Origin: Pedobacter sp. PACM 27299 | GTDB taxonomy: Bacteria > Bacteroidota > Bacteroidia > Sphingobacteriales > Sphingobacteriaceae | Assembly: GCF_001412655.1 (NCBI RefSeq) | Contig: NZ_CP012996.1 | Coordinates: forward strand, 4,030,001-4,094,000 | DNA length: 64,000 bases | Direction: 5' to 3' | Shown: in pieces, positions 1-64,000 of the stretch | Position numbering within the stretch: position 1 is the first letter of the stretch | Layout of the letters: each line of letters begins with the position of its first letter | Notes under the pieces: model-generated | Database searches by the model: none | Told to the model about the DNA's origin: nothing | The model's input: only the letters and a program-made list of their open reading frames with translations | Made by a program: the position numbers and the translations under genes

Positions 1-485
1 CTGGATTTAAACTTGGCCTTGATTGCTACAAAGATTGCCCACATCATGTAAACAGAATAACCAAAAGGAATAATTAGTCCATAACCAAGTGCAAAGTTGA
101 GATCACCACTCTTACCATAAATCAGCACAAAAAACAAGCAGTAAGGCAGTAATAAAAATAGATGCACCCCATAAAAAGCCTGAAAACGCAACAATTTCAA
201 ATCGAAACTTTTATAGAAATAAAAGGGGAAATAAGCAGCCATCAAAAATCCAGCACCATAGGCGATGATATTCTGCGTAACGATAGAAAATGAAAATTCA
301 GGATCAGGAAAAAGACCAGAACTCACATTATAAAAAATCAACAGTCCCAATAAGATCAAATACCATAGTAAGGACTTATCCTCAGGGCAGGACAAATAAC
401 GATACAGCTGAACAGCCAGCATCATTAATTCGAAGATCACAAAAACATAAGTGATCACATGCATCTCGGAGCCAAAAACTACCAT
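1..485 (-). CDS. Polytopic membrane protein, C-terminus cut by window edge
   Basis: An open frame runs from an ATG at 485 leftward out of the window. The visible 161 residues are strongly hydrophobic, with about five membrane-spanning stretches separated by short loops (for example a charged turn with CPEDK near residue 36 and FYFYKSFDLKLLR near residue 98). No catalytic or cofactor motif is visible. In Bacteroidota such multi-helix N-terminal modules often precede a LytTR, AraC or histidine kinase output domain, but that part lies outside the window, so function cannot be assigned. It lies 27 bp downstream of the GNAT gene on the same strand and may share its transcript. Confidence 0.6.
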   Translation of the reverse strand, partial: MVVFGSEMHVITYVFVIFELMMLAVQLYRYLSCPEDKSLLWYLILLGLLIFYNVSSGLFPDPEFSFSIVTQNIIAYGAGFLMAAYFPFYFYKSFDLKLLRFQAFYGVHLFLLLPYCLFFVLIYGKSGDLNFALGYGLIIPFGYSVYMMWAIFVAIKAKFKS

Positions 486-512
486 AGCAGATCATTTATA
501 ATATGATATTGT

Positions 513-1085
513 TTAAGTTTCCATTTTCATGAAGTATAATTTATAACCAAGGTTGATTTCATGATAAATCTCAAATCCAAATTTTTCATACCAAGGCACA
601 TTTTTCAAAACTGAAGTTTCCAAAAAAATTGGCCTTTTCATCGCCCTGGCATCCGCAATTAAAGCCTCCAGTAATTCAGTACCAAGCCCCAGATTCTGAG
701 CCCGGGGATGCACCCCAATAAACCAGAGGTAATACATCTTTACAATAGGCTTGGAATGTTTAACTAAGGATTCCCTTTTCATTATTTTAAACAACTGGCT
801 AACACCAATTACCCTAAAAATCAGTTTCAGATCCCAAAACAACATACTTAGCGAACACATTTTTTTATCCGGAAGCATGACCAAAGCACAGGCGCGACCA
901 TCTGCAGAAACAAAAACTTTCCCATAAGCCGTACACACCCTGAAAGCGTAATCCATCAGCTCAGTAAGCCGCTGGAAACGTAAATGATCTTGCTTTAGCA
1001 TATAATTCACACTCAGGTTATGCTCAAATGCCTTAGCTAAGATGGCCACAACGTGTTTCTTATCATTATTCAGCGTTTTTATCAT
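513..1085 (-). CDS. GNAT-family N-acetyltransferase
   Basis: 190 aa, cytoplasmic. The C-terminal half carries the acetyl-CoA fold: strand YLWFIGVHPRAQNLGLGTELLEALI near residues 118-142 contains the Q/R-x-x-G-x-G/A pyrophosphate loop (here QNLGLG), followed by PIFLETSVLKNVPWYEKFGFE, the usual beta5-alpha4 segment ending in YEKFGF. The N-terminal half matches the Bacteroidota GNAT type with a long linker before the catalytic core. The substrate is unknown. It lies about 60 bp downstream of the TetR gene on the same strand. Confidence 0.8.
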   Translation of the reverse strand: MIKTLNNDKKHVVAILAKAFEHNLSVNYMLKQDHLRFQRLTELMDYAFRVCTAYGKVFVSADGRACALVMLPDKKMCSLSMLFWDLKLIFRVIGVSQLFKIMKRESLVKHSKPIVKMYYLWFIGVHPRAQNLGLGTELLEALIADARAMKRPIFLETSVLKNVPWYEKFGFEIYHEINLGYKLYFMKMET

Positions 1086-1145
1086 ATCCTTTCATTTATA
1101 TTATATTTCAAGCAGTTAGGATCCATCTACATCTGATCGACCTTT

Positions 1146-1793
1146 TTAATCATTAAAAGACCATGCTAACATTTGCCGGATCGTTTTGGAAATCATTTCT
1201 CTTCCTTGTTCAGTTCTGATGTTAATCCCGCAATTAATAGCTTCATTTTTTTTGGATTGAAGTACCATATAGTAAATACCTGAAGTCATTATAGCGGATA
1301 ATGCCCGGAAATTCAGCTCAGATTTCTCAAAATACTTATCCGTATAAGAGAAAAATGGCTCAGCCATGCTTTCTCTTAAACTACTGAGCCGCTTTAAAAT
1401 GCTGCTATCCTCAGATATTTCAGACAGAATAATGTGCTGCATCTCTTCACTGTTATAAAAAAAGTTGAGCTGATTCTCCAGTAGCTCAGCAATACTACCA
1501 ACAATCTGTTCCTTGTTAGCCTGAGGATGAAAGACCTCAGGAAACTCTTTATTATCAGCCAGCCAAAAGTCTTTCTCTCTAATATAAGTTTCCACCAAGG
1601 TATCCACATCTCCAAAATACCGGTAGATCAAATTTTTATTTACTCCCGCAGTTTTAGCGATCCGGTTCAATCCCAGGCCCCGGTATCCATCTTCCTTTAA
1701 AATCACACCAATAGCGGCAATCAATTTACGCTCAGTTAAAACCCTATCCTTAACATTTTTTACTTCTTTTTTTTCATCTGGTATCTTTGTCAT
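1146..1793 (-). CDS. TetR/AcrR-family transcriptional repressor
   Basis: About 215 aa. The N-terminal helix-turn-helix is visible around residues 18-55 (ILKEDGYRGLGLNRIAKTAG followed by VNKNLIYRYFGDVDTLV), a textbook TetR DNA-binding domain. The C-terminal helices form the variable ligand domain, and the ligand is unknown. I chose the ATG at 1793 because the frame upstream of it (to 1838) encodes residues unlike a TetR N-terminus and lies within the end of the preceding gene; even so the two genes overlap by 20 bp, implying translational coupling. It is co-transcribed with the alpha-oxoamine synthase upstream. The palindrome at 3075-3104 in front of that gene is the likely operator, giving an autoregulated operon. 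Confidence 0.85.
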   Translation of the reverse strand: MTKIPDEKKEVKNVKDRVLTERKLIAAIGVILKEDGYRGLGLNRIAKTAGVNKNLIYRYFGDVDTLVETYIREKDFWLADNKEFPEVFHPQANKEQIVGSIAELLENQLNFFYNSEEMQHIILSEISEDSSILKRLSSLRESMAEPFFSYTDKYFEKSELNFRALSAIMTSGIYYMVLQSKKNEAINCGINIRTEQGREMISKTIRQMLAWSFND

Positions 1794-3044
1794 ATATCCG
1801 GGAAATTTTAAGTTTTTTATCCATAAACTCAAAGGCATTTAAAGCCTTGTCCAGTTGCTCGGTGGTATGGGTAGCCATTAATGCCATTCTAATTCTTGCA
1901 TCTTTTTTGGACACCGCAGGATAGATGATACAGTTGGTGTACACTCCCGCCTTCAGTAGCATTTTGACGGCCTCAGCTGTTAGTGCAGGATCACCCAGCT
2001 TAACAGGAATTATTGCTGAGGCAGTATCTCCAATATCAAATCCCAAATCCAATAAACCTTTTTTAAAGTAGCGTATATTGTTCCAAAGTCTGGACATCCA
2101 CTGAGGCTCTTTTTCTAAAACATCCATCGCAGCAATTACCGTCATGGCAGAAGCTGGCGGCATGGTTGCAGAAAAAAGGTGCTGACGGGACTGAAATTTC
2201 AGGAAACGAATCAGTTCCGGATCCCCGACCACATAACCGCCAAGGCTAGCAAAGGCTTTGCTAAACGTCCCTGTAATGAGGTCAATCTCGCCAAAAAGCC
2301 CGCAATCTTCAATCAAGCCACGACCGGTATTTCCAAGCACTCCTATTCCATGCGCATCATCCACCAAAATGAAGGCGTCGTATTTTCGTACCAATGCTAC
2401 CATTTCTTTGAGCGGTGCCAGATCACCATCCTGAGAATATACACCATCAATAACTACCAATTTTGTTCGGTACTGGTCCTTCACTCTTTTTAAGACATCC
2501 TCCAACTGTTCCAGGTTATTATGCACAAAAGTCTTTACATTGGTATTCAGGCAGCCTTCGTACACGCTCGCATGTACAGCCATATCCAATATCGCAATGT
2601 CTTCTTTTTTAATAAAGATTGAATTGTTGCGCTATTTGCAGTATATCCGGTAGTGTAAAGCATTGCCGCCTTACGCTTAAAAAAAGAGGCTACTTTGTCC
2701 TCTAACTGCTGATGAAAACAAAAATGCCCACCTATCGCTGGAGATGCTCCAGCGCCTGTTCCATATTGCTCGATAGCCTGCATAGCTGCATGTTTAACTT
2801 TAGGATGCTGGGTGAAACCTAAATAATCATTAGACACAAAGTTCACATACCTTTTGTCATTAACCTCGCCTTTTAAATTCAAACTAAGTTCGGGACCGCA
2901 TCCTGATGAATTTTCAAGGCGGTAATTAAGATGGCCTTTATCATCCAGAAAATTTAGATAACTATTAAAGGAAATTGCCCTTTCCATCATATTAAGGCCT
3001 GGAATATTTTCAAAATCCTTAAAACTTAGTTTAGAATATTCCAT
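1774..3044 (-). pseudogene. Alpha-oxoamine synthase (PLP-dependent), split by a -1 frameshift at a poly-A tract
   Basis: Two frames together give one protein of about 420 aa of the family of serine palmitoyltransferase, KBL and BioF. The N-terminal part (3044 to about 2604) holds NFVSNDYLGF and YGTGAGASPAIGG; the C-terminal part holds ILVDDAHGIGVLG and the PLP-lysine segment TFSKAFASLGGYVVG. The frames join at six A residues (complement of 2605-2610) read as TTA AAA AAG. Seven A would restore the frame and give LLKKEDIAILDMAVH. The site is also a canonical A_AAA_AAG -1 slippery heptamer, the same one used by the IS3 element nearby. Alternatives are a sequencing homopolymer error, a mutation, or recoding. 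The product, probably a 3-ketoacyl amino acid or lipid precursor, is inferred only from family. Confidence 0.8.
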
Positions 3045-3374
3045 GGTCCTATGAGGTTAGCATTGACAAATAACGTGTGTCTGATTTTAACAAAACAGAC
3101 ACACTAATGTAAGTAGTATATATTTAATTATCAAGAGTTATTTTTAACAAAAACCTAATAATCAATTATTTACAACAAAACAGCTAAGCAAATAATTTAT
3201 GATCACTTTCAATTAAGCTCATTTCAGTTAAAAGAATAGTTTAATAATTGATTAGGGGAAACAAATCCTTTTATTGGTTATTGGAAAATCCAAAACATTT
3301 TCATTTTTCAAACCCTATCTTCAGAGTTCAAATAAGTTTAATAATTTGCGACATGGTTTCTCAATTAACCTACT
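3045..3374. promoter_or_regulatory. Divergent promoter region between synthase/TetR operon and crp-like gene
   Basis: 330 bp without a gene. It holds the TetR-type palindrome at 3075-3104 and AT-rich sequence up to the Crp/Fnr gene start at 3375. I see no FNR-type box, RNA structure or remnant coding sequence in the remainder. Confidence 0.6.
3075..3104. promoter_or_regulatory. Candidate TetR operator (9-bp arms, perfect inverted repeat)
   Basis: GTGTGTCTG at 3075-3083 is repeated in inverted form as CAGACACAC at 3096-3104, and the 12-bp spacer is itself near-palindromic (TTTT/AAAA). It ends 31 bp upstream of the synthase ATG, directly next to CAAATAAC (3068-3075), which on the minus strand resembles a -7 element. 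The only regulator in the operon is the TetR protein, so autorepression is the simplest inference. Confidence 0.6.
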
Positions 3375-3950
3375 ATGGATATGTTCAAACTATTGGAGAA
3401 ATACCTTAGAAAACAAAGCGAATTAGATCAGCAGAGCCTGGAACTTATATTTAGTAAGTTTAGGCTGATCAGCACCAAACCGAACCAGATACTACTTAGC
3501 TACCATGAAGTATGTAAACACCATTATTTTGTGAACAAAGGTTGTATTAGAGTTTTCACGATCAATAAAGCAGGCCAGGAAACTACTCGTTTTTTTGCTT
3601 TTGAGGGTGGATTTGGAACGGCTTTACCCAGTCTAATCGATCAGCAGCCTGCACAAGAGTACTTACAAACCACTGAAAAATCTGAATTGTTAACCATAAA
3701 AAGAGCAGATTTTTATCACTTAGTGGATACCATCCCTGAATTTGCTAAGGTATACCGAAATATCTTAGAGCTGGGATTTATTACCGCGCAAAAGAGAATC
3801 TATGGCTTCCAGGGTTTTGATGCTATAGAAAAAGTGAAGTGGATCAACAACTACTATCCTAAAATTCTTTCCAGGGTATCCAATAAAATGGCAGCCTCCT
3901 ACCTAGGCATGTCTCCATCCACCTTAAGCCGCGTTAAACGAAAGATTTAA
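3375..3950 (+). CDS. Crp/Fnr-family transcriptional regulator
   Basis: 191 aa. An N-terminal cyclic-nucleotide-binding-like beta roll (residues about 30-115, HHYFVNKGCIRVFTINKAGQE) is followed by a dimer helix and a short C-terminal HTH (NKMAASYLGMSPSTLSRVKRK). The recognition helix lacks the Glu of FNR/CRP (SPSTLSR instead of xETxSR), so it probably reads a different half-site from the FNR-like boxes in this window. No Cys cluster for an Fe-S centre is present. The ATG at 3375 is followed by a second ATG two codons later. It is immediately upstream of, but separately promoted from, the GlcG-like gene. Confidence 0.85.
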   Translation: MDMFKLLEKYLRKQSELDQQSLELIFSKFRLISTKPNQILLSYHEVCKHHYFVNKGCIRVFTINKAGQETTRFFAFEGGFGTALPSLIDQQPAQEYLQTTEKSELLTIKRADFYHLVDTIPEFAKVYRNILELGFITAQKRIYGFQGFDAIEKVKWINNYYPKILSRVSNKMAASYLGMSPSTLSRVKRKI

Positions 3951-3951
3951 A

Positions 3952-3999
3952 AACGTTGACCTATGTCAACGTTCTGCTCAAGTCCCAAATGTAACTTTG
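3952..3999 (+). promoter_or_regulatory. FNR/FixK-like box with perfect -7 element, promoter of the GlcG-like gene
   Basis: AACGTTGAC (3952-3960) and GTCAACGTT (3965-3973) form a perfect 9-bp inverted repeat around CTAT; its core is TTGAC-N4-GTCAA. The perfect Bacteroidota -7 element TAACTTTG (3992-3999) ends 36.5 bp from the centre, putting the box near -41.5 and the transcript start near 4004, 10 nt before the ATG at 4014. There is no T-run after the repeat, which argues against a terminator. Confidence 0.75.
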
Positions 4000-4013
4000 A
4001 GAAAAAAGGTACC

Positions 4014-4562
4014 ATGAAAAAATATCTAAAACTATTCCTATTTATACCCATATTCTGCTTTGGACAAACCAAGCAAAATACAGTTCTGCCAAAGGATGGT
4101 ACCCAAAATTTAAGTCCAGGCCCAAAAGATTCGTATGTGATCAAAATAGACCAGCTAACCTTACTTGCTGCAACTGAATTGAGCAGTTTAGTCAGCACAA
4201 AGGCCCATGAAATAAATAGAGTGGTATCCGTTGCCATTGTTGACCTGGCTGGACAAATCATTGTAATAAATCGCGGAGATGGTGTAGGTCCTCACAATAC
4301 CGAAGCAGCCAGACGAAAAGCATTTACCGCTGTTTCTACTAAAACGGCTACACTTCTGCTAGCTAAAAACGCAAAAATGACAGCTTCGACTGAAAATTTA
4401 GCCCAACTACCAGAACTTTTGCTGCTGGGAGGTGGAGTTCCCATTTATTACAATGACAAATTAATTGGAGCAGTCGGTGTAGCAGGCGGAGGAAGTCCTG
4501 AAAACGACGACCTGATTGCAAGAGCGGCACAGATCTTAAGCCTTAATCTAATCGCCAGGTAA
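4014..4562 (+). CDS. Secreted GlcG/HbpS-family (DUF336) haem-binding-type protein
   Basis: 182 aa from the ATG at 4014. The first 18 residues form a Sec signal peptide (MKKYLKLFLFIPIFCFG). A longer frame from 3963 would run through the regulatory palindrome and is rejected. The mature protein has the DUF336 fold: VVSVAIVDLAGQIIVINRGDG, HNTEAARRKAFTAV, LLLGGGVPIYYNDKLIGAVGVAGG and the final SPENDDLIARAA. Family members bind haem or act with oxidoreductases of unclear role; the exact function here is unknown. The next gene encodes a second secreted protein 30 bp downstream, likely one operon under the box at 3952-3973. Confidence 0.8.
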   Translation: MKKYLKLFLFIPIFCFGQTKQNTVLPKDGTQNLSPGPKDSYVIKIDQLTLLAATELSSLVSTKAHEINRVVSVAIVDLAGQIIVINRGDGVGPHNTEAARRKAFTAVSTKTATLLLAKNAKMTASTENLAQLPELLLLGGGVPIYYNDKLIGAVGVAGGGSPENDDLIARAAQILSLNLIAR

Positions 4563-4592
4563 AACATTTGATGATCACTAAATTTTAAAATT

Positions 4593-5006
4593 ATGTATAT
4601 AAAAAAAATGGTTATAGGAATGGTGCTAGCCTTATTCTCTAGTACCGGTTACGCACAGCAGCCCAGCTATCAATTGTCAAGTCATATCCTTGATGTCTCT
4701 ACAGGACTTCCTGCAGCAGGAGTACCTGTTAAACTTGAAAAGCTAGATGAGAAAAGCAAAAAATGGTTATCCTTAGACCAAAAGAAAACCGATGAGAATG
4801 GCAGAATTAAAGATTTTCTGGAAACCAATAAATCTGAAAATGGAATATTTAAGCTTACTTTTCTAATTGCGGATTATTTTAAGCAAAAAAACACAGCCTC
4901 CTTTTATCCCTTCATCGAAGTTGTTTTTGAAATCAGGGACGATAAACATTACCATGTACCTATCACTTTATCCCCTTATGGTTACTCCACTTATAGGGGT
5001 AATTAG
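4593..5006 (+). CDS. Periplasmic 5-hydroxyisourate hydrolase-like (transthyretin-like) protein
   Basis: 137 aa with a signal peptide ending near residue 21 (GYAQQ). Transthyretin-like core: SSHILDVSTGLPAAGVPVKL (His of the first active-site motif), an Arg in NGRIKDF, then HYHVPITLSPYGYSTYRGN. The family signature at the C-terminus is YRGS/T; here it is YRGN, a conservative but notable change. HIU hydrolases convert the uricase product to OHCU; no uricase or OHCU decarboxylase lies nearby, so the periplasmic role is unproven. Confidence 0.8.
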   Translation: MYIKKMVIGMVLALFSSTGYAQQPSYQLSSHILDVSTGLPAAGVPVKLEKLDEKSKKWLSLDQKKTDENGRIKDFLETNKSENGIFKLTFLIADYFKQKNTASFYPFIEVVFEIRDDKHYHVPITLSPYGYSTYRGN

Positions 5007-5069
5007 CAATACTGTTTTTGTTTAAAAACATCATTCGAGTGTTTATCGTTTTTAAACCTGAATTAATCA

Positions 5070-5105
5070 TTTTGGCCTGAAGAGCTCGATTTCTTTAGGC
5101 CAAAA
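5070..5105. terminator. Bidirectional terminator-like hairpin
   Basis: TTTTGGCCT (5070-5078) and AGGCCAAAA (5097-5105) form a 9-bp stem around an 18-nt loop, with A/T runs on both outer sides. It lies between convergent genes (secreted HIU-hydrolase-like and coupling protein). Confidence 0.6.
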
Positions 5106-5252
5106 TATCAATTAACCAGGCTTTTGTACCTGTTTTTTACAGCAGTGACATTTAAATTTTTTACATTCTGACCTTTATACTTAAATCCATATCTCATCGA
5201 GATTAACAACTGAAAACAACCTGCCGGAATTTATTACTGCACGATTTAAAGC

Positions 5253-7313
5253 TCAAATTGGGTTGATCTGATCTAAGGATTTCTTTGGTTTATTTTGCCG
5301 CTTTGGTCTGTTAACTACCGCCTTAACTTCTTGTTTTTCCTCAGGCTCTTTATCTACAGCACTCGGCTGATCAGTTAACTTCTGAAGTTCAGTAGCCACT
5401 AAATCCCTTATCTGCGTTTTAATTTTCTGGTACACCTGTTCTACATCAAAGGAAGTTACATTTTCTACTACTGGTATCATCTGGTAAACTGCCTCCTCCT
5501 GTTTAATGGCCTTGTGGTCATTTTGAATTTCACAATGGAACATCTTTAGTTTCATTTTCTGATCAGGATTATCTGAAAGTATCCCCACAAACTCACCAGA
5601 TGAAAGGGTCGCAATTTTAGAGGCAGGTATCGCAGATTCGAGTTGTAAGGACTTAGATATCGAGAGCTCAGTGCTACTAAAACTCTTAGTTTCCCGGTCC
5701 TGCATGATCCTACCAAAATTCTCACTGAATTTTTTGGCAGTATCGCCTGTGACCTGCCCAGAAATGATATTTCCAACAATACCAGTAATCACCGCTGCCT
5801 GCTCAGTGCCATAATCCTTCCGAATTTGTTCCAGGCTCTGAACCGCCAAACTCACACTGATCAAATTTGATCTGCAGGTTGCCAATAAGGAATCGGTACC
5901 ATTTAGAAAAATCGAAGGGAATTCGTCGAAGACTAAACTAGATTTTAACTGTCCTTTTCGGTTAACGAGTTTGATCATCTTTGATATGTATAAAGAAAGA
6001 ACTGCTCCATAAGTCTGCTGCTTTTGGGGATTATTACCCATACAAACTATCTTTGGTTCCAGAGGATTATTCAAATCCAGGGTAAAATCATTACCGCTGA
6101 GCACATAATAGAGCTGAGGTGAGGCTAACCTGGCTAGACCTATCTTAGCGCTGGCAATCTGGCCTTCCAATTGAGCTTTGGCATTGTTTTGATAAGCTGA
6201 AATAAACGGATTGATCAGCACCTGAATCTCCTCACAAGTCACCAGAATCGCAAAAAGCTGATCATAATTTACCTGCATCAGTTCAATCACATGAGGCAGC
6301 GTACAGTACTTCCCATTTTCATAACATCGCAGGTACCAAATGATGGAGGTTAAAAAATTGATGGGAGATTCCACAAAGAAATCTCCCTGCTTTTTGATCC
6401 AATCCCTGTTCAGTCCCATCATAATGGTTCTGGAGGCTTCTGTTGCATCTGTGATGTCCTCCATGCTCACCGGATCCAGTGGATTACATCGGTGTGTACG
6501 GCTCAGATCATCGAAATTAATGATGTAAAATTTAGGCTTGATCTGGTACCTGGGATAGTACTTTAGTAGCTTATTATAAGTAATTTTGGAAAGATCATCG
6601 TATTTGAAATCGTAAACGAACATACTGAAGCCCTTAGCCAGGTGCTGATCTATGATGTGACGAATCACAAAATAACTTTTTCCTGCTCCAGGACTCCCAG
6701 CAATGAGAATCCCTCTGAATGGATTGATGATATTGATCCAGCTAGCTCTGATTTGATCTTTTAACCGATATTTTGCCGGTAAATTAATAGAGTATTCATT
6801 CTCCAGCAGCTGTTCCTGCTGAGGGAAAGTTTCATTTTCTGAATTAAAAACATCCGTATTCAGCCTATCTTTTATTAGTCTGGACAACCTACTGCCCCCC
6901 GATAATATTAACAAATAGCCGAGCAGCGTTGAGCCTATATAGGTAACTGTGACCAGCTCAGCCGCTGCATTAAGGTAAAAACAACCTACGCTTGAAAAAT
7001 ATAGAAATACCCCGACCATCAAATAGACTACAATCTTCCGAATGCGGATAGCCTCGTCGATCTTCCCTTTTATACCAAAAACTGAAATAATAAGGCAAAT
7101 TAATGCTAAGAACTTAGCGACAATAAAACCACTAAAAACCCATGTTTTGGCAATATTCGCAATAATTCTATTGGTAATCTGCGAAGTCCAGCCCCAGCTT
7201 TCAAAAGCGACATAACAACTCAAGTAAAAATGCAAGCTTAGTATAAAAATGCTGATGTAGCGGGTAAAGTCTACAATCTTCCTTAAGGCAGTAAGATCCT
7301 CTCCGGTATTCAT
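5253..7313 (-). CDS. Mobilization coupling protein (TraG/VirD4-like, YWFCY-type N-terminus)
   Basis: 686 aa. The N-terminal 140 residues hold four membrane helices, including the Bacteroidota-type segment YVAFESWGW near residue 34. The ATPase domain has Walker A GSPGAGKSYF (residues 206-215) and Walker B SLVFDEFPSIF (about residue 450). The C-terminus is a Lys/Glu-rich tail. It should couple the relaxase-DNA complex to a type IV secretion channel at the inner membrane. It follows the relaxase gene by 26 bp in a three-gene mobilization operon. No other transfer (tra) genes are in the window, so the element would depend on a helper conjugation system. Confidence 0.85.
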   Translation of the reverse strand: MNTGEDLTALRKIVDFTRYISIFILSLHFYLSCYVAFESWGWTSQITNRIIANIAKTWVFSGFIVAKFLALICLIISVFGIKGKIDEAIRIRKIVVYLMVGVFLYFSSVGCFYLNAAAELVTVTYIGSTLLGYLLILSGGSRLSRLIKDRLNTDVFNSENETFPQQEQLLENEYSINLPAKYRLKDQIRASWINIINPFRGILIAGSPGAGKSYFVIRHIIDQHLAKGFSMFVYDFKYDDLSKITYNKLLKYYPRYQIKPKFYIINFDDLSRTHRCNPLDPVSMEDITDATEASRTIMMGLNRDWIKKQGDFFVESPINFLTSIIWYLRCYENGKYCTLPHVIELMQVNYDQLFAILVTCEEIQVLINPFISAYQNNAKAQLEGQIASAKIGLARLASPQLYYVLSGNDFTLDLNNPLEPKIVCMGNNPQKQQTYGAVLSLYISKMIKLVNRKGQLKSSLVFDEFPSIFLNGTDSLLATCRSNLISVSLAVQSLEQIRKDYGTEQAAVITGIVGNIISGQVTGDTAKKFSENFGRIMQDRETKSFSSTELSISKSLQLESAIPASKIATLSSGEFVGILSDNPDQKMKLKMFHCEIQNDHKAIKQEEAVYQMIPVVENVTSFDVEQVYQKIKTQIRDLVATELQKLTDQPSAVDKEPEEKQEVKAVVNRPKRQNKPKKSLDQINPI

Positions 7314-7339
7314 AAGCAGATATTTTATTGGTGAAATTT

Positions 7340-8284
7340 TTATAGCCCCAGCTCTTGCTGCTGGTCATTTCGTTTTTTGCGACGCTTCTTTCTTTTGATA
7401 CTCATTGACGGATCATCATGACTTTTTGCCAAAGCAATTTCCAGGAAATTTGTTGACCGGACTGGCTGTAGATAACTAGGCAGCTCCAGTTTTAATTCAA
7501 GCGTTGGTTTCTTAGATTTATCACTTGTATTTGCCTGTTCAGGAATTCTTTCTTTTCCCTGCACAATTTCTAATCGCTGTTGAAGCGTACCATTCTTTTG
7601 AATATTAGCGTACTCAAATGTTTCCTTTAGACCACGATCAAATCCAAACTGCTGATCAAACAGTCTTTCTCCCGATGCTTTAAAAGCCGATCGGTCAAAC
7701 TGGCCAAGCTTCAGCGAATGGGCCACATTTTTACCTTTCGAGGTATTCATGGGACTGAGTCTGATGAGATTGGTGATATCCTTGCGGCTTACAATGACCT
7801 GGACATGAAGCTGCTGCCCGGGCTTTATGCTTCCTTTTTTTACAGTACCATCCTTAACCTGGGGATCATTGTAGCCATAATAGCGGTAGTGTTCCAACTT
7901 TGCATACCACAATAGGTCTTTTTCACCATTAACGCCCGGCCTTTTAAAATTACAGGCATATTCATTCATTACCTCAGCCGCATATTCCTTTAAAGCATTC
8001 TCCACTCCTTTTTCTCCATAAAGCGATTGGAGGTAACTGATCTCTTTCTGTGAAGGACTGATGTTGATTAGAAAAAACTTAGCATCATCCTTACATAGCT
8101 TTGCAATGTTCTGATCCAGATTGTGTTTAACCAAATAGGATGGAATGGCATCGCTTGTACCATTAAACCACAGTTCAGGCTTTAGGTCTTTTGACATTCT
8201 ATTTTCCTTATCCAGGTAATGCACCAACTCCCCACAGCTACCTTTATTATTTCCCTTATCACTATCAGTAATGTTGATAAACAT
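7340..8284 (-). CDS. Relaxase-like mobilization protein (DUF5712 type, MobB)
   Basis: 314 aa. It starts MFINITDSDKGNNKGSCGELV with HYLDKENR, the N-terminal pattern of Bacteroidota mobilization proteins. The motif GQQLHVQVIVSRKD (near residue 150) resembles the metal-binding His strand of relaxases although only one His of the usual HUH pair is seen. The C-terminus is very basic (KRKKRRKKR). It lies 11 bp downstream of the BfmA/BtgA-like gene and upstream of the coupling protein. Role inferred: nicking and leading the transferred strand at oriT. Confidence 0.75.
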   Translation of the reverse strand: MFINITDSDKGNNKGSCGELVHYLDKENRMSKDLKPELWFNGTSDAIPSYLVKHNLDQNIAKLCKDDAKFFLINISPSQKEISYLQSLYGEKGVENALKEYAAEVMNEYACNFKRPGVNGEKDLLWYAKLEHYRYYGYNDPQVKDGTVKKGSIKPGQQLHVQVIVSRKDITNLIRLSPMNTSKGKNVAHSLKLGQFDRSAFKASGERLFDQQFGFDRGLKETFEYANIQKNGTLQQRLEIVQGKERIPEQANTSDKSKKPTLELKLELPSYLQPVRSTNFLEIALAKSHDDPSMSIKRKKRRKKRNDQQQELGL

Positions 8285-8295
8285 AAGACTGATTT

Positions 8296-8874
8296 TTACA
8301 GCGTTTCGATTTGTTTTCTTGCCAGTTCAGCCAGCTCGTTTTTTTCTTTGGTTTTGAAGCTTCCCAAATTTTCCCTGTTTTTGATATAAGTATCCAGTAT
8401 GATCAGAAATTTTTGCTGAAGTATCCTTTTGATTTCTTTAACCTCGTATAGCACTTTAATCATAGCTATAGACTCATCAATTCGCCTCAAATGAACATCC
8501 TGGTTCTCAAGTAATAATTGGTTTGCCTTTAATACCTGATCATTAAAAAAGCTTACAATTTGTTCCTGATTTTTGATCATGCGTTCCATCTCCACACGCA
8601 TGGGTATCAGTAATACCTTTTCCTGGGATTTGATAAAACTGACATAAGCATCATGATTTCTGGACAATGCTTTTTTAAGCTGTTCATCCCCTATGTCTAG
8701 CGGATCTTTTCCACTACGGTAAAAGTACTCCACCATTTGCACAAACAGCCGGCTCTGGCTTCGCCCGAACTTCTCAGAAAGCTTCAACAGTTCGTTGTGC
8801 ACTGATATCGGGAAGCGTATAGATTTCTCAGCAGGCCTGTTTCTTTTAACGCTTTTGCTTTTGGATATATCCAT
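8296..8874 (-). CDS. BfmA/BtgA-family mobilization accessory protein
   Basis: 192 aa from the ATG at 8874 (MDISKSKSVKRNRP). The N-terminal 50 residues resemble a ribbon-helix-helix DNA-binding region (KSIRFPISVHNELLKLSEKFGRSQSRLFVQMVEYFY); the rest is a long helical, coiled-coil-like segment. The family assists relaxosome assembly in Bacteroides-type mobilizable elements. An upstream in-frame ATG at 8907 adds 11 residues and is less likely. The candidate oriT is directly upstream. Confidence 0.75.
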   Translation of the reverse strand: MDISKSKSVKRNRPAEKSIRFPISVHNELLKLSEKFGRSQSRLFVQMVEYFYRSGKDPLDIGDEQLKKALSRNHDAYVSFIKSQEKVLLIPMRVEMERMIKNQEQIVSFFNDQVLKANQLLLENQDVHLRRIDESIAMIKVLYEVKEIKRILQQKFLIILDTYIKNRENLGSFKTKEKNELAELARKQIETL

Positions 8875-8919
8875 CGTACATATTGTTTTAAAGGTTTTAG
8901 CGTGCATAAAGAACGAGAA

Positions 8920-8985
8920 ATATACCCGGAGTATATTCTAAACCCCCTCAGCGATAGCGCCAAGGGGGTAAAGTAAGGCGCTGCC
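8920..8985. other. Candidate oriT: nested inverted repeats upstream of the mobilization operon
   Basis: Three inverted repeats are packed in 66 bp: ATATAC/GTATAT (8920-8936), ACCCCCT/AGGGGGT (8942-8948 and 8963-8969) and the imperfect GTAAGGC/GCCTAAC (8968-8985). Position between the BfmA/BtgA start and the IS is where Bacteroidota mobilizable elements carry oriT. The nic site is not identified, so the call is inferential. Confidence 0.45.
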
Positions 8986-9034
8986 TAACTTCCGCTTGCT
9001 CCTTTGACTCGTCCTAAAATACGTTTACGATTTT

Positions 9035-9979
9035 TTATTCTTGATCCTGCATTAGATTTACAGCAGCATCGTAGTCCTGAATAGGATTTACAATAGTACT
9101 GTTTTTGTGGTAATAATTCTTCCATAATCGCTGGGGTAATATGCTTCCAGCATGAACCTGATCAGGAGTTAGATTTCCTATGCTCATATGGGGCCTTTCC
9201 TCATTGTAGAGCTTGATTACAAAGTCCAGAACCTGTTTCCCTTCTTCCAAATTGTTAACGCTATAGCTGCTTAAGTATTCGTTTTTTATAATTCCGTTAA
9301 CACGTTCGGCAATGGCATTATCCCTTGGATCTCCGCTTTCAGTCATACTTATTTGCACCGTACTTTCCTCCAGCGTCTGTATATACTCATTGCAGCAGTA
9401 CTGTAAGCCGCGGTCTGAATGATGACAGAGGAATTCGATGTTCTCTGCATTAGATAATGCCATTTTCAAGGCCTTAACCGTTTCTACAGCCAAAAGGTTG
9501 TCGGCAACATTATATCCAATAATCTTTCTTGAAAAGGCATCCGTAATGAAGCTGATATACAAAAACTTATCATTTATCTTCCAGTAAGTAATGTCACTTA
9601 CCCATAAGCGGTTTGCCGCCCCAGGCACAAAACCCTTTATTAGATTTGGAAATTTTCGGTACATGTGAAAGGAATTAGTTGTTGATATTCTCCGCTTGTA
9701 CCTCTTTACCAACAAACCAGGCGTTGATAATAGATCAAATAAGGCATCCCGTCCCATTTTTATCTGATGTTCCAAAAGAAACGGTTGAATCAGCTCATAA
9801 AGCTTTCTTGTTCCCATATGTCTATGATCTTTTCTCATCTCAATAACTTTTTTTAATACTAGCTCTTGTTCTATGGTGATAGCCTGGTTATGCCACCAAT
9901 GCTGATAATAGGCTTGCCTGGTCATTCCAAGTATTCGACAGATGCGTGCAAGGCTTTTCCGCTTGTTTCTGTCTTTCAT
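9035..9979 (-). CDS. IS3-family transposase OrfB (DDE integrase core)
   Basis: 314 aa. HTH_21-type N-terminus (LARICRILGMTRQAYY), then the rve core with catalytic acidic residues in WVSDITYW, CHHSDRGLQY and PRDNAIAERVNGIIKNEYL (D, D, E). The C-terminal RPHMSIGNLTPDQVH matches the family. It is expressed as an OrfAB fusion by -1 frameshifting at 10003-10009 and possibly alone from its ATG. Confidence 0.92.
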   Translation of the reverse strand: MKDRNKRKSLARICRILGMTRQAYYQHWWHNQAITIEQELVLKKVIEMRKDHRHMGTRKLYELIQPFLLEHQIKMGRDALFDLLSTPGLLVKRYKRRISTTNSFHMYRKFPNLIKGFVPGAANRLWVSDITYWKINDKFLYISFITDAFSRKIIGYNVADNLLAVETVKALKMALSNAENIEFLCHHSDRGLQYCCNEYIQTLEESTVQISMTESGDPRDNAIAERVNGIIKNEYLSSYSVNNLEEGKQVLDFVIKLYNEERPHMSIGNLTPDQVHAGSILPQRLWKNYYHKNSTIVNPIQDYDAAVNLMQDQE

Positions 9980-9987
9980 TTCAAAGA

Positions 9988-10395
9988 TTACTTGGTGAAT
10001 GACTTTTTTCTAATGTTAATTTTCAGCTCACGTTCCGCTAGTTCTATCATCACTAGGTAGGCTTGTTCTCGAATCTGGCTATCCTCCAGCTGCAATTTTA
10101 ATTGCCTTATTTCTGCATCTCTTTCATCTTTTTCAGGCAATTCAACGAGTTTATTTGTACTAGGTTTATCCTTCATATAGAATGAAATAGGTTTTTTCTT
10201 GACACTGTCGTCAATGTAACCCAATTGCCGCATAAACTTCAAAATTTTGCCGCATTCCCGATGGCTTCCCGTAAATTCCTTCCAGATCGCCTGTTTGGAC
10301 TTACCGCCTTCAAGGAATGCCTTGACGATAGTGTGCTTCTGCTGAGTACTGAAATACATGCCTGGCCGCTGTTTGGCTCTTTCTTTTTTTTCCAT
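9988..10395 (-). CDS. IS3-family transposase OrfA
   Basis: 135 aa, HTH DNA-binding protein (HTIVKAFLEGGKSKQAIWKEF) with a C-terminal leucine-rich coiled coil (RDAEIRQLKLQLEDSQIREQ), the IS3 OrfA layout. Near the stop the frame reads AGA AAA AAG, a classical A_AAA_AAG slippery heptamer (complement of 10003-10009). A -1 slip there continues VIHQVIFEMKDRNKR into OrfB, giving the full-length transposase. Confidence 0.9.
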   Translation of the reverse strand: MEKKERAKQRPGMYFSTQQKHTIVKAFLEGGKSKQAIWKEFTGSHRECGKILKFMRQLGYIDDSVKKKPISFYMKDKPSTNKLVELPEKDERDAEIRQLKLQLEDSQIREQAYLVMIELAERELKINIRKKSFTK

Positions 10396-10517
10396 TTTTT
10401 TGTCCTTTTTGGGTGTAAACCCATTTTAGGACAAGACACTTTTCATGGAAGAGAAAAGGCAATCAGATAGTACAAAATTCACTGCAATACATTCCCGTAA
10501 ATTGAATGAAACCTAGT

Positions 10518-10880
10518 TCAATTACCGGCCAAATTCCCTTCAACAATGGCGTTCTTCAAAACAGGCTTGCCATTCAAATTTGATTCTACGGACAGTTGCA
10601 TTAAAGCTCCAAAAGGAACGAATCGAATTTCAGTTTCACCAGCTAAATACAAATCGTCCTCACCTGGTTTCTTATAAACCGAAAGACTGATCTTCTTTCC
10701 GGAATCTTTAATCGTAAAGAAGCAATTGATGGCCATAAAAGTCTTAGACCATAACATAAAGTCAAGTTTAGCAAGGTAATTTCCGATAGGTACGTGCTCT
10801 TTGTAGAAAGAATAATTCTTTGGTTCATAACCCGCTTCCAAAGCAGGAAAGAATCCCATAACAGTGGTTTCTCTATTCAT
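10518..10880 (-). CDS. Hypothetical protein, 120 aa
   Basis: Not recognised. It is soluble, without signal peptide, rich in beta-strand-like segments (KISLSVYKKPGEDDLYLAGETEIRF, ALMQLSVESNLNGKPVLKNAIVEGN). It is a single-gene unit with a 16-bp perfect palindrome 48 bp upstream of its ATG. The IS lies downstream of it. Confidence 0.55.
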   Translation of the reverse strand: MNRETTVMGFFPALEAGYEPKNYSFYKEHVPIGNYLAKLDFMLWSKTFMAINCFFTIKDSGKKISLSVYKKPGEDDLYLAGETEIRFVPFGALMQLSVESNLNGKPVLKNAIVEGNLAGN

Positions 10881-10927
10881 TTTTTTAGGTATTGTTTACC
10901 CAAAGATTCAGCTTTTAAGAGCCCTGG

Positions 10928-10943
10928 TTTCCCATATGGGAAA
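10928..10943. promoter_or_regulatory. Perfect 16-bp palindrome, candidate operator
   Basis: TTTCCCATATGGGAAA is fully self-complementary and lies 48-63 bp upstream of the hypothetical gene at 10518-10880. A related but looser repeat (ATCCC-ACAT-GGGAT) is found at 60452-60465 before the HTH gene. The binding protein is unknown. Confidence 0.5.
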
Positions 10944-11090
10944 AACAGTTGAAATGCCAAGGTGAACTCTCCTACTACATGAATAAAAAGTAAACCTGAA
11001 ATATATTGATTTATTCATTCTGTCTTTCTTAAAAAAACCCAGATCAATAAGAAAAAACAAACAGGTATTCTTTAATTTAAATTTGACTTT

Positions 11091-11870
11091 TTATACAAAA
11101 AGCGTTTGCTCATCAGTATAATACGTGGTTAATTGAGCATTCATTTTCATTTTAATCACCTTCCCTGTTGGACTACATTTTTTCTTGGCATTATGAATCA
11201 TTAATAAATCAAGGCCTTTTTGTTTATCGTTGAACAAGTCTAACTTCCTTGCTTGCTTGATCAGGTCTTGTAAAACGTACTTAATTGTTTTATGAAGAAT
11301 TCTAACTTCAGTCTTTGGAATCCTACTTACAATTGAAAAAGGAGAAATATTGGCAAACCAAAGAATTTCATCCGCATAGGCTTGATCTATTCCCCTAATT
11401 ACTTTCTGATCGATTAACAAGGATTTGACCTCGACTTCTGTTTCAGAAAACAAGTTCATGAGGTAGTCCACTGACATTTCCTTAGATAAAACATCAGGAA
11501 CAGCCAAAGCAACCGGGTTCAGATCAAACCTACTCAGTTGCTGACAATCCTTGACACTAATAATTTGTCCACCACTAAAACTAAAGTCTAATAATCCAGC
11601 AGTGACCTCCTGATTTTGCATGATAATTTGAAATTCTGTCGAATTGGATAAGTTGATTTCCAAGACCGAATGATTCTTGAACTGAAAGCATAATGAAAAC
11701 CCGTCACGCCAAACTTTTTTCAATTCATGACCTACAAGATTTTCATTTAGCGCTGCAATGGAAACATTGATACAACTATCCTGCATAATATTCAGCTTTT
11801 GCAGAAGCCTGTTTTTATACTTTCTATCGAAAATTTCAGCACAAATTTCTAAGTAAGGTAACGTAAACAT
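11091..11870 (-). CDS. Fpg/Nei-like DNA-glycosylase fold protein lacking the catalytic N-terminus
   Basis: 259 aa. The helix-two-turn-helix segment is clear (VKSLLIDQKVIRGIDQAYAD, then EILWFANISPFS; about residues 148-178). Active Fpg/Nei enzymes begin M-P-E and use Pro2 as the Schiff-base nucleophile and Glu3 as acid; here the start is MFTLPYLE, with Phe and Thr at those positions. The C-terminal zinc finger is also reduced: one Cys in KKKCSPTGKVIK and none of the usual paired CxxC. It may bind DNA or damage without classical glycosylase chemistry. It has its own promoter with a perfect FNR box, so it belongs to the low-oxygen regulon. Confidence 0.7.
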   Translation of the reverse strand: MFTLPYLEICAEIFDRKYKNRLLQKLNIMQDSCINVSIAALNENLVGHELKKVWRDGFSLCFQFKNHSVLEINLSNSTEFQIIMQNQEVTAGLLDFSFSGGQIISVKDCQQLSRFDLNPVALAVPDVLSKEMSVDYLMNLFSETEVEVKSLLIDQKVIRGIDQAYADEILWFANISPFSIVSRIPKTEVRILHKTIKYVLQDLIKQARKLDLFNDKQKGLDLLMIHNAKKKCSPTGKVIKMKMNAQLTTYYTDEQTLFV

Positions 11871-11902
11871 AATTTAAATCAGAACTTGATGAGGTAAGGG
11901 TT

Positions 11903-11967
11903 TAAAGGTACGCTGTCTTCCTACCTTCTTTTCCTGCTTTATGCAATTCATTATTGATCTAAATCAA
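11903..11967 (-). promoter_or_regulatory. Perfect FNR consensus box with -7 element, promoter of Fpg-like gene
   Basis: TTGATCTAAATCAA (11954-11967) matches TTGAT-N4-ATCAA exactly and sits in a wider palindrome (ATTCAT/ATGAAT arms). TACCTTTA (11903-11910, minus strand) ends 57.5 bp from the centre. The box may also serve the divergent response-regulator gene at 12072, 105 bp to the right, but no well-spaced -7 element is seen on that side. Confidence 0.7.
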
Positions 11968-12071
11968 TGATGAATTCAAAATTTAACAGCGCTATTTTAT
12001 CATTGCAGTGATTAACATGGCAAATGCTTTAACTTCAAAGAGTCTTCAGAATTAAACACCATATTTACTTG

Positions 12072-12749
12072 ATGAAATTTCTAATTGTTGAAGACGAGGA
12101 AGGATTAAGGAAAAGTATTGATCAGTATTTGACTGCTGAAGGAAATATTTGTGATTGGGCTTCCAGCTATGAGCAAGGTTATCAAAAGCTATCCCTTTAC
12201 GACTATGACTGTGTTTTACTTGACTTAACGCTTCCCGATGGAGAAGGGCTTCAGCTATTAAAATACCTTAAAAAAGTGAATAAATCGGATGGTGTTCTTA
12301 TCATTTCTGCACGTAACTCCTTAGATCAAAAAATCGCAGGCCTAAGTATGGGTGCAGATGATTACCTGATCAAACCCTTTCACTTGTCAGAACTATACGC
12401 AAGGATTATGGCCATTGTAAGACGTAGGAATTTTAACGGAAACAGCCTTGTTCAGTTTAATGAGCTGGAGATCGACACGATTTCTAAGGAGCTCAAAGTA
12501 AATAATAAGCTGGTATATTTAACTAGAAAGGAGTTTGATCTTCTATTGTATTTTGTGACGAACAAAAATAAGGTGATTTCCAAATCTGCAGCTGTGGTAC
12601 ACATCTGGGGTGATGAAGCAGATATGGCAGACAGTTTTGATTTCATTTATACTCATATTAAAAATGTGAGAAAGAAATTAACAGATGCTGGCTGTAAAGA
12701 TTATTTCCAGTCTGTTTATGGAATAGGCTATAAATTCTGCGAAACATGA
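12072..12749 (+). CDS. OmpR-family response regulator
   Basis: 225 aa. Receiver domain with acidic pocket VEDEE, phospho-acceptor Asp51 (CVLLDLTLPDGEG) and Lys in LIKPFHLSEL. C-terminal winged helix with LTRKEFDLLLYFVTNKNKVIS and the terminal YGIGYKF. A TTG three bases upstream is in frame, but the ATG at 12072 is the natural start. It overlaps the kinase gene by 4 bp (ATGA). Targets are unknown; the redox cluster beginning at 14111 is the obvious neighbour. Confidence 0.92.
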   Translation: MKFLIVEDEEGLRKSIDQYLTAEGNICDWASSYEQGYQKLSLYDYDCVLLDLTLPDGEGLQLLKYLKKVNKSDGVLIISARNSLDQKIAGLSMGADDYLIKPFHLSELYARIMAIVRRRNFNGNSLVQFNELEIDTISKELKVNNKLVYLTRKEFDLLLYFVTNKNKVISKSAAVVHIWGDEADMADSFDFIYTHIKNVRKKLTDAGCKDYFQSVYGIGYKFCET

Positions 12750-14011
12750 AATTATTTAGCAGCTATAACCGGATCTTATCCGTCATTACCCTTTCAGGGT
12801 TATTAGTCATAGGCTTTCTGTTTTATCAAACACTTGGTCAATACCTCAACAGACAGATGGAAGATCATCTATATGAGGAGCTCCTGGAAGTTAGAGATTT
12901 TGCGCATGTGAAAAACATTCTGCCCTCTCCTGATGGTTTCGATGATGTAATCGTGGAATATAAAAAGATTAAAAAACTGGAAGACCAGCGTAAGTTTTTT
13001 GCCGACACCAACTTTTATAACCCGAAGAAAAAACATAAGGAGTCCGGTCGTTACCTGATGACACAAATGGTTTTAAATGGACAGCCTTATGAGCTGAAGA
13101 TTATTGCCTCTAAGTTTGAACGGGAAGAACAAATAAAAAGCATTGTCCTCATAATTTTACTGCCTGTAATAGTACTATTACTAATTTTATGGTTGGTAAA
13201 CCGAGTACTGATTAAAAAAATGTGGATCCCCTTCAGACAAATTCTAACAAACATTAAAGCATTTAACATCAACCAGGAAGAAGTTTTTAAACCTATTGAA
13301 ACCAACATTGATGAATTTAAAGAGTTGAATAAAGCCGTGCTTGACGTCTCCTTGAAAGTGAAATCAGATTATAAGGAAATTAAGTTATTTACTGAAAATG
13401 CTTCTCATGAAATGATGACTCCTTTAGCTGTGATTAACTCTAAGCTAGACACCATGCTACAATCTAACACTTTAAATAAAGAAGAAAGTGAGATCCTGGC
13501 AGACTTATATAAGGCGACCTCTAAACTGACCAAATTAAATCAATCTCTGTTATTATTGGTTAAGATCGATAACAATCAACTTCAAGACAAGGAAAAAATC
13601 GACCTTGAAGCATTACTTTATGAGCGAATCAATTACTTTCAGGATTTTATTCAAAAGAGAAATCTGAATGTAAACACAGAGATCAGCAAGCTTTCCATTT
13701 ACGCCAACCGTTCAATGGTAGAGATGCTCATTAACAACCTCTTCAGTAATGCAATCAGGCATAATTATGTTGGTGGATTTATAAAGATTGTACTAACTCC
13801 CTCCAGCCTTCTATTTTCGAATACCAGCACCCAAGCGCGCTTAGACCCGGTTAAGATCTTTGAACGGTTTTACAAGGACAATGCATCAGAAGGAACTGGT
13901 TTGGGCCTGGCCATTCTAAAACAGGTATGCCTGAGACAAAGTTACACACTGGCTTACGAGTATCAGGAGGGTCAACACTACTTCAAAATTGAATTTAATA
14001 ACCCTAGTTAA
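12746..14011 (+). CDS. Sensor histidine kinase (two membrane helices, HisKA/HATPase)
   Basis: 421 aa. Helix 1 near residues 12-28, an approximately 115-residue periplasmic loop, helix 2 near residues 131-152, then HisKA with the phospho-His in ENASHEMMTPLAVI and HATPase motifs N box INNLFSNAIRHN and G2 EGTGLGLAIL. The G1 box is weak. It is the partner of the OmpR-type regulator just upstream. The periplasmic input signal is unknown. Confidence 0.9.
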   Translation: MKLFSSYNRILSVITLSGLLVIGFLFYQTLGQYLNRQMEDHLYEELLEVRDFAHVKNILPSPDGFDDVIVEYKKIKKLEDQRKFFADTNFYNPKKKHKESGRYLMTQMVLNGQPYELKIIASKFEREEQIKSIVLIILLPVIVLLLILWLVNRVLIKKMWIPFRQILTNIKAFNINQEEVFKPIETNIDEFKELNKAVLDVSLKVKSDYKEIKLFTENASHEMMTPLAVINSKLDTMLQSNTLNKEESEILADLYKATSKLTKLNQSLLLLVKIDNNQLQDKEKIDLEALLYERINYFQDFIQKRNLNVNTEISKLSIYANRSMVEMLINNLFSNAIRHNYVGGFIKIVLTPSSLLFSNTSTQARLDPVKIFERFYKDNASEGTGLGLAILKQVCLRQSYTLAYEYQEGQHYFKIEFNNPS

Positions 14012-14096
14012 AAATAACGATTTGATTAAATTAACATAATTTAACACTCAACTTCACAATGTCTTCAGAATTGCCATAGATATTAGCTTCATAATT

Positions 14097-14102
14097 TAGG
14101 AG
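14097..14102 (+). promoter_or_regulatory. Strong Shine-Dalgarno AGGAGG before the Rieske gene
   Basis: AGGAGG lies 8 nt before the ATG at 14111. Such sites are rare in this window, where most starts have no visible SD, so translation of this cluster may be unusually strong. Confidence 0.55.
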
Positions 14103-14110
14103 GTAAAATT

Positions 14111-14536
14111 ATGGATAGAAAAGATTTTTTAGCCAGTATAGGATTATCAGCCGCAACATTTGCATTCATCAATTGTGCAGGATGTGCCAAAAGTTCAAAT
14201 GCACCTTCAGGGGACACTTCAGGTCCAACTGGCATTGATTTCACTTTAGACCTGAACTTACCCGCAAATGCAGGACTCAGTAATAACGGAGGGCATTTAG
14301 TTTCCAATGGCGTCATTGTTGCACGTACTACTTCTGGCTCATTTGTGGCTGCCCAGCGGTCCTGCACTCACGAAAGCTATGGCTTAATCTATCAGCCTAG
14401 TGCTTCCAGATTTTATTGTGCCAACCATGGCGCAACTTTCTCAGAAAGCGGTACCGTTACGAATGGTCCTGCTTCCAGAGCATTAACGACTTATCACACC
14501 CAACTCACAGGAACTTCACTAAGAATTTACAGCTAA
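14111..14536 (+). CDS. Exported Rieske [2Fe-2S] protein (possible lipoprotein)
   Basis: 141 aa. The N-terminus (MDRKDFLASIGLSAATFAFINCAGC) is a signal segment with a Cys near residue 22, suggesting a lipoprotein or Tat-like export. The cluster-binding motifs are SCTHE (C-x-H) and YCANHGATF (C-x-x-H), spaced about 18 residues apart, as in arsenite-oxidase-type and soluble Rieske proteins. It is the first gene of a redox cluster: thioredoxin-like, ApbE, DUF4266, DUF3570 and cytochrome b follow on the same strand within 3.5 kb. Likely role: periplasmic electron carrier. Confidence 0.88.
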   Translation: MDRKDFLASIGLSAATFAFINCAGCAKSSNAPSGDTSGPTGIDFTLDLNLPANAGLSNNGGHLVSNGVIVARTTSGSFVAAQRSCTHESYGLIYQPSASRFYCANHGATFSESGTVTNGPASRALTTYHTQLTGTSLRIYS

Positions 14537-14540
14537 CACG

Positions 14541-14963
14541 ATGAAACTATTATTGATCTTTTTCCTAGGCATCATTCCAAGCACTTTAATCTGGAATGAA
14601 AATTTTAATGAGGCACAACAACAGGCTAAAACTTCACATAAACAGATCTTAATTAATTTTTCAGGATCTGACTGGTGTGGCCCTTGTATCCGTTTAAGAA
14701 AAGAAATTCTGGAATCAGAGGTATTTGAGGCTTATGCCAAAGAAAACCTGGTACTGGTAAGAGCCGATTTTCCCAGACAAAAGAAAAACCAATTACCTGC
14801 AGCGCAAATCAAAAAGAACGAATCTTTGGCCGAGCAATATAACCCTGAGGGAAAATTCCCTTATACCATTTTACTAGATGAAAATGGAAAAATCCTCAAA
14901 TCTTGGGATGGTTATCCAAACGTGGCCGCTGAAAAATTTGTATCGGAGATTAAAACCAGATAA
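14541..14963 (+). CDS. Exported thioredoxin-fold protein (CGPC)
   Basis: 140 aa with a short signal peptide (MKLLLIFFLGIIPSTLIW). Thioredoxin motif SGSDWCGPCIRLRKEI near residue 46 and cis-Pro region GKFPYTILLDENG. Residues 85-110 carry the insertion typical of the DUF255/YbbN-like thioredoxin_7 group. Expected function is thiol-disulfide chemistry in the periplasm, perhaps for the Cys-rich DUF4266 partner. It follows the Rieske gene by 4 bp. Confidence 0.88.
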   Translation: MKLLLIFFLGIIPSTLIWNENFNEAQQQAKTSHKQILINFSGSDWCGPCIRLRKEILESEVFEAYAKENLVLVRADFPRQKKNQLPAAQIKKNESLAEQYNPEGKFPYTILLDENGKILKSWDGYPNVAAEKFVSEIKTR

Positions 14964-14971
14964 AACGCTTT

Positions 14972-15907
14972 ATGGAAACTATGGCAACTTATAAGCGCGT
15001 GCTAAAACTAATGGGAAACCGTTTTGAGTTCACAGTCGTCGCTGACAAGGAGGAATCAGGACAGAAATCCATTGATGCAGCCATAGCAGAGGTTAGCCGG
15101 ATCGAGGCCTTATTCAGCACTTTTCAAGAAAGCAGCCAGACTAGTCTGATCAATCAATATGCAGGAATAAAACCTGTAAAAGTTGATCCAGAAATGATCC
15201 AGCTGATCCAGCGTGCAGTAAAAATATCAGAACTTACCCAAGGTGCATTTGACATTACCTACGGCTCAATTGATAAAAGCCTGTGGAATTTTGATACCAG
15301 TATGACCTCCCTGCCTGACGCGGAAACGGCGTTGCAGTCGGTCAGTTTGATTAACTACCAGCATGTAATTGTTGATGTTCCCCATTCTACAGTGATGTTA
15401 AAAAATGAGGACATGCGTATCGGTTTTGGAGGTATAGGAAAAGGTTATGCTGCAGACCGGGCTAAACAGGTATTACAAAATCTTGGAATCAAAAGTGGTA
15501 TTGTTAATGCTGCTGGCGACCTCGTGACCTGGGGCAGCCAATCAGAAGATAAAGATTGGACCATCGGCATAGCCGATCCGGATCAAAGTGACCGTCCTTT
15601 CTCTGCCCTTAACATCAGCAACATGGCGATTGCCACTTCCGGTAATTACGAAAAATATGCCACCATTAATGGCAAAAGGTATTCCCATACCATTGACCCA
15701 AAGACTGGTTTACCGGTTACTGGAATTAAAAGTGTCAGTATTCTTTGTCCTAGTGCCGAACTGGCCGATGCACTGGCGACCCCGGTGATCGTTATGGGGG
15801 TTCAGGTTGGGCTTGACCTGATCAACCAATTACAACAAGTAGCCTGTATCATCATAGATGACCATGACAGGTTATATACTTCCAAGAATATTAATGTAAA
15901 ACACTGA
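14972..15907 (+). CDS. apbE: FAD:protein FMN transferase (ApbE)
   Basis: 311 aa. ApbE motifs: RIEALFSTFQESSQTSLIN near the N-terminus, FDITYGS, the glycine-rich IGFGGIGKGYAADRAKQVL, GIVNAAGDL and KRYSHTIDPKTGLPV, which coordinate FAD and Mg. The enzyme attaches FMN to Thr/Ser of target proteins outside the cytoplasm. No recognisable signal peptide is present at the start used here, which is unusual for an exported ApbE. The target is not obvious: no protein in the cluster has a clear D-x-x-S-G-A-T/S motif. Confidence 0.88.
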   Translation: METMATYKRVLKLMGNRFEFTVVADKEESGQKSIDAAIAEVSRIEALFSTFQESSQTSLINQYAGIKPVKVDPEMIQLIQRAVKISELTQGAFDITYGSIDKSLWNFDTSMTSLPDAETALQSVSLINYQHVIVDVPHSTVMLKNEDMRIGFGGIGKGYAADRAKQVLQNLGIKSGIVNAAGDLVTWGSQSEDKDWTIGIADPDQSDRPFSALNISNMAIATSGNYEKYATINGKRYSHTIDPKTGLPVTGIKSVSILCPSAELADALATPVIVMGVQVGLDLINQLQQVACIIIDDHDRLYTSKNINVKH

Positions 15908-15908
15908 T

Positions 15909-16139
15909 ATGAAAACGTCCTTTGACCGATCTGTACTATTGGGTGTGAGCTTTTTCGCCCTGAGTATGCTGAGCGCCTGCGCCACAGTAAAACCTTACCA
16001 GAAAAGCAAGTTAAATGATTCTGAAATGGCCTTGTCCTCCCGAAAGGTGCAGAAATTTGAACAAAGTTTCCAATTGTACCGGGAAGGCGGTTCTGGTGCC
16101 AATGGTGGCAAAAGTGGTGGTGGCTGTGGTTGTAATTAA
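15909..16139 (+). CDS. DUF4266 small lipoprotein with Gly/Cys-rich tail
   Basis: 76 aa. A lipobox LSACA gives a lipidated Cys near residue 24. The conserved part (VKPYQKSKLNDSEMALSSRKVQKFEQSF) is followed by a low-complexity tail GGSGANGGKSGGGCGCN ending in C-x-C. The family always travels with DUF3570 and ApbE-type genes. The terminal Cys pair suggests metal binding or disulfide exchange with the neighbouring thioredoxin; SGAN in the tail resembles but does not match an ApbE site. It starts 1 bp after apbE. Confidence 0.8.
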   Translation: MKTSFDRSVLLGVSFFALSMLSACATVKPYQKSKLNDSEMALSSRKVQKFEQSFQLYREGGSGANGGKSGGGCGCN

Positions 16140-16147
16140 CTGAAATC

Positions 16148-17368
16148 ATGAGAAAAATCTATCTGCATGTACTCATGCTGTTCGCTGGCGTATTAGGCGC
16201 ACAAGGACAAATTAAGATTAAACCGACCCCCTCAGACACGACCAACTACCAAAGTCGCAAGCTGAAGATCGATGAGATCAATCTGGTATCTGCATATTAT
16301 CATCAGAATGGCAATAATTCTGCGGTAACCGGAGGGATTGGAACAGAGAAACTCAGCGATTTTGCGAACACGATTGACCTGCAGTTGTCCAAGTTAAATA
16401 AGGCCGGAAATAAAAACACTTTTTTGTTTGAGCTGGGTGTAGACCATTATACTTCCGCCTCATCTGATAAAATAGACCCGAGTACGATCTCCTCGGCCTC
16501 TATGGCAGATACTCGCGTTTACCCTTCCTTAAACTGGACACACAGCAATGAAAAAACAGGAAATGCATTTGGTTTTACAGGATCCTTTTCTACGGAATAT
16601 GATTACCAGTCCTTAGGTGCAGGATTTAACGTTACCCGATTATCAAAAGATAAAAACACCCAGTTTGACTTCAAATTGCAGGCATTTTTAGATACCTGGA
16701 AGGTCATTCTACCTATTGAACTGAGATCTGCAGCGAGTCTTGGCAATGGCCATGAATCCAGAAGCGAAGGATCTAGTCCCCGGAATTCCTTCAGCGCATC
16801 GTTCTCCCTTTCACAAGTCATCAATCAGAAGCTTCAGGCAATGATTATTGTTGAACCCGCCTACCAAAAAGGTCTGCTGGCGACCAAATATCAACGCGTT
16901 TATTTTACCGATGGTTCCTTAAGAGCAGAGAACTTACCTGATCAACGCTATAAACTTCCTATTGCTGCAAGATTAAATTACTTTGCTACCGATCAGGTGA
17001 TCATCCGGGCTTATTACCGGTATTTCATGGATAATTGGGGCATCAGGGCACATACTGCAGAAATAGAAGTTCCGGTAAAACTGACTTCTTTTATCTCTAT
17101 AAGTCCATTTTACCGCTACAATAACCAAACAGGGACAAAATACTTTGCTCCTTATGGGCAGCATGATCCATCAGCCCAGTATTTTACCAGCGATTATGAC
17201 TTGTCTACATTAAACAGTGATTTCTATGGAGCGGGCATCAGACTAGCACCACCACATGGTGTATTTGGCTGGCAGCACTTAAATATGCTGGAATTGAGAT
17301 ACGGACATTATAGCAGATCTACCGGACTGGTTTCTAATATCATCAGCTTAAATTTAAAAGTAAAATAA
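16148..17368 (+). CDS. DUF3570 outer-membrane beta-barrel protein
   Basis: 406 aa with a signal peptide (MRKIYLHVLMLFAGVLGAQG). The rest is alternating amphipathic strands with aromatic girdles (RYGHYSRSTGLVSNIISLNLKVK at the end), as expected for an outer-membrane barrel. DUF3570 is genetically tied to DUF4266 and ApbE. Function is not established; an electron- or metal-transfer conduit is an inference. Followed by a strong hairpin at 17378-17403. Confidence 0.85.
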   Translation: MRKIYLHVLMLFAGVLGAQGQIKIKPTPSDTTNYQSRKLKIDEINLVSAYYHQNGNNSAVTGGIGTEKLSDFANTIDLQLSKLNKAGNKNTFLFELGVDHYTSASSDKIDPSTISSASMADTRVYPSLNWTHSNEKTGNAFGFTGSFSTEYDYQSLGAGFNVTRLSKDKNTQFDFKLQAFLDTWKVILPIELRSAASLGNGHESRSEGSSPRNSFSASFSLSQVINQKLQAMIIVEPAYQKGLLATKYQRVYFTDGSLRAENLPDQRYKLPIAARLNYFATDQVIIRAYYRYFMDNWGIRAHTAEIEVPVKLTSFISISPFYRYNNQTGTKYFAPYGQHDPSAQYFTSDYDLSTLNSDFYGAGIRLAPPHGVFGWQHLNMLELRYGHYSRSTGLVSNIISLNLKVK

Positions 17369-17377
17369 AAACCCAGG

Positions 17378-17403
17378 GCATCTGGAACATCAAATCCAGA
17401 TGC
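17378..17403 (+). terminator. Hairpin terminator after DUF3570 gene
   Basis: GCATCTGGA (17378-17386) pairs perfectly with TCCAGATGC (17395-17403), 8-nt loop, followed by TTTTAAA. It ends 17 bp before the cytochrome b ATG, so that gene either has its own start or is expressed by read-through. Confidence 0.7.
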
Positions 17404-17420
17404 TTTTAAACGCAATCAAC

Positions 17421-18092
17421 ATGGCTACCATTGCCCCCTTAAGAAAAGATATAGACCATCCAGGTGAGATTAAAAAACATAGCGGACCTGTGAGGCTTTG
17501 GCATTGGCTAAACCTATTAGTCATCACTGGCTCATTATTGACTGTATTGTTAAACTCTACCTTATTTGATGTAAAAAGCAATACGAGCTATGTGCAACAG
17601 CAACTACAGGAATCAGGGGTATCTGTCACCGCACAGCAGGCTAAAAGTGTAGCACATGGACTGGAAGATCAAGTTTGGGCTATCCATATCTATTTTGGTT
17701 ATGCACTTGCCGCACTATTCCTGTTCAGGTTAATTGCTGAATTTTATCAACCTGGCCGACAACGTTTTTTTTCCAGCCTAAAAGATGCCTACCAGACTTA
17801 TCGCAGCAGAAGTCAAAAGTCAACTTTAGCCCTACATGACCTTACCGTTAAATCATTATATCTTTGCTTTTACTTACTTCTAGCCATTATGGCCATAACG
17901 GGATTATTAATGGCTTTCGATCAGGAATTAGGGATTAGCAAAGCAACAAGCCATAGCATCAAAGACTTTCATGGTTTTTGCATGTATTTGATCCTGATAT
18001 TTATTGCTGTACATATTATAGGTGTGCTGCTTGCCGAAAGAAAAGAAAGCAAGGGGATTGTATCTGACATGATTAATGGAGGAAAAGCATAG
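17421..18092 (+). CDS. Cytochrome b561-type membrane protein
   Basis: 223 aa from the ATG at 17421; an in-frame ATG at 17400 lies inside the terminator hairpin and is rejected. Four membrane helices are visible with haem-type His residues in VRLWHWLNLL, AIHIYFGYAL, SIKDFHGFCMYL and IAVHIIGVLL. This is the soluble-donor/quinone cytochrome b (Ni-hydrogenase b-type) fold and would link the periplasmic Rieske/flavin partners to the quinone pool. Confidence 0.85.
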   Translation: MATIAPLRKDIDHPGEIKKHSGPVRLWHWLNLLVITGSLLTVLLNSTLFDVKSNTSYVQQQLQESGVSVTAQQAKSVAHGLEDQVWAIHIYFGYALAALFLFRLIAEFYQPGRQRFFSSLKDAYQTYRSRSQKSTLALHDLTVKSLYLCFYLLLAIMAITGLLMAFDQELGISKATSHSIKDFHGFCMYLILIFIAVHIIGVLLAERKESKGIVSDMINGGKA

Positions 18093-18132
18093 TAAACGTA
18101 TACCATACAAAACAAGCCTAATTCAATTTCAT

Positions 18133-18734
18133 TTATTCCTCCTTATTTTTCATCATCATTAGCAAAGAATAAGCGCCTTTAACCACAATCTTAGCGGTTT
18201 TAAAATCTAAGCCATCCGGTAATCCAACAGCAGTAAAGCACCCTCATTCTCTCCTACCTTAACCTCCTTGAATTCAAAAGTGTTTTTATCTTTTACCAGG
18301 AATAAAAACTGTTTTCCTTCAAACTGGCCTAACGCTTCGCTAGGAACAGCAGTTGAACTCACATTTTTCACTTGTACCACGGCATTAATAAAAGTACCTG
18401 GCACTAAGGATTTATCATAAGTTTCAAAATGACAATTAACGTCAGCATTTCCATCAGTAGAAAGGTCTTTACCAATCAGTAAAATAGTACATTTTCGTTT
18501 TTTTTCTACCTCATTATTGGTATAGGCAAGTAGTTGCTGACCTATGTAAAGCTGATGTAAATCTCTTTCTTTCAGAGCAAGGTGAATATCTGAGGGATTA
18601 ACCAATTCAAAGAGCACTTCGGTAGAGTTAACATACTTCCCTATATTCACATTAACCTTAGTTCCCACCACCTGGTGTATTTGGCTGACAGCACTTAAAC
18701 CTACAGGAATTGCAAAAATTAGACCTCCTATCAA
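18133..18734 (-). pseudogene. Remnant of an RND efflux periplasmic adaptor (CusB/HlyD type)
   Basis: Residues such as VNVNIGKYVNSTEVLFELVNPSDIHLAL and VQVKNVSSTAVPSEALGQFEGKQFLF belong to the C-terminal half of a metal-efflux adaptor. The N-terminal half is absent. Near 18240 one base is missing in a G run; in the next frame the normal C-terminus continues (CFTAVGLPDGLDFKTAKIVV, then KGAYSLLMMMKNKEE) to a stop at 18133. No outer-membrane channel or pump gene is adjacent, so this is a decayed relic. Confidence 0.75.
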
Positions 18735-18796
18735 TAGGAAAACCTGGTTAAAATGATTAGGTTGAAACTAGTTCTTACATTTAACGCAATCCAACC

Positions 18797-19561
18797 ATGA
18801 ATATACAAAGGTTACTAAAGCCGCTGTTAACCCTGTCATTTCCTATTCTCTTCATTCCATTTGTATGTACAGCTCAAACCAAGGACACCTTAGCAGTATC
18901 AGATTATAGTCCAAAAGTGACTTCTTTCATCATTCCTACAATTTTCATTGGTTACGGATTGATATCCCTTGCAGGAAAAAACCCGATCAGAAGTCTCGAC
19001 CTGACAACGAAAAACGAACTGCAGGAGGATCATCCATTATTTGCTGAACATGCAGATAACTACCTGCAGTACGCTCCAGCAGCGATTGTCTTTGGAATGA
19101 ACCTGGCAGGAATAAAAGGTAGACACCATATTGGTGATGCTACAGGCATTTATCTGATGTCAATGGCCATCATGACCGGCTCAGTTACTACTTTGAAGCA
19201 CCTCAGCAAACGAGAGAGACCTGACAACTCATCGGTCAATTCATTTCCTTCAGGACATACCGCCACAACATTTGCATCTGCAGAATTCCTAAAACAGGAA
19301 TATGGGGATCGCTATCCATGGATGACTTATGCCGGTTTTGCCATTGCAACCGGAACAGGTGCTTTGAGAATGTACAACAACCGGCACTGGTTAAGTGATG
19401 TAGTTGCTGGAGCGGGATTCGGAATTTTGTCTACAAAGTTAAGCTATCTACTTTATCCTGAAGCAAAAAAGCTCTTATTTGGAAGAAAGGAATCTGCTTT
19501 TAGTTTTATGCCCACTTACCAAAATGGGAATGCAGGGTTTTATTTGAGCGGAAGTTTTTAA
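18797..19561 (+). CDS. PAP2-family phosphatase, exported
   Basis: 254 aa with a signal peptide ending near residue 28 (CTAQ). PAP2 motifs: LKHLSKRERPDN (KX6RP), NSFPSGHTAT (PSGH) and NNRHWLSDVVAG (SRxxxxxHxxxD). Likely dephosphorylates lipid or undecaprenyl pyrophosphates in the periplasm or outer membrane. Monocistronic in appearance. Confidence 0.88.
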   Translation: MNIQRLLKPLLTLSFPILFIPFVCTAQTKDTLAVSDYSPKVTSFIIPTIFIGYGLISLAGKNPIRSLDLTTKNELQEDHPLFAEHADNYLQYAPAAIVFGMNLAGIKGRHHIGDATGIYLMSMAIMTGSVTTLKHLSKRERPDNSSVNSFPSGHTATTFASAEFLKQEYGDRYPWMTYAGFAIATGTGALRMYNNRHWLSDVVAGAGFGILSTKLSYLLYPEAKKLLFGRKESAFSFMPTYQNGNAGFYLSGSF

Positions 19562-19631
19562 AATGAATACTACGCAAGTAGTGAACTGATTATTTAGTAT
19601 CTTAATGTTTAATATCTTTAATTAACAAGTT

Positions 19632-20081
19632 ATGTTCAGAAAAGTACTTTTAACTATCGCCGTATTAATGGTAGCCATACAATTTTCCAGGCCAGCTAAA
19701 AACATCTCGACCTTACATGGTCCGGAGGCCATTGATGCACATTACACTGTTCCTAAAGAGATTGGGGCACTTCTTCGAAGAAGCTGTTATGATTGCCATT
19801 CCAATACAACGGTCTATCCCTGGTATAGCAATATCCAACCGTTTGCCTGGTGGCAGCAAAGCCATGTCAATGATGGTAAGGAAGAATTAAACTTTGATGA
19901 ATTTAATAGCTATGATGTTAAAAAGAAAAAGAAAAAACTGAATGAAGTAGCTGAAATGATTGAAAAGGATGAAATGCCATTAAATTCTTACACCTTGATA
20001 CACCGAACAGCTATACTTTCTGCACAGGATAAAGACAAGCTGATCACATGGGCAAAGGAATTTCAGAAAACCATTAATTAA
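19632..20081 (+). CDS. Exported haem-binding-domain protein with one CxxCH
   Basis: 149 aa with an N-terminal membrane or signal segment (MFRKVLLTIAVLMVAIQF). The motif RRSCYDCHSNTTVYPWYSNIQPFAWW is the signature of the Bacteroidota haem-binding domain (Haem_bd), a small c-type cytochrome. Typical partners are oxidoreductases; here it is followed by a VIT1-like transporter 25 bp downstream. Confidence 0.85.
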   Translation: MFRKVLLTIAVLMVAIQFSRPAKNISTLHGPEAIDAHYTVPKEIGALLRRSCYDCHSNTTVYPWYSNIQPFAWWQQSHVNDGKEELNFDEFNSYDVKKKKKKLNEVAEMIEKDEMPLNSYTLIHRTAILSAQDKDKLITWAKEFQKTIN

Positions 20082-20106
20082 TCTCATCACGAAAATAAAG
20101 TATCCT

Positions 20107-20796
20107 ATGGAATTGGAAGACCACTATACCAACAGAAGTGGCTGGCTTAGGGCTGCAGTGTTAGGTGCCAACGATGGCATCCTGTCGACCACAAGTCTGG
20201 CTATAGGCATTGCTGCAGCTAGTACCACCCGTGAGCCCATTGTCCTGGCTGCTGTAGCAGGTCTGGTTGCAGGGGCGTTATCTATGGCTGCCGGAGAATA
20301 CGTATCGGTGAGCTCCCAATCAGATCTTGAAGTTGCTGACCTGAGCAGAGAAAAAATGGAACTGGCAGAAACCCCTGAGCTAGAGCTGCAGGAATTGGCA
20401 AAAATCTATGAGCATAGGGGGCTTGATGAAAATTTGGCCATGCAGGTGGCCATCCAGCTTACCGCCCACGATGCGCTGGGTGCACATGCAAAGGACGAAC
20501 TGGGTATAAATGATATCACCCAGGCAAAACCGATGCAGGCTGCATTCGCCTCAGCAGCCTCGTTCACTATAGGTGGCCTGCTTCCTCTGCTGGTTTCCAT
20601 ATTTGCACCGATAAAACTAATGGTCATTTATCAGTATGGTTTCGCCATCCTGTTTTTAGCACTATCAGCAATCATGGCGGCAAAGGCGGGTGGCTCAAAC
20701 CGGAGAAAAGCTGTGCTGAGGATTTGCTTTTGGGGAACTGCTGCCATGTTAATGACTGCAGCTGTTGGTTATTTGTTTGGGGTAAAAACAACATAG
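20107..20796 (+). CDS. VIT1/CCC1-family Fe2+/Mn2+ transporter
   Basis: 229 aa. The hallmark GWLRAAVLGANDGILSTTSL opens the protein and AGALSMAAGEYVSVSSQ follows; five membrane helices are visible, with the acidic cytosolic segment LELQELAKIYEHRGL between helices 2 and 3. It exports Fe2+/Mn2+ from the cytoplasm. Convergent with the P-type ATPase gene, overlapping it by 28 bp at the 3' ends. Confidence 0.9.
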   Translation: MELEDHYTNRSGWLRAAVLGANDGILSTTSLAIGIAAASTTREPIVLAAVAGLVAGALSMAAGEYVSVSSQSDLEVADLSREKMELAETPELELQELAKIYEHRGLDENLAMQVAIQLTAHDALGAHAKDELGINDITQAKPMQAAFASAASFTIGGLLPLLVSIFAPIKLMVIYQYGFAILFLALSAIMAAKAGGSNRRKAVLRICFWGTAAMLMTAAVGYLFGVKTT

Positions 20797-23282
20797 TTTT
20801 TCCTTTTCCAACATTTAATAAGCTCAAACCAAATTACGCTAAGGAATCCAATACCTATACTTAACCCTATTTGCGTCAAAGTAAGGGCATGGAATTCAAA
20901 GAAGTTTGATAAGAACTTATTGTAGATCAACAAGCCACAAATAGCGATGGTTACCATAATAATTCCAAGAACCAAATTATTTTTATATTTCAATGTAGCT
21001 ATGATGCTGTAATAAAATGAGCGATTGATTAAGGTTAAAAAGATATTTGCTGCAATTAACACCATAAAAACCATAGTCCTTGTTGTATTTTCACCCAAAT
21101 CAAAGTAAACTGCATATTGGTATGTAAATAAGGTTCCAACTGCAATCATCAGCCCCTGTATCAAACTGGTCAATAATTCTTTACTATTAAAAAAAGTACT
21201 GGTAAAGGGCCTGGGTTTTTGTAACATGGTGTTTTTCTCCATCGGCTCATTTTCATAGATAATTGAACAGGTTGGCCCCATGATGAGCTCTAAAAAAATG
21301 ATATGTACAGGAGAAAAGATATTTGGATAAATCCAGCCTAGCGCTAAAGGAACAAACACGGTAAGAATAATAGGAATATGGATTGATATGATGTACTGTA
21401 TTGCTTTTTTGAGATTTGCATAGATTCGCCTGCCCATCCCAACGGCAATAACCATTTTTTGAAGGTCATCATCGGCCAATACAAGTGATGCGGCCTGTTT
21501 AGCAATTTCAGTTCCCTTTTTTCCCATAGCTATCCCAATATGGGCAGCCTTAAGTGCAGGTCCATCATTTACCCCATCTCCAGTCATCGCAACAATTTCA
21601 TTGTTTTCTTTAAGTGCATTGATGATCTTAAGTTTAGCTTCGGGAAACATCCTTGTAAAAATAGAGGTATCCATTACCCTTTGTTTTAATTCACTAGCTG
21701 TCAATGCCATTAGTTCGTCCCCACTTATGCTATTATCAGCCCCCCGAAAACCTACCTGACGGGCAATTGCACAGGTTGTAGCTGCATTATCACCGGTTAC
21801 AATCTTCACGTCTATCCCGGCAGCATAAAACCCCTCAAAAACGGACTGAATGTTTTTCTTTGGTGGATCATAAAAAGCAACAAGTCCTTTAAATTTAAAG
21901 CTAAAATCCTGTTGTTGCTCTGGAAAATGCTCGCCTGCAAAAGCGGCTTCTCCAACGCCCAATATGCGATAACCATTATTGGCTAATGCTTTGATGGCAT
22001 CTTCAATCCCCTTCCGCTGCTCAACATCTAAATCAGATACATTTAATAAGGCTTCGGGGGCTCCTTTTGCAGCCACCACCCGATCCCCAAGCTCATTTTG
22101 AAAAATATGGGTCATCATTGGAGGCTTTCCGCTAAAGGGATACTCATGCCTCATTTTAAATTGAGGCCTTTCATCCAAAGTTGAAGTTTTTACATAGGCC
22201 TCATGTAAGGCGACCTCCATAGGATCAAATGGAATCGGTTCACTCGCCCACATTGCTGTTCTAATCAGCAATTTCTCTTCTAAACTAAGTTCGCCATCAG
22301 GACTTGAGATCTTTTGCTCCTGGCTTGCATAAAGCCCTACCAGGGTCATCTTATTTTCTGTTATGGTTCCTGTTTTATCTGTACAGATCACCGTAGCACT
22401 GCCCAGTGTTTCCACTGTTTTCATTTGTTTCACGACAATCCCCATTTTCATTAATCTCCAGGCGCCAAGGGCCATAAAAGTGCTGAAAGCTACCGGAATT
22501 TCTTCGGGTAGCACACTCATAGCAATGGTTAATGCCTTCATCAAACTATCAATTGCATTTCCGGAATTATAAAAATTTATTGCCCAGACTATAGCAAAAA
22601 CAACAGCACCTGCAAGAACCATTTTTTCTACAAAATTGCCGATCTGCAGTTCCAGTGGGGTTTTCTCTTCCTTAATTTGTTCAAGACTTTTACCAATTTC
22701 CCCCAATTTGGTTTCATTTCCAATTGCAGTTACTTTGACGATAGCCAGGCCGCCTGATACAGTGGTCCCTGAGTATACGCAATTATCTACCTGAGTATGG
22801 TCCTTATAAACAGGCATAGATTCACCGGTAAGGATTGATTCATTGACAGAAAAATCATTAGACTGCTCAATAATCCCATCTGCTGCTATGAATGTACCTT
22901 CCTCAATCATCAGATAATCCCCTACCACCAGATCTTCACTTTTAACTTCCTGAACCTGTCCATCTCTGATCACTTTACAATCTGGCTCTGTTAATTTTTT
23001 GAGCTGTGCTAAGGCATTTCGACTTCTTGAGTCCTGGTACAATGAAATTAATGCGATTAAAACTATGGCAATCGCCAGAAAAACCCCATCACCAACATTT
23101 CCATTGATAAAATAAATGGCGGATGCCACAAGCAATAAAATGACCATTGGTTCTTTCAACACCCCTTTTAAAGCATTCAAAAAACCATTCTGCTCTTTAT
23201 GATTAAATGAATTACTTCCATGCAACTTGCGTGCAGTGATCACTTCTTGTGTGCTTAAACCTTTTATATCTACTAATTCCAT
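20769..23282 (-). CDS. P-type cation-transporting ATPase (P2, Ca2+-type)
   Basis: 837 aa. N-terminal cation-ATPase domain, actuator loop with LTGES, phosphorylation site CTDKTGTITENK, hinge [22 protein letters not shown] and C-terminal helices. The helix-4 motif is LPEEIP rather than the PEGLP of classical Ca2+ pumps, so ion specificity is uncertain. Inner membrane; no FNR-like box upstream. A second P2-type ATPase is at 40455-43154. Confidence 0.9.
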   Translation of the reverse strand: MELVDIKGLSTQEVITARKLHGSNSFNHKEQNGFLNALKGVLKEPMVILLLVASAIYFINGNVGDGVFLAIAIVLIALISLYQDSRSRNALAQLKKLTEPDCKVIRDGQVQEVKSEDLVVGDYLMIEEGTFIAADGIIEQSNDFSVNESILTGESMPVYKDHTQVDNCVYSGTTVSGGLAIVKVTAIGNETKLGEIGKSLEQIKEEKTPLELQIGNFVEKMVLAGAVVFAIVWAINFYNSGNAIDSLMKALTIAMSVLPEEIPVAFSTFMALGAWRLMKMGIVVKQMKTVETLGSATVICTDKTGTITENKMTLVGLYASQEQKISSPDGELSLEEKLLIRTAMWASEPIPFDPMEVALHEAYVKTSTLDERPQFKMRHEYPFSGKPPMMTHIFQNELGDRVVAAKGAPEALLNVSDLDVEQRKGIEDAIKALANNGYRILGVGEAAFAGEHFPEQQQDFSFKFKGLVAFYDPPKKNIQSVFEGFYAAGIDVKIVTGDNAATTCAIARQVGFRGADNSISGDELMALTASELKQRVMDTSIFTRMFPEAKLKIINALKENNEIVAMTGDGVNDGPALKAAHIGIAMGKKGTEIAKQAASLVLADDDLQKMVIAVGMGRRIYANLKKAIQYIISIHIPIILTVFVPLALGWIYPNIFSPVHIIFLELIMGPTCSIIYENEPMEKNTMLQKPRPFTSTFFNSKELLTSLIQGLMIAVGTLFTYQYAVYFDLGENTTRTMVFMVLIAANIFLTLINRSFYYSIIATLKYKNNLVLGIIMVTIAICGLLIYNKFLSNFFEFHALTLTQIGLSIGIGFLSVIWFELIKCWKRKNYVVFTPNK

Positions 23283-23412
23283 TGAAATTGTTTTTTAATA
23301 CCCACAACTGTTGCATTATTATGGTGGCGAAAAGTAAGGAAGCATTATCATTAGACAAATCAATTCCCCCTACTGAAGGTTACAGAAAGAATACATATGT
23401 ATTTAATAAACA

Positions 23413-23452
23413 AATACCCATCATTCCTTTTTAAAGGAAATGATGGGTATTT
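23413..23452 (-). terminator. Long hairpin at the 3' end of the Usp gene
   Basis: AATACCCATCATT and AATGATGGGTATT arms (with CCTTT/AAAGG inside) form a near-perfect stem of about 17 bp. It includes the last codons of the minus-strand Usp gene and is bordered by T/A runs, so it can terminate that transcript and probably anything arriving from the other side. Confidence 0.65.
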
Positions 23453-24254
23453 TACTATAAAAGCTACATTCTTCAGCATTTGAAGGAAGTACTAATTTCT
23501 CTATAATGGATCGTTTTTGATGGGTAAAGAATGCAATTATTGATGGCTTATAGCGCTTTACTTCCGTACTAATATCCTGGAGTGTGGTATGTAAAATATT
23601 CCATTCCCGATTGATTACTTCAACTTTATAGTTCAATTTCTTTTGAATACTTAACTCAACTGACGCTTTATCTACAACAAGTTCATTATTGGAAGCAAGG
23701 TGAATCATCCTCAGATGTGCATCAATTGGCTTTACAAAAGTTATTAATTTAGAAAGTTCAAGTTCATAATTCTTCATATCTGTAGCGTAAAGCACTCGCT
23801 TGCAAGGCCTGTTGCGGTAGCTAGAAGGGATGCAAATTACAGGTACTTTTGACCGGGCGATCAGTTTGGAGGTGTGAGTTCCAAATATTTTTTTTATGGT
23901 CCCGGCTCCTCTGCTGGCGATGCAGATATAGTCACAAGGATACTGAGCTGTAAATTTTAAAACCCCTTCTGTAACATCATCATCATCAATCATGACTAGC
24001 TCAAAGTTTAGTCCCGACAAATTCATCGATTTGAGGATTTTATCTACAAACACAGTGATCTCCTTCTTGGTTTGATTTACAAAAGACTGTTTGTAAACCT
24101 GATAAGCATTTTCAGACCATATAAAAGGTCTCAATACATGATAAACGTGCAAGATAACTAATTCTGCTTTCCTAGTTCTGGCCATGTTAATGGCAAAACG
24201 TATAGCAGATTTTGAATTTACAGACTGATCAGTCGTGACAATTATTTTATCCAT
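23421..24254 (-). CDS. Universal stress protein, tandem Usp domains
   Basis: 277 aa. Domain 1 (MDKIIVTTDQSVNSKSAIRFAINMA) has the nucleotide-binding loop region CIASRGAGTIKKIFGTHTSKLIARSKVPVICIP; domain 2 (from RVLYATDMKNYELELSKL) lacks the G-2x-G-9x-G-S/T loop. Cytoplasmic stress/dormancy protein; one of six in the island. Driven by the FNR-like box at 24323-24334. Confidence 0.88.
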   Translation of the reverse strand: MDKIIVTTDQSVNSKSAIRFAINMARTRKAELVILHVYHVLRPFIWSENAYQVYKQSFVNQTKKEITVFVDKILKSMNLSGLNFELVMIDDDDVTEGVLKFTAQYPCDYICIASRGAGTIKKIFGTHTSKLIARSKVPVICIPSSYRNRPCKRVLYATDMKNYELELSKLITFVKPIDAHLRMIHLASNNELVVDKASVELSIQKKLNYKVEVINREWNILHTTLQDISTEVKRYKPSIIAFFTHQKRSIIEKLVLPSNAEECSFYSKIPIISFKKE

Positions 24255-24291
24255 ATTGACTTAATTTACAACACACTCACTATAAGAACTA

Positions 24292-24334
24292 TAAATATAA
24301 AAATTGAATACGGCATCCTAAATGATCTAAATCA
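24292..24334 (-). promoter_or_regulatory. FNR-like box and -7 element, promoter of Usp gene
   Basis: TGATCTAAATCA (24323-24334), flanked by A and T to give ATGAT-N4-ATCAT. TATATTTA (24292-24299, minus strand) ends 36.5 bp from the centre. ATG at 24254. Confidence 0.65.
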
Positions 24335-24621
24335 TAGTAATGGTTGATACAAACCAGTATTTCTTTTTCAGCAGCTACTCTGACCGGTAGTTCTTCAATT
24401 CACAAAGGCTGTCCGAATGCATGGATCACCGCTGCTTTCATGGTTTTAGGTATCATAATTTTGAGCATTATCTTCTAATAATCTTGCATAACCTATTTAT
24501 CAAATCTACCTTTTAGCAATATAGAAGGAGCTTTATGGTAGTCCCCGTCAGGATTTAAAGCAGCATCAGGCTTTAACATGATACTCATCAGGCAAGGGAA
24601 GTAATTCATCAATTGCCAAAC
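24335..24621. other. Gene-free stretch with an orphan FNR-like box and a possible small membrane ORF relic
   Basis: TGATACTCATCA at 24579-24590 has no well-placed -7 element on either side. A short plus-strand frame (about 24345-24478) ends with a hydrophobic stretch (WITAAFMVLGIIILSIIF) but lacks an ATG before its helix; it may be a decayed small membrane protein. Nothing else is recognised. Confidence 0.35.
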
Positions 24622-24686
24622 TGACCCCTATCATGTAAAACACTGATAGTCATCAAGGTTTTAACAGATTATTAGCGGAACCTTTG
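24622..24686 (+). promoter_or_regulatory. Tandem FNR-like boxes, promoter of the 24704 operon
   Basis: TGACCCCTATCA (24622-24633) and TGATAGTCATCA (24644-24655), centres 22 bp apart. AACCTTTG (24679-24686) ends 36.5 and 58.5 bp from the two centres. The transcript start is predicted near 24691, 13 nt before the ATG at 24704. Confidence 0.7.
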
Positions 24687-24703
24687 TATATAAACCTAAA
24701 ATC

Positions 24704-25084
24704 ATGACTACGACAATAGAAGACAATGCATTGAGCGCAGAATTACAGGAACTATTCCTGATCACAAAACAATGGTCAACTGATCTACAATTCATTAGTG
24801 AGGAATCAGAGATTCTGAAAAACCTAAGTCAGAACCCACTGGAACCTGAAGTGAACAGGAAACACGCGCTCCTGTTTAGTTCATTGGAACAACATTTAGT
24901 AAAACTAAAACTCCAGCTTATTCACTTGCAAAAAAGACTAGCGCCTTTAACTTATGGACCTATAAAGGAAATTAAGTTAAGTTTAATTGAAGAACACCAG
25001 CTTTTGAAGCGCGAAATGGAAAACATATTGTTGACTTTTCATGAAACTAAAAATGAATTGCTGAAACACATCGCACACGATTAA
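24704..25084 (+). CDS. Hypothetical all-helical protein, 126 aa
   Basis: Not recognised by family. It is charged, without signal peptide or membrane segment, and reads as a four-helix or coiled-coil protein (LQHLVKLKLQLIHLQKRL-like heptads; EEHQLLKREMENILLTFHETKNELLKHI). First gene of an operon with Usp, a DUF6544-like protein and BON, behind tandem FNR-like boxes. A stress-related structural or ligand-binding role is an inference from position. Confidence 0.6.
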   Translation: MTTTIEDNALSAELQELFLITKQWSTDLQFISEESEILKNLSQNPLEPEVNRKHALLFSSLEQHLVKLKLQLIHLQKRLAPLTYGPIKEIKLSLIEEHQLLKREMENILLTFHETKNELLKHIAHD

Positions 25085-25117
25085 TATCCGATTCAACTTA
25101 AAACTACCCAAAGTATC

Positions 25118-25594
25118 ATGGAAGCCACCGATCAAACAAAAACTATACTTGTACTAACCGATTTTACAAATAGTGCTTTAAATGCTGCAGATTACGCCTT
25201 GTTTCTAGCCAGCCAATTAAAGACAAAAATATTATTATATCACTCCTACTACATCCCAGCCACTGAATCCGAATGTTTGCAAATCACAAATTATGGACTA
25301 TTGGCCGAAACCAGCAAATCAAATCTGGAAAAAGAGATGAACCGTTTAAACATCTCCTTAAAAGCATATGGAAGTAATTTCAAACCTCAAATTGATTACT
25401 TGAGTGAAGGTGGAAGTTTTACGGACAATGTTTGCAGTATTATAGATGAAAGAAAAAACATTCTAATGCTTGTAATGAGTGGATTTAAAGCACACAACGA
25501 TGATATCCTTTTTGGAACAGAAATCACCGCAGTAGTAAGTAAGGCCAGATGTCCTGTGGTTATCGTACCGGAAGTAGAATTTCTCAGGGCGTAA
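25118..25594 (+). CDS. Universal stress protein, single domain
   Basis: 158 aa. Typical start KTILVLTDFTNSALNAADYALFLA and C-terminal segment MLVMSGFKAHNDDILFGTEITAVVSKARCPVVIVP; the loop has G..FG-T-E rather than canonical G-2x-G-9x-G-S, so nucleotide binding is doubtful. Second gene of the operon starting at 24704. Confidence 0.85.
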   Translation: MEATDQTKTILVLTDFTNSALNAADYALFLASQLKTKILLYHSYYIPATESECLQITNYGLLAETSKSNLEKEMNRLNISLKAYGSNFKPQIDYLSEGGSFTDNVCSIIDERKNILMLVMSGFKAHNDDILFGTEITAVVSKARCPVVIVPEVEFLRA

Positions 25595-25618
25595 ATACTA
25601 AAAAACAATCGTTTAGCA

Positions 25619-26407
25619 ATGGAAAGCCTAAGACACACATTTTTAAAAGCAATCAATTCAGTAGGCCAGCAATCTGCATATGCGCCCTCTGCCCTTTTAA
25701 ACGATTTTAATAATTTGCCAGAATTGCTGCAAAAATTCATCCATCAATCTGGCTATACTGGATTTGAAAAGATCGAATTTGCTCATATTAAATGGAACGA
25801 CACCATGCTCAAACTTAGCCCTAAGGCAAAATGGAGTCCTATGCGTTGCTACCAGGTGAATTTTCTGTCGCAACCTGTAAGATTAGTCTACATGAAGATC
25901 AGCATTTTTGGATTACTTCCACTGGAAGCCCTTGATCTTTACATAGACGCACATGGTCGTATGTCAATTAAACTGATAAAAATAATTCCCATCAGTAACA
26001 CTACAGGGAAAGAAATAGATGCATCAGAACTAGTTACAATCCTTGCCGAAACGATGATTATTCCGCACTATGCTATGCAAAAATACATTACATGGGAAGT
26101 TATTGATGCTTCAAGTATAAAAGGAACAATCAATTACAACGGTATTTCAGTAAGCGGAATTTTTCACTTCAATCAAAATGGTGAATGTACACGATTTGTC
26201 ACACAAGACAGATATTTCACAAAAAAAAACAATAAATATCAAAAAACCAGCTGGACGGCAACTGCCAATGATTATATGCTAAAAGATGGTATCAGATTTC
26301 CTACTAAATTCAGTGCGATCTGGAATACAGACAATAGCGATTATGAATACTTTAAAGGCACTATCAAATCTATTGAATTTAATAAAACTGAACTTTCAGG
26401 CATCTAA
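25619..26407 (+). CDS. DUF6544/DUF6920-like protein
   Basis: 262 aa, soluble, no signal peptide. The pattern LPELLQKFIHQSGYTGFEKIEF, FLSQPVRLVYMKISIFGLLPLEALDLY, IDASELVTILAETMIIPHYAMQ, SGIFHFNQNGECTRF resembles the widespread DUF6544 type of unknown function; assignment is by impression only. Third gene of the operon (24 bp after Usp). Confidence 0.55.
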   Translation: MESLRHTFLKAINSVGQQSAYAPSALLNDFNNLPELLQKFIHQSGYTGFEKIEFAHIKWNDTMLKLSPKAKWSPMRCYQVNFLSQPVRLVYMKISIFGLLPLEALDLYIDAHGRMSIKLIKIIPISNTTGKEIDASELVTILAETMIIPHYAMQKYITWEVIDASSIKGTINYNGISVSGIFHFNQNGECTRFVTQDRYFTKKNNKYQKTSWTATANDYMLKDGIRFPTKFSAIWNTDNSDYEYFKGTIKSIEFNKTELSGI

Positions 26408-26428
26408 AATAACATTACCCATATACAA

Positions 26429-26686
26429 ATGAAAACTGATGAAGAAATTAGAAACGAGGTAATACTCGCCATGCAAGGCGAGCCTATTCTAAATCAAACT
26501 GAGCTAAATATTGTGGTTAAGGATGGGATTGTGACTATGATGGGCACTGTAAATTCTTCATCAAAAAAATTTTCCGCATGGCGAATAGCCTCTGGCATTC
26601 AAAATGTCCGTGCAGTTGAATTAGCGATCATTGTTCTTCCAGCACTAAACGTTAACAAAGAAGATGATATAAAAAGATTTTTCTAA
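26429..26686 (+). CDS. BON-domain protein
   Basis: 85 aa comprising one BON domain (DEEIRNEVILAMQGEPILNQ, LNIVVKDGIVTMMGTVNSS, KFSAWRIASGIQNVRAVE) without a signal peptide, so cytoplasmic. BON domains bind lipids or accompany stress proteins; the partner here is the Usp operon whose last gene it is. Confidence 0.8.
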   Translation: MKTDEEIRNEVILAMQGEPILNQTELNIVVKDGIVTMMGTVNSSSKKFSAWRIASGIQNVRAVELAIIVLPALNVNKEDDIKRFF

Positions 26687-26698
26687 GTTACTTTACAG

Positions 26699-27562
26699 CT
26701 ATGATTTGTTGCCATCTGGTAGAACAAGTAATGGAATAGTAATTCTTGCTGCCATTTTCTGCGTACGACTACCTCTCAAAATAACATCTATAAAATCGTG
26801 TGGACGATGTACCATAACCAATAAGCCAATTTGCTCATCGTCAAAGAATAGATCGAGGCCTGTTCTGGTATCTTCGTTTTCAACAGATCTATAGAAAATA
26901 TTTGGATAATTGGCTTTCTGGATTATGCCAGTGAGCAATTCATTTGCTATAAGTTGATGATCTACACTTTGAGTAAGCGCAATATGGACATGGGTCATCA
27001 AAATATCTGAACCAAATACACTTGCCAGCGATATTAGATTACAAATATCCTCAACATCTTGCTGTGGATGTTCAAAATTTGTAGCGAAAGCTATTTTTCC
27101 GAAATCCCGGAAAGGTGTATGAGGAGGAATCAGGAGCAGTGGACAAGTTGTTGAATTAATCATATTTCTACAATTATTATCTAACAAAAAATGAGAAATT
27201 CCTTTTCGGTGGGTACCCATTACCATCATGTCTGCATTACAACTATTCATTACATTCTCCACCACGTCAGCGAGTCTCCCCGCTTGATTCATGGTGCTGA
27301 TCTGCGGGTGAAAACCTGAGCTATGATCAGTATGTTCAAAATGTTTCTTTAGCTTTTTTAGTTCCTCATCACTATCGTCAATAACGCCATCATATCCATT
27401 TAATGGCCAGTCGATGTCTCCGACCTCAGCAAGCTGGGCAGGAATGGTAACGGCATTGCATATAACCACATCGGCATTTAAAACCTTTGCAAGGTTATAA
27501 CCGTATTCAGCCGCATGGTTTCCATCGGTTGAAAAATCGGTCAATAAAAGTAGTGTCTTCAT
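26699..27562 (-). CDS. Universal stress protein, tandem Usp domains
   Basis: 287 aa from the ATG at 27562 (MKTLLLLTDFSTDGNHAAEYGYNLA); an upstream in-frame ATG at 27592 would start before the predicted transcript start and is rejected. Domain 1 ends MVMGTHRKGISHFLLDNNCRNMINSTTCPLLLIPP; domain 2 is degenerate. Similar in layout to the Usp proteins at 28192 and 35257. Driven by tandem FNR-like boxes. Confidence 0.88.
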   Translation of the reverse strand: MKTLLLLTDFSTDGNHAAEYGYNLAKVLNADVVICNAVTIPAQLAEVGDIDWPLNGYDGVIDDSDEELKKLKKHFEHTDHSSGFHPQISTMNQAGRLADVVENVMNSCNADMMVMGTHRKGISHFLLDNNCRNMINSTTCPLLLIPPHTPFRDFGKIAFATNFEHPQQDVEDICNLISLASVFGSDILMTHVHIALTQSVDHQLIANELLTGIIQKANYPNIFYRSVENEDTRTGLDLFFDDEQIGLLVMVHRPHDFIDVILRGSRTQKMAARITIPLLVLPDGNKS

Positions 27563-27589
27563 AATTCCTGGAATATGGTTTATTATTAG

Positions 27590-27654
27590 CAAATCTCCTT
27601 AATAATGCGTCGGAAAGAGATGATAAGCATCATCAATGGAACTGACACTCATCA
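27590..27654 (-). promoter_or_regulatory. Tandem FNR-like boxes, promoter of Usp gene
   Basis: TGATAAGCATCA (27621-27632) and TGACACTCATCA (27643-27654), centres 22 bp apart. GAGATTTG (27590-27597, minus strand) ends 36.5 and 58.5 bp from the centres; the same GAGATTTG octamer recurs at the ackA promoter. The distal box overlaps the stop codon of the LOG remnant. Confidence 0.72.
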
Positions 27655-28148
27655 CTTGCGCTCGAAAAGCCATTTGAAAGGTTTCACTTTATTTTCTGGA
27701 CGAAGCCCATATTGTTTAATGCTTTTTTCAACGATCAAAGCAACAGCCTCCTCTATACTATCTGTGACCAAAAACAAATGCGGATCACCTGCACCAATAG
27801 TAGCATTGGCTTTCATTCGCTCAATATGAGCTATCAGCTCATATTACAGCCATCAGAACGACCGCCAGCCTCTTTGGCCCTACGATTAGCTGCTTCCATT
27901 AATCCCGGGCCACCACCGGTAAGAATGGTAAACCCCAAATGCGCAAATGCTGCACCCGCCTTTCTGGTAAGTTCATAGTAGGGATGATCTTCTTTAAAGC
28001 GGGCAGAACCAAATACTGTGACGCAGGGGCCGATGAAATGAAGTGCACGGAATCCCTTAATCATTTCCATCATAATTCTAAATGTAAACTTAAGCTCAGT
28101 CCAACGCGAATGTGGGCCACTAAGGAAAACTATTTCAGATTTATCCAT
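27652..28148 (-). pseudogene. LOG-family (Rossmann, lysine-decarboxylase-like) gene with central deletion
   Basis: The first 100 codons are a good LOG N-terminus (FHIGPCVTVFGSARF-type segment, FTILTGGGPGLMEAANRRAKEAGG, GCN). The frame then stops after GCNMS, but one frame over the natural C-terminus resumes (ELIAHIERMKANATIGAGDP, SIEEAVALIVEKSIKQYG) to a stop at 27652. About 100-130 residues, including the PGGxGTxxE active-site motif, are missing. The junction lies in a GAGCTG-like repeat that would occur in both GCNIEL and ELIAHIE. Confidence 0.8.
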
Positions 28149-28191
28149 CTATACTTTTGTTTATAACTTGATCGAACACATGTCTGTTTAA

Positions 28192-29049
28192 CTAAAATAC
28201 CGGACGCTCATTTTCAGAAAAAACAAGTAGTGGAATGTCGATGCTCCTGGAGAGCTTTTGTGTTTGACTGCTGCTAAATAGGTTATCAGGAAAGCTCTTT
28301 TTACGATGGACCATGGCGAACACATCAATAAATCCATTCTTGGCAATCCAGCTTAGCCCCCTATTGATATCCTTATCCTCAACATGACGGTAGTATATTT
28401 TATGATAGTTAACCTTTCCCATCACTTCATTTAAAAAGTTGCCTATTTGAATTTGATCAACGTTTGCTCCGCTAATATGAACGATCAGAATTTCTGCATT
28501 AAAGGGGCGCGCAAAGCTGACTAGTGAATGGATCAGTTCGATATCACCATCACTTAAGTCGCTTGCAAAAGCAATCTTATGAATTGATTCTGGAAACTTT
28601 TTAAAAGGAACCAACAGTACTGGAAACCCTGCCCTATTATCAATCAAATTCTGACTATTGCTCCCTAGAATAAATCTGTTGATAGCTCCTGCACCAAACA
28701 TCCCCATCACCACTAAGCTGATCTCCCTATTTTTGACTACATCATTCACCACATCAGTTACCGAACCACGAGCGACAAGGCAGTCAACGGGGGTGATTAG
28801 GCCATCGTCTTCCTTCTGCTCCCTTAAACCCAGGGCTTGAAATTCAATTTGTTCAACAGCTTCATCATGAATAACAGAATAATTATTCAAGGGATCTGAT
28901 ACTTGTGAGGCAACAGTGGCCATAGGCGGAATTTGAATTGCGTGGCACAAAATGAGATGTGCTTTCATCGCATTTGCCAGATACATGGCGTAATGAGCCG
29001 CAGTTTGCGATGGTGCAGAAAAATCGGTAGTTACTAATATTGTTTTCAT
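28192..29049 (-). CDS. Universal stress protein, tandem Usp domains
   Basis: 285 aa. Domain 1: KTILVTTDFSAPSQTAAHYAMYLA and VVMGMFGAGAINRFILGSNSQNLID, keeping a G-x-x-G pattern; domain 2 from KIAFASDLSDGDIELIHSL. Its ATG overlaps the stop of the upstream gene by 4 bp, so it is translationally coupled to the L,D-transpeptidase-like gene. Confidence 0.88.
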   Translation of the reverse strand: MKTILVTTDFSAPSQTAAHYAMYLANAMKAHLILCHAIQIPPMATVASQVSDPLNNYSVIHDEAVEQIEFQALGLREQKEDDGLITPVDCLVARGSVTDVVNDVVKNREISLVVMGMFGAGAINRFILGSNSQNLIDNRAGFPVLLVPFKKFPESIHKIAFASDLSDGDIELIHSLVSFARPFNAEILIVHISGANVDQIQIGNFLNEVMGKVNYHKIYYRHVEDKDINRGLSWIAKNGFIDVFAMVHRKKSFPDNLFSSSQTQKLSRSIDIPLLVFSENERPVF

Positions 29050-29930
29050 CTTTCCTTTTTAAAATGTATATCCGGAAGCGCTGGTACGCTTCTTTTTAAT
29101 GGCTGATGTTTGTTTGTCTGATACATCGCAGCCTCCAGAGATTCATCGAGATGACGGACATCTTCGTAAAAAACCGGTAACCCGTCTTTTATCTCACACG
29201 TTAGGTAAGGCACTTTTTTATATCCGTTACGCTTTATATAAGACTCTTCCCAGCGCAAACGTTCCATATTGATGGCCACTTTCCTGACAGCTGATTCAGG
29301 TATTTCGTAACAATCACCTACGTATTGACCTTTAATGAGCCGCATGTAACTTTGCAGACTCACATAAGCTTTAGATTTTGGTTGAGCAGTTAATATTGCA
29401 GTCATAAAATCAGATTCCAGACGAGCTTTTGTGAGTTCAAGAACTGCATTAAATCCTGTGGTTTTAGTTACACCATCTATTTTTTTTGCCGAAAAGTCAG
29501 GATTTAACTTGCCGTAATGAAGATGATTGATTAAGGTAATTATGGCATCGGTTAACAGCACATCAAAACGTGCTTGCTCCCCAACAGATACTTTTTCGGG
29601 GCTATTGATCATCGTGCGTAACTCGTCATATATCAACTCTTTCGGATGGTAATCAGCGTGAGATAACCCGAACTGTAGCACACAATCCAATAGCATCATT
29701 GCTTCCCAGGTTTGTTTGGCTTGATCTTTACTTTTAATCCACATCAACTGAAAACCATTTTGATGATAATAACGATTCACAGATTTAGGATAGTAAAGTT
29801 TTGATTGTCTGGTCTGACTCTTTAACTGTGCAGACAATTCCTTTGAAATGGATTTTCCCTGACCGTAAACGAAAGATGGCATACCAATTAACATGGTCAT
29901 CCAGCATAAAATAGCAGCTACAATTTTCAT
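29046..29930 (-). CDS. Secreted L,D-transpeptidase scaffold-like protein without the YkuD catalytic domain
   Basis: 294 aa from the ATG at 29930, signal peptide to about residue 24 (SFVYGQG). The body matches the YcbB-type scaffold domain (YHQNGFQLMWI, LDCVLQFGLSHADYHPKEL, VAINMERLRWEE), which normally precedes a YkuD domain with HGT...S-x-G-C-I/V-R. Here the frame ends about 60 residues after RLRWEE, with no Cys motif. It may act as a non-catalytic peptidoglycan-binding partner or be truncated. The predicted transcript start (about 29929) coincides with the ATG, implying a leaderless message. Confidence 0.7.
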   Translation of the reverse strand: MKIVAAILCWMTMLIGMPSFVYGQGKSISKELSAQLKSQTRQSKLYYPKSVNRYYHQNGFQLMWIKSKDQAKQTWEAMMLLDCVLQFGLSHADYHPKELIYDELRTMINSPEKVSVGEQARFDVLLTDAIITLINHLHYGKLNPDFSAKKIDGVTKTTGFNAVLELTKARLESDFMTAILTAQPKSKAYVSLQSYMRLIKGQYVGDCYEIPESAVRKVAINMERLRWEESYIKRNGYKKVPYLTCEIKDGLPVFYEDVRHLDESLEAAMYQTNKHQPLKRSVPALPDIHFKKER

Positions 29931-29933
29931 ATC

Positions 29934-29976
29934 CAAATGTTCTGATTATCTGTCAGTTCGGCAATGACCACCATCA
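29934..29976 (-). promoter_or_regulatory. FNR-like box and -7 element, promoter of the 29046-29930 operon
   Basis: TGACCACCATCA (29965-29976) overlaps the stop codon of the DUF1003 gene. AACATTTG (29934-29941, minus strand) ends exactly 36.5 bp from the centre. Start predicted at about 29929. Confidence 0.65.
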
Positions 29977-30528
29977 ATGAAGCCGTTGATTTACATCTAA
30001 CTTGTTCACTACTTCATCCAACTTTTTGATTTGGATGGCCTGAAGATCATACAATCGTTTAATCTGCTCGCCAAGTAATAAATCCATTTTCTGGTGTAAA
30101 CTGCGAATACCCATTTCAGCTTTAAGATTAATCAAGTAATCGTTCTCACTTCTCATCCGGTCTTTCTCTTCCTTACGGTTTTGACTCATCATAATGATTG
30201 GTGCCTGTAAGGCAGCAATGCAAGAAAGAATCAGATTCATTAGGATAAATGGATAAGGATCAAAAGCTTTGCTACCCATAGCTGTAACATTATAAATAAT
30301 CCAAAGCGTCAAGATAATTCCAAAAAAAATAATGAACCTCCAGCTACCGCCAAATCGGGCTACCTGATCGGAAAGCTTTTGACCTCCTGAAAGCACATCT
30401 TTTGCCGGATGTAGTAGGTTATTCAGGATAAGATCTTCTTCTTTAATGGTTTCAGCTACAATTTTATGAAGCTTATTCAAAAACTCATTCTCATCCGATG
30501 ACACCTGCTCATTTAATTTCATTTTCAT
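29974..30528 (-). CDS. DUF1003 membrane protein
   Basis: 184 aa. Two membrane helices in SWRFIIFFGIILTLWIIYNV and YPFILMNLILSCIAALQAPIIMMSQNR, followed by a long C-terminal coiled coil (RLYDLQAIQIKKLDEVVNKL). This is the DUF1003 layout; function unknown. Controlled by the tandem boxes at 30601-30634. Confidence 0.82.
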   Translation of the reverse strand: MKMKLNEQVSSDENEFLNKLHKIVAETIKEEDLILNNLLHPAKDVLSGGQKLSDQVARFGGSWRFIIFFGIILTLWIIYNVTAMGSKAFDPYPFILMNLILSCIAALQAPIIMMSQNRKEEKDRMRSENDYLINLKAEMGIRSLHQKMDLLLGEQIKRLYDLQAIQIKKLDEVVNKLDVNQRLH

Positions 30529-30569
30529 TTATCCACTATTTACTGAACAGGCCATACAAGCTACTCATA

Positions 30570-30686
30570 CAAAAGTGTATAGTAGATCCTGATTGCTAAA
30601 TGACCTGGGTCACCAGGCAGGATGATGAAGATCACTTGGTTACGGATTGCCGTCATGGCTGGACATTTCGACATCCTTTACCTTTA
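30570..30686. promoter_or_regulatory. Divergent promoters sharing tandem FNR-like boxes (DUF1003 and Mla operon)
   Basis: TGACCTGGGTCA (30601-30612) and TGATGAAGATCA (30623-30634), centres 22 bp apart. Leftward, CACTTTTG (30570-30577) ends 36.5 and 58.5 bp from the centres. Rightward, TACCTTTA (30679-30686) ends 57.5 bp from the second centre and predicts a start next to the ATG at 30692. One control region thus appears to serve both operons. Confidence 0.72.
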
Positions 30687-30691
30687 TCAAT

Positions 30692-31462
30692 ATGTCATTA
30701 GTCATTCGCTTCAAAAACTTTCTGGATGAAACCGGGAATATAGCACGTTTCACAGGACGTTTCTTTTCGGTAGGAATAAAACCCAGATATGAGAATAAGG
30801 AGTTTTTTAATCAATGTTATACCATTGGCTACCGTTCCTTACCCTTAGTCGGGCTCACTGCCTTTATTATGGGGCTGGTACTTACTATGCAGTTAAGGCC
30901 ATCCCTGGTGGATTATGGAGTTGAATCACAGTTACCAGTGATGGTTGGTTTAGCAATTGTCAGGGAAATTGGGCCGGTTATTACGGCTTTGATTTTTGCC
31001 GGGAAGATTGGTAGTAGTATTGGAGCTGAGCTTGGTTCGATGAAAGTGACTGAGCAGATTGACGCCATGACTGTTAGTGGGATTAAACCTTTTAAATACC
31101 TGGTTGCTACACGGGTTTTAGCTACTACATTAATGCTGCCACTTCTAACCATTCTTGGGGATGCCATTTCTTTATTCGGTGCATATCTGGGTGTAAATAT
31201 TAGATCAGTAACCAGTTTTGATCTGTTCTTTCTACAGGTTTTTAAAAGCCTGGATTTCAGTGATGTGTTACCAGCTATTATTAAAACTTTATTTTTTGGT
31301 TTTGCAGTAGGTATTGTCGGCTGTTATAAAGGTTTCAATTCAACAAAAGGTACGCAAGGAGTTGGAATCTCAGCAAATTCAGCGGTAGTTTTATCCTCTG
31401 TAATGATTTTTATCATTGACTTACTAGCTGTCCAAATCACCGAATTATTAGGGCTTAATTAA
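30692..31462 (+). CDS. mlaE: MlaE-family ABC transporter permease
   Basis: 256 aa from the ATG at 30692. An in-frame ATG at 30647 would begin upstream of the predicted promoter and is rejected. MlaE motifs: VGLTAFIMGLVLTMQ, VVREIGPVITALIFAGKIGSSIGAELGSM-type core with EQIDAM, and five membrane helices. With the ATPase and MCE protein that follow it forms an inner-membrane phospholipid transporter for outer-membrane lipid homeostasis. The message is probably leaderless. Confidence 0.9.
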   Translation: MSLVIRFKNFLDETGNIARFTGRFFSVGIKPRYENKEFFNQCYTIGYRSLPLVGLTAFIMGLVLTMQLRPSLVDYGVESQLPVMVGLAIVREIGPVITALIFAGKIGSSIGAELGSMKVTEQIDAMTVSGIKPFKYLVATRVLATTLMLPLLTILGDAISLFGAYLGVNIRSVTSFDLFFLQVFKSLDFSDVLPAIIKTLFFGFAVGIVGCYKGFNSTKGTQGVGISANSAVVLSSVMIFIIDLLAVQITELLGLN

Positions 31463-31468
31463 TCAATC

Positions 31469-32212
31469 ATGGAAGTAGCAACGAACGAACAGGTAATCGT
31501 CATTAAAGATCTAGTTAAGGCTTTTGGAGACAAAAAAATATTAGATGGATTTAATCTGACGGTAGAAAAAGGCAGTAATGTGGTGATATTGGGAAAATCG
31601 GGCTCAGGTAAATCTGTACTGATCAAATGCATCATTGGCTTATTACAATCTGATAGTGGAAGTATTCATGTCTTTAAGGAAAATATATCCCAGATGACTG
31701 AAGATGAACTGGATCAGGCCAGGTCCAAAATCGGGTTTCTGTTTCAAAGCAATGCGCTTTATGATTCGATGACTATCCGCGAAAATTTGGAATTCCCCTT
31801 ACTCAGGCACTGGGTTGACATCAGTAAAGAAGAAGTCGAAAGACTGGTGAAGGAGGCATTGGAAAATGTAGATCTGCTACACACTATAGATATGATGCCA
31901 TCTGAGTTATCAGGGGGAATGCTTAAGCGTGTTGCCCTCGCTAGAACGATGATCTTACGACCAGAAGTCATTCTTTATGATGAGCCAACAACAGGCCTGG
32001 ATCCGGTTACCTCAAGGGAAATAGAAAATCTTATCCTTAAACTCCAAAAGAAGAACCATACCTCTTCCATCATCATCTCGCACGATATGAACTGCGTAAA
32101 AAACACGGCAGATCTGGTTGTACTCCTATTGGAAGGTAAATGTTACATCAAAGGAACATTTGAGGAATTGAAGCAATCGACTGATGAAAACATTAAACAA
32201 TTTTTCGAATAA
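31469..32212 (+). CDS. mlaF: MlaF-like ABC transporter ATPase
   Basis: 247 aa. Walker A GKSGSGKSVLIK, Q-loop FQSNALYDSMT, signature LSGGMLKRVALART, Walker B VILYDEPTTGLDP and H-loop SHDM. The signature form LSGGMxKR is typical of MlaF. Starts 6 bp after the permease gene. Confidence 0.92.
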   Translation: MEVATNEQVIVIKDLVKAFGDKKILDGFNLTVEKGSNVVILGKSGSGKSVLIKCIIGLLQSDSGSIHVFKENISQMTEDELDQARSKIGFLFQSNALYDSMTIRENLEFPLLRHWVDISKEEVERLVKEALENVDLLHTIDMMPSELSGGMLKRVALARTMILRPEVILYDEPTTGLDPVTSREIENLILKLQKKNHTSSIIISHDMNCVKNTADLVVLLLEGKCYIKGTFEELKQSTDENIKQFFE

Positions 32213-32218
32213 AACAGC

Positions 32219-33229
32219 ATGGGAAATCAAAAAGTAAATAATATCAAACTCGGTGCATTTGTGTTGTCAGGATTAGTACTGATGATATTCGCATTTTTTA
32301 TCATTGGAAAGAACAACAATATATTCGGGAATGACTTCAAACTGAAGGTCCGGTTCTCCAATTTAAATGGATTAACAAAAGGCAACAATGTACTCTTCTC
32401 CGGCTTGCAGGCCGGGACTGTTAAAGAAATTGAACTAATCAACGACAGTACCATTGAGGTCATCATGCAGATCAATAGCAAAGTAAAATCATTTATTCAT
32501 AAGAATGCGGTAGCAGCTGTCGGAACTGAAGGGCTCATGGGTAATAAAGTCGTTAATATCAGTCCGGTTAAAGGAACGAGTCAAAAGGTCGAAGAAGGTG
32601 ATTTGTTGCAGGCAAAAAATATGGCTAACATGGATGAAATTATTGAAAAATTAGCGCAGACCAATAACAATGTAGCCAATATATCAGAAGTTTTAAAAGG
32701 CACGGTTCTGCGAATAGACAGCAGTGCAATTTTAAAATTAATCAACGATGAATCCATAGGCATCAGTTTGAAGTCATCCCTGGAAAACATCTACAAAATG
32801 ACCTTAAACGCCAATAAAATGACAATAGGACTAAACCATCTGGTAAACGACATCAGAAAAGGCAAGGGAACTGCCGGTCTTTTACTGACCGATACTTTAA
32901 TGGCCGGTACACTTAAGGATGCGGTTGTACAAATCAGGGCTGCTAGTGTCAATGCTAACAGCATGACCATACAACTGAACACAATGGTAAAAGACTTGAA
33001 TCATGACCTGACCAATGGAAAAGGGACTGTTAACACCCTATTGAAAGACTCTTTAATGGCCAAAAATATAAGCCTTACCATGGAAAATCTTCAAAAAGGA
33101 ACAGATGGATTCAATCAGAACATGGAAGCGTTAAAACATAACTTTCTATTCAGGGGATATTTTAGAAAACTTGACCTACAAAAGAAAAAAGAACAGGAGG
33201 AAATGCTAAAAGCTGCTCAGCAAAGATAA
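32219..33229 (+). CDS. MCE/MlaD-family lipid-binding protein
   Basis: 336 aa. One N-terminal membrane anchor (IKLGAFVLSGLVLMIFAFFI), an MCE domain (KLKVRFSNLNGLTKGNNVLFSG, GTEGLMGNKVVNISP) and a long helical C-terminal region with two RKGKGTAGLLLTDTL / NGKGTVNTLLKDSL repeats. Periplasmic substrate-binding subunit of the MlaE/MlaF transporter. Confidence 0.9.
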   Translation: MGNQKVNNIKLGAFVLSGLVLMIFAFFIIGKNNNIFGNDFKLKVRFSNLNGLTKGNNVLFSGLQAGTVKEIELINDSTIEVIMQINSKVKSFIHKNAVAAVGTEGLMGNKVVNISPVKGTSQKVEEGDLLQAKNMANMDEIIEKLAQTNNNVANISEVLKGTVLRIDSSAILKLINDESIGISLKSSLENIYKMTLNANKMTIGLNHLVNDIRKGKGTAGLLLTDTLMAGTLKDAVVQIRAASVNANSMTIQLNTMVKDLNHDLTNGKGTVNTLLKDSLMAKNISLTMENLQKGTDGFNQNMEALKHNFLFRGYFRKLDLQKKKEQEEMLKAAQQR

Positions 33230-33275
33230 TACTCCGGATTTCACAGCATAAATCATAATAATAAAATCAGATCAA

Positions 33276-33707
33276 ATGGAATTTCATAAAATCCTAATCG
33301 CAATTGACAACAATCCAAGTGCTGAACTCGTTGCCCTCAGTGGCCTACAACTGGCTAAACAGTTCAATTCTGAAATCGCCCTGATCAGTATTATAGATCC
33401 AGAGAGCACAGCGGATGAGGATTCTCCTACAACCAGGGAGCTGGAGGACATGATGGAGCACAATCTAAACCGCAGCCAACTCAATGTAATTGAAAAGATA
33501 TTCAATGGTTTTCCAATCAAAAGCTTCGTGGAAAAAGGCATTCCTTATAAAGTTATTTTAGAAACAGCCGATAAATGGGGAGCCGATATCATCGTTATGG
33601 GTACACATGGTAGAAAAGGATTACCCCATTTACTGCTGGGGAGTGTTGCCGAAGATGTGATCAGGCACTCCAAAAAAACACTAATTGTAATTCCGGTGAG
33701 TAATTAA
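33276..33707 (+). CDS. Universal stress protein, single domain with canonical nucleotide loop
   Basis: 143 aa. The loop IVMGTHGRKGLPHLLLGSVAEDVIRHSKKTLIVIP fits G-2x-G-9x-G-S, so ATP binding is likely; it is the only one of the six Usp proteins here with an intact consensus. It follows the MCE gene by 46 bp. Confidence 0.9.
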   Translation: MEFHKILIAIDNNPSAELVALSGLQLAKQFNSEIALISIIDPESTADEDSPTTRELEDMMEHNLNRSQLNVIEKIFNGFPIKSFVEKGIPYKVILETADKWGADIIVMGTHGRKGLPHLLLGSVAEDVIRHSKKTLIVIPVSN

Positions 33708-33729
33708 CAGACCATTAAATCCAGACATT

Positions 33730-34761
33730 TTGATACTAATAAAAAAAGAAGGTGTTATTTTAAGAAAAACCAACCTAGACTTTGAATGTCAAGGTGTGCT
33801 TAATCCCGCTATCATAAAAGAAGGTGAGCGGGTTTATATGTTTTACAGGGCGGTGGCTAAAAACAATTACTCAACCATTGGCTTTTGCGAGCTAAATGGC
33901 CCATTGGAAGTTATTCAAAGAAATGATCTTCCGGTGCTCATCCCAATAGATGACAACGAATCCAGGGGAATCGAAGACCCGAGGATCGTAAAAATCGACG
34001 AATGCTACTATCTAACCTATACTGCTTTTGATGGATTCAATGCATTGGGCGCTCTGGCAACCTCGCTGGATTTAAAAACATTTGAAAGACATGGCATCAT
34101 TGTACCTATGATTTCGTTTCCTGAATTCAAAGCACTTGCAGAAAATACGGGTAAGCTTAATGAAAAGTATTCCAGGTTTGCTCATGACAAGACCATAATT
34201 ACCATGAACACAAGACTTCTGGTTTGGGATAAGGATGTGTGTTTTTTCCCCAGAAGAATAAAAAATCAACTTTATTTTCTTCACCGTATCAAACCTGATA
34301 TACAAATTGCCTGTGTAAATGAGCTTTCAGAGCTGAATGAGTTGTTCTGGAAAAATTACCTGTTAAACTTCAACAACAATATCGTTTTGGCTCCAAGATA
34401 TGACCATGAAATAAGCTATATCGGAGGTGGTTGTCCACCAATAGAAACAACAGAAGGCTGGCTGGTGATTTACCACGGAGTACATGACACCGCAAATGGA
34501 TATGTATATTCTGCATGCGCAGCCATGCTGGATCTGGAAAACCCTGGTATAGAGATTGCCCGTTTGCCATATCCTCTGTTTAAACCTGAAACAATATGGG
34601 AATTAACTGGTGAAGTGGATAGTGTCTGTTTTCCTTCAGGCACAGCTATCTTTGGTGATACGCTCTATATCTATTATGGAGCAGCAGATGAACAAATAGC
34701 CTGCGCCTCTGTTAGCTTAAATGAACTGATAGCAGCACTTTTAACATTCAGGCTCCAGTAG
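33730..34761 (+). CDS. GH130-family glycoside phosphorylase-like protein
   Basis: 343 aa. GH130 features: FECQGVLNPAIIKEGERVYMFYRAV, SRGIEDPRIVKIDECYYLTYTAFDG with the conserved catalytic Asp, APRYDHEISYIGGGCPPIETTEGWLVIYHGV, and YIYYGAADEQIACAS near the end. Members phosphorolyse beta-1,2 or beta-1,4-mannosides. A TTG at 33730 is used as start; no ATG exists before the conserved core. It is the last gene of the Mla-Usp operon; Usp-GH130 pairs suggest a reserve-glycan role under stress (inference). Confidence 0.82.
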   Translation: MILIKKEGVILRKTNLDFECQGVLNPAIIKEGERVYMFYRAVAKNNYSTIGFCELNGPLEVIQRNDLPVLIPIDDNESRGIEDPRIVKIDECYYLTYTAFDGFNALGALATSLDLKTFERHGIIVPMISFPEFKALAENTGKLNEKYSRFAHDKTIITMNTRLLVWDKDVCFFPRRIKNQLYFLHRIKPDIQIACVNELSELNELFWKNYLLNFNNNIVLAPRYDHEISYIGGGCPPIETTEGWLVIYHGVHDTANGYVYSACAAMLDLENPGIEIARLPYPLFKPETIWELTGEVDSVCFPSGTAIFGDTLYIYYGAADEQIACASVSLNELIAALLTFRLQ

Positions 34762-34820
34762 TTTTCGCCTATGACTAAATTAAATAAACCTTCGGGGAAA
34801 CTTCTGCAGGACTTTCAGAC

Positions 34821-35112
34821 TCAAGCCTGGGGTAAAACAGGAAGATTAAAGAAAAAAGATGAACCACGATTAATTTCACTATCTACCCATACCCTACCAC
34901 CATGTCTTTTAATAATTTCAGCCGTTAAATAGAGTCCAAGGCCAAATCCATTTAGCCAGGACTACAACCATTCTGCTTTTAAAAGAAGCTGAAAGATGTT
35001 GAACAACAATATAGGACACTCCATCTAATGGCGTATGATCAAAGAAAGAGTTGATTTCTTCCAGTCCACCAGCAGAAGCGCCAATGGCAATAATATATTC
35101 AGGTTCATTCAT
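34821..35112 (-). pseudogene. CheB/CheR-PAS-kinase hybrid gene collapsed by internal deletion
   Basis: The first 50 codons (EYIIAIGASAGGLEEINSFFDH, VSYIVVQHLSASFKS) are the start of a CheB methylesterase domain. They join, one frame over, to the last 40 codons of a histidine kinase (NGFGLGLYLTAEIIKRHGGR, VWVDSEINRGSSFFF). Everything between is gone, presumably the rest of CheB, CheR, PAS and HisKA. Non-functional. Confidence 0.8.
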
Positions 35113-35256
35113 AACCTCACAAGGTTAGAAAACATTATTTTTTTCATGGATTAAAATATTGGTGATGTTTATTCAAAAACGCCAGCGGATTAACTGACGG
35201 ACAAAAGAAGAAAAGGCTTCAGAAAGAAATATTGTACGTAAAGGTAGAGTTAATTG

Positions 35257-36129
35257 TTAAATTAACTCAGGCGAAGGAGCCTTCTTGAACACGAGTAACG
35301 GAATTGTCAGTTCCCCTGCCATTTTTTGGGTCAGACTTCCCCGAATCATTCTATCTAAGAAACCTTGAGCATGGTGAACCATAACTAGCAGGTCCATCTC
35401 ACCATGAATCATTAACCAATCCAATCCTTGTTTTTTATTCACGTTTTTAATAGCCTTATAATAAATTTTTGGATAATCATTTTCACAGGAGATATTCAGC
35501 ATAATTTCCTGAACAGACTTATAAAGTTCTGGACTAGCCTCATTTTCTTTATATACATGTGTGATAAATATTTCCGCTTTAAGTGAAGAGGCCAATACAA
35601 TCAGCTCCCGGATAAATTTCATTTCGTTATCGGGATCTACAAAATCAGTAGCAAAAGCGATCTTTCGGATTGGGGCAATTTTAGCCATTGCTGGAATAAT
35701 AAAGAGTGGTGAGCCAATATCATCAATCAAACTTCTGCTATGATTTCCCATTAGCAGTCCACTAAAACCTGCACCATGTGTAGCCATCATTACAAAATCG
35801 ATCTTAGTTTCGGCAGATATGTCCCTTACCACATCCAGTAGAATTCCCGGATCACTTCTGAAGCTGATCTCAGAATTGGGACTCTGGTTATCGCCCATTT
35901 TTTCCAATTGCAGCTTTAGCTTCTTTAATTCTACTTCACTTTCCTTTAAAAGAACATCAGATTCTTCCAGGGGCCAAACTATAAGCCCCGCCTGAGGAAC
36001 CTCTGCCGGAATAATAACCACATTACATAGTATGATGTTCGCTTGTATTTGCTTAGCCAAGCTATAGGCATAGGCTGCCGCATGTTTTGCGGGCTTGGAA
36101 AAATCAGTAAGTACCAATAGGTTTTTCAT
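35257..36129 (-). CDS. Universal stress protein, tandem Usp domains
   Basis: 290 aa. Domain 1: KNLLVLTDFSKPAKHAAAYAYSLA and MMATHGAGFSGLLMGNHSRSLIDD; domain 2 from KIAFATDFVDPDNEMKFI. Close in plan to the proteins at 26699 and 28192, a local duplication family. Promoter CAACTTTA (36148-36155) is 58.5 bp from the FNR-like box centre at 36206.5. Confidence 0.88.
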   Translation of the reverse strand: MKNLLVLTDFSKPAKHAAAYAYSLAKQIQANIILCNVVIIPAEVPQAGLIVWPLEESDVLLKESEVELKKLKLQLEKMGDNQSPNSEISFRSDPGILLDVVRDISAETKIDFVMMATHGAGFSGLLMGNHSRSLIDDIGSPLFIIPAMAKIAPIRKIAFATDFVDPDNEMKFIRELIVLASSLKAEIFITHVYKENEASPELYKSVQEIMLNISCENDYPKIYYKAIKNVNKKQGLDWLMIHGEMDLLVMVHHAQGFLDRMIRGSLTQKMAGELTIPLLVFKKAPSPELI

Positions 36130-36147
36130 ATCCTGTTCATTGTTTTG

Positions 36148-36243
36148 TAAAGTTGATCAATAGGAATTGGTATTTCCTTGCGCAGAAACATCACTTCTGA
36201 TGACCGTCATCATCGACCAAAAGAAGCAATCGACTTAGCTTAG
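36148..36243. promoter_or_regulatory. FNR-like box shared by divergent Usp and DUF892 genes
   Basis: Overlapping boxes TGATGACCGTCA (36198-36209) and TGACCGTCATCA (36201-36212) lie between divergent genes. Rightward, TAGCTTAG (36236-36243) ends 36.5 bp from the second centre; leftward, CAACTTTA (36148-36155) ends 58.5 bp from it. Confidence 0.62.
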
Positions 36244-36262
36244 GTATCTTAAAAAACAAAAA

Positions 36263-36784
36263 ATGGAAGCAAAACTAAGTATCAATAATCTTCAGGATCT
36301 ACTCGACCTGAACACCTCACATTTTTCAAGTGCAGAAACTGAATTGAAAAGAAAACTCCTCGAATGGGCAAACATCTCCAGTTCCATGCAACTTAAGATG
36401 ATTTTAAAAAAATATATCAGTTTTACCAGTCAGCACCTGCAAAGGATGGATACTTTTCTTGAACAAGAAAAGATTCTTTCGGTTACCAGGACAAACACGA
36501 TCATGTTGGCTTTCATCAAATCTATCGATGAGAAACTGGAAGCCTGCAAAAATCCTGAAATCAAGGATGCCTGCATACTTGCCGGGATCCAATCCATATG
36601 TCATTTTAAGATCAGCAATTATGGAACAGCGGCAGCATTTGCTAAACTGATAGGGCTTGCGGAATTCGCAAATGTCTTTTATGAATCTGAAGTCAACGAA
36701 AAACACATCGATGACGAGCTAACGCAACTTGCCATTTATGAAATCAACATTAATGCAATGACTCCATTGAACCTGACACAATAA
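36263..36784 (+). CDS. DUF892 ferritin-like (YciE/YciF-type) protein
   Basis: 173 aa four-helix protein: SINNLQDLLDLNTSHFSSAETELK, LKKYISFTSQHLQRMDTFLEQE, ACILAGIQSICHFKISNYGTAAAFAKLIG, NEKHIDDELTQLAIYEINI. Several expected metal-ligand Glu/His positions are altered (for example the H-F-K-I-S-N-Y segment replaces H-Y-E-I-A-x-Y), so iron binding may be lost. A better-conserved paralogue is at 63349-63903. Confidence 0.75.
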   Translation: MEAKLSINNLQDLLDLNTSHFSSAETELKRKLLEWANISSSMQLKMILKKYISFTSQHLQRMDTFLEQEKILSVTRTNTIMLAFIKSIDEKLEACKNPEIKDACILAGIQSICHFKISNYGTAAAFAKLIGLAEFANVFYESEVNEKHIDDELTQLAIYEININAMTPLNLTQ

Positions 36785-36796
36785 GCATTTATTTTA

Positions 36797-36829
36797 AAAA
36801 ACACCTTTGAGAAACCCAAAGGTGTTTTT
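36797..36829. terminator. Bidirectional rho-independent terminator
   Basis: AAAACACCTTT pairs with AAAGGTGTTTT around a 9-nt loop and is followed by T8; the A-run on the other side makes it work for the convergent gpmA gene too. Confidence 0.85.
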
Positions 36830-36844
36830 TTTATTTTCTTACGT

Positions 36845-37446
36845 TTAGAGGTAAACTTTCCCGGTCAGATGCATATCAACCGAGAAATCATAAACGTGAG
36901 GAATTCCTGTGGCGATGTTCAGCATTGAAACTTCCTGTTCATTCAGATTCTCCAGGTACATCGTCAATGCTCTCAGACTATTGCCATGAGCAACGATCAG
37001 AATAGTTTTACCCTGCTTTAACACTGGCAAAATTTCCTTCTGATAAAAGGGCACAACACGGTCAAGAGTATCCTTCAAACTTTCACCCCCAGGGGGTCTT
37101 GTCCTAAAGCTTCTTCTCCACAAGAGCACCTTTGCAATACCGTATATTTTTTGACATCTGACTTGTTAAGTCCTTGCAGGTCTCCATAGTTTCTTTCATT
37201 CAGTGCCGACGACTTTACAATCGGAACTACACCATCGATTTCTTTAAGAACAATTTCGAGCGTATGGATTGCTCTTTTAAGCATCGAAGTGAAAGCAACA
37301 TTAATGCAGAAATCCTTCAATAGTATTCCTGCACTTGTTGCCTCCTGTTCCCCTTGATCTGTTAAGTCAATATCCATTTCGCCGGTAAATCTGTTCTCCA
37401 GGTTCCATAGCGACTGACCATGACGTAGTAAAATAAGTTTAGACAT
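36845..37446 (-). pseudogene. gpmA: Phosphoglycerate mutase (gpmA), frameshifted at a poly-A tract
   Basis: The N-terminal frame ([22 protein letters not shown] with catalytic RHG, and [15 protein letters not shown]) runs from 37446; the C-terminal frame holds WRRSF...[10 protein letters not shown] and LIVAHGNSLRAL with the second catalytic His. The break is at A6 (complement of 37147-37152) in codons VKK; a seventh A gives [15 protein letters not shown] and restores an enzyme of about 200 aa. 2,3-bisphosphoglycerate-dependent mutases act in glycolysis/gluconeogenesis. A homopolymer base-calling error is the first suspicion. Confidence 0.82.
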
Positions 37447-37492
37447 AGCTTATGTTAAAATTTCGACGTCCTAAATGAATAAGCTTATCTAG

Positions 37493-37915
37493 CTAATGGA
37501 TCTTAATCTGTCTTTTTTTAAGCAGTACGCCCTTATCTGATTTTTTTAAGTTAATCGTAAACAGCCCATTATGGTATTTAGCAGAAATATGATCTTCAAG
37601 AACATTTTCAGGGAGGCGAAAGGATCCTGTAAATGAGGAATGGGAGAACTCCTTGCGGATATAGTTTTCATCACTTTCCTTTTCTGCCCTGCTTGACTCT
37701 GCAGTAACTGTCAACATGCCATTGTCAGTAGTAATCCTGAAGTCATTCTTTTTAAAGCCCGGAGCTGAAAACTCAAGCTTATACCTGCCTATTTTATCCT
37801 GTATGTTTACAGCATATTTAGGCTCATCAGAACTGGCAAAAGCCTCATCATCCCAGAAATTATCGGTCATCAAAGCTACTGTCGATAACGTTTCACTTTT
37901 TTTTAAGTTGGTCAT
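37493..37915 (-). CDS. Hsp20/alpha-crystallin small heat-shock protein
   Basis: 140 aa. The alpha-crystallin domain spans about residues 33-125 (YKLEFSAPGFKKNDFRITTDNGMLTVTA, GSFRLPENVLEDHISAKYHNGLFTINLKK) with the conserved A-x-x-x-N-G-L-type motif, followed by a short RQIKIH tail carrying an I-x-I-like element. Chaperone that prevents aggregation. Preceded by an FNR-like box. Confidence 0.9.
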   Translation of the reverse strand: MTNLKKSETLSTVALMTDNFWDDEAFASSDEPKYAVNIQDKIGRYKLEFSAPGFKKNDFRITTDNGMLTVTAESSRAEKESDENYIRKEFSHSSFTGSFRLPENVLEDHISAKYHNGLFTINLKKSDKGVLLKKRQIKIH

Positions 37916-37957
37916 ATCATTAGAGTTTATCTACCTTAAAGTTCGGATTCCCTTAAA

Positions 37958-38001
37958 CATTTATAGATGATTTGTATACGCGATTAGCATGATGCTCATC
38001 A
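37958..38001 (-). promoter_or_regulatory. FNR-like box upstream of hsp20
   Basis: TGATGCTCATCA (37990-38001). The best -7-like element is the weak TATAAATG (37958-37965, minus strand), ending 37.5 bp from the centre, one base off the spacing seen elsewhere. Confidence 0.5.
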
Positions 38002-38030
38002 ATCCCAATGAGACGTTTAGTTTAAAGGAA

Positions 38031-38768
38031 TTACAATTTCTCGGTTATATGATGTATTAGGTTAGTATAATACCGCTTAACACGCAAACGAAAAATATCA
38101 AAAAACAAAGTAAAACACAAAACAAAGCATGGAAGTAAAAAAGCCTTGAAGTTTAGGTAACGAAACAAATAAGCACCTGACAGTGCTCCAATCATAAAGA
38201 AAAGTATGATTGACAATCGTAATTTGATTTTAGAAACCAGCTCCTGTTGTCCTTCTGGATTACCCAGTTTCAATTGGGCTAATTCAATTCCAAGATCAGT
38301 AAAAGTTCCGGTTAAATGAGTTGTACGTACCACTGATCCGGAGATCACAGAAACCAAAGCGTTTTGCAAACCCATAGTAAAAAGAAGGCAGCCAACGAAA
38401 AAATTTTTAGGAAAAAACAAATCATTACTGCTCCCATAAATGGCACAAAATATCAAAATGACCAATTCTATAAAAATAGGAATTGCAAAAGAAAACCGTT
38501 CATGATGACCAATCCTGGTAACAATCAAACTTGAACACCATGCCCCGATAAGAAACAATAACATCCAGATAGCAACCGTTCCTGCATTGTTCCAATCTCG
38601 AGATGCAATCTGTTCAGCAAATAATGCAGCATGACCGGTTACGTTTGTAGTTAAGGCAAAGAATCCTAAAAATCCAGCTGCATTCACAAATCCGGCCACA
38701 AAACTTAATAAAACAGCGACCCAAAGGTTATGTTTATAAGTTCTTTTAGTCCCAAAATGTCTAAGCAT
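38031..38768 (-). CDS. YoaK/DUF1275 membrane protein
   Basis: 245 aa, about six membrane helices. Family motifs: SFVAGFVNAAGFLGFFALTTNVTGHAA and MGLQNALVSVISGSVVRTTHLTGTFTDLG. Function unknown. A close paralogue is at 54498-55235, also in the FNR-box island. Last gene of the SHOCT-aldehyde dehydrogenase operon (12 bp after it). Confidence 0.85.
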   Translation of the reverse strand: MLRHFGTKRTYKHNLWVAVLLSFVAGFVNAAGFLGFFALTTNVTGHAALFAEQIASRDWNNAGTVAIWMLLFLIGAWCSSLIVTRIGHHERFSFAIPIFIELVILIFCAIYGSSNDLFFPKNFFVGCLLFTMGLQNALVSVISGSVVRTTHLTGTFTDLGIELAQLKLGNPEGQQELVSKIKLRLSIILFFMIGALSGAYLFRYLNFKAFLLPCFVLCFTLFFDIFRLRVKRYYTNLIHHITEKL

Positions 38769-38780
38769 CTCAGCGGACGA

Positions 38781-40163
38781 CTAAAAAGGGTCTGTTAATT
38801 TGCTGACCCGAATCAATTTTTTATTGACAAATTCTTGTATACCAAGACTAGACAACTCCCTTCCATATCCTGATCCTTTAGTCCCGCCAAAAGGCAAGTC
38901 AGGCTGAGTCCAGGTTGGATGGTTGATAAATACCATTCCGGTGTCAATCTGTTCGGCCAAACGCTTTCCCCGTTCTATATCATTGGTAAAGATACTCCCA
39001 CCCAATCCAAAAGGCGAGTCATTGGCCAGATCAATCGCCTCCTGCTCATTGTTCACCCTGTAAAACGAAGCAACCGGACCGAATAATTCTTCATGATATG
39101 CAGCCATTCCAGGTTTAACATCACCCAAAATGGTAGCCTCAATAAATGCACCTTTTCGATTAATTAGTTTACCACCCAGCAATACCTTTGCACCAGCCCT
39201 GACACTTCGCTGTACTTGTTCTATTAACTCTATAACGGCTCCTTCTGAGCTTAATGGCCCCAGTTCTGTTGCCTCATCCATTGGATCTCCAACTTTCAAG
39301 CCACCCAGTTTGGCCTTGAATTTATCCAAAAACTCATCAGCAACTGCTTCCAGAACAATAATCCGCTTAGAGGCCACACAACATTGGCCGGTATTGTTCA
39401 TCCGCCCAACAACAGCCCAGTCAACGGCCTTATCCAGATCAGCGTCTTCCAAAACAATAAAAGCGTCGCTGCCACCAAGTTCAAGTACCGACTTCTTTAA
39501 ATATTTCCCGGCAGCAGCCGCGATACTTGCGCCAGCAATTTCACTTCCGGTAAGGGCAACACCTTTAATCCTGGGATCTGCGACCACGTCATCTATACGG
39601 CTTCCACTAACAAATAAATTAGTATATAATCCTTTGGGTGCCCCAGCCTCTGCAAACAATTCCTGAATGGCCAACGCGCATTGAGGAACATTCGAAGCAT
39701 GCTTAACTAACACGACATTACCTGCCATAATGTTAGGTGCAGCAAAACGAGCGACCTGATAAAAAGGAAAATTCCATGGTTCAACCCCAAGCAGGACACC
39801 AATAGGAGTACTCTTAATATAAGCTTCACCAAATTCAGTTTCCAATTTTTGGTCACTTAGAAAGGCTTCCCCATTTATAGCGTAATAATCAATAATATCA
39901 GCGCTGAGTTCAATCTCCCCATAGCTTTGAGCAAGTAACTTACCCATCTCCAATGTGATCAATTTAGACAGTTGGTCTTTTTGCTCACGCATCAATTTTG
40001 CGACACCATGTAAAAGTTCTGCCCGCTGTGCATAACTGGTTTTACGCCAGCTTTGGAAGGTTTCATCAGCGATAGAAATTTCCTCTGCCACCAATTCCGG
40101 AGACATTTCGGGAAAACTTTTAATAAGTTCATTATTAAAAGGGTTAATGGTTTGAATAGCCAT
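38781..40163 (-). CDS. NAD(P)-dependent succinate-semialdehyde/aldehyde dehydrogenase
   Basis: 460 aa. ALDH motifs: GVEPWNFPFYQ, the Rossmann ALTGSEIAGASIA, catalytic Glu in KSVLELGGSDAF and catalytic Cys in MNNTGQCCVASKR. Length and sequence fit the SSADH-like class. Would oxidise an aldehyde to an acid with NAD(P)+. In an operon driven by the FNR-like box at 40405-40416. Confidence 0.9.
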   Translation of the reverse strand: MAIQTINPFNNELIKSFPEMSPELVAEEISIADETFQSWRKTSYAQRAELLHGVAKLMREQKDQLSKLITLEMGKLLAQSYGEIELSADIIDYYAINGEAFLSDQKLETEFGEAYIKSTPIGVLLGVEPWNFPFYQVARFAAPNIMAGNVVLVKHASNVPQCALAIQELFAEAGAPKGLYTNLFVSGSRIDDVVADPRIKGVALTGSEIAGASIAAAAGKYLKKSVLELGGSDAFIVLEDADLDKAVDWAVVGRMNNTGQCCVASKRIIVLEAVADEFLDKFKAKLGGLKVGDPMDEATELGPLSSEGAVIELIEQVQRSVRAGAKVLLGGKLINRKGAFIEATILGDVKPGMAAYHEELFGPVASFYRVNNEQEAIDLANDSPFGLGGSIFTNDIERGKRLAEQIDTGMVFINHPTWTQPDLPFGGTKGSGYGRELSSLGIQEFVNKKLIRVSKLTDPF

Positions 40164-40198
40164 AATGTAGATTATTTATTTTAATTGTATAACTGTTG

Positions 40199-40294
40199 CT
40201 AGTAAGAAGGGTCATTTTCCTGAACAGTCTCATTTCGCTGATACTCCGTAAGATCAATTGCGCCTCTTGCAAATCTTTTCTGCAAAATATCCAT
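40199..40294 (-). CDS. 31-aa SHOCT-like miniprotein
   Basis: ATG at 40294, stop at 40199; MDILQKRFARGAIDLTEYQR is a clear short C-terminal (SHOCT) motif. Full-length family members carry a membrane helix before it; here an in-frame stop directly precedes the ATG, so it is a free-standing motif or the remnant of a longer gene. It would be the first gene of the aldehyde dehydrogenase operon. Confidence 0.55.
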   Translation of the reverse strand: MDILQKRFARGAIDLTEYQRNETVQENDPSY

Positions 40295-40373
40295 CTACCC
40301 AAATTCTCGAACTAAGCGTTTTGATTTTCAAGTAAGTCATTCATATTCATAGCTATTTTAGATAGATAAAGTC

Positions 40374-40416
40374 TAAAGGTCTGTGTAATTGGGGGCATCT
40401 CAAATGATATGAATCA
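40374..40416 (-). promoter_or_regulatory. FNR-like box and -7 element, promoter of SHOCT/ALDH/YoaK operon
   Basis: TGATATGAATCA (40405-40416), flanked as ATGAT-N4-ATCAT. GACCTTTA (40374-40381, minus strand) ends exactly 36.5 bp from the centre. Confidence 0.62.
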
Positions 40417-40454
40417 TCTCCACATAAGACACTCGTCATCAGATCAGTCCAACC

Positions 40455-43154
40455 TTACGGGGAAGTACTTTTTCTCTTTCCCCAAAGGATCTTATAAATC
40501 TGAACCACAACCAAAGGAAGCAAACTGGCCATAATGGCTACCATCCATGCATCAATAGAAAATATAGATAAATTGAGTGCAACGTGTGTCTGTGGAAATA
40601 AGTAAACCAAAAATATCAGGAAGAAACATAACAACAGTGCCAGCCATACAAACCTGTTTTTAGTGACTTCGTTTGACCATATTCCAGAGTGATTAGAAGA
40701 CATGTTGAAAACATGAAAGAGCTGAGCAAAGGCCAGCGTAATAAAAGCAATATTGTTAAGCACCTTAGGATCATTTGATACAAATGCACGGCAATAGAAT
40801 ACCGCCAAGACTACCGATCCAGTGATCAGCGTTGCATACAGCACGATGATCAGCCAGTTTTTATTCGAGATGATATCTAGTTTTGGATCTCTTGGTGATT
40901 TCTCCATCACTGTCGGATCTCCCTTTCCAAGGCCTAACGCAAGTGCTGGAAAGACATCAGTGACCATATTCAAAAAAAGAATCTGTAAGGGAAGTAATAT
41001 GGTTTGAGGTGCCAGAAAACCTAAAAGTGTAACAATAAAAATCTCACTCAGGTTACAGGAAACGAGATAAATTACAAAGCGTTGTATGTTCTGAAATATC
41101 TCCCTGCCATGAGCGACTGCCCTTGCTATGGAAACAAAAGAATCATCTTTCAGCACAATGCTCGCTGTTTCCTTAGCAACCTGAGTGCCCCTTAATCCCA
41201 TCGCAATCCCAATATCCGCTTGTTTAAGTGCGGGCGCATCATTTACCCCATCTCCAGTCATCGCAACCAGATACCCCGCTTTTTGATACACTTCTACGAT
41301 TTCCAGTTTTTGCCTGGGCGTAGTTCTGGCAAAAACCACTGCGGAAAGAATTTTCTTACGCCATTGTTTGCTAAGTGATTTCATATCTGGCAATTCACTT
41401 CCCTTGATCACTTCCTGATCATCCTTAGTAGCGATACCGGTTTTCATCGCAATATTCAATGCAGTCATGGGATGATCTCCCGTAATCATCACCGTTTTAA
41501 TTCCGGCTACCCGGCAGGTCGCAATAGCGCCCTTAACAGCTAACCTTGGTGGATCCAAAAAACCAACCATACCTACATATACCAATTCCTCAAGATAATG
41601 CTCCTTTGAAATTTCTGGAGCCTCTCTATATCCAAAAGCCAATACACGCAGCCCATCAGCCGAAATCTTTTCAGCAGCTGAAATTATGCCGGTTCGTTGA
41701 GCCGGAGTTAAGGGTAGCTTTTCTTTACCAGATTGAATCTGGGTACACCTTTCGAGTATACTTTCAACAGCACCTTTGGCAGCAACAAAATCCCCATTTT
41801 GATGTTCATTTAGTGTAACCATCATTTTAGTTTCAGCATTGAAAGGAGTTTCGGCAAGTCTTGGATATTCAGCGATCAGCTGCTCCGAAGAGACACCTGA
41901 AGCTTCCGTCAAATAAAGTAAGGCTACCTCTACCGGATCTCCGACAGCCTTTTTTCCGCTTTCTTTATCTTCCAACGATGCATCGTTGCATAAAGCTCCG
42001 ATCAGGATCAGCTTTTCAAAATTCTCCCCGCCGCTTTGACCTAAACCGTTCAAATATTTCAACACTCCTTTTTCAATAGCTACCTGCAAAACTTCATCTG
42101 GAAAGCCAAGTAATTCCACGTAGATCTTATTTTCTGTTAAAGTGCCTGTTTTATCTGTGAAAATTACATTTACCCCACCAAGAGTCTCAACTGCAGACAG
42201 TTTTTTAACAATTGCATTTTTTCTGGCCATAAGCAACATCCCATAGGCCAAAGCAACGGTGGCAACGATAGGCAGTCCTTCAGGAAAAGCAGCTACCGCC
42301 AGGGCAATTGAAGTTTCAAGAATCAATAACCAAGACTTTCCTTCCAGCACCGCCGAAAGAGAAAATAGCCCAGTCATCACTAAAGTAATCCAAATCAACT
42401 TTTTAGTTAACTTATTAATCTTCAAATCCAGTGGTGTAGTGGTCGCCTCTGGGCGATCCACCATCGAGGTAATTCTCCCCAACTCGGTATTTTCTCCAGT
42501 GCCGGTAACGACCACTTTAGCATTGCCATTCATTACAGCAGTTCCCTTAAAAACCATGTTGATCCTGTCTGCCAGTTCAACCGCTCCATTTATGGCTTCA
42601 AGTTGCTTCAGTGCAGGAAAAGATTCACCAGTAAGAGGAGATTCATCACATTGCAATTGATTGAACTGAACTATCCGCCCATCGGCCGGGATCATATCCC
42701 CCGCTTCCAGCACCATCAGATCTCCTGGAACGATTTGTTCTGCTGGCAACTCTTTGGTCTTCCCATGCCGGATCACTTTGGAAAAGACCTGATCCATTTT
42801 TTTTAATGCACGCATCGACGTCCGGGCCTGCAACTCCATAAAAAAACCAATGAGCGCATTCAGAAAAATAACCACCAGGATAGAAATAGCTTCTATCGCA
42901 TTTCCAAAATACATGGATGCGAAGGCAGCGACAAATAACAAATACACAATTGGGCTGCTAAACTGTCCGATAAGCATCATCCAGATGCTTTTCTTTTTTT
43001 GGCTTTGATAAATATTTAACCCAAATTTCAAGGCTCGTTTTTCGGCTTCTGCATGTATAATCCCTGAGGTCTCATCGGTGTTTAGCGCCTTGCACACCTC
43101 AGCGACACTTAGCGCATAACTTCTTTCCAGGGGATAGGTTATTTCATTTTCCAT
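40455..43154 (-). CDS. P-type cation ATPase (P2, Ca2+/Mg2+-type)
   Basis: 899 aa. Cation-ATPase N domain ([20 protein letters not shown]), actuator LTGES, helix 4 FPEGLP, phosphorylation site [15 protein letters not shown] motif VAAKGAVES, hinge [22 protein letters not shown] and C-terminal helices. The PEGLP motif fits Ca2+-like pumps better than the ATPase at 20769. Its start overlaps the 3' end of xfp by 16 bp, so it belongs to the ackA-xfp operon. Confidence 0.9.
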
Positions 43155-45498
43155 TTCCAGTTTTTGATTTCAGGCATATCATCCAGATTTTTACAGATGT
43201 ATGCGCTATGTTCAGCTAGTTTTGCTTCACAGAAGTGAACGAAATCATTTACATGCTCCTGCATTGCAGGTACTCTACGCACTGCTTCCATCGCCAGATG
43301 ATAGCGGCTCATCTGGTTCAATACGACCATATCAAAAGGAGTTGTTGTTGTCCCCTCTTCCATAAAACCCCGAACATGAAACCGTGCAGGATCGGGTCTA
43401 CCATGAACCAAATCATGAATGATGCGTACATAACCATGAAAGGCAAAGATGACCGGTGCACTATCTGTAAAAAGTAGCTTAAACTGCTCCTTACTCATCC
43501 CATGCGTATGGTAAGCCCTAGGAGACAGGCCCATTAAATCTACCACATTCACCAGGCGTACTTTAAGCTTGGGCAGATGTTCATTTAAGATGGAAACTGC
43601 CGCAACTGCTTCAAGCGTTGGCACATCACCTGCACAACCTAAGATGACATCAGGAAAACTACCATTTTCGTTGCCAGCCCATTCCCAGTTAGATGCACCT
43701 CTGGCGCAGTGTTCAATCGCCTGCTCCATATTTAACCACTGAAGCTCTGGCTGTTTACCCGCAATCACCACATTGACATAATTCTTACTCCGCAGACAAT
43801 GATCCATGACAGAAAGTAAAGTATTCGCATCTGGTGGAAAGTAAATTCTGATAACCGTACTCTTTTTATTAACAACCGTATCAATAAAACCAGGCCCCTG
43901 ATGACTGTAACCATTATTATCCTGCCTCCAAACATGTGAAGTCAGTAAATAATTCAATGAAGCGATAGGCTTTCTCCAGGGAAGTTCAGCAGTAGTTTTC
44001 AGCCATTTGGCATGCTGGCTGACCATAGAATCGACTATGGTTACAAATGCCTCATAACAGGGGAAGAGTCCATGTCTGCCCGTTAAAATATATCCTTCAA
44101 GCCATCCCTCACACAGGTGTTCACTTAAAACTTCCATTACACGTCCATCTGGAGCAAGTTTTTCATCGATCGGGATTGTCTTCTCCATAAAACAGCGGTT
44201 GGTAGCCTCAAAGACAGCTTCCAAACGATTCGAGCTGGTTTCGTCCGGACAGAACAACCGGAAGTTCTGATGTTTATTATTTAGCTTTATGACGTCGCGA
44301 AGATACTTACCCAGATTACGGGTGCTTTCTGCCTCAAGTTCAGTGGGGAGAGCTAATTCAAGGGCATAATCTTTAAAGTCCGGAAGGATCAGTTCCTGAA
44401 GTAACATCCCACCATTTGCATATAGCGATGCGCTCATGCGTTGATGGCCTACAGGAGCCAGTTCTGCCAATTCCGGAATCAGGTTTCCCTGAGCCGTAAA
44501 TAATTTTTCAGGTTCGTAACTGCGCATCCAGTCCTCCAGCATCTTTAATTTTGCTGAATCCTCTTTCACGCCAGCCAAGGGTACCTGATGCGCTCTAAAT
44601 GTTCCTTCAATAGGTACACCTTTCCATGATTTAGGACCTGTCCAACCTTTTGGAGTCCTTAAGATCATCATTGGCCATTTAAAGTCATGAATGATTCCAT
44701 CTTCGCGGGCATTCAACTGTATCTCTTTTATTTTCTTATAGACTACATCCAGCGTTGAGGCCATCTGGCGGTGTACCTTCATGGGATCATCTCCTTCAAC
44801 AAAGAATACCTCATATCCATATCCGCTGAACAATTCTTTTAAAGATTGATCATCCATACGGGCAAAAACGGTGGGTCCTGATATTTTATAACCATTCAAA
44901 TGTAAGATGGGCAGCACTGCACCGTCTCCTACCGGATTCAGGAAAGCTTTTGAATTCCAGCTGGCAGCAAGTGGTCCGGTCTCTGCCTCACCGTCACCAA
45001 TTACGCATACTGCAATTAAATTAGGATAATCATACACTGCTCCAAAAGCATGCATCAAAGAATATCCTAGTTCTCCCCCTCGTGGATGGAGCCTGGTGTA
45101 TGCGCACTGACATGACTTGGTATCCCACCCGGTGTAGAAAACTGCCTGAATAACTTCAGCATACCTGCTTCATCCTGACTAACGGAAGGAAAAACCTCCG
45201 AATAAGTTCCTTCCAGATAAGTATGCGCTACCACTGCCGGTGCACCATGGCCAGGTCCGCAAACATAAAGCAGCTCAGCATTACGCGCTTTGATCAGCCT
45301 GTTCAGGTGTACATATACTAGATTTAAACCCGGAGAAGTACCCCAGTGACCTAATAAACGGGGTTTGATATCCTCAGGCTTTAATGGCCTTTTCAACAAT
45401 GGATTAGCCTGTAAATAGATCTGCCCGGCAGAAAGATAGTTAACCGCCTGCCAATAGGCGTGTATTTTTTTAAGATGCTGCTCTGATAGGGTATCCAT
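43139..45498 (-). pseudogene. xfp: Xylulose-5-phosphate/fructose-6-phosphate phosphoketolase, frameshifted at a G tract
   Basis: The first frame (45498-45067) holds [19 protein letters not shown] and [13 protein letters not shown]; the second resumes [28 protein letters not shown] (TPP/Mg motif GDGEAETGP) and ends at 43139. They meet at G5 (complement of 45075-45079) in the codons for HEGGELGYS; a sixth G restores one protein of about 785 aa, the normal size. The enzyme makes acetyl-phosphate from sugar phosphates, the substrate of the neighbouring acetate kinase. Both genes carry the same kind of lesion, so a consensus error is likely. Confidence 0.88.
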
Positions 45499-45501
45499 AA
45501 A

Positions 45502-46703
45502 TTAGTTTTTTAAATTAGTATTGATGATATGGTCTATATGTTTTGCAATCATCCAGGCTTCATTTGTTTTGATCACCTGAACACTAACAGTACTATCTAA
45601 AGTAGAAATGATATCCTCTGAGGTCTGATGGAGAGCAGGGTCTAGCTTGATGCCCATAAATACCATGTCCCTGCAGATTTGTTCCCGGATAAGGGGAGCA
45701 TTTTCTCCAATACCTCCTGTAAAAATCAAAATATCCAATCCTCCTAAACCTGCAGCGAGTGCAGCAATTTGCCTTTTCGCCTGGTAACAGAATACATCAA
45801 TGGCTTCCTGAGCCTGAGGATCTGAAAACCGCCTATTGATCAACTCCTTCATATTCCCTGTACCAGCGATTGCTTTCAGCCCTGAAGAGTTGCTGAACAA
45901 TCCATCTAATTGTGCAGGTGTCATTTCGTATTTCCTTAAAAAAAACAAGATTACTCCCGGATCCAGATCACCTGATCGTGTGCTCATCACCAAGCCACCT
46001 ATCGGACTCATCCCCATCGTTGTTTCCTGGCCTATCCCCCGGAAACCGCAGCCATACTTGCACCGTTGCCCAAATGGGCAATAATTATTTTCTTTTGCTC
46101 AATATCCTTAGTTTTATTGCCAAGCTCCTGCATAATGAATTCATAAGAAAGGCCATGAAAGCCATAACGCATCAACCCCTGATCTCTAAAAGCCCGGGGC
46201 AAAGCATAAAACTTAGCAACGGAGGGCATATTTTGATGAAAACATGTATCAAAACAGGCTATATGGATCGCTTTTTGATATGATTCTCGAAAAATGCGAA
46301 TTAGCTGAATTTCCTCAGGCAGATGATTTGGAGCAAGATAAGTGTAGGACTCAAGAACCTTAATCAGATCTTCGTTGATTACCTCAGGCATTCTATGTAT
46401 AGGACCACCCTGTACCAACCGATATCCAATATGCTGAATCGGAAAGCGAGCTGATAATGAATCTAACCTATTTATCAACTCGGCCGCAGCAATCTCCAAA
46501 TTAAGATAAGGTGCCTCTTTGCTCAGTAAAAGTTTACCTGCCGAATCACTTATCAGCAATTTAGCTTGTTGATCACCAATTCCAGTTATAGATCCAGACC
46601 ACTCCAGCTCCATACTATGTTGATGATACAGACTAAATTTAAGACTCGAAGAACCCGAATTGAGTACAAGAATATAACCACCGATGGTATTTGAATGATG
46701 CAT
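45502..46703 (-). pseudogene. ackA: Acetate kinase, frameshifted at a G tract
   Basis: N-terminal frame from 46703: ILVLNSGSSSLKFSLY (phosphate 1), RYGFHGLSYEFIMQEL and HLGNGASMAAVSGG. C-terminal frame: GMSPIGGLVMSTRSGDLDPGV, TGGIGENAPLIRE. The break is at G5 (complement of 46036-46040); a sixth G gives SGGIGQETTMGMSP and a normal enzyme of about 400 aa. Converts acetyl-phosphate + ADP to acetate + ATP. First gene of ackA-xfp-ATPase; xfp starts 4 bp after it. Confidence 0.88.
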
Positions 46704-46755
46704 TTATTATAGGGAATCAATCGCGAATCTGAGTTGATCGACAATTGTCTGAATT

Positions 46756-46820
46756 CAAATCTCGGCATTGAGCTATTGCTATGACATGATCAAACACCAG
46801 GGAAATCGTGACCCCCATCA
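46756..46820 (-). promoter_or_regulatory. FNR-like box and -7 element, promoter of ackA-xfp-ATPase
   Basis: TGACCCCCATCA (46809-46820). GAGATTTG (46756-46763, minus strand) ends 58.5 bp from the centre and is identical to the -7 octamer of the Usp gene at 27590. No well-spaced -7 element is seen toward the divergent sensor kinase gene. Confidence 0.6.
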
Positions 46821-46901
46821 TCAGCCAACAGCTAATTAAAACAAAATGGCCTTCAGATTGTCATTATAGCACAGGTTTAATAATCTGTAACCACCAATTT
46901 T

Positions 46902-48152
46902 ATGGAAAATACCGTTCTGCTTAAAGCGATCATCGATAATGCGATAGACGGTCTGATTACCATAGATGACCAGGGAATAATTGAGTCCATTAATCCCTCA
47001 GCCTGTAGACTATTTAGCTATACTGAACAGGAAGTTCTTGGAAAAAACGTCTCCATGCTCATGCCACAACCAGACCGGACAAATCATAACGGTTACCTCT
47101 TTCATTATAAAAAAACTGCTAAAGCCAGCATTATTGGTATTGGCAGAGAATTAACAGGCTTAAAAAAGAATGGCAGTACATTTCCTTTTCGTCTGGGCGT
47201 CAGTGAAGTTAAATACTCAGGAAGAATTATTTATGCTGGTTTTATTCATGACCTGAGCAGGGAAAAAGAAGCCGAATCACAACTCCAGGATTATGCCGCT
47301 TTACTCGAAGATCAGGTGCAGGAACGAACGCTTTCCCTTCGGGAAACGGTTGAAGCATTGGAAAAAACCAAGGTTGAATTGAATTTATCCCTGGAAAATT
47401 TGCACAATACTGTTTTTACTTTGGAACAAACCCAAAAGGAACTAAACTTATCCCTGGCAAAAGAACAAGAATTAGGAAAGCTTAAAAGTCGGTTCGTTTC
47501 TATTGCATCACATGAATTCCGAACACCTTTGAGTATGGTACAGCTTTCTGCATCACTTATTGAACGACATGCACTTCCTTTTGACAATCCAAACATCAGC
47601 AAACACGTAGACAAAATAAAAGATGCTGTACTGAATGTTACTGCAATCCTCAATGACTTCCTATCCCTGGAAAAACTGGATACCGGGAAAGTACAAGCTA
47701 AATTCAGTTATTTTAATTTGGCTGATTTCGCTGCAGAAATCGCTGAAGAGATGCAGATCGCTTTAAAAGGTGGACAAAAGATAGTATATGTACATAGGGG
47801 CCCAGAATTTATGATCACATTGGATCAGACCTTGTTAAAAAACTGCATCGTTATACTTATTGACAATGCGATAAAATACTCCGGGGAAGAAAGTTCTATA
47901 CAATTCTATACCAAGATCAATGAAAATAATTGCAGCATCAGAATTTGTGACAATGGCATTGGAATACCCTTAGACGACCAGAGACATCTTTGCGAGCCAT
48001 TTTTCCGGGCACATAACACGGGAAAGATCTCTGGCAATGGGCTTGGATTAAGTATACTTTCCAGGTATACTGAGCTGATGAATGGCAAAGTAGATTTCAA
48101 AAGCAGAATTAACCGAGGTACACTTTTCACCCTCACATTTCCCCAATCATGA
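46902..48152 (+). CDS. FixL-like haem-PAS sensor histidine kinase
   Basis: 416 aa, cytoplasmic, no membrane helix. PAS domain at residues 5-125 follows FixL closely: MLMPQPDRTNHNGYL, then SIIGIGRELTGLKKNGSTFPFRL. His62 aligns with the haem-ligating His of Bradyrhizobium FixL (His200) and Arg82 with its O2-contacting Arg220; the spacing of 20 is identical. A coiled coil (about 125-195) leads to HisKA with His204 (IASHEFRTPLSMVQL) and HATPase motifs NAIKYSG, DNGIGIP, GNGLGLSIL. Inferred role: oxygen sensor that phosphorylates the REC-Crp regulator, whose gene overlaps by 4 bp. Confidence 0.88.
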   Translation: MENTVLLKAIIDNAIDGLITIDDQGIIESINPSACRLFSYTEQEVLGKNVSMLMPQPDRTNHNGYLFHYKKTAKASIIGIGRELTGLKKNGSTFPFRLGVSEVKYSGRIIYAGFIHDLSREKEAESQLQDYAALLEDQVQERTLSLRETVEALEKTKVELNLSLENLHNTVFTLEQTQKELNLSLAKEQELGKLKSRFVSIASHEFRTPLSMVQLSASLIERHALPFDNPNISKHVDKIKDAVLNVTAILNDFLSLEKLDTGKVQAKFSYFNLADFAAEIAEEMQIALKGGQKIVYVHRGPEFMITLDQTLLKNCIVILIDNAIKYSGEESSIQFYTKINENNCSIRICDNGIGIPLDDQRHLCEPFFRAHNTGKISGNGLGLSILSRYTELMNGKVDFKSRINRGTLFTLTFPQS

Positions 48153-49201
48153 ACAAAAAAATATTGATCATTGAAGATCACGACGCCATAAGGGGAAACA
48201 TAGTTGAAATCCTGGAAATGGCCAAATACACGGTTTTTGAAGCTGACAATGGAAAGATTGGCGTAGAAATGGCGTTAAAACACATTCCAGACATCATTCT
48301 CTGCGATATCATGATGCCTGAACTTGACGGATACGGGGTATTATATATGCTCAATAAATACACAGAAACCTCAGCAATTCCTTTCATTTTTCTAACAGCC
48401 AAAGCCGAGCACAATGACCTGCGCAAGGGAATGGAAATGGGCGCAGATGATTACCTAACCAAACCTTTTGATGACATTGAACTACTTAATGCCATAGATG
48501 TCAGATTAAGAAAAAAAGCCCATCTTCAGCTCCAAAATCAAAACATGGCTAATGATTTCAAAGTGCTGGTAGCCAAAACCGATGGCCTGGCAGAATTCAC
48601 TAAGATCATAACAGGCCACAAAAGCCGTGAATTCAGAAAAAACCAAGTTGTTTACTATGAGGCAGATCATAGCAAAGGCCTTTACCTGATCATCCAGGGT
48701 AAGATCAAAACCATTAAACTTTCAATGGATGGTCGTGAATTGATGACCGGTATGTATGCGACCGGAGATTACCTGGGCATCAATGCCATTTTAGGAAAAA
48801 GCACCTATAGTGATACTGCTACAGCAGTGGAGGATAGCACACTCAGTTTGATCCCTATGGAAGAACTTGAAAAAGTCATCAACCTTTATCCTGAAGTAGC
48901 GAGAAAGTTCATTCATCTTTTATCCAATGACAACCGGGAAAAAGAGGAACAACTCCTCCAGCTGGCTTATGATTCCGTCCGAAAAAAAATGGCTGGAGCC
49001 ATTCTTCGCCTGTACCATCAACAGATTATCAAAAAAGACGTTTTCAGCATTACCCGTGAAGACTTAGCAGCAATGGCCTGTATGGCTACCGAAACGGTAA
49101 GCAGAACCCTATCAGATTTCCGTAACGAAAAATTAATAGAACGTGAAGGGATAACCATTACTGTACTGGATCTGGAAAGGCTTGCGAAAATGAAGAACTA
49201 A
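48149..49201 (+). CDS. Response regulator fused to a Crp/Fnr DNA-binding module (REC-cNBD-HTH)
   Basis: 350 aa. Receiver at residues 3-122 with acidic IIEDHD, phospho-acceptor Asp53 (IILCDIMMPELDG), Thr83 and Lys105 (LTKPFDD). A cNMP-binding-like roll at about 150-250 and HTH_Crp at about 270-345, with recognition helix ACMATETVSRTLSDFRNE: Glu315-x-x-Ser318-Arg319 is the FNR/FixK reading set for TTGAT half-sites. It thus fuses the FixJ receiver role with the FixK binding role and is the prime candidate to bind the boxes in this window. Confidence 0.9.
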   Translation: MNKKILIIEDHDAIRGNIVEILEMAKYTVFEADNGKIGVEMALKHIPDIILCDIMMPELDGYGVLYMLNKYTETSAIPFIFLTAKAEHNDLRKGMEMGADDYLTKPFDDIELLNAIDVRLRKKAHLQLQNQNMANDFKVLVAKTDGLAEFTKIITGHKSREFRKNQVVYYEADHSKGLYLIIQGKIKTIKLSMDGRELMTGMYATGDYLGINAILGKSTYSDTATAVEDSTLSLIPMEELEKVINLYPEVARKFIHLLSNDNREKEEQLLQLAYDSVRKKMAGAILRLYHQQIIKKDVFSITREDLAAMACMATETVSRTLSDFRNEKLIEREGITITVLDLERLAKMKN

Positions 49202-49948
49202 CTAAGCCATTACTCCGCCATCCAGAATAATTTGTGTCCCATTACAATAACTGGAGTCATCACAGGCTAGATAAATAAATGCTTTAGCCACTTCTTCAGG
49301 TGTACAAAGACGCTTAGAGGGGGTTCCATCAATCCAGGCTTGGTGAATGGCTTCTGGAGCCTCAGCCAATAATGGAGTTTCCACATAATATGGACAAAGT
49401 GCATTCGCTCTGATATTTTGTGCAGCATATTGAACCGCTATATTTTTGGTAATGCCTAAAACGCCATGTTTGGCTGCTGTGTATGGTACTAAACCGTGTT
49501 CTGCTTTCAATCCACCAAGCGAGGACATATTTACAATTACCCCTCCACCCTGCTTCAAAAACTGCTGCAGTTCATATTTTACGCAATAAAACTGGCCAGT
49601 TAAATTTACCGCGATCAACCTGTCCCAAGTAGCCTCAGGCATATCATGTATCCCGGAATAAGTTCCGCCAATACCTGCATTATTAAAAGCTACATCCAAT
49701 CTTCCAAATTCTGCCACAGTCGTAAGGATAGCCAATTTAACGCTTTCCACATCTGACACATCAATTGGAACAAACATACATCTGGCTCCTAATGCCTTTA
49801 TTTCATTAACCGTTTCCAGGTGATCCTTGTTTTCAAGGTCAGCCACAACAATTATCGCTCCTTCTCGTGCAGCTTCAAGAGCAGCAGCTTTTCCAATACC
49901 TGAATTTCCTCCGGTGATGAATACCACCTTTTTTTTCAATTTTCTCAT
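49202..49948 (-). CDS. Short-chain dehydrogenase/reductase
   Basis: 248 aa from the ATG at 49948. NAD(P) motif FITGGNSGIGKAAALEA, NNAGIGG, catalytic Ser in VNMSSLGG, and Y-x-x-x-K in PYTAAKHGVL. The C-terminus YCNGTQIILDGGVMA is typical of glucose-1-dehydrogenase-like SDRs. Convergent with the regulator gene with zero intergenic space. No FNR-like box upstream. Confidence 0.88.
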   Translation of the reverse strand: MRKLKKKVVFITGGNSGIGKAAALEAAREGAIIVVADLENKDHLETVNEIKALGARCMFVPIDVSDVESVKLAILTTVAEFGRLDVAFNNAGIGGTYSGIHDMPEATWDRLIAVNLTGQFYCVKYELQQFLKQGGGVIVNMSSLGGLKAEHGLVPYTAAKHGVLGITKNIAVQYAAQNIRANALCPYYVETPLLAEAPEAIHQAWIDGTPSKRLCTPEEVAKAFIYLACDDSSYCNGTQIILDGGVMA

Positions 49949-50037
49949 AATTTCTAATAACTGCAAGCATTAGCTCCCTTTTAGTATTTGGTCAACTAAC
50001 AAATAATTTTTTACAGGCCATTTATTTGGTCCAACGA

Positions 50038-50331
50038 TTAACCTGCTTTCATCTGGATAAAATTGGTTAAATGCTCTTCAAGTAAAGCGGTTTTAAAGTC
50101 ATTATCAGGTCCATTGTCAGTTATTGTAATCTCCTGATCTGACACACTAATTGTTAAAGCAGTTCCAGCAATTATATCAGGAAACAGCACATTGATCTCA
50201 TTATAAACATGGACGAAGTCTATATTCAGCATAGCATCTAATTTAGTGTTGATATAATCTGGAAATTCCCTTTTTAGAAGGTCGAAAAGAACTACAGCAC
50301 TTAAAGGATGTATGTTTTTAATTGTTGTCAT
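50038..50331 (-). CDS. Hypothetical protein, 97 aa
   Basis: Not recognised. I take the ATG at 50331 (MTTIKNIHPLSAVVLFDLLKRE) because the longer frame from 50439 starts upstream of the predicted promoter. Compact alpha/beta-looking protein (LDAMLNIDFVHVYNEINVLFPD, TALTISVSDQEITITDNGPD). Its promoter has two FNR-like boxes, so it is part of the regulon. Confidence 0.6.
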   Translation of the reverse strand: MTTIKNIHPLSAVVLFDLLKREFPDYINTKLDAMLNIDFVHVYNEINVLFPDIIAGTALTISVSDQEITITDNGPDNDFKTALLEEHLTNFIQMKAG

Positions 50332-50396
50332 AATAGTTTTTTTATGGAATTTCGCGTGAAAATAAATTGAACATACGCTTATCACTGTTGTATCAT

Positions 50397-50460
50397 CAAA
50401 TGTAGATAATGAAAATTCGCTGATAATGATCAACATCATAGATCACACTGATTTACATCA
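50397..50460 (-). promoter_or_regulatory. Two FNR-like boxes with a perfect -7 element
   Basis: TGATAATGATCA (50421-50432) and TGATTTACATCA (50449-50460), centres 28 bp apart. TACATTTG (50397-50404, minus strand), a perfect TAnnTTTG, ends 57.5 bp from the distal centre and 29.5 bp from the proximal one. The proximal box is thus close to the -33 region and could repress. Confidence 0.68.
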
Positions 50461-50817
50461 AGTTGAATTATTGTTCCTTACTGATCATTATATGATTATT
50501 CCATATACCCCATCGTTTAGGATCGACAAGTTTATCCCAAGTTATCTAATAGCAGGATCAGTTTTTGGTCTAAGGGTCCCGCTAACAGGAGTATGACAAG
50601 GACATTATTTTGTAGCCGATTACTTAAATAGTTTTACAGATAGGTATTTATTACGGTTCAGGTATCCTTAATTATTAGGTTATAAACTTCCTACTTCCTT
50701 TCAACCAGTGACCACTTGATGTGCGCTTAAATCGATTAATTCTAAAATACCAGAGGCCCCTTAAAGTCCTAAAAAAATTAAGCAGACACAATTGAATAAT
50801 AATATAATGGATAGTGA
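50461..50817. other. Gene-free stretch
   Basis: About 360 bp of AT-rich sequence between two minus-strand genes. No FNR-like box, strong hairpin or recognisable remnant was found. Confidence 0.4.
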
Positions 50818-51525
50818 TTATTTGTAGTTGGAGCGGGCGATGAGCTTTTCGATATCTATAACCCGAATCTTCCTACCTTCGGTTTCAATGATTTCTTCTG
50901 TTTTAAACTCCTTTAACAACCTAATTACATTTTCCTTTGCGATACCGGCAATATTAGCCAGATCAGTCCTAGAAATATCAATAATTATTTCTTTGCCTTC
51001 TTCAGTCTCAATTTTAAACTTTTCACGCATTACAATCAGCGCAATTGCCAGTCTTTCGACTGCACTACGCTGCGCAAAGACAGAAATATTATTAGCAAGA
51101 ACTGAGTATTCATGACTCAAAGATTTCAGTAAGCGATTTGCAAATATCGGAGAGGTATTTAAAACCGTTAAGAAGTCATCCTTAGGGATAAAACTGATCA
51201 TACTATCTTCCATCGCAGCAGCAAAGTCAGGATACCGTTCTTCAGATAAAACAGCATGATAACCAATCAGCTCCCCTTTATTGGCAACATAAATAATCTG
51301 CTCTTTTCCGCCAGGATCAACCTTATATTTTTTAACCTTACCCTGATGAATAAAAAATATTCCATAAGGTACTACACCCTCTCTAAAAATAATTTCTCCT
51401 TTTTGATATCTCTGTTCTCCCTGGCGACCAATCAAAAAGCTATAGTCTTCGGCTGAAAGGATAGACACAATAGATTGAGTAGTAAAACTCCATTTATCAA
51501 TCGGAAAAATGCCTGATAAGCTCAT
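50818..51525 (-). CDS. Crp/Fnr-family transcriptional regulator
   Basis: 235 aa from the ATG at 51525 (MSLSGIFPIDKWSF); the longer frame from 51633 overlaps the DUF983 gene. cNBD roll (QKGEIIFREGVVPYGIFFIHQGKVKKYKV) and HTH_Crp with recognition helix GIAKENVIRLLKEFKTEE. It keeps the Glu and Arg of the FNR set but has Ile for Ser. No Cys cluster for a 4Fe-4S sensor. CAAAGATA at 51530-51537 (minus: TATCTTTG, perfect TAnnTTTG) abuts the ATG, suggesting a leaderless message. Confidence 0.88.
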   Translation of the reverse strand: MSLSGIFPIDKWSFTTQSIVSILSAEDYSFLIGRQGEQRYQKGEIIFREGVVPYGIFFIHQGKVKKYKVDPGGKEQIIYVANKGELIGYHAVLSEERYPDFAAAMEDSMISFIPKDDFLTVLNTSPIFANRLLKSLSHEYSVLANNISVFAQRSAVERLAIALIVMREKFKIETEEGKEIIIDISRTDLANIAGIAKENVIRLLKEFKTEEIIETEGRKIRVIDIEKLIARSNYK

Positions 51526-51619
51526 CCCGCAAAGATACAACATAATAAACCTGATACATACATATGATTTGTACAATTGATTTACAATCAGCCTATCACA
51601 TGCATGTGGATGGATCCTA

Positions 51620-51994
51620 TCATTTGTTTTCATATCTTACTCCCGGAGTCAACCAATAGAGTAGAATAACCCTTGAATATCTAAAATTAAAAGGTCCCAA
51701 GATGACAATTCCGCTCATAAGTACGCCACCGTACAACCAAAAAGAGGAAAGGTCTGCGGTAACGCCATAGGTTAGCAGACAAACCAGCAGCATTTCTACT
51801 ACATTCATTCCATAGCTGATAAACATCGAGGCATAAAAATAACCTGGCTCACGCTCAAACCGGTAATGACAATTTGAACAGCAATCGTTCATGTGCTGAA
51901 CATGAAATCCGTACATACTATTAGAAAACATATTTCCTACTCTACATCTTGGACATTTTGCATGTCTTAATGCGTAGGACTGTGATTTATTCAT
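51620..51994 (-). CDS. DUF983 membrane protein
   Basis: 124 aa. Two CxxC pairs ([12 protein letters not shown] and [21 protein letters not shown]) followed by two membrane helices, the DUF983 signature. Role unknown; family members often sit near cytochrome oxidase assembly genes. Its start overlaps the stop of the isocitrate dehydrogenase gene by 4 bp. Confidence 0.85.
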
Positions 51995-53232
51995 TGTCGT
52001 TCAAACTTATTTCTAAGATTTCCATCTAATTCAGCTAAAAACTCCACGGTGTATAGATAATCTTTTCCGTGTTCTACTGTTGTCCCATGAATACAGACTG
52101 CCAGATCCTTGGTCATCTTACCCGATTTAATAGTCTCCACACAAACCTCTTCCAGCATAGCACAAAACTGTATCAGTTCCTTATTGTCGTCCAACTTGCC
52201 CCGAAACGCTAATCCCCTTGTCCAGGCAAAAATAGAGGCAATAGGATTTGTTGATGTGGGTTTCCCAAGCTGATGTTCACGGTAATGCCGGGTAACGGTA
52301 CCATGGGCCGCTTCAGCTTCCATCGTTTTTCCATCTGGAGTAATCAGAACGGAGGTCATCAGACCTAATGAACCAAAACCCTGAGCTACAGCATCAGACT
52401 GCACATCACCATCATAATTTTTACATGCCCAAACAAAATTACCATTCCATTTTAAAGCAGAGGCAACCATATCATCAATCAGACGATGTTCATAGGTAAT
52501 ACCCGCCGCAGAAAACATATCCTGAAATTCATTTTCATAAATTTCCTGAAAAACATCCTTAAACCTACCGTCGTATTTTTTCAGTATTGTATTCTTTGTA
52601 GAAAGGTAAAGTGGCCATTTTTTTGTCAGGGACTGATTAAAACAAGCCCTTGCAAAGCCATAAATACTTTCATCTATATTGTACATGGCCATTGCAATTC
52701 CATCTCCCTGATAATTGTATACCTCATGCGACTCTTCCGCACTTCCATCGTCTGGTTTAAATGTAATCGTCAGTTTTCCGCTGCCCTTGGTTAAAAAATC
52801 GGTAGCACGGTACTGGTCTCCAAATGCGTGTCGTCCTATACAGATCGGGTTGGTCCAGTTTGAAACTAGTCTAGGGATGTTGTCAATAACTATAGGTTCG
52901 CGGAATACGGTTCCATCAAGAATGTTCCTAATCGTTCCATTAGGCGATTTCCACATTTGTTTAAGCTTAAACTCTTTGACACGATCCTCATCCGGCGTTA
53001 TTGTAGCACACTTAATCCCTACGCCATATCTCTTAATTGCTTCAGCCGCATGAATGGTTACCTGATCTGATGTTGTATTACGGTGTTCAATACTAAGGTC
53101 AAAATACCTAATGTCAAGTTCCAGATAAGGAAGAATCAGTTTTTCCTTAATAAATCTCCAGATTACACGTGTCATTTCATCTCCATCAAGCTCAACGATG
53201 GGGTTTACAACTTTAATTTTTTTAATTTCCAT
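51991..53232 (-). CDS. icd: NADP-dependent isocitrate dehydrogenase (eukaryote-like dimeric type)
   Basis: 413 aa from the ATG at 53232 ([25 protein letters not shown]). Conserved: [34 protein letters not shown], the substrate Arg and phosphate-loop region, Asp ligands in [29 protein letters not shown], and [39 protein letters not shown] cycle, isocitrate to 2-oxoglutarate. In an operon with a methyltransferase, a small protein and DUF983 behind the FNR-like box at 54442. Confidence 0.92.
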
Positions 53233-53262
53233 ATCATTTATCATTTACATATCGTGAAGATC

Positions 53263-53514
53263 CTATTCTGGAAACACAACATAATTATGCAGATACACAA
53301 GCGCATATCTATAGCAACTAAACTGGGTACTGCTTAAAACTAATGGAGATAAATTCTCTATTTTCCTTTCCAGTTCATTCACGTATTCAATAACAGGATA
53401 ACTTTTATTTGCAAGCTGGTTTACAGCATCAGTAATAATCGTCTCCACTTGTGGGTAATTTTGTGCTTCAGCAAGTTGTTTTAAAACTGTGGAGGAATAA
53501 TTTTCTAAAGTCAT
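53263..53514 (-). CDS. Hypothetical protein, 83 aa
   Basis: Not recognised. Helical (LENYSSTVLKQLAEAQNYPQVETIITDAVNQLA) with a hydrophobic C-terminus; no signal peptide or motif. It lies between the methyltransferase and isocitrate dehydrogenase genes with short gaps, consistent with one operon. Confidence 0.5.
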   Translation of the reverse strand: MTLENYSSTVLKQLAEAQNYPQVETIITDAVNQLANKSYPVIEYVNELERKIENLSPLVLSSTQFSCYRYALVYLHNYVVFPE

Positions 53515-53540
53515 TTTGATATTGTTTTTATTAAACAGTT

Positions 53541-54161
53541 TTATTTTTTAATCCACATTCTCAAAGGTTTATTGAGATCTTGTTCAACCAGCTCATATCC
53601 TAAAGGAATATGATGTACATATCCATGGTAGGTAACCAGCCTTGTTCCGCTGGCCATATTTTCCAGGGCCTTGCATAAATAATTAGAATAATAGGCATAC
53701 AAACCCGGAGAGTAGTCAATAGACTCATCTATACGCGCAACGTCGATTAAATTTTCAGCAAATGCATTGTAAAAGTAAATGCTATCATAGTATCTGAGAT
53801 TCGATTCTGTAAAATTACCATGAAGAAACCGGACATTACCGAGCTCAGTTCTTCGCTGTGCTTCAATAGCCATATCAAACAGATCTTTCCTCTGTTCCAC
53901 ACCATGAAACTCTGAATCAGGATGAGCATGTGCGGCGGCAATACAAAACTTACCGATGCCACTCCCAATATCCAGGATTTTAGATCCGGGAACCGGAGCT
54001 AAAAATGAAGCCGCTTTTTTTGCTATAGCCAAGGGGGTCCAATGGACTTTTGATATCTTTTTTATCCGTTCCGGGAAAAAGCTATCGAACACTGAATCAT
54101 CAACGTAATAGTTCAAAGGCAACAAACCGTAATCCATAAGATTATACTGATCAGTATCCAT
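53541..54161 (-). CDS. SAM-dependent methyltransferase (class I Rossmann)
   Basis: 206 aa from the ATG at 54161 (MDTDQYNLMDYGLLPLNYYVDD). SAM motif I SKILDIGSGIGKFCIAAA, motif II region EFHGVEQRKDLFDMA and a C-terminal GTRLVTYHGYVHHIP. Closely related to the frameshifted paralogue at 59020-59614. Substrate unknown; the DOT1/KMT-like layout is only a faint resemblance. In the 54347-51620 operon. Confidence 0.82.
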   Translation of the reverse strand: MDTDQYNLMDYGLLPLNYYVDDSVFDSFFPERIKKISKVHWTPLAIAKKAASFLAPVPGSKILDIGSGIGKFCIAAAHAHPDSEFHGVEQRKDLFDMAIEAQRRTELGNVRFLHGNFTESNLRYYDSIYFYNAFAENLIDVARIDESIDYSPGLYAYYSNYLCKALENMASGTRLVTYHGYVHHIPLGYELVEQDLNKPLRMWIKK

Positions 54162-54215
54162 TATAATTAGGATAAAATAGCGTGAAAAATGAATGACTTT
54201 TAAAAACAAGGGGCT

Positions 54216-54347
54216 TTACAGCAGGATGATCAATCCAAGAAAAATTCCAATTATCATTATCAAGTACATTAAAAGCTCTGTACTTGCGAAACTTTTATAC
54301 TTCGCCCAAAATGAATCTTCATTTGAAGGTATTTCCTTTTCACTCAT
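54216..54347 (-). CDS. Small single-helix membrane protein, 43 aa
   Basis: ATG at 54347, stop at 54216. A charged N-terminus (MSEKEIPSNEDSFWAKYKSF) precedes one membrane helix (LLMYLIMIIGIFLGLIILL). The distance to the box (100 bp) and to the next gene fit a genuine first gene of the operon. No family known to me. Confidence 0.6.
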   Translation of the reverse strand: MSEKEIPSNEDSFWAKYKSFASTELLMYLIMIIGIFLGLIILL

Positions 54348-54388
54348 ATTCCTGTAATTAAATATGGAGTCTAATGATTTCCATGATG

Positions 54389-54453
54389 TAAAATTAGCCT
54401 TATTAAGTACTTATTTCACAGAAAGATATCAGTACCTACACTGATAATAATCA
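54389..54453 (-). promoter_or_regulatory. FNR-like box and -7 element, promoter of the 54347 operon
   Basis: TGATAATAATCA (54442-54453). TAATTTTA (54389-54396, minus strand) ends 58.5 bp from the centre. Predicted start near 54384, 37 nt before the ATG at 54347. Confidence 0.6.
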
Positions 54454-54497
54454 TCTTTTAATATTCTAATGAGGAAGTTTAGGAAATACTCAGGTGC

Positions 54498-55235
54498 TCA
54501 ATGACCCTTCATCGCATTTGCCGTTTTTTGGTAGTATCGTTTTGCCTTAATTCTAAAAATATCGTAGAATAATGCATATATCAAAATGCTTATCGGTGCA
54601 AAAAAAGACTTAAACCCGAAATGATGAAAAAGGTATGCACCAACAACTGCACCTGTCATAAAAAAAAATATAATGACCAATCGAAGCTTTATCTTAGCGA
54701 TAAGAGCTGGATGATCATGTTTACTTTTATTAAACAACTGTGCTAACTCTATACCAAGATCAGTAAACGTTCCGGTCAGGTGCGTAGTTCTTACCATCGA
54801 ACCAGAAATCATAGATACCAAAGAATTCTGTAAGCCCATTGCAAAAAGCAGACTGCCAGCAAAGATCTCTTTAGCAACTAAAGTTCCATCATATCGATGA
54901 CCATATAACGCAGAAAAAAGAAGGATAATAATTTCAATAAAAATAGCAATGAAATAAGAAAAGCGTTGGTTATGCCCCGTCAATGAAAGAATTAAGCTTG
55001 AAATGAAGGCACCTGCTAAAAAAAGGAACATCCATAAGGCAACAACCTGAGCAGTATGCCAATCTGCAAGGGCAATTTTTTCAGCCAATAAAGCGGCATG
55101 TCCGGTAACATTCGTAGTCAATACTGCAAAGCCCAGAAATCCCTCTGCGTTAACGAATCCTGCGGTTAGTCCCAGTAAAGTTGCTAATTTAAGGTTATGT
55201 TGAGGCGTACGTTTTGCCCCCAGGTGTCTTAACAT
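54498..55235 (-). CDS. YoaK/DUF1275 membrane protein (paralogue)
   Basis: 245 aa, same length as the paralogue at 38031 and similar throughout (GFVNAEGFLGFAVLTTNVTGHAALLAEKIA; MGLQNSLVSMISGSMVRTTHLTGTFTDLG). Monocistronic. The FNR-like box at 55422 is 193 bp upstream of its start and fits better with the divergent operon. Confidence 0.85.
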   Translation of the reverse strand: MLRHLGAKRTPQHNLKLATLLGLTAGFVNAEGFLGFAVLTTNVTGHAALLAEKIALADWHTAQVVALWMFLFLAGAFISSLILSLTGHNQRFSYFIAIFIEIIILLFSALYGHRYDGTLVAKEIFAGSLLFAMGLQNSLVSMISGSMVRTTHLTGTFTDLGIELAQLFNKSKHDHPALIAKIKLRLVIIFFFMTGAVVGAYLFHHFGFKSFFAPISILIYALFYDIFRIKAKRYYQKTANAMKGH

Positions 55236-55421
55236 GGCTGTTATTTATTGCATTTTCAATGACAGCTTTTACTCCTATTACACGTATAGAAAATTATGTT
55301 GTTGGCAAGCTATGTAAAAAATTGCAAATGTCTAGAGCGAGCCAATGTAGGGATAATCCAGTTATTTCATGCAACTATCAAAAAAGAAGGCCATGAAAAA
55401 TGATCCGGTTATTTTATAAAC

Positions 55422-55486
55422 TGATAAGTATCACCCTCATCTATGATTTCTTACTGTAAAACACTCTGATCTAACCAATAGATTTG
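55422..55486 (+). promoter_or_regulatory. FNR-like box with perfect -7 element, promoter of the synthase-pckA-gcvH operon
   Basis: TGATAAGTATCA (55422-55433). TAGATTTG (55479-55486), a perfect TAnnTTTG, ends 58.5 bp from the centre. The start is predicted near 55491, leaving a leader of about 290 nt before the ATG at 55784. Confidence 0.7.
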
Positions 55487-55659
55487 CATGTGATTAAATT
55501 CTATTCTTTTATTGACCCATCTCATGACAATCTTCCTTAAAAGGCAATATCTATTAAAAGATTTATACCTGATGGTTTAAGCTTTCATAGCCCTAACCAT
55601 CATTACAAAATCTAAAGACAGCATAATGAGCATAAATAAAAATAGCTATCAACATCAAA

Positions 55660-55756
55660 GAATCAAACCGGTCTTCAAAAGAAGACCTACCCGATTCACA
55701 AAAGTATTTCTAAAAATCCGGGAACACCCGGACAAGTATCAGTCAAGCAACTGATA
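55660..55756 (+). ncRNA. Structured 5' leader with three tandem hairpins
   Basis: Element 1: GAATC/GATTC outer stem (55660-55664, 55693-55697), a 5x5 internal loop (AAACC/TACCC) and GGTCTTC-AAAA-GAAGACC (55670-55687). Element 2: TCCGGG-AACA-CCCGGA (55717-55732). Element 3: TATCAGT-CAAGCA-ACTGATA (55737-55756). All stems are perfect and lie 28-124 nt before the synthase ATG. No known riboswitch class was recognised; it is a candidate cis-regulatory RNA. Confidence 0.5.
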
Positions 55757-55783
55757 AATAGCAATCCATACAAAATTGAAATA

Positions 55784-57022
55784 ATGAATTTATTAGAAAA
55801 GAACTTATTAAAACCCGGCCCTTTAGGAGAACATGCACATTATGCACATGGGTATTTCGCCTACCCAAAACTGGAAGGTGAGTTAGGGAACCAAATGTTT
55901 TTTAACGGGAAACAGAAACTAGTTTGGAGTTTGAATAATTACCTGGGTTTGGCAAATTGTACCGAAGTAAGGAAAGCGGATGAAGAAGGTGCAAAACAAT
56001 ATGGGCTCGCCTATCCAATGGGTGCAAGAATGATGACAGGTAACACCATACTCCATGAAATGCTGGAAGAAAAACTTTCCTCCTTTGTGAAAAAGGAGGA
56101 AACATTTTTACTTAACTATGGCTATCAGGGTATGTTATCGATCATTGATAGTCTACTTGACCGTCATGATGTCGTGGTTTATGATTCTGAATCACATGCA
56201 TGCATCATAGATGGTTTAAGGTTACATATTGGTAAACGTTTTGTTTACAAGCACAATGACATTCAAGATTTTGAAAAACAACTCATTAGGGCTAAAAAAC
56301 TAACTGATCAGAACAAAGGCGGAATTCTTGTCATTACCGAAGGTGTCTTTGGTATGCGTGGAGATACCGGGAAATTAAAAGAAATCAGCGCCTTTAAAAA
56401 ACAGTATGATTTTACTTTCCTTGTTGATGATGCTCATGGTATTGGTGTAATGGGTGCAACTGGAGCCGGAACCGGTGAAGCTCAGGGTGTTCAGAATGAG
56501 ATTGATCTTTATTTTGCCACTTTTGCGAAATCATTCGCTGCTATTGGCGCTTTTGTTTCTGGAAAAAAAGAAATTATACAGTATTTAAAATACAATATGC
56601 GCTCTCAAATTTATGCCAAAGCGCTACCGATGCCACTGGTATACGGCCTACATCAACGACTTAGTTTGATTAAAGAAAAACCAGAACTCAGAACTCAATT
56701 GTGGGAGATCACTAAACAACTACAAAATGGACTTAAACAAGCAGGACTGGAAATTGGCAATACACAATCTCCTGTAACACCAGTTTACTTAACTGGTTCT
56801 ATTGACCAGGCAACAGCATTGGTGAGGGACCTTAGGGAAACCCACGATATATTTTGTTCGTTAGTAGTCTATCCGGTAGTTCCAAAAGGAATGATCATTC
56901 TAAGGTTAATTCCAACAGCTAATCATACCACAGAAGAGGTTGGGCGGACTGTGGAAGTATTTAAACAAATTAAACTTAATCTAACTGCTGGAAAATACGA
57001 CAATCAACTTCAACTGTCTTAA
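55784..57022 (+). CDS. Alpha-oxoamine synthase-family PLP enzyme
   Basis: 412 aa. WSLNNYLGLAN, GARMMTGNTILHEMLEEKLSSFV, DSESHACIIDGLR, FLVDDAHGIGVMG and PLP-lysine segment FATFAKSFAAIGAFVSG. Related to KBL and serine palmitoyltransferase but with LAYPMGARMMTG in place of the usual GTGCAGSRFLNG, so substrate may differ. It is followed by pckA (20 bp), gcvH and a methyltransferase gene. The frameshifted homologue at 1774-3044 is clearly divergent from it. Confidence 0.85.
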   Translation: MNLLEKNLLKPGPLGEHAHYAHGYFAYPKLEGELGNQMFFNGKQKLVWSLNNYLGLANCTEVRKADEEGAKQYGLAYPMGARMMTGNTILHEMLEEKLSSFVKKEETFLLNYGYQGMLSIIDSLLDRHDVVVYDSESHACIIDGLRLHIGKRFVYKHNDIQDFEKQLIRAKKLTDQNKGGILVITEGVFGMRGDTGKLKEISAFKKQYDFTFLVDDAHGIGVMGATGAGTGEAQGVQNEIDLYFATFAKSFAAIGAFVSGKKEIIQYLKYNMRSQIYAKALPMPLVYGLHQRLSLIKEKPELRTQLWEITKQLQNGLKQAGLEIGNTQSPVTPVYLTGSIDQATALVRDLRETHDIFCSLVVYPVVPKGMIILRLIPTANHTTEEVGRTVEVFKQIKLNLTAGKYDNQLQLS

Positions 57023-57042
57023 TCAGCCACTCCTTTAAAAAA

Positions 57043-58608
57043 ATGAATCATTTTATGAAAACCAGGGAAAAACGTTCATTAACGTATTTAGGCATTAATG
57101 GAGATAGATCCGGCTATTGGAACATTTCTACATTTGATTTAATTATCAACTCAATTCGTGATCATCAATGTGAACTCACATCAGCAGGTGCCTTGGCCTG
57201 CAATACCGGTAAGTTTACCGGACGATCACCAAAAGACAAGTATATCGTAGCAGAGGAGCTGACTGAAAACAACATCTGGTGGGGAGAAGTTAACCATAAG
57301 CTATCTGAGCAATCCTATGAATGTCTTTATAAGAAAGTGACGCTTTATTTATCAAGTCGGGATGTTTATGTTAGAGATGTATTTGCATGTGCAGCTAAAG
57401 ACTACAGACTTAAAATAAGGGTTGTAACAGAACACGCCTGGCAAAGCCTTTTTGCTTACAATCTTTTCTTAAGACCGAATACTTATGAATTATCAGAATT
57501 CAGCGAGGATTGGGTAATATTATCAGCACCTGGCTTTAAGGCAAACCCAAAAGAGAATGACATCCGGTCTGAAAATTTCACGGTGATCAATTTCAAGAAA
57601 AAAGTCATTCTCATAGGTGGAACTGCCTATACTGGGGAGATCAAAAAAGCGGTATTTACAGTGTTAAACTACATTTTACCACAAGAAAGAAATGTATTAC
57701 CCATGCATTGTAGTGCAAACGTTGGTGAACGGGGGGATACCGCTATTTTCTTTGGACTATCCGGGACAGGAAAAACAACACTTTCGGCAGATCCGGACAG
57801 GAAGTTAATTGGCGATGATGAGCATGGATGGGATGCCAATTCTGTTTTTAATTTAGAAGGTGGATGTTATGCAAAGTGTGTCGATTTAAGTCCTGAAAAA
57901 GAACCACAAATCTTTAATGCCATTAAGTTTGGTACTTTATTAGAGAACGTATGCTTTTATCCAAACCATCAAGTCGTAAACTATACGGATACCTCTATTA
58001 CCGAAAATACAAGAGCAGCCTACCCTATTGATTCCATAGAGAATATAGTTGAGCCTAGTGTAGGAAAACCACCTGAAAACATATTTTTTCTGACCGCAGA
58101 TGCTTTTGGTGTGCTACCACCAATTTCAAAGTTGAATGTACGACAGGCCATGTACCATTTCATTTCTGGATATACTTCAAAAGTTGCGGGAACGGAAGTT
58201 GGAATTAAGGAACCTCAGATTACTTTTTCCGCATGTTTCGGAAAGCCTTTTTTACCACTACATCCGGTCAGATACGCTTCAATGTTGGGTGAAAAGCTTA
58301 AAAGTACAGCCATCAAAGTATGGTTGATTAATACAGGCTGGACCGGTGGCAGTTATGGAATCGGAGAACGCATTAAACTGGAATATACCCGGGCTATGGT
58401 TACAGCTGTCTTAAATGGACAGTTAGAGCATGTCGAATTTAAAACACACCAGCTTTTTGACTTGGCAATCCCTATGAGCTGTCCTGGAGTTCCTTCAAAT
58501 CTGTTAAGCCCCGAAAACACCTGGGCTGATAAAAACGAATATCAAATCGCCGCTAAAATCTTAGCTGATGAATTCGCCAAAAACTTTAAAAAATACAAAG
58601 AACAATAA
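57043..58608 (+). CDS. pckA: Phosphoenolpyruvate carboxykinase (ATP)
   Basis: 521 aa. Substrate motifs NTGKFTGRSPKDKYIV and MHCSANVG, kinase-1a P-loop FFGLSGTGKTTLSADP, kinase-2 IGDDEHGWD and GLLPPISKL-type region (FGVLPPISKL). Interconverts oxaloacetate and PEP, cytoplasmic. A second in-frame ATG four codons later is an alternative start. In the FNR-box operon; under fermentation-like conditions it could run in the PEP-carboxylating direction. Confidence 0.93.
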   Translation: MNHFMKTREKRSLTYLGINGDRSGYWNISTFDLIINSIRDHQCELTSAGALACNTGKFTGRSPKDKYIVAEELTENNIWWGEVNHKLSEQSYECLYKKVTLYLSSRDVYVRDVFACAAKDYRLKIRVVTEHAWQSLFAYNLFLRPNTYELSEFSEDWVILSAPGFKANPKENDIRSENFTVINFKKKVILIGGTAYTGEIKKAVFTVLNYILPQERNVLPMHCSANVGERGDTAIFFGLSGTGKTTLSADPDRKLIGDDEHGWDANSVFNLEGGCYAKCVDLSPEKEPQIFNAIKFGTLLENVCFYPNHQVVNYTDTSITENTRAAYPIDSIENIVEPSVGKPPENIFFLTADAFGVLPPISKLNVRQAMYHFISGYTSKVAGTEVGIKEPQITFSACFGKPFLPLHPVRYASMLGEKLKSTAIKVWLINTGWTGGSYGIGERIKLEYTRAMVTAVLNGQLEHVEFKTHQLFDLAIPMSCPGVPSNLLSPENTWADKNEYQIAAKILADEFAKNFKKYKEQ

Positions 58609-58631
58609 ACTTAACTAACAACAAACACCCT

Positions 58632-59030
58632 ATGGAATACCCAAACAATTTGTTTTACACTAAAGACCATGAATGGATTAGTTTTGATGACCAATATGCT
58701 TTAATTGGCATTACCGATTTTGCTCAAAATGAACTTGGTGACATTGTTTATGTAGATATCCCCACTTTAAATTCGACCGTTCACAAAGAAGATATTTTTG
58801 GCACTGTTGAAGCGGTTAAAACAGTATCAGATTTATTTATGCCTGTTACCGGAAAAGTTGTTGCTGTAAACCCGGATGTTGAAAAGAAACCAGAGTTAGT
58901 AAACCTAGACCCATATAGTACCTGGTTGATCAAGATTTTCGTAAGTACAGCCATAGAAAAGGAATCCTTGTTAACAGCTGAAGCCTATAAAAGTCTAATT
59001 GGAGCCAATACCGCATTAAATGCACACTGA
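58632..59030 (+). CDS. gcvH: Glycine cleavage H protein (lipoyl carrier)
   Basis: 132 aa. NLFYTKDHEWI, IGITDFAQNELGDIVYVDIP and the lipoyl-Lys motif FGTVEAVKTVSDLFMPVTGKVV. No gcvT or gcvP is nearby, so this copy is isolated from the cleavage system. Its last codons overlap the ATG of the following methyltransferase gene, which suggests a functional link of the two. Third gene of the operon. Confidence 0.9.
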   Translation: MEYPNNLFYTKDHEWISFDDQYALIGITDFAQNELGDIVYVDIPTLNSTVHKEDIFGTVEAVKTVSDLFMPVTGKVVAVNPDVEKKPELVNLDPYSTWLIKIFVSTAIEKESLLTAEAYKSLIGANTALNAH

Positions 59031-59614
59031 CTCTCTTAATGTAGTGTATTTTGATAAAGACACCAGCTTCGATTTATTTATACCCCAGGCGCATTCAAAA
59101 CCTATCAGAAATGCATTGGACTCCACTGGAAATTGCTAAAAAATCCAGTGAATATCTATCCGGACCAAACTCGAAAGTCCTGGATATTGGAAGTGGCGTC
59201 GGGAAGTTTTGCCTCGTGGCAGGTTTCTTTGAACCGGAAACTTTGTTTTATGGAGTTGAGCAACGTAATGATTTATTTAATTTAGCCGAATCAGTAAAAA
59301 ACACACTGGAGCTACCAAATGTAAAATTCATACACAATAATATAACCGCGTTGGATTTTGACTTATTTGATTCTTTTTATTTTTTCAATTCCTTTTATGA
59401 AAACATCAAGCCAGATCTGGGTATTGATAAAAATATTGAAGCAAATGCCCTATTATATAGCTACTATACAAACTATGTTTATCAGCAGTTAGATCAAAGG
59501 CCATCAGGCACCAGGTTAGTTACCTACCATGGTTCATTAAAACAAATACCCTCCAGCTATAGGCTAATTGACAATACCCACCACTATGCACTAAAAATGT
59601 GGATGAAGGAATGA
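59020..59614 (+). pseudogene. SAM-dependent methyltransferase with 5' frameshift (paralogue of 53541-54161)
   Basis: The ATG at 59020 overlaps gcvH and opens MHTDSLNVVYFDKDTSFDLFIP, which aligns with the paralogue (NYYVDDSVFDSFFPE). After the C4 run at 59083-59086 the family sequence continues in another frame: RRIQNLSEMHWTPLEIAKK, SKVLDIGSGVGKFCLVAGFF, GTRLVTYHG. Removing one C restores a protein of about 197 aa. Without it, translation could start at TTG 59051 and lack 20 residues. Confidence 0.75.
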
Positions 59615-59801
59615 AAATCCAAGCGGATTAGGACATTAGAAAAGATAGATCCGACTTGGCTTTCATACCAACACAAGAGACTTTCACCTATCCCTGTCAC
59701 AGGTAAGGTGTTCTACTGATCAAAGAAAAATTGTTAAAAAGATCATTATCATTTTTACAATTTGATGGAAATGCTATTTCATTACTTAAAGTATGGAATA
59801 T

Positions 59802-60035
59802 CTAAATAATGTCAATCACAAACTTAATATATAAGATAAATATAGCGGTTACTGCCACCAGCAACAGCAATGGTGTAGCCCAAATGCCGACCTTAAAGAA
59901 ATCAAGACCTCCCAATTTTTCGCCTTGCGCTAGTAATTACCAACATCGTAGCGAGAGAGCCTGAAATTTTTAAATTTGGACCAATATTACACCCTATAAG
60001 TGCAGCATATTGGATGAGACTGAGCGAGTGCAGAT
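59802..60035 (-). pseudogene. ArsB/Na+-H+-antiporter-like C-terminal remnant
   Basis: One frame reads ALIGCNIGPNLKISGSLATMLVI; the next reads GEKLGGLDFFKVGIWATPLLLLVAVTAIFILY to a stop at 59802. Together these are the last two transmembrane segments of an ArsB-like permease (NxGPxxxxxGSLAT motif). The 5' three quarters are missing and a frameshift separates the two parts. Confidence 0.65.
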
Positions 60036-60527
60036 ACTACATCTTTTTATCCGAATAAGCCCCAGAAGCACTAGAACGAACAAATCGTTTTAGATAATCA
60101 GTCGGCAGCAGCCTTCTGACTTTTTGATAAGCCCCCGCTCCTAAACAATTCCATAGCAAGACAAGGCTTTTCAGAAAAAAAACCTCGTGAGCGTAGCAAG
60201 CAGGGAAGATTTTTTCCAGAAAACCCGAAGGGTTTAGCCTTGTCGGTTAGGGAATTGTTGAGAAATTTGCCTACAAAAAGCAGGAAGAAATTTTAATCAC
60301 CAATTGGTAAAAAAAACTATTGTTCAACACTATTGATTTCTAAGATGATCACTCAGAACAATCAGAAACATAAAATTCAGGTTCTTTAAATTCCAAACGA
60401 TACAAGAACTGATATCTCATTATTCATCATGTCATAAAACTTATGGAATTTATCCCACATGGGATTTCTTGCCATTCTAAAAAACCATTATTGTGATGAA
60501 TCTAAGATTAGATATAGACCTCAGCCC
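60036..60527. other. Gene-free stretch with long hairpin and operator-like repeat
   Basis: Between the ArsB-like remnant and the HTH gene lie the 115-nt imperfect hairpin at 60145-60259 and the inverted repeat ATCCC-ACAT-GGGAT at 60452-60465. No coding relic was recognised in the rest. Confidence 0.45.
60145..60259. repeat. 115-nt imperfect inverted repeat / structured element
   Basis: AACAATTCC (60145-60153) pairs with GGAATTGTT (60251-60259); GACAAGGCT (60160-60168) pairs with AGCCTTGTC (60236-60244); inside, TTTTC-AGAAAAAA pairs with TTTTTTCC-AGAAAA. The resulting long stem has a GC-richer apical loop. It could be a small RNA, a MITE-like repeat or an end structure of a mobile element; no second copy was seen in the window. 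Confidence 0.45.
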
Positions 60528-60875
60528 ATGGAACCATTTAGTTTTGACAAACTCCCGGAAGTCGTTCGTCAGTTATTTGAGAAAATTGAACGAATGGAAG
60601 AACTGCTGCATGAATTACAACCCAAAGAACAGCAAGAAAACCAACTGCTCAGCATCACTGAGGCCGCAGAATTCTTAAAAGTATCTGTACCAGCCTTATA
60701 CACCAAAGTTAGCCGGCAGGAAATCCCTGTCAGTAAACCGGGAAAAAGACTCTATTTCAATAAAACTGAACTAAAAAAATGGATCCTGGCCTCAAGAAGA
60801 AAAACTATTTTAGAGCTTAGAACTGAAGCTGCGGAACGCATCAAAATTCGTGACAAGCACAAAAACTTCATTTAA
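60528..60875 (+). CDS. Excisionase-like helix-turn-helix protein (HTH_17)
   Basis: 115 aa from the ATG at 60528 (MEPFSFDKLPEVVRQLFEKIER); a frame from 60459 would include the operator-like repeat. MerR/excisionase-type motif LLSITEAAEFLKVSVPALYTKV, then KPGKRLYFNKTELKKWI. Such genes are typical accessory regulators of Bacteroidota mobile elements. No integrase is visible in the window. Confidence 0.8.
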   Translation: MEPFSFDKLPEVVRQLFEKIERMEELLHELQPKEQQENQLLSITEAAEFLKVSVPALYTKVSRQEIPVSKPGKRLYFNKTELKKWILASRRKTILELRTEAAERIKIRDKHKNFI

Positions 60876-61063
60876 CATTTCAAGAACAATCCTGCTACCT
60901 ATAATGTTAAACACTAAATCAATGCCCTGATCAATTGGGATAATTGTTAGGGTAGATAATCGATTAATCCTAATTTGATTTTATAAGCTCTCTAGTTAAA
61001 AAGAAAAATAATCGACACTAATTACTAATATTTTTAGCATACTTGTAATCTAATTCTTTAATC

Positions 61064-61420
61064 ATGGCAGCAAGAGCTTTAGCATATACAATCGATCTTT
61101 TACAGTATAAAATCATCACTTACATTCGCCTTAATTCAGCATTAAACTCCAACATTACCTACAAAACCAGATTTGTAGATGTCACTGAACATGCGATAAA
61201 TTTCAATTTTTATGAATTCAATGAAGCCTATCAAGAGAAATTCATAGAACCTGATTTTGAAGCTTATAGTGCAAAATTCATTGAATTTATCAAACCTGTT
61301 TTCCAGGATTTCATCAAAGAAATTCACTATGGTGGCTATACATTCCGGGTCAGTATTAAATTTAATGCGGAAAGGTTTGAAAAAGTATTTTCTGTACTCA
61401 GCCCGGGCAATCCCCAGTAG
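61064..61420 (+). CDS. Hypothetical protein, 118 aa
   Basis: Not recognised. Soluble, aromatic-rich (INFNFYEFNEAYQEKFIEPDFEAYSAKFIEFIKPVFQDFIKEIHYGG-type region, quoted only in part), without signal peptide. It stands alone between the HTH gene and a convergent small gene. Confidence 0.5.
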   Translation: MAARALAYTIDLLQYKIITYIRLNSALNSNITYKTRFVDVTEHAINFNFYEFNEAYQEKFIEPDFEAYSAKFIEFIKPVFQDFIKEIHYGGYTFRVSIKFNAERFEKVFSVLSPGNPQ

Positions 61421-61440
61421 ACTAATTAAAGTCCAGTAAA

Positions 61441-61671
61441 TTACAACCGGTAGCGGAGTTTGATGTTTCTACCTATGGCTTTAAGCAGTCCAGGGTTATC
61501 GTTTACAGTTGCATCAACAGCATCCCAATCCCCTTTTGAATTACAAACCAGCTGATACTCCTTATCATTCAGGTTAATCTGAATTTCAGTAGTTAGTTTT
61601 GTAATTCCTTTAGTTAAGATAAGGTAGGTATAGTCCTTCTCATCAAAGTTGATCCGCATAGGTAAATTCAT
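61441..61671 (-). CDS. Hypothetical protein, 76 aa
   Basis: Not recognised. From the ATG at 61671 (MNLPMRINFDEKDYTYLIL); alternating strand pattern (TEIQINLNDKEYQLVCNSKGDW) suggests a small beta protein. Convergent with the preceding gene, 20 bp apart. Confidence 0.5.
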   Translation of the reverse strand: MNLPMRINFDEKDYTYLILTKGITKLTTEIQINLNDKEYQLVCNSKGDWDAVDATVNDNPGLLKAIGRNIKLRYRL

Positions 61672-61797
61672 GCCGTAAATATAGCTTCGCAAATTTACTT
61701 TTCTTGTGCCCCGGCGTTCAAACCCTATAAATAGCTATTAATGGGCCATTTCAGGCGCCAGACTACTGGTAAATCTTCATTAAATTAGTCAATACCA

Positions 61798-62202
61798 CTA
61801 TTTAAAATTCCTGCCACCGTGAAAAGCATCTTTTGGAGCTTGCTCAGCCCTTTTAGATCTTTTATCCCCAGAAGAATAAGGCGCAGATTTCTCATCTCCT
61901 CTAGCTAAAGTCAACACTGGCAAATCCTCCGCCTCACGTTACACAAGTTTGCCCAGCATCTTGGTAAAATCAAAACACTTACTGACGATCACATGGGCTA
62001 CCTGCCCTTCGCGCTGTAACCGTCCTTACACCATCAGCAGGGCAGCTTCAAATGGCTGCTCACCAGTCATCACCTCTCCCTTAGGCACTGTCCAGCTGCC
62101 TTTATCTTTATTTCGGAAAAACGGACCGCCCGGATGAACCAATAAGACCTTCAACTTTCCTGCAAACCTATACAACAGTATACCAGCACTTTTTTTAGCC
62201 AT
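61798..62202 (-). pseudogene. Chimeric remnant: NUDIX 5' end joined to DnaE2 3' end
   Basis: From 62202: MAKKSAGILLYRFAGKLKVL, then GPFFRNKDKGSWTVPKGEV and EQPFEAA, a NUDIX start that breaks off inside the Nudix box. It runs on in frame into LLMV-stop-GRLQREGQVAHVIVSKCFDF, then TKMLGKLV-stop and SAPYSSGDKRSKRAEQAP...GGRNFK, the C-terminus of error-prone polymerase DnaE2. At least two in-frame stops make it inert. Confidence 0.78.
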
Positions 62203-62274
62203 AAAATAAACAATAAAACCCGGATCGCTCCAGGTAAATATCATTCAGAAGCATTGACATAAAAATAAACCATC

Positions 62275-62730
62275 CTATCTGATTAATCGCTGATGGTAAG
62301 TTTCAATTTCTTTAAGTGCCTCCAGGATCCCAGTACGCTGCCTTTGCAATAATTCAATATGGTCCGCATGTGACTGATAATCCTCCAATGCCTGGTCATA
62401 CTTTTCAATCGCCGCTTTCTCTCCAGTCTCAATCGCGCTTAAAATCGCCACATCTTCTTTACTGCTCAATGCCTGTTTAATATCAATCCAGGTACGGTGT
62501 AATGCACCCAAAATACCACCCGATTCATTTTCAGAATCACCTCCGTGCAAAGCGATATGATCTTTCAGCTCCATAGCATACCCAGCACGCTGAGCAGAGT
62601 ATTTTAAAAACAACCCCTGTAGCTCAATGCTATCTGTAGCCTCACTTGCAGATTCATAACCTTCTTTTCCGTCGTTCACAATATTAACCAATCCTTTCAG
62701 GTCGTTAATAATTTCGTTATTTGTTTCCAT
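62275..62730 (-). CDS. PA2169/DUF2383 four-helix-bundle stress protein
   Basis: 151 aa from the ATG at 62730 (METNNEIINDLKGLVNIVNDGKEGYESAS). Ferritin-like four-helix pattern with LFLKYSAQRAGYAMELKDHI, GILGALHRTWIDIKQAL and EKAAIEKYDQALED. Function unknown; often next to DUF892 proteins as here. Confidence 0.82.
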   Translation of the reverse strand: METNNEIINDLKGLVNIVNDGKEGYESASEATDSIELQGLFLKYSAQRAGYAMELKDHIALHGGDSENESGGILGALHRTWIDIKQALSSKEDVAILSAIETGEKAAIEKYDQALEDYQSHADHIELLQRQRTGILEALKEIETYHQRLIR

Positions 62731-63348
62731 AGATAAATAGATTTTTAAATTAGAACAAACTCGCAAAAATAAAGTTTAGACCAGGTGTTAAAAATCAGCG
62801 ATGATGTTGGGCAATGCCAGTTCGATTAGAAACCTTAGACGCTGTTAAATATTGGCGTATAAAAACTTTTGATTATACCTCGTTCCTTAAACACTAATAT
62901 TAACTGCCTTTATTGTTACCCACAACAAAAAGCTGATCAATAAACTTCTACCTTATTTAAAATAAGGTAAAAATCATCTTAACTCCTTAGCCTTGAAAGT
63001 GTAAATACATTAAAATAATACAATTGGATTTATAACCCACACCATACATCCAGCCCCATCCCATTTAGAGCAGAAAAACACTACCATGAAAAATCAAGAA
63101 ACCAATAGCCCAGATTTACAGCAGTTCATTAAAACCTTTCAGCCTAACAAATTTTTATTATCAAAGGAATGGTCCCTAACCGTAATAACCAAACGGTTAC
63201 TTTGAGCGCTCTGAAATCAGTAACGGCCTTAAGTTTCCCAATAATAAAACATCAAAAAAACAAATTAGAACCCCGCTGGTTATTGTCCCTGGATTGTGTA
63301 AAAAAGATATTCACTTCAAAAACATACACCTATCAAAAAACAAAAGCT
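62731..63348. other. Gene-free stretch with palindrome and a 39-codon frame
   Basis: Contains the 19-bp palindrome at 62950-62968. A 39-codon frame from ATG 63086 (MKNQETNSPDLQQFIKTFQP) has a natural-looking start but no known family and may be a peptide gene or relic. The frame leading into the DUF892 gene from 63169 has no family similarity before 63349. Confidence 0.4.
62950..62968. promoter_or_regulatory. Perfect 19-bp palindrome, candidate operator
   Basis: ACCTTATTT-A-AAATAAGGT is perfectly symmetrical about one base. It lies between the divergent DUF2383 and DUF892 genes. The binding factor is unknown. Confidence 0.45.
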
Positions 63349-63903
63349 ATGGCAACTACAACAAAAATTGGCACAAAAGCCCAGACAAAAACAAAAACAG
63401 GGAAAATGGAAAATTCAGAGTTTCATGATTTTTTCGTAGATGAACTAAAAGATATTTACTGGGCTGAAAAACACCTTGTAAAGGCATTACCAAAAATGAA
63501 AAAAGCAGCTACCAGTCCTGAATTGGCGACAGCTTTTGAAAAGCATACCGACGAAACCAATAACCACATCAGTACCCTGGAAAAAGTATTCGAACTACTC
63601 GAGGAAAAAGCCCAGGCTAAAAAATGTGATGCAATGGAAGGTCTATTGAAAGAGGCAGATAGCATAATTGAAGATACCGATGCAGGCACGCTTATCCGTG
63701 ATGCAGGACTAATCCTTGCCGCTCAAAAGGTTGAGCATTATGAAATTGCCACTTATGGTACACTAGTAGTCTTTGCACAAAATATGGGACATAGCGATAT
63801 AGCTGAGCTCCTGCAGACCACCCTTGACAATGAAAAAGCCACTGACGTCGCTTTGACAACTGTTGCTGAAAGCTTTATCAACGAACAAGCTGCATCAGAA
63901 TAA
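63349..63903 (+). CDS. DUF892 ferritin-like protein (YciE family)
   Basis: 184 aa from the ATG at 63349 (MATTTKIGTKAQTKTKTG), a Lys/Thr-rich tail before the domain. Core: EFHDFFVDELKDIYWAEKHL, ATAFEKHTDETNNHISTLEKV, LILAAQKVEHYEIATYGTLV, with the Glu/His ligands expected for a di-metal ferritin-like centre. Stress-associated. Followed by a good terminator. Confidence 0.88.
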   Translation: MATTTKIGTKAQTKTKTGKMENSEFHDFFVDELKDIYWAEKHLVKALPKMKKAATSPELATAFEKHTDETNNHISTLEKVFELLEEKAQAKKCDAMEGLLKEADSIIEDTDAGTLIRDAGLILAAQKVEHYEIATYGTLVVFAQNMGHSDIAELLQTTLDNEKATDVALTTVAESFINEQAASE

Positions 63904-63917
63904 ATGAACCTATAACT

Positions 63918-63940
63918 CCTCTTAGCTAAACACTAAGAGG
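63918..63940 (+). terminator. Rho-independent terminator after DUF892 gene
   Basis: CCTCTTAG (63918-63925) and CTAAGAGG (63933-63940) form an 8-bp stem with a 7-nt loop followed by ATTCTTTT. Confidence 0.8.
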
Positions 63941-63975
63941 ATTCTTTTCACAATTACATTGTAAATTAATAAGAA

Positions 63976-64000
63976 ATGAAAAACGAATTGACTCATCAAA
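63976..64000 (+). CDS. Start of a gene running off the window
   Basis: ATG at 63976 opens MKNELTHQ to the window end. Only eight codons are visible, so no assignment is possible. Confidence 0.35.

Follow-up and report, generated by a model that had tools for sequence, protein, structure and literature searches.

A 64,000-nt stretch of DNA from Pedobacter sp. PACM 27299 (the window; NZ_CP012996.1 positions 4,030,001-4,094,000 of assembly GCF_001412655.1, forward strand) probably carries a low-oxygen two-component regulon in which, judging from sequence comparison, a FixL-like kinase and a response regulator with a Crp-type output (REC-CRP) would act on tandem boxes. The regulatory unit is often two TGAYN4RTCA boxes standing exactly 22 bp apart, a stronger distal box and a weaker proximal one. 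An earlier note on this DNA had described a local regulon of FNR/FixK-like boxes at fixed distances from Bacteroidota -7 octamers. As an observation this was confirmed as a whole; its interpretation was supported in part, in that the set of sites with fixed spacing stood and was replicated in 80 homologous loci, but the regulatory unit, the box flanks, the place of box 3957 and the local character of the regulon had to be revised.

The window comes from a soil bacterium. All 19 palindromes reported from it matched TGAYN4RTCA at the reported starts, and four more were found, two within coding genes (31404 and 38804) and two (36201 and 50427) overlapping the listed boxes 36198 and 50421, over which they provide better registers. 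Equal density of the motif in shuffled sequence had been named as an outcome that would speak against the boxes; the window contained 23, compared with a mean of 5.07 in 100 shuffles (sd 2.23, maximum 11). Across the genome, 684 boxes were counted in 6.15 Mb, or about 7 per 64 kb (250 for a reversed-pattern control), and box density in the window was about three times that of the genome. By a mechanical ORF mask, 18/23 window boxes were intergenic; the five masked boxes were 3957, 50421, 50427, 31404 and 38804, and the ORFs masking the first three were judged to be spurious. The preference for intergenic DNA seen in the window did not extend to the sampled rest of the genome, where 18 evenly spaced 20-kb stretches held 44 boxes, 7 of them intergenic, with no excess over the 15% non-coding share, and the two 20-kb stretches flanking the window held 5 boxes, none intergenic.

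Spacing was measured from the box centre to the last base of TAnnTTTG, allowing at most one mismatch in the window and counting tandem pairs at both distances. Most window octamers were imperfect; perfect copies were present, as reported, at 3992(+), 50397(-) and 55479(+). Eighteen box-octamer relations fell at 35.5-37.5 or 57.5-59.5 bp (seven at 36.5, six at 58.5, three at 57.5 and two at 35.5), compared with a background of 0.34 per bin across 163 other bins (maximum 3) and with a mean of 1.5 (maximum 7) when the box positions were jittered 2000 times. The expected peaks near 36-37 and 57-58 bp were thus borne out by a pile-up at 36.5 and 57.5-58.5 bp, and these relations, representing 13 distinct promoters plus one coding match (31404), came close to the "at least 14 promoters" that had been claimed. 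For boxes 24579, 37990, 38804 and 40405 and for registers 36198 and 50421, no octamer with one mismatch or fewer was found at the set distances. A genome-wide scan for box plus octamer returned 33 matches against 7 for the control, with 6 at 36.5 bp and 5 at 58.5 bp of 31 possible distances. Peaks at 36.5 and 58.5 bp place the boxes at a fixed distance from the promoter, as in class II and class I activation by Crp/Fnr proteins.

Tandem pairs were found at several window promoters. Boxes 24622/24644 (24622..24655, + strand), 22 bp apart, face octamer AACCTTTG at 58.5/36.5 upstream of gene 24704-25084, and boxes 27643/27621 (27621..27654, - strand) face GAGATTTG at 58.5/36.5 upstream of the Usp gene 26699-27592. 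The divergent pair 30601/30623 (30601..30634) has CACTTTTG at 36.5/58.5 toward a DUF1003 gene (-) and TACCTTTA at 57.5 toward an MlaE gene (+). Among boxes 50421, 50427 and 50449 (50421..50460, - strand), the tandem register is 50449/50427, with a perfect octamer TACATTTG at 57.5/35.5 upstream of the small gene 50038-50331. Box 24323 (24323..24334, - strand) stands 36.5 bp from TATATTTA, upstream of the Usp gene 23421-24254, and has a partner TGGTTTGTATCA 22 bp upstream matching 5/6 positions; box 29965 (29965..29976, - strand), with AACATTTG at 36.5 and an upstream partner of 5/6, precedes the Scaffold-domain protein gene 29046-29936. At the overlapping boxes 36198..36212 (+ strand), register 36201 has TAGCTTAG at 36.5, upstream of the DUF892 gene 36263-36784.

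Box 46809 (46809..46820, - strand) lies between the divergent acetate kinase gene 46032-46703 (-), toward which it has GAGATTTG at 58.5, and the FixL-like gene 46902 (+). Box 11955 (11955..11966, - strand) has TACCTTTA at 57.5 upstream of the H2TH-domain glycosylase-like gene 11091-11870, with the response-regulator gene 12069 (+) on its opposite side. Box 54442 (54442..54453, - strand) has TAATTTTA at 58.5 and a 5/6 partner, and the next same-strand gene (methyltransferase-like, 53541-54209) begins more than 170 bp past the octamer; box 55422 (55422..55486, + strand) has a perfect octamer TAGATTTG at 58.5 and a 4/6 partner TGATTTCTTACT, and the next long gene begins only at 55784. Only octamers with two mismatches accompany box 37990 (37990..38001, - strand), upstream of the HSP20 gene 37493-37915, and box 40405 (40405..40416, - strand; partner TGACGAGTGTCT, 5/6), between Ca-ATPase and aldehyde dehydrogenase genes. 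Box 24579 (24579..24590) lies in the 24254-24704 intergenic region.

The same geometry was found in 80 homologous loci, which were chosen by closeness to REC-CRP, are related to one another and were never read by eye. These held 480 boxes, 356 of them intergenic; distances to perfect TAnnTTTG peaked at 58.5 bp (69) and 36.5 bp (17), and 52/80 loci had a perfect 58.5-bp promoter. Relaxed partner boxes numbered 110 at 22 bp, and no other tallied spacing had more than 11; partners with at least five of six core positions numbered 217/959 at 22 bp, against a maximum of 18 for the other offsets from 13 to 60. Because tandem boxes stand 22 bp apart, the 36.5- and 58.5-bp distances are two faces of one promoter, a unit that was missed in the earlier single-box picture and adds to it. 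A chance or compositional artefact, in which palindromes were picked by eye and octamers loosely matched, could draw on the imperfect window octamers and on the lack of intergenic excess in the sampled rest of the genome, but is contradicted by the shuffles, the control palindromes, the recurrence of both distances in these unread loci and the 22-bp unit; a chance origin of the boxes was rejected as vanishingly improbable. The name "FNR/FixK-like" fits the TGA..TCA core and not the flanks: the outer T and A (TTGAY..RTCAA) were both present in just 11/480 boxes (one of the two in 81), so that the box is FNR-like in its core only, and the canonical FNR site TTGAT-N4-ATCAA was rejected.

Box 3957 (3957..3999, + strand) lies inside a longer palindrome, AACGTTGACCTATGTCAACGTT, has a perfect octamer at 36.5 and is located beside a cNMP-domain gene (3375-3950). 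The combination of box type, spacing and neighbouring gene is seen again at G000:C1:3919617 and at 1640138, in both cases next to homologues of 3375-3950, and box 3957 was set apart for this reason; it probably belongs to a different regulator, outside the main regulon, and a single regulon for all boxes was rejected. As to locality, the box cluster is real, but sites also occur at a paralogous island, at a third FixL/REC-CRP locus and elsewhere, and the genome has two further REC-CRP copies besides that of the window. In the paralogous island, pair 24622/24644 is matched by 3023147/3023169, and box 11955 is kept between flanks that are 59% identical (82/140); intergenic boxes 24579 and 27643 had no strict counterpart in the island's box list. 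Core positions were kept at 87/88, compared with 84% in the flanks, in 11 pairs from a comparison that left out coding boxes 31404 and 38804; because these pairs were selected for having a box in both islands, this conservation was not counted as proof.

Within the window, the best candidate for the regulator, from gene content, is an adjacent kinase/REC-CRP pair. The sensor histidine kinase (46902..48152, + strand; PAS-HisKA-HATPase by Pfam) aligns over residues 7-130 with the haem PAS domain of B. japonicum FixL (1dp6, E 3e-29) and, as assigned by Pfam, has a HisKA and HATPase transmitter. In FixL, the PAS His ligates haem, the Arg is a distal residue, and bound O2 inhibits the kinase. Both the haem His and the IIGIGR Arg are retained in this alignment, and a kinase with both was found in 74/80 homologous loci; the window kinase probably binds haem. 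It is named FixL-like, not FixL, because its score with the NCBIfam FixL equivalog, a rhizobial model of 485 positions with a cut-off of 850, was 149 bits (the kinase has 416 residues). REC-CRP (48149..49201, + strand; Pfam) combines a receiver, a cNMP-binding fold and a Crp HTH with helix ETVSR, and D53, T83, K105, E315, S318 and R319 were retained in 80/80 homologues. Its HTH is HTH_Crp_2, not the LuxR/GerE type of FixJ. It shares the cNMP-type fold, Crp HTH and ExxSR helix of FNR/FixK proteins; it is not a stand-alone protein, since it has an N-terminal receiver, and its only cysteines are 52 and 311, with no N-terminal Fe-S motif.

Co-occurrence was assessed in 198 genomes of the class, of which 97, about half, had REC-CRP at E 1e-40. 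Tandem counts (both strands added) averaged 7.5 in these and 1.4 in the other 101; tandem sites tracked REC-CRP with p 7e-17 across all 198 genomes, with no species-tree correction, and with p 2e-4 within 24 mixed families. Exceptions were 8/97 REC-CRP genomes with no tandem pair and 26/101 genomes without REC-CRP that had at least three. Among the matches listed, the 58.5 register was found in 34/47 with REC-CRP and 4/12 without (chance, one third); the 36.5 geometry was found in 21/28 without REC-CRP. REC-CRP as regulator, proposed earlier, is thus plausible and co-occurs with the sites, but a stand-alone FNR-like family, represented in the window by a protein with helix ENVIR (50818..51633, - strand; Pfam and sequence), also predicts them. 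In an OLS fit the family added independently to the tandem count (t 7.1, against 11.5 for REC-CRP), and the mean count was 2.8 with the family and no REC-CRP and 0.35 with neither, family presence in both cases being among the matches listed. REC-CRP may therefore not be the sole binder, and the 50818-51633 protein is a possible second reader of the boxes. That this family is the main reader, with REC-CRP a co-traveller or same-site partner, is unlikely: of six members from REC-CRP-less genomes, the five whose N-termini were read have an N-terminal CxxC and further Cys, as in Fe-S FNR, but the REC-CRP effect is larger and persists where the family is absent among the matches listed (p 2e-15), and the window member has ENVIR in place of ExxSR and no Cys after its likely start MSLSG. 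An EVISR Crp protein at 1480 kb was also considered as the source of the tandem-site pattern and rejected, since it had no effect on the count (t 1.0).

The putative targets were taken from genes near REC-CRP, with no control gene set. In the homologous loci, comparison with 49 window frames gave no homologue for 173 of the 257 assigned genes, and 33/257 were the FixL-like gene, itself a putative target in many genomes. Putative fermentation or micro-oxic targets include a D-LDH-like dehydrogenase, PPDK, acetate kinase, phosphoketolase, cbb3 oxidase and a HemN-like protein; putative stress targets include Usp, Hsp20 and Ca-ATPases. The Usp, Hsp20, Mla and Ca-ATPase genes would suit dormancy or stress, and DosP-type haem PAS domains also align to the kinase. 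The regulon could thus be real and its signal not O2, with a PAS domain sensing NO, CO, redox state or nothing in a general stress or stationary-phase response. We consider this doubtful, given that the best matches of the PAS domain are FixL, that haem His and Arg recur across loci, and that cbb3 oxidase, HemN-like protein, D-LDH-like dehydrogenase and PPDK are among the putative targets.

The pairing of kinase and REC-CRP, with paired sites at a fixed promoter distance, suggests a compact oxygen switch here and in many relatives. We infer that the haem-bound kinase would be inhibited by O2, as FixL is, and would phosphorylate the REC-CRP receiver when O2 falls. Active REC-CRP would bind TGAYN4RTCA through its ETVSR helix, typically as two dimers with centres 22 bp apart; counting upstream from the final base of TAnnTTTG, the strong box is the distal one, at 58.5 bp, and the weaker one is proximal, at 36.5 bp, or about -62.5 and -41 from the predicted start. 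The proximal dimer would occupy the place of the -33 element and contact sigma-bound polymerase, stabilised by the distal dimer, so that transcription would be activated. REC-CRP alone would do the work of FixJ and FixK, reducing two steps to one polypeptide. For many Bacteroidota we lean towards such a single-step switch, a FixL-type kinase with a fused FixJ/FixK-like activator acting as two cooperating dimers, of which the proximal takes over the place of the -33 element.

To our knowledge, oxygen control in aerobic Bacteroidota and activator action at TAnnTTTG promoters are poorly known, and we know of no earlier general activation geometry for these promoters. The analysis offers a regulator that about half of the 198 sampled genomes possess, together with a site, the geometry of the promoters and a list of putative targets. 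If the reading is true, this would be a main counterpart in the phylum of FNR and FixLJ-K, with a three-tier cascade condensed to two proteins, and would give the unusual promoters of the phylum their first known general activation geometry. A search of open-licence literature, mostly by title-level listing, found no paper describing this regulator/site system; in the accessible portion of PMC8510549, carbon sensing is the role given to CRP/FNR homologues in MAGs of Flavobacteriales and Saprospiraceae, and the word "receiver" is absent.

Among known systems, FNR/ANR regulons share with this one the ExxSR recognition helix, the TGA..TCA core and a class II-like position; in contrast, REC-CRP is predicted to be receiver-controlled, has two Cys and no N-terminal Fe-S motif, and its boxes rarely have the TT..AA outer bases. 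Fermentation genes, cbb3 and Usp are targets of FNR/ANR regulons, as they putatively are here. The mycobacterial DosS/DosT-DosR dormancy regulon also pairs a haem kinase with a response regulator and has Usp, Hsp20 and cation ATPases among its targets; its sensor domain, its class of HTH and its DNA site are different. In rhizobia, cbb3 oxidase is a FixK target, and it is among the putative targets here as well. According to the available sections of PMC4999443, the rhizobial FixL-FixJ-FixK chain likewise has a FixL-type haem PAS kinase and ends in an FNR/FixK-type HTH. Here, however, the response regulator carries a Crp-type HTH in place of the NarL type found in FixJ; receiver and Crp/Fnr output are fused in one protein; and the sites are paired with a 22-bp period, their flanks unlike the FixK/FnrN consensus TTGANCNNGATCAANG. 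Rhizobium hFixL-FxkR-FixK, as presented in the available sections of PMC4999443 and PMC7888657, also couples a FixL-like sensor to a non-FixJ regulator, but FxkR is a separate regulator that has GTTACA-N4-GTTACA sites and acts on fixK.

A pattern search of the window (bases 4,030,001-4,094,000 of the 6,147,290-bp single-contig genome) recovered 23 matches to the palindrome TGAYN4RTCA, compared with 5.07 expected. All 19 box positions listed in the earlier note were correct; the additional matches were two in coding sequence (31404 and 38804) and two overlapping registers (36201 and 50427), the latter being those that match the promoter geometry. Genome-wide, the pattern occurred 684 times, compared with 250 for a reversed control pattern. 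In the coding-versus-intergenic comparison, 18 of the 23 in the window were intergenic, compared with 7 of 44 in 18 evenly spaced 20-kb stretches of the genome, which equals the non-coding share, and 0 of 5 in two 20-kb stretches flanking the window.

The same note had claimed a fixed spacing from these boxes to TAnnTTTG-like octamers, which we take to be the -7 promoter element; class I and class II activators sit at set distances from the promoter. When octamers with at most one mismatch were sought in the window, 18 box-octamer relations (box centre to last octamer base) fell into the six bins 35.5-37.5 and 57.5-59.5 bp; the 163 other bins averaged 0.34 each, and 2000 jittered box sets gave a mean of 1.5 relations in the six bins (maximum 7). 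Only three octamers in the window were perfect. Throughout the genome, box-N20-50-TAnnTTTG gave 33 matches (three in the window) compared with 7 for the control; as counted from the listed lengths, six lay at 36.5 bp and five at 58.5 bp among 31 possible distances.

The arrangement recurred in 80 loci (1.5 Mb) encoding relatives of the receiver-Crp protein REC-CRP, from Pedobacter, Mucilaginibacter, Flavobacterium and others; these loci are related to each other and were picked by closeness to the window regulator. They contained 480 boxes, 356 of them intergenic, and nine control palindromes gave 6-29 intergenic matches each. Perfect TAnnTTTG octamers were found at 58.5 bp in 69 cases (10 each at 57.5 and 59.5 bp) and at 36.5 bp in 17 (5 at 35.5 bp), with at most three at any other distance up to 110 bp; at least one perfect 58.5-bp promoter was present in 52 of the 80 loci. 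In the 18 stretches sampled from the genome, none of the 87 box-orientations had a perfect octamer at 36.5 or 58.5 bp. In loci L041-L120, the variant TAnnTTT[ACT] gave a further peak, with 18 cases lying 33.5 bp from a box centre.

In the 69 perfect 58.5-bp promoters, a second, weaker box (consensus TGAY-N4-CTCATT, with C before TCA in 35/69) begins exactly 22 bp after the first; the DNA is A-rich upstream and T-rich after the distal box. Relaxed partners numbered 110 at 22 bp, with no other spacing exceeding 11, and partners with five or six of six core bases numbered 217/959 at 22 bp, compared with at most 18 at other offsets from 13 to 60. The window holds four strict tandem pairs; partners with five of six core bases lie beside 24323, 29965, 40405 and 54442, and partners with four of six beside 55422 and 46809. 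Site, spacing and pairing are established from sequence. By the usual promoter geometry, the proximal box would occupy the expected place of the -33 element.

The FixL-like kinase (46902-48152, + strand) aligns over residues 7-130 to the FixL haem PAS domain (1dp6, E 3e-29); both its HDSYIS His and its IIGIGR Arg are conserved, and we assume their roles to be those in FixL. A kinase with both residues was found in 74 of the 80 loci (one alignment partial). Against the NCBIfam FixL model the kinase scored 149 bits, below the cut-off of 850, and so was not named FixL. REC-CRP (48149-49201, + strand) adjoins it and comprises a receiver, a cNMP fold and HTH_Crp; the residues of the phosphorelay (D53, T83, K105) and of the helix (E315, S318, R319) were conserved in 80/80 homologues. 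Its nearest homologous genes, from Pedobacter sp. N36a (96%) and from P. cryoconitis (91%), place the window nearest to Pedobacter. A database search placed 7,939 of 8,000 scored candidates at E 1e-30 or better, and receiver, cNMP and HTH_Crp_2 domains were present in all of the best 120 of the 8,000. Six proteins of the genome exceed the HTH_Crp_2 cut-off, three of them REC-CRP; the two other copies are 92% and 57% identical to that of the window. Recognition helices were read for four of the six: ExxSR occurs in the window REC-CRP and the protein at 1480 kb, and is lacking in the stand-alone FNR-like gene (50818-51633, - strand) and the protein at 4432 kb.

Co-occurrence of REC-CRP, the candidate regulator, with the tandem sites was assessed in 198 genomes of the class, with 22-bp pairs counted on both strands (a perfect pair counting as two) and presence called at E 1e-40, a threshold that admits a few split or partial copies. 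The mean tandem count was 7.5 with REC-CRP (n = 97) versus 1.4 without (n = 101), with medians of 4 versus 0 (p 7e-17); in 24 families having both states, the mean within-family difference was 4.2 (permutation p 2e-4). As exceptions, 8 REC-CRP genomes lacked any pair and 26 genomes without REC-CRP had at least 3. The stand-alone family of the 50818-51633 gene is a second predictor that accounts for much of these exceptions: tandem means were 11.1 with both regulators (n = 39), 5.1 with REC-CRP only (n = 58), 2.8 with the stand-alone protein only (n = 44) and 0.35 with neither (n = 57). A third Crp family had no effect on tandem count in the 198 genomes. Six stand-alone members were read, all from genomes without REC-CRP; five carried an N-terminal CxxC and further Cys (the sixth's N-terminus lay outside the sequence read), and all six had helix ETxIR. 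Because this family predicts pairs and carries these motifs, the box type is probably common to an Fe-S FNR-like protein and REC-CRP. The 36.5-bp register is present without REC-CRP (21/28 among the matches listed); the 58.5-bp register tracks it (34/47 with versus 4/12 without, among the matches listed, chance being one third each). REC-CRP is well supported as the putative regulator of the tandem sites, but not as an exclusive one.

In the homologous loci, 257 genes were assigned behind boxes with octamers of at most one mismatch, using mechanical ORF calls and no control gene set. These putative targets included the FixL-like gene itself (33/257), a cluster represented by a D-2-hydroxyacid dehydrogenase (D-LDH-like; 51/257), fused CcoNO (17), Usp (15), PPDK (9), Ca-ATPase (5), acetate kinase (4), phosphoketolase (3), Hsp20 (3) and a radical-SAM protein interpreted as HemN (one). 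A 118-aa protein, membrane-like by eye (4781-5134 of locus L098 and 13 similar genes), recurred in 14 assignments and had no match in Pfam or NCBIfam; nor had the small box-driven genes 24704-25084 and 50038-50331 (for the latter, a longer frame was also checked). The window itself abounds in Usp, Hsp20, Ca-ATPase, Mla, phosphoketolase and acetate kinase genes. A third FixL/REC-CRP locus of the genome (~4.33 Mb) carries a partial dehydrogenase, CcoNO and a HemN-like gene; at 740 kb, a tandem pair has an acetyl-CoA hydrolase/transferase gene beside it.

The island is largely duplicated: window 11000-50000 corresponds to ~2,979,000-3,023,000 of the chromosome, where the second copy runs in the opposite orientation; most matching proteins share 58-100% identity, and many boxes occur in both copies. 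Acetate kinase and phosphoketolase (window 43139-46703) are both broken across two frames, by either decay or sequence error; in the second island, the parts of each fall within a single frame. At three places (window 3375-4562; G000:C1:3919041-3919659 and G000:C1:1640138-1640743 in genome coordinates), a gene for a small regulator with a cNMP domain precedes a TGACCTAxxTCAACGTT-type box that has TAnnTTTG 36.5 bp away, a layout suggesting that each such regulator may control the adjacent gene. Alignment of the 1640-kb copy falls into two overlapping pieces. Window 5253-9979 encodes a conjugation coupling protein (YWFCY, T4SS-DNA_transf), a DUF5712 protein and an integrase-core protein, and by gene content appears to be part of a mobile element adjoining the island.

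Taken together, the findings are most simply explained by a FixL-type oxygen switch in which the response regulator would itself be the FNR/FixK-like activator, acting via paired sites; we infer haem and oxygen sensing, phosphotransfer, DNA binding and the transcription start sites. No published description of the system was found in the literature searched. The DosR system offers one comparison. The FixJ, FxkR and FixK/FnrN sites with which the boxes were compared are those given in the consulted part of PMC4999443.
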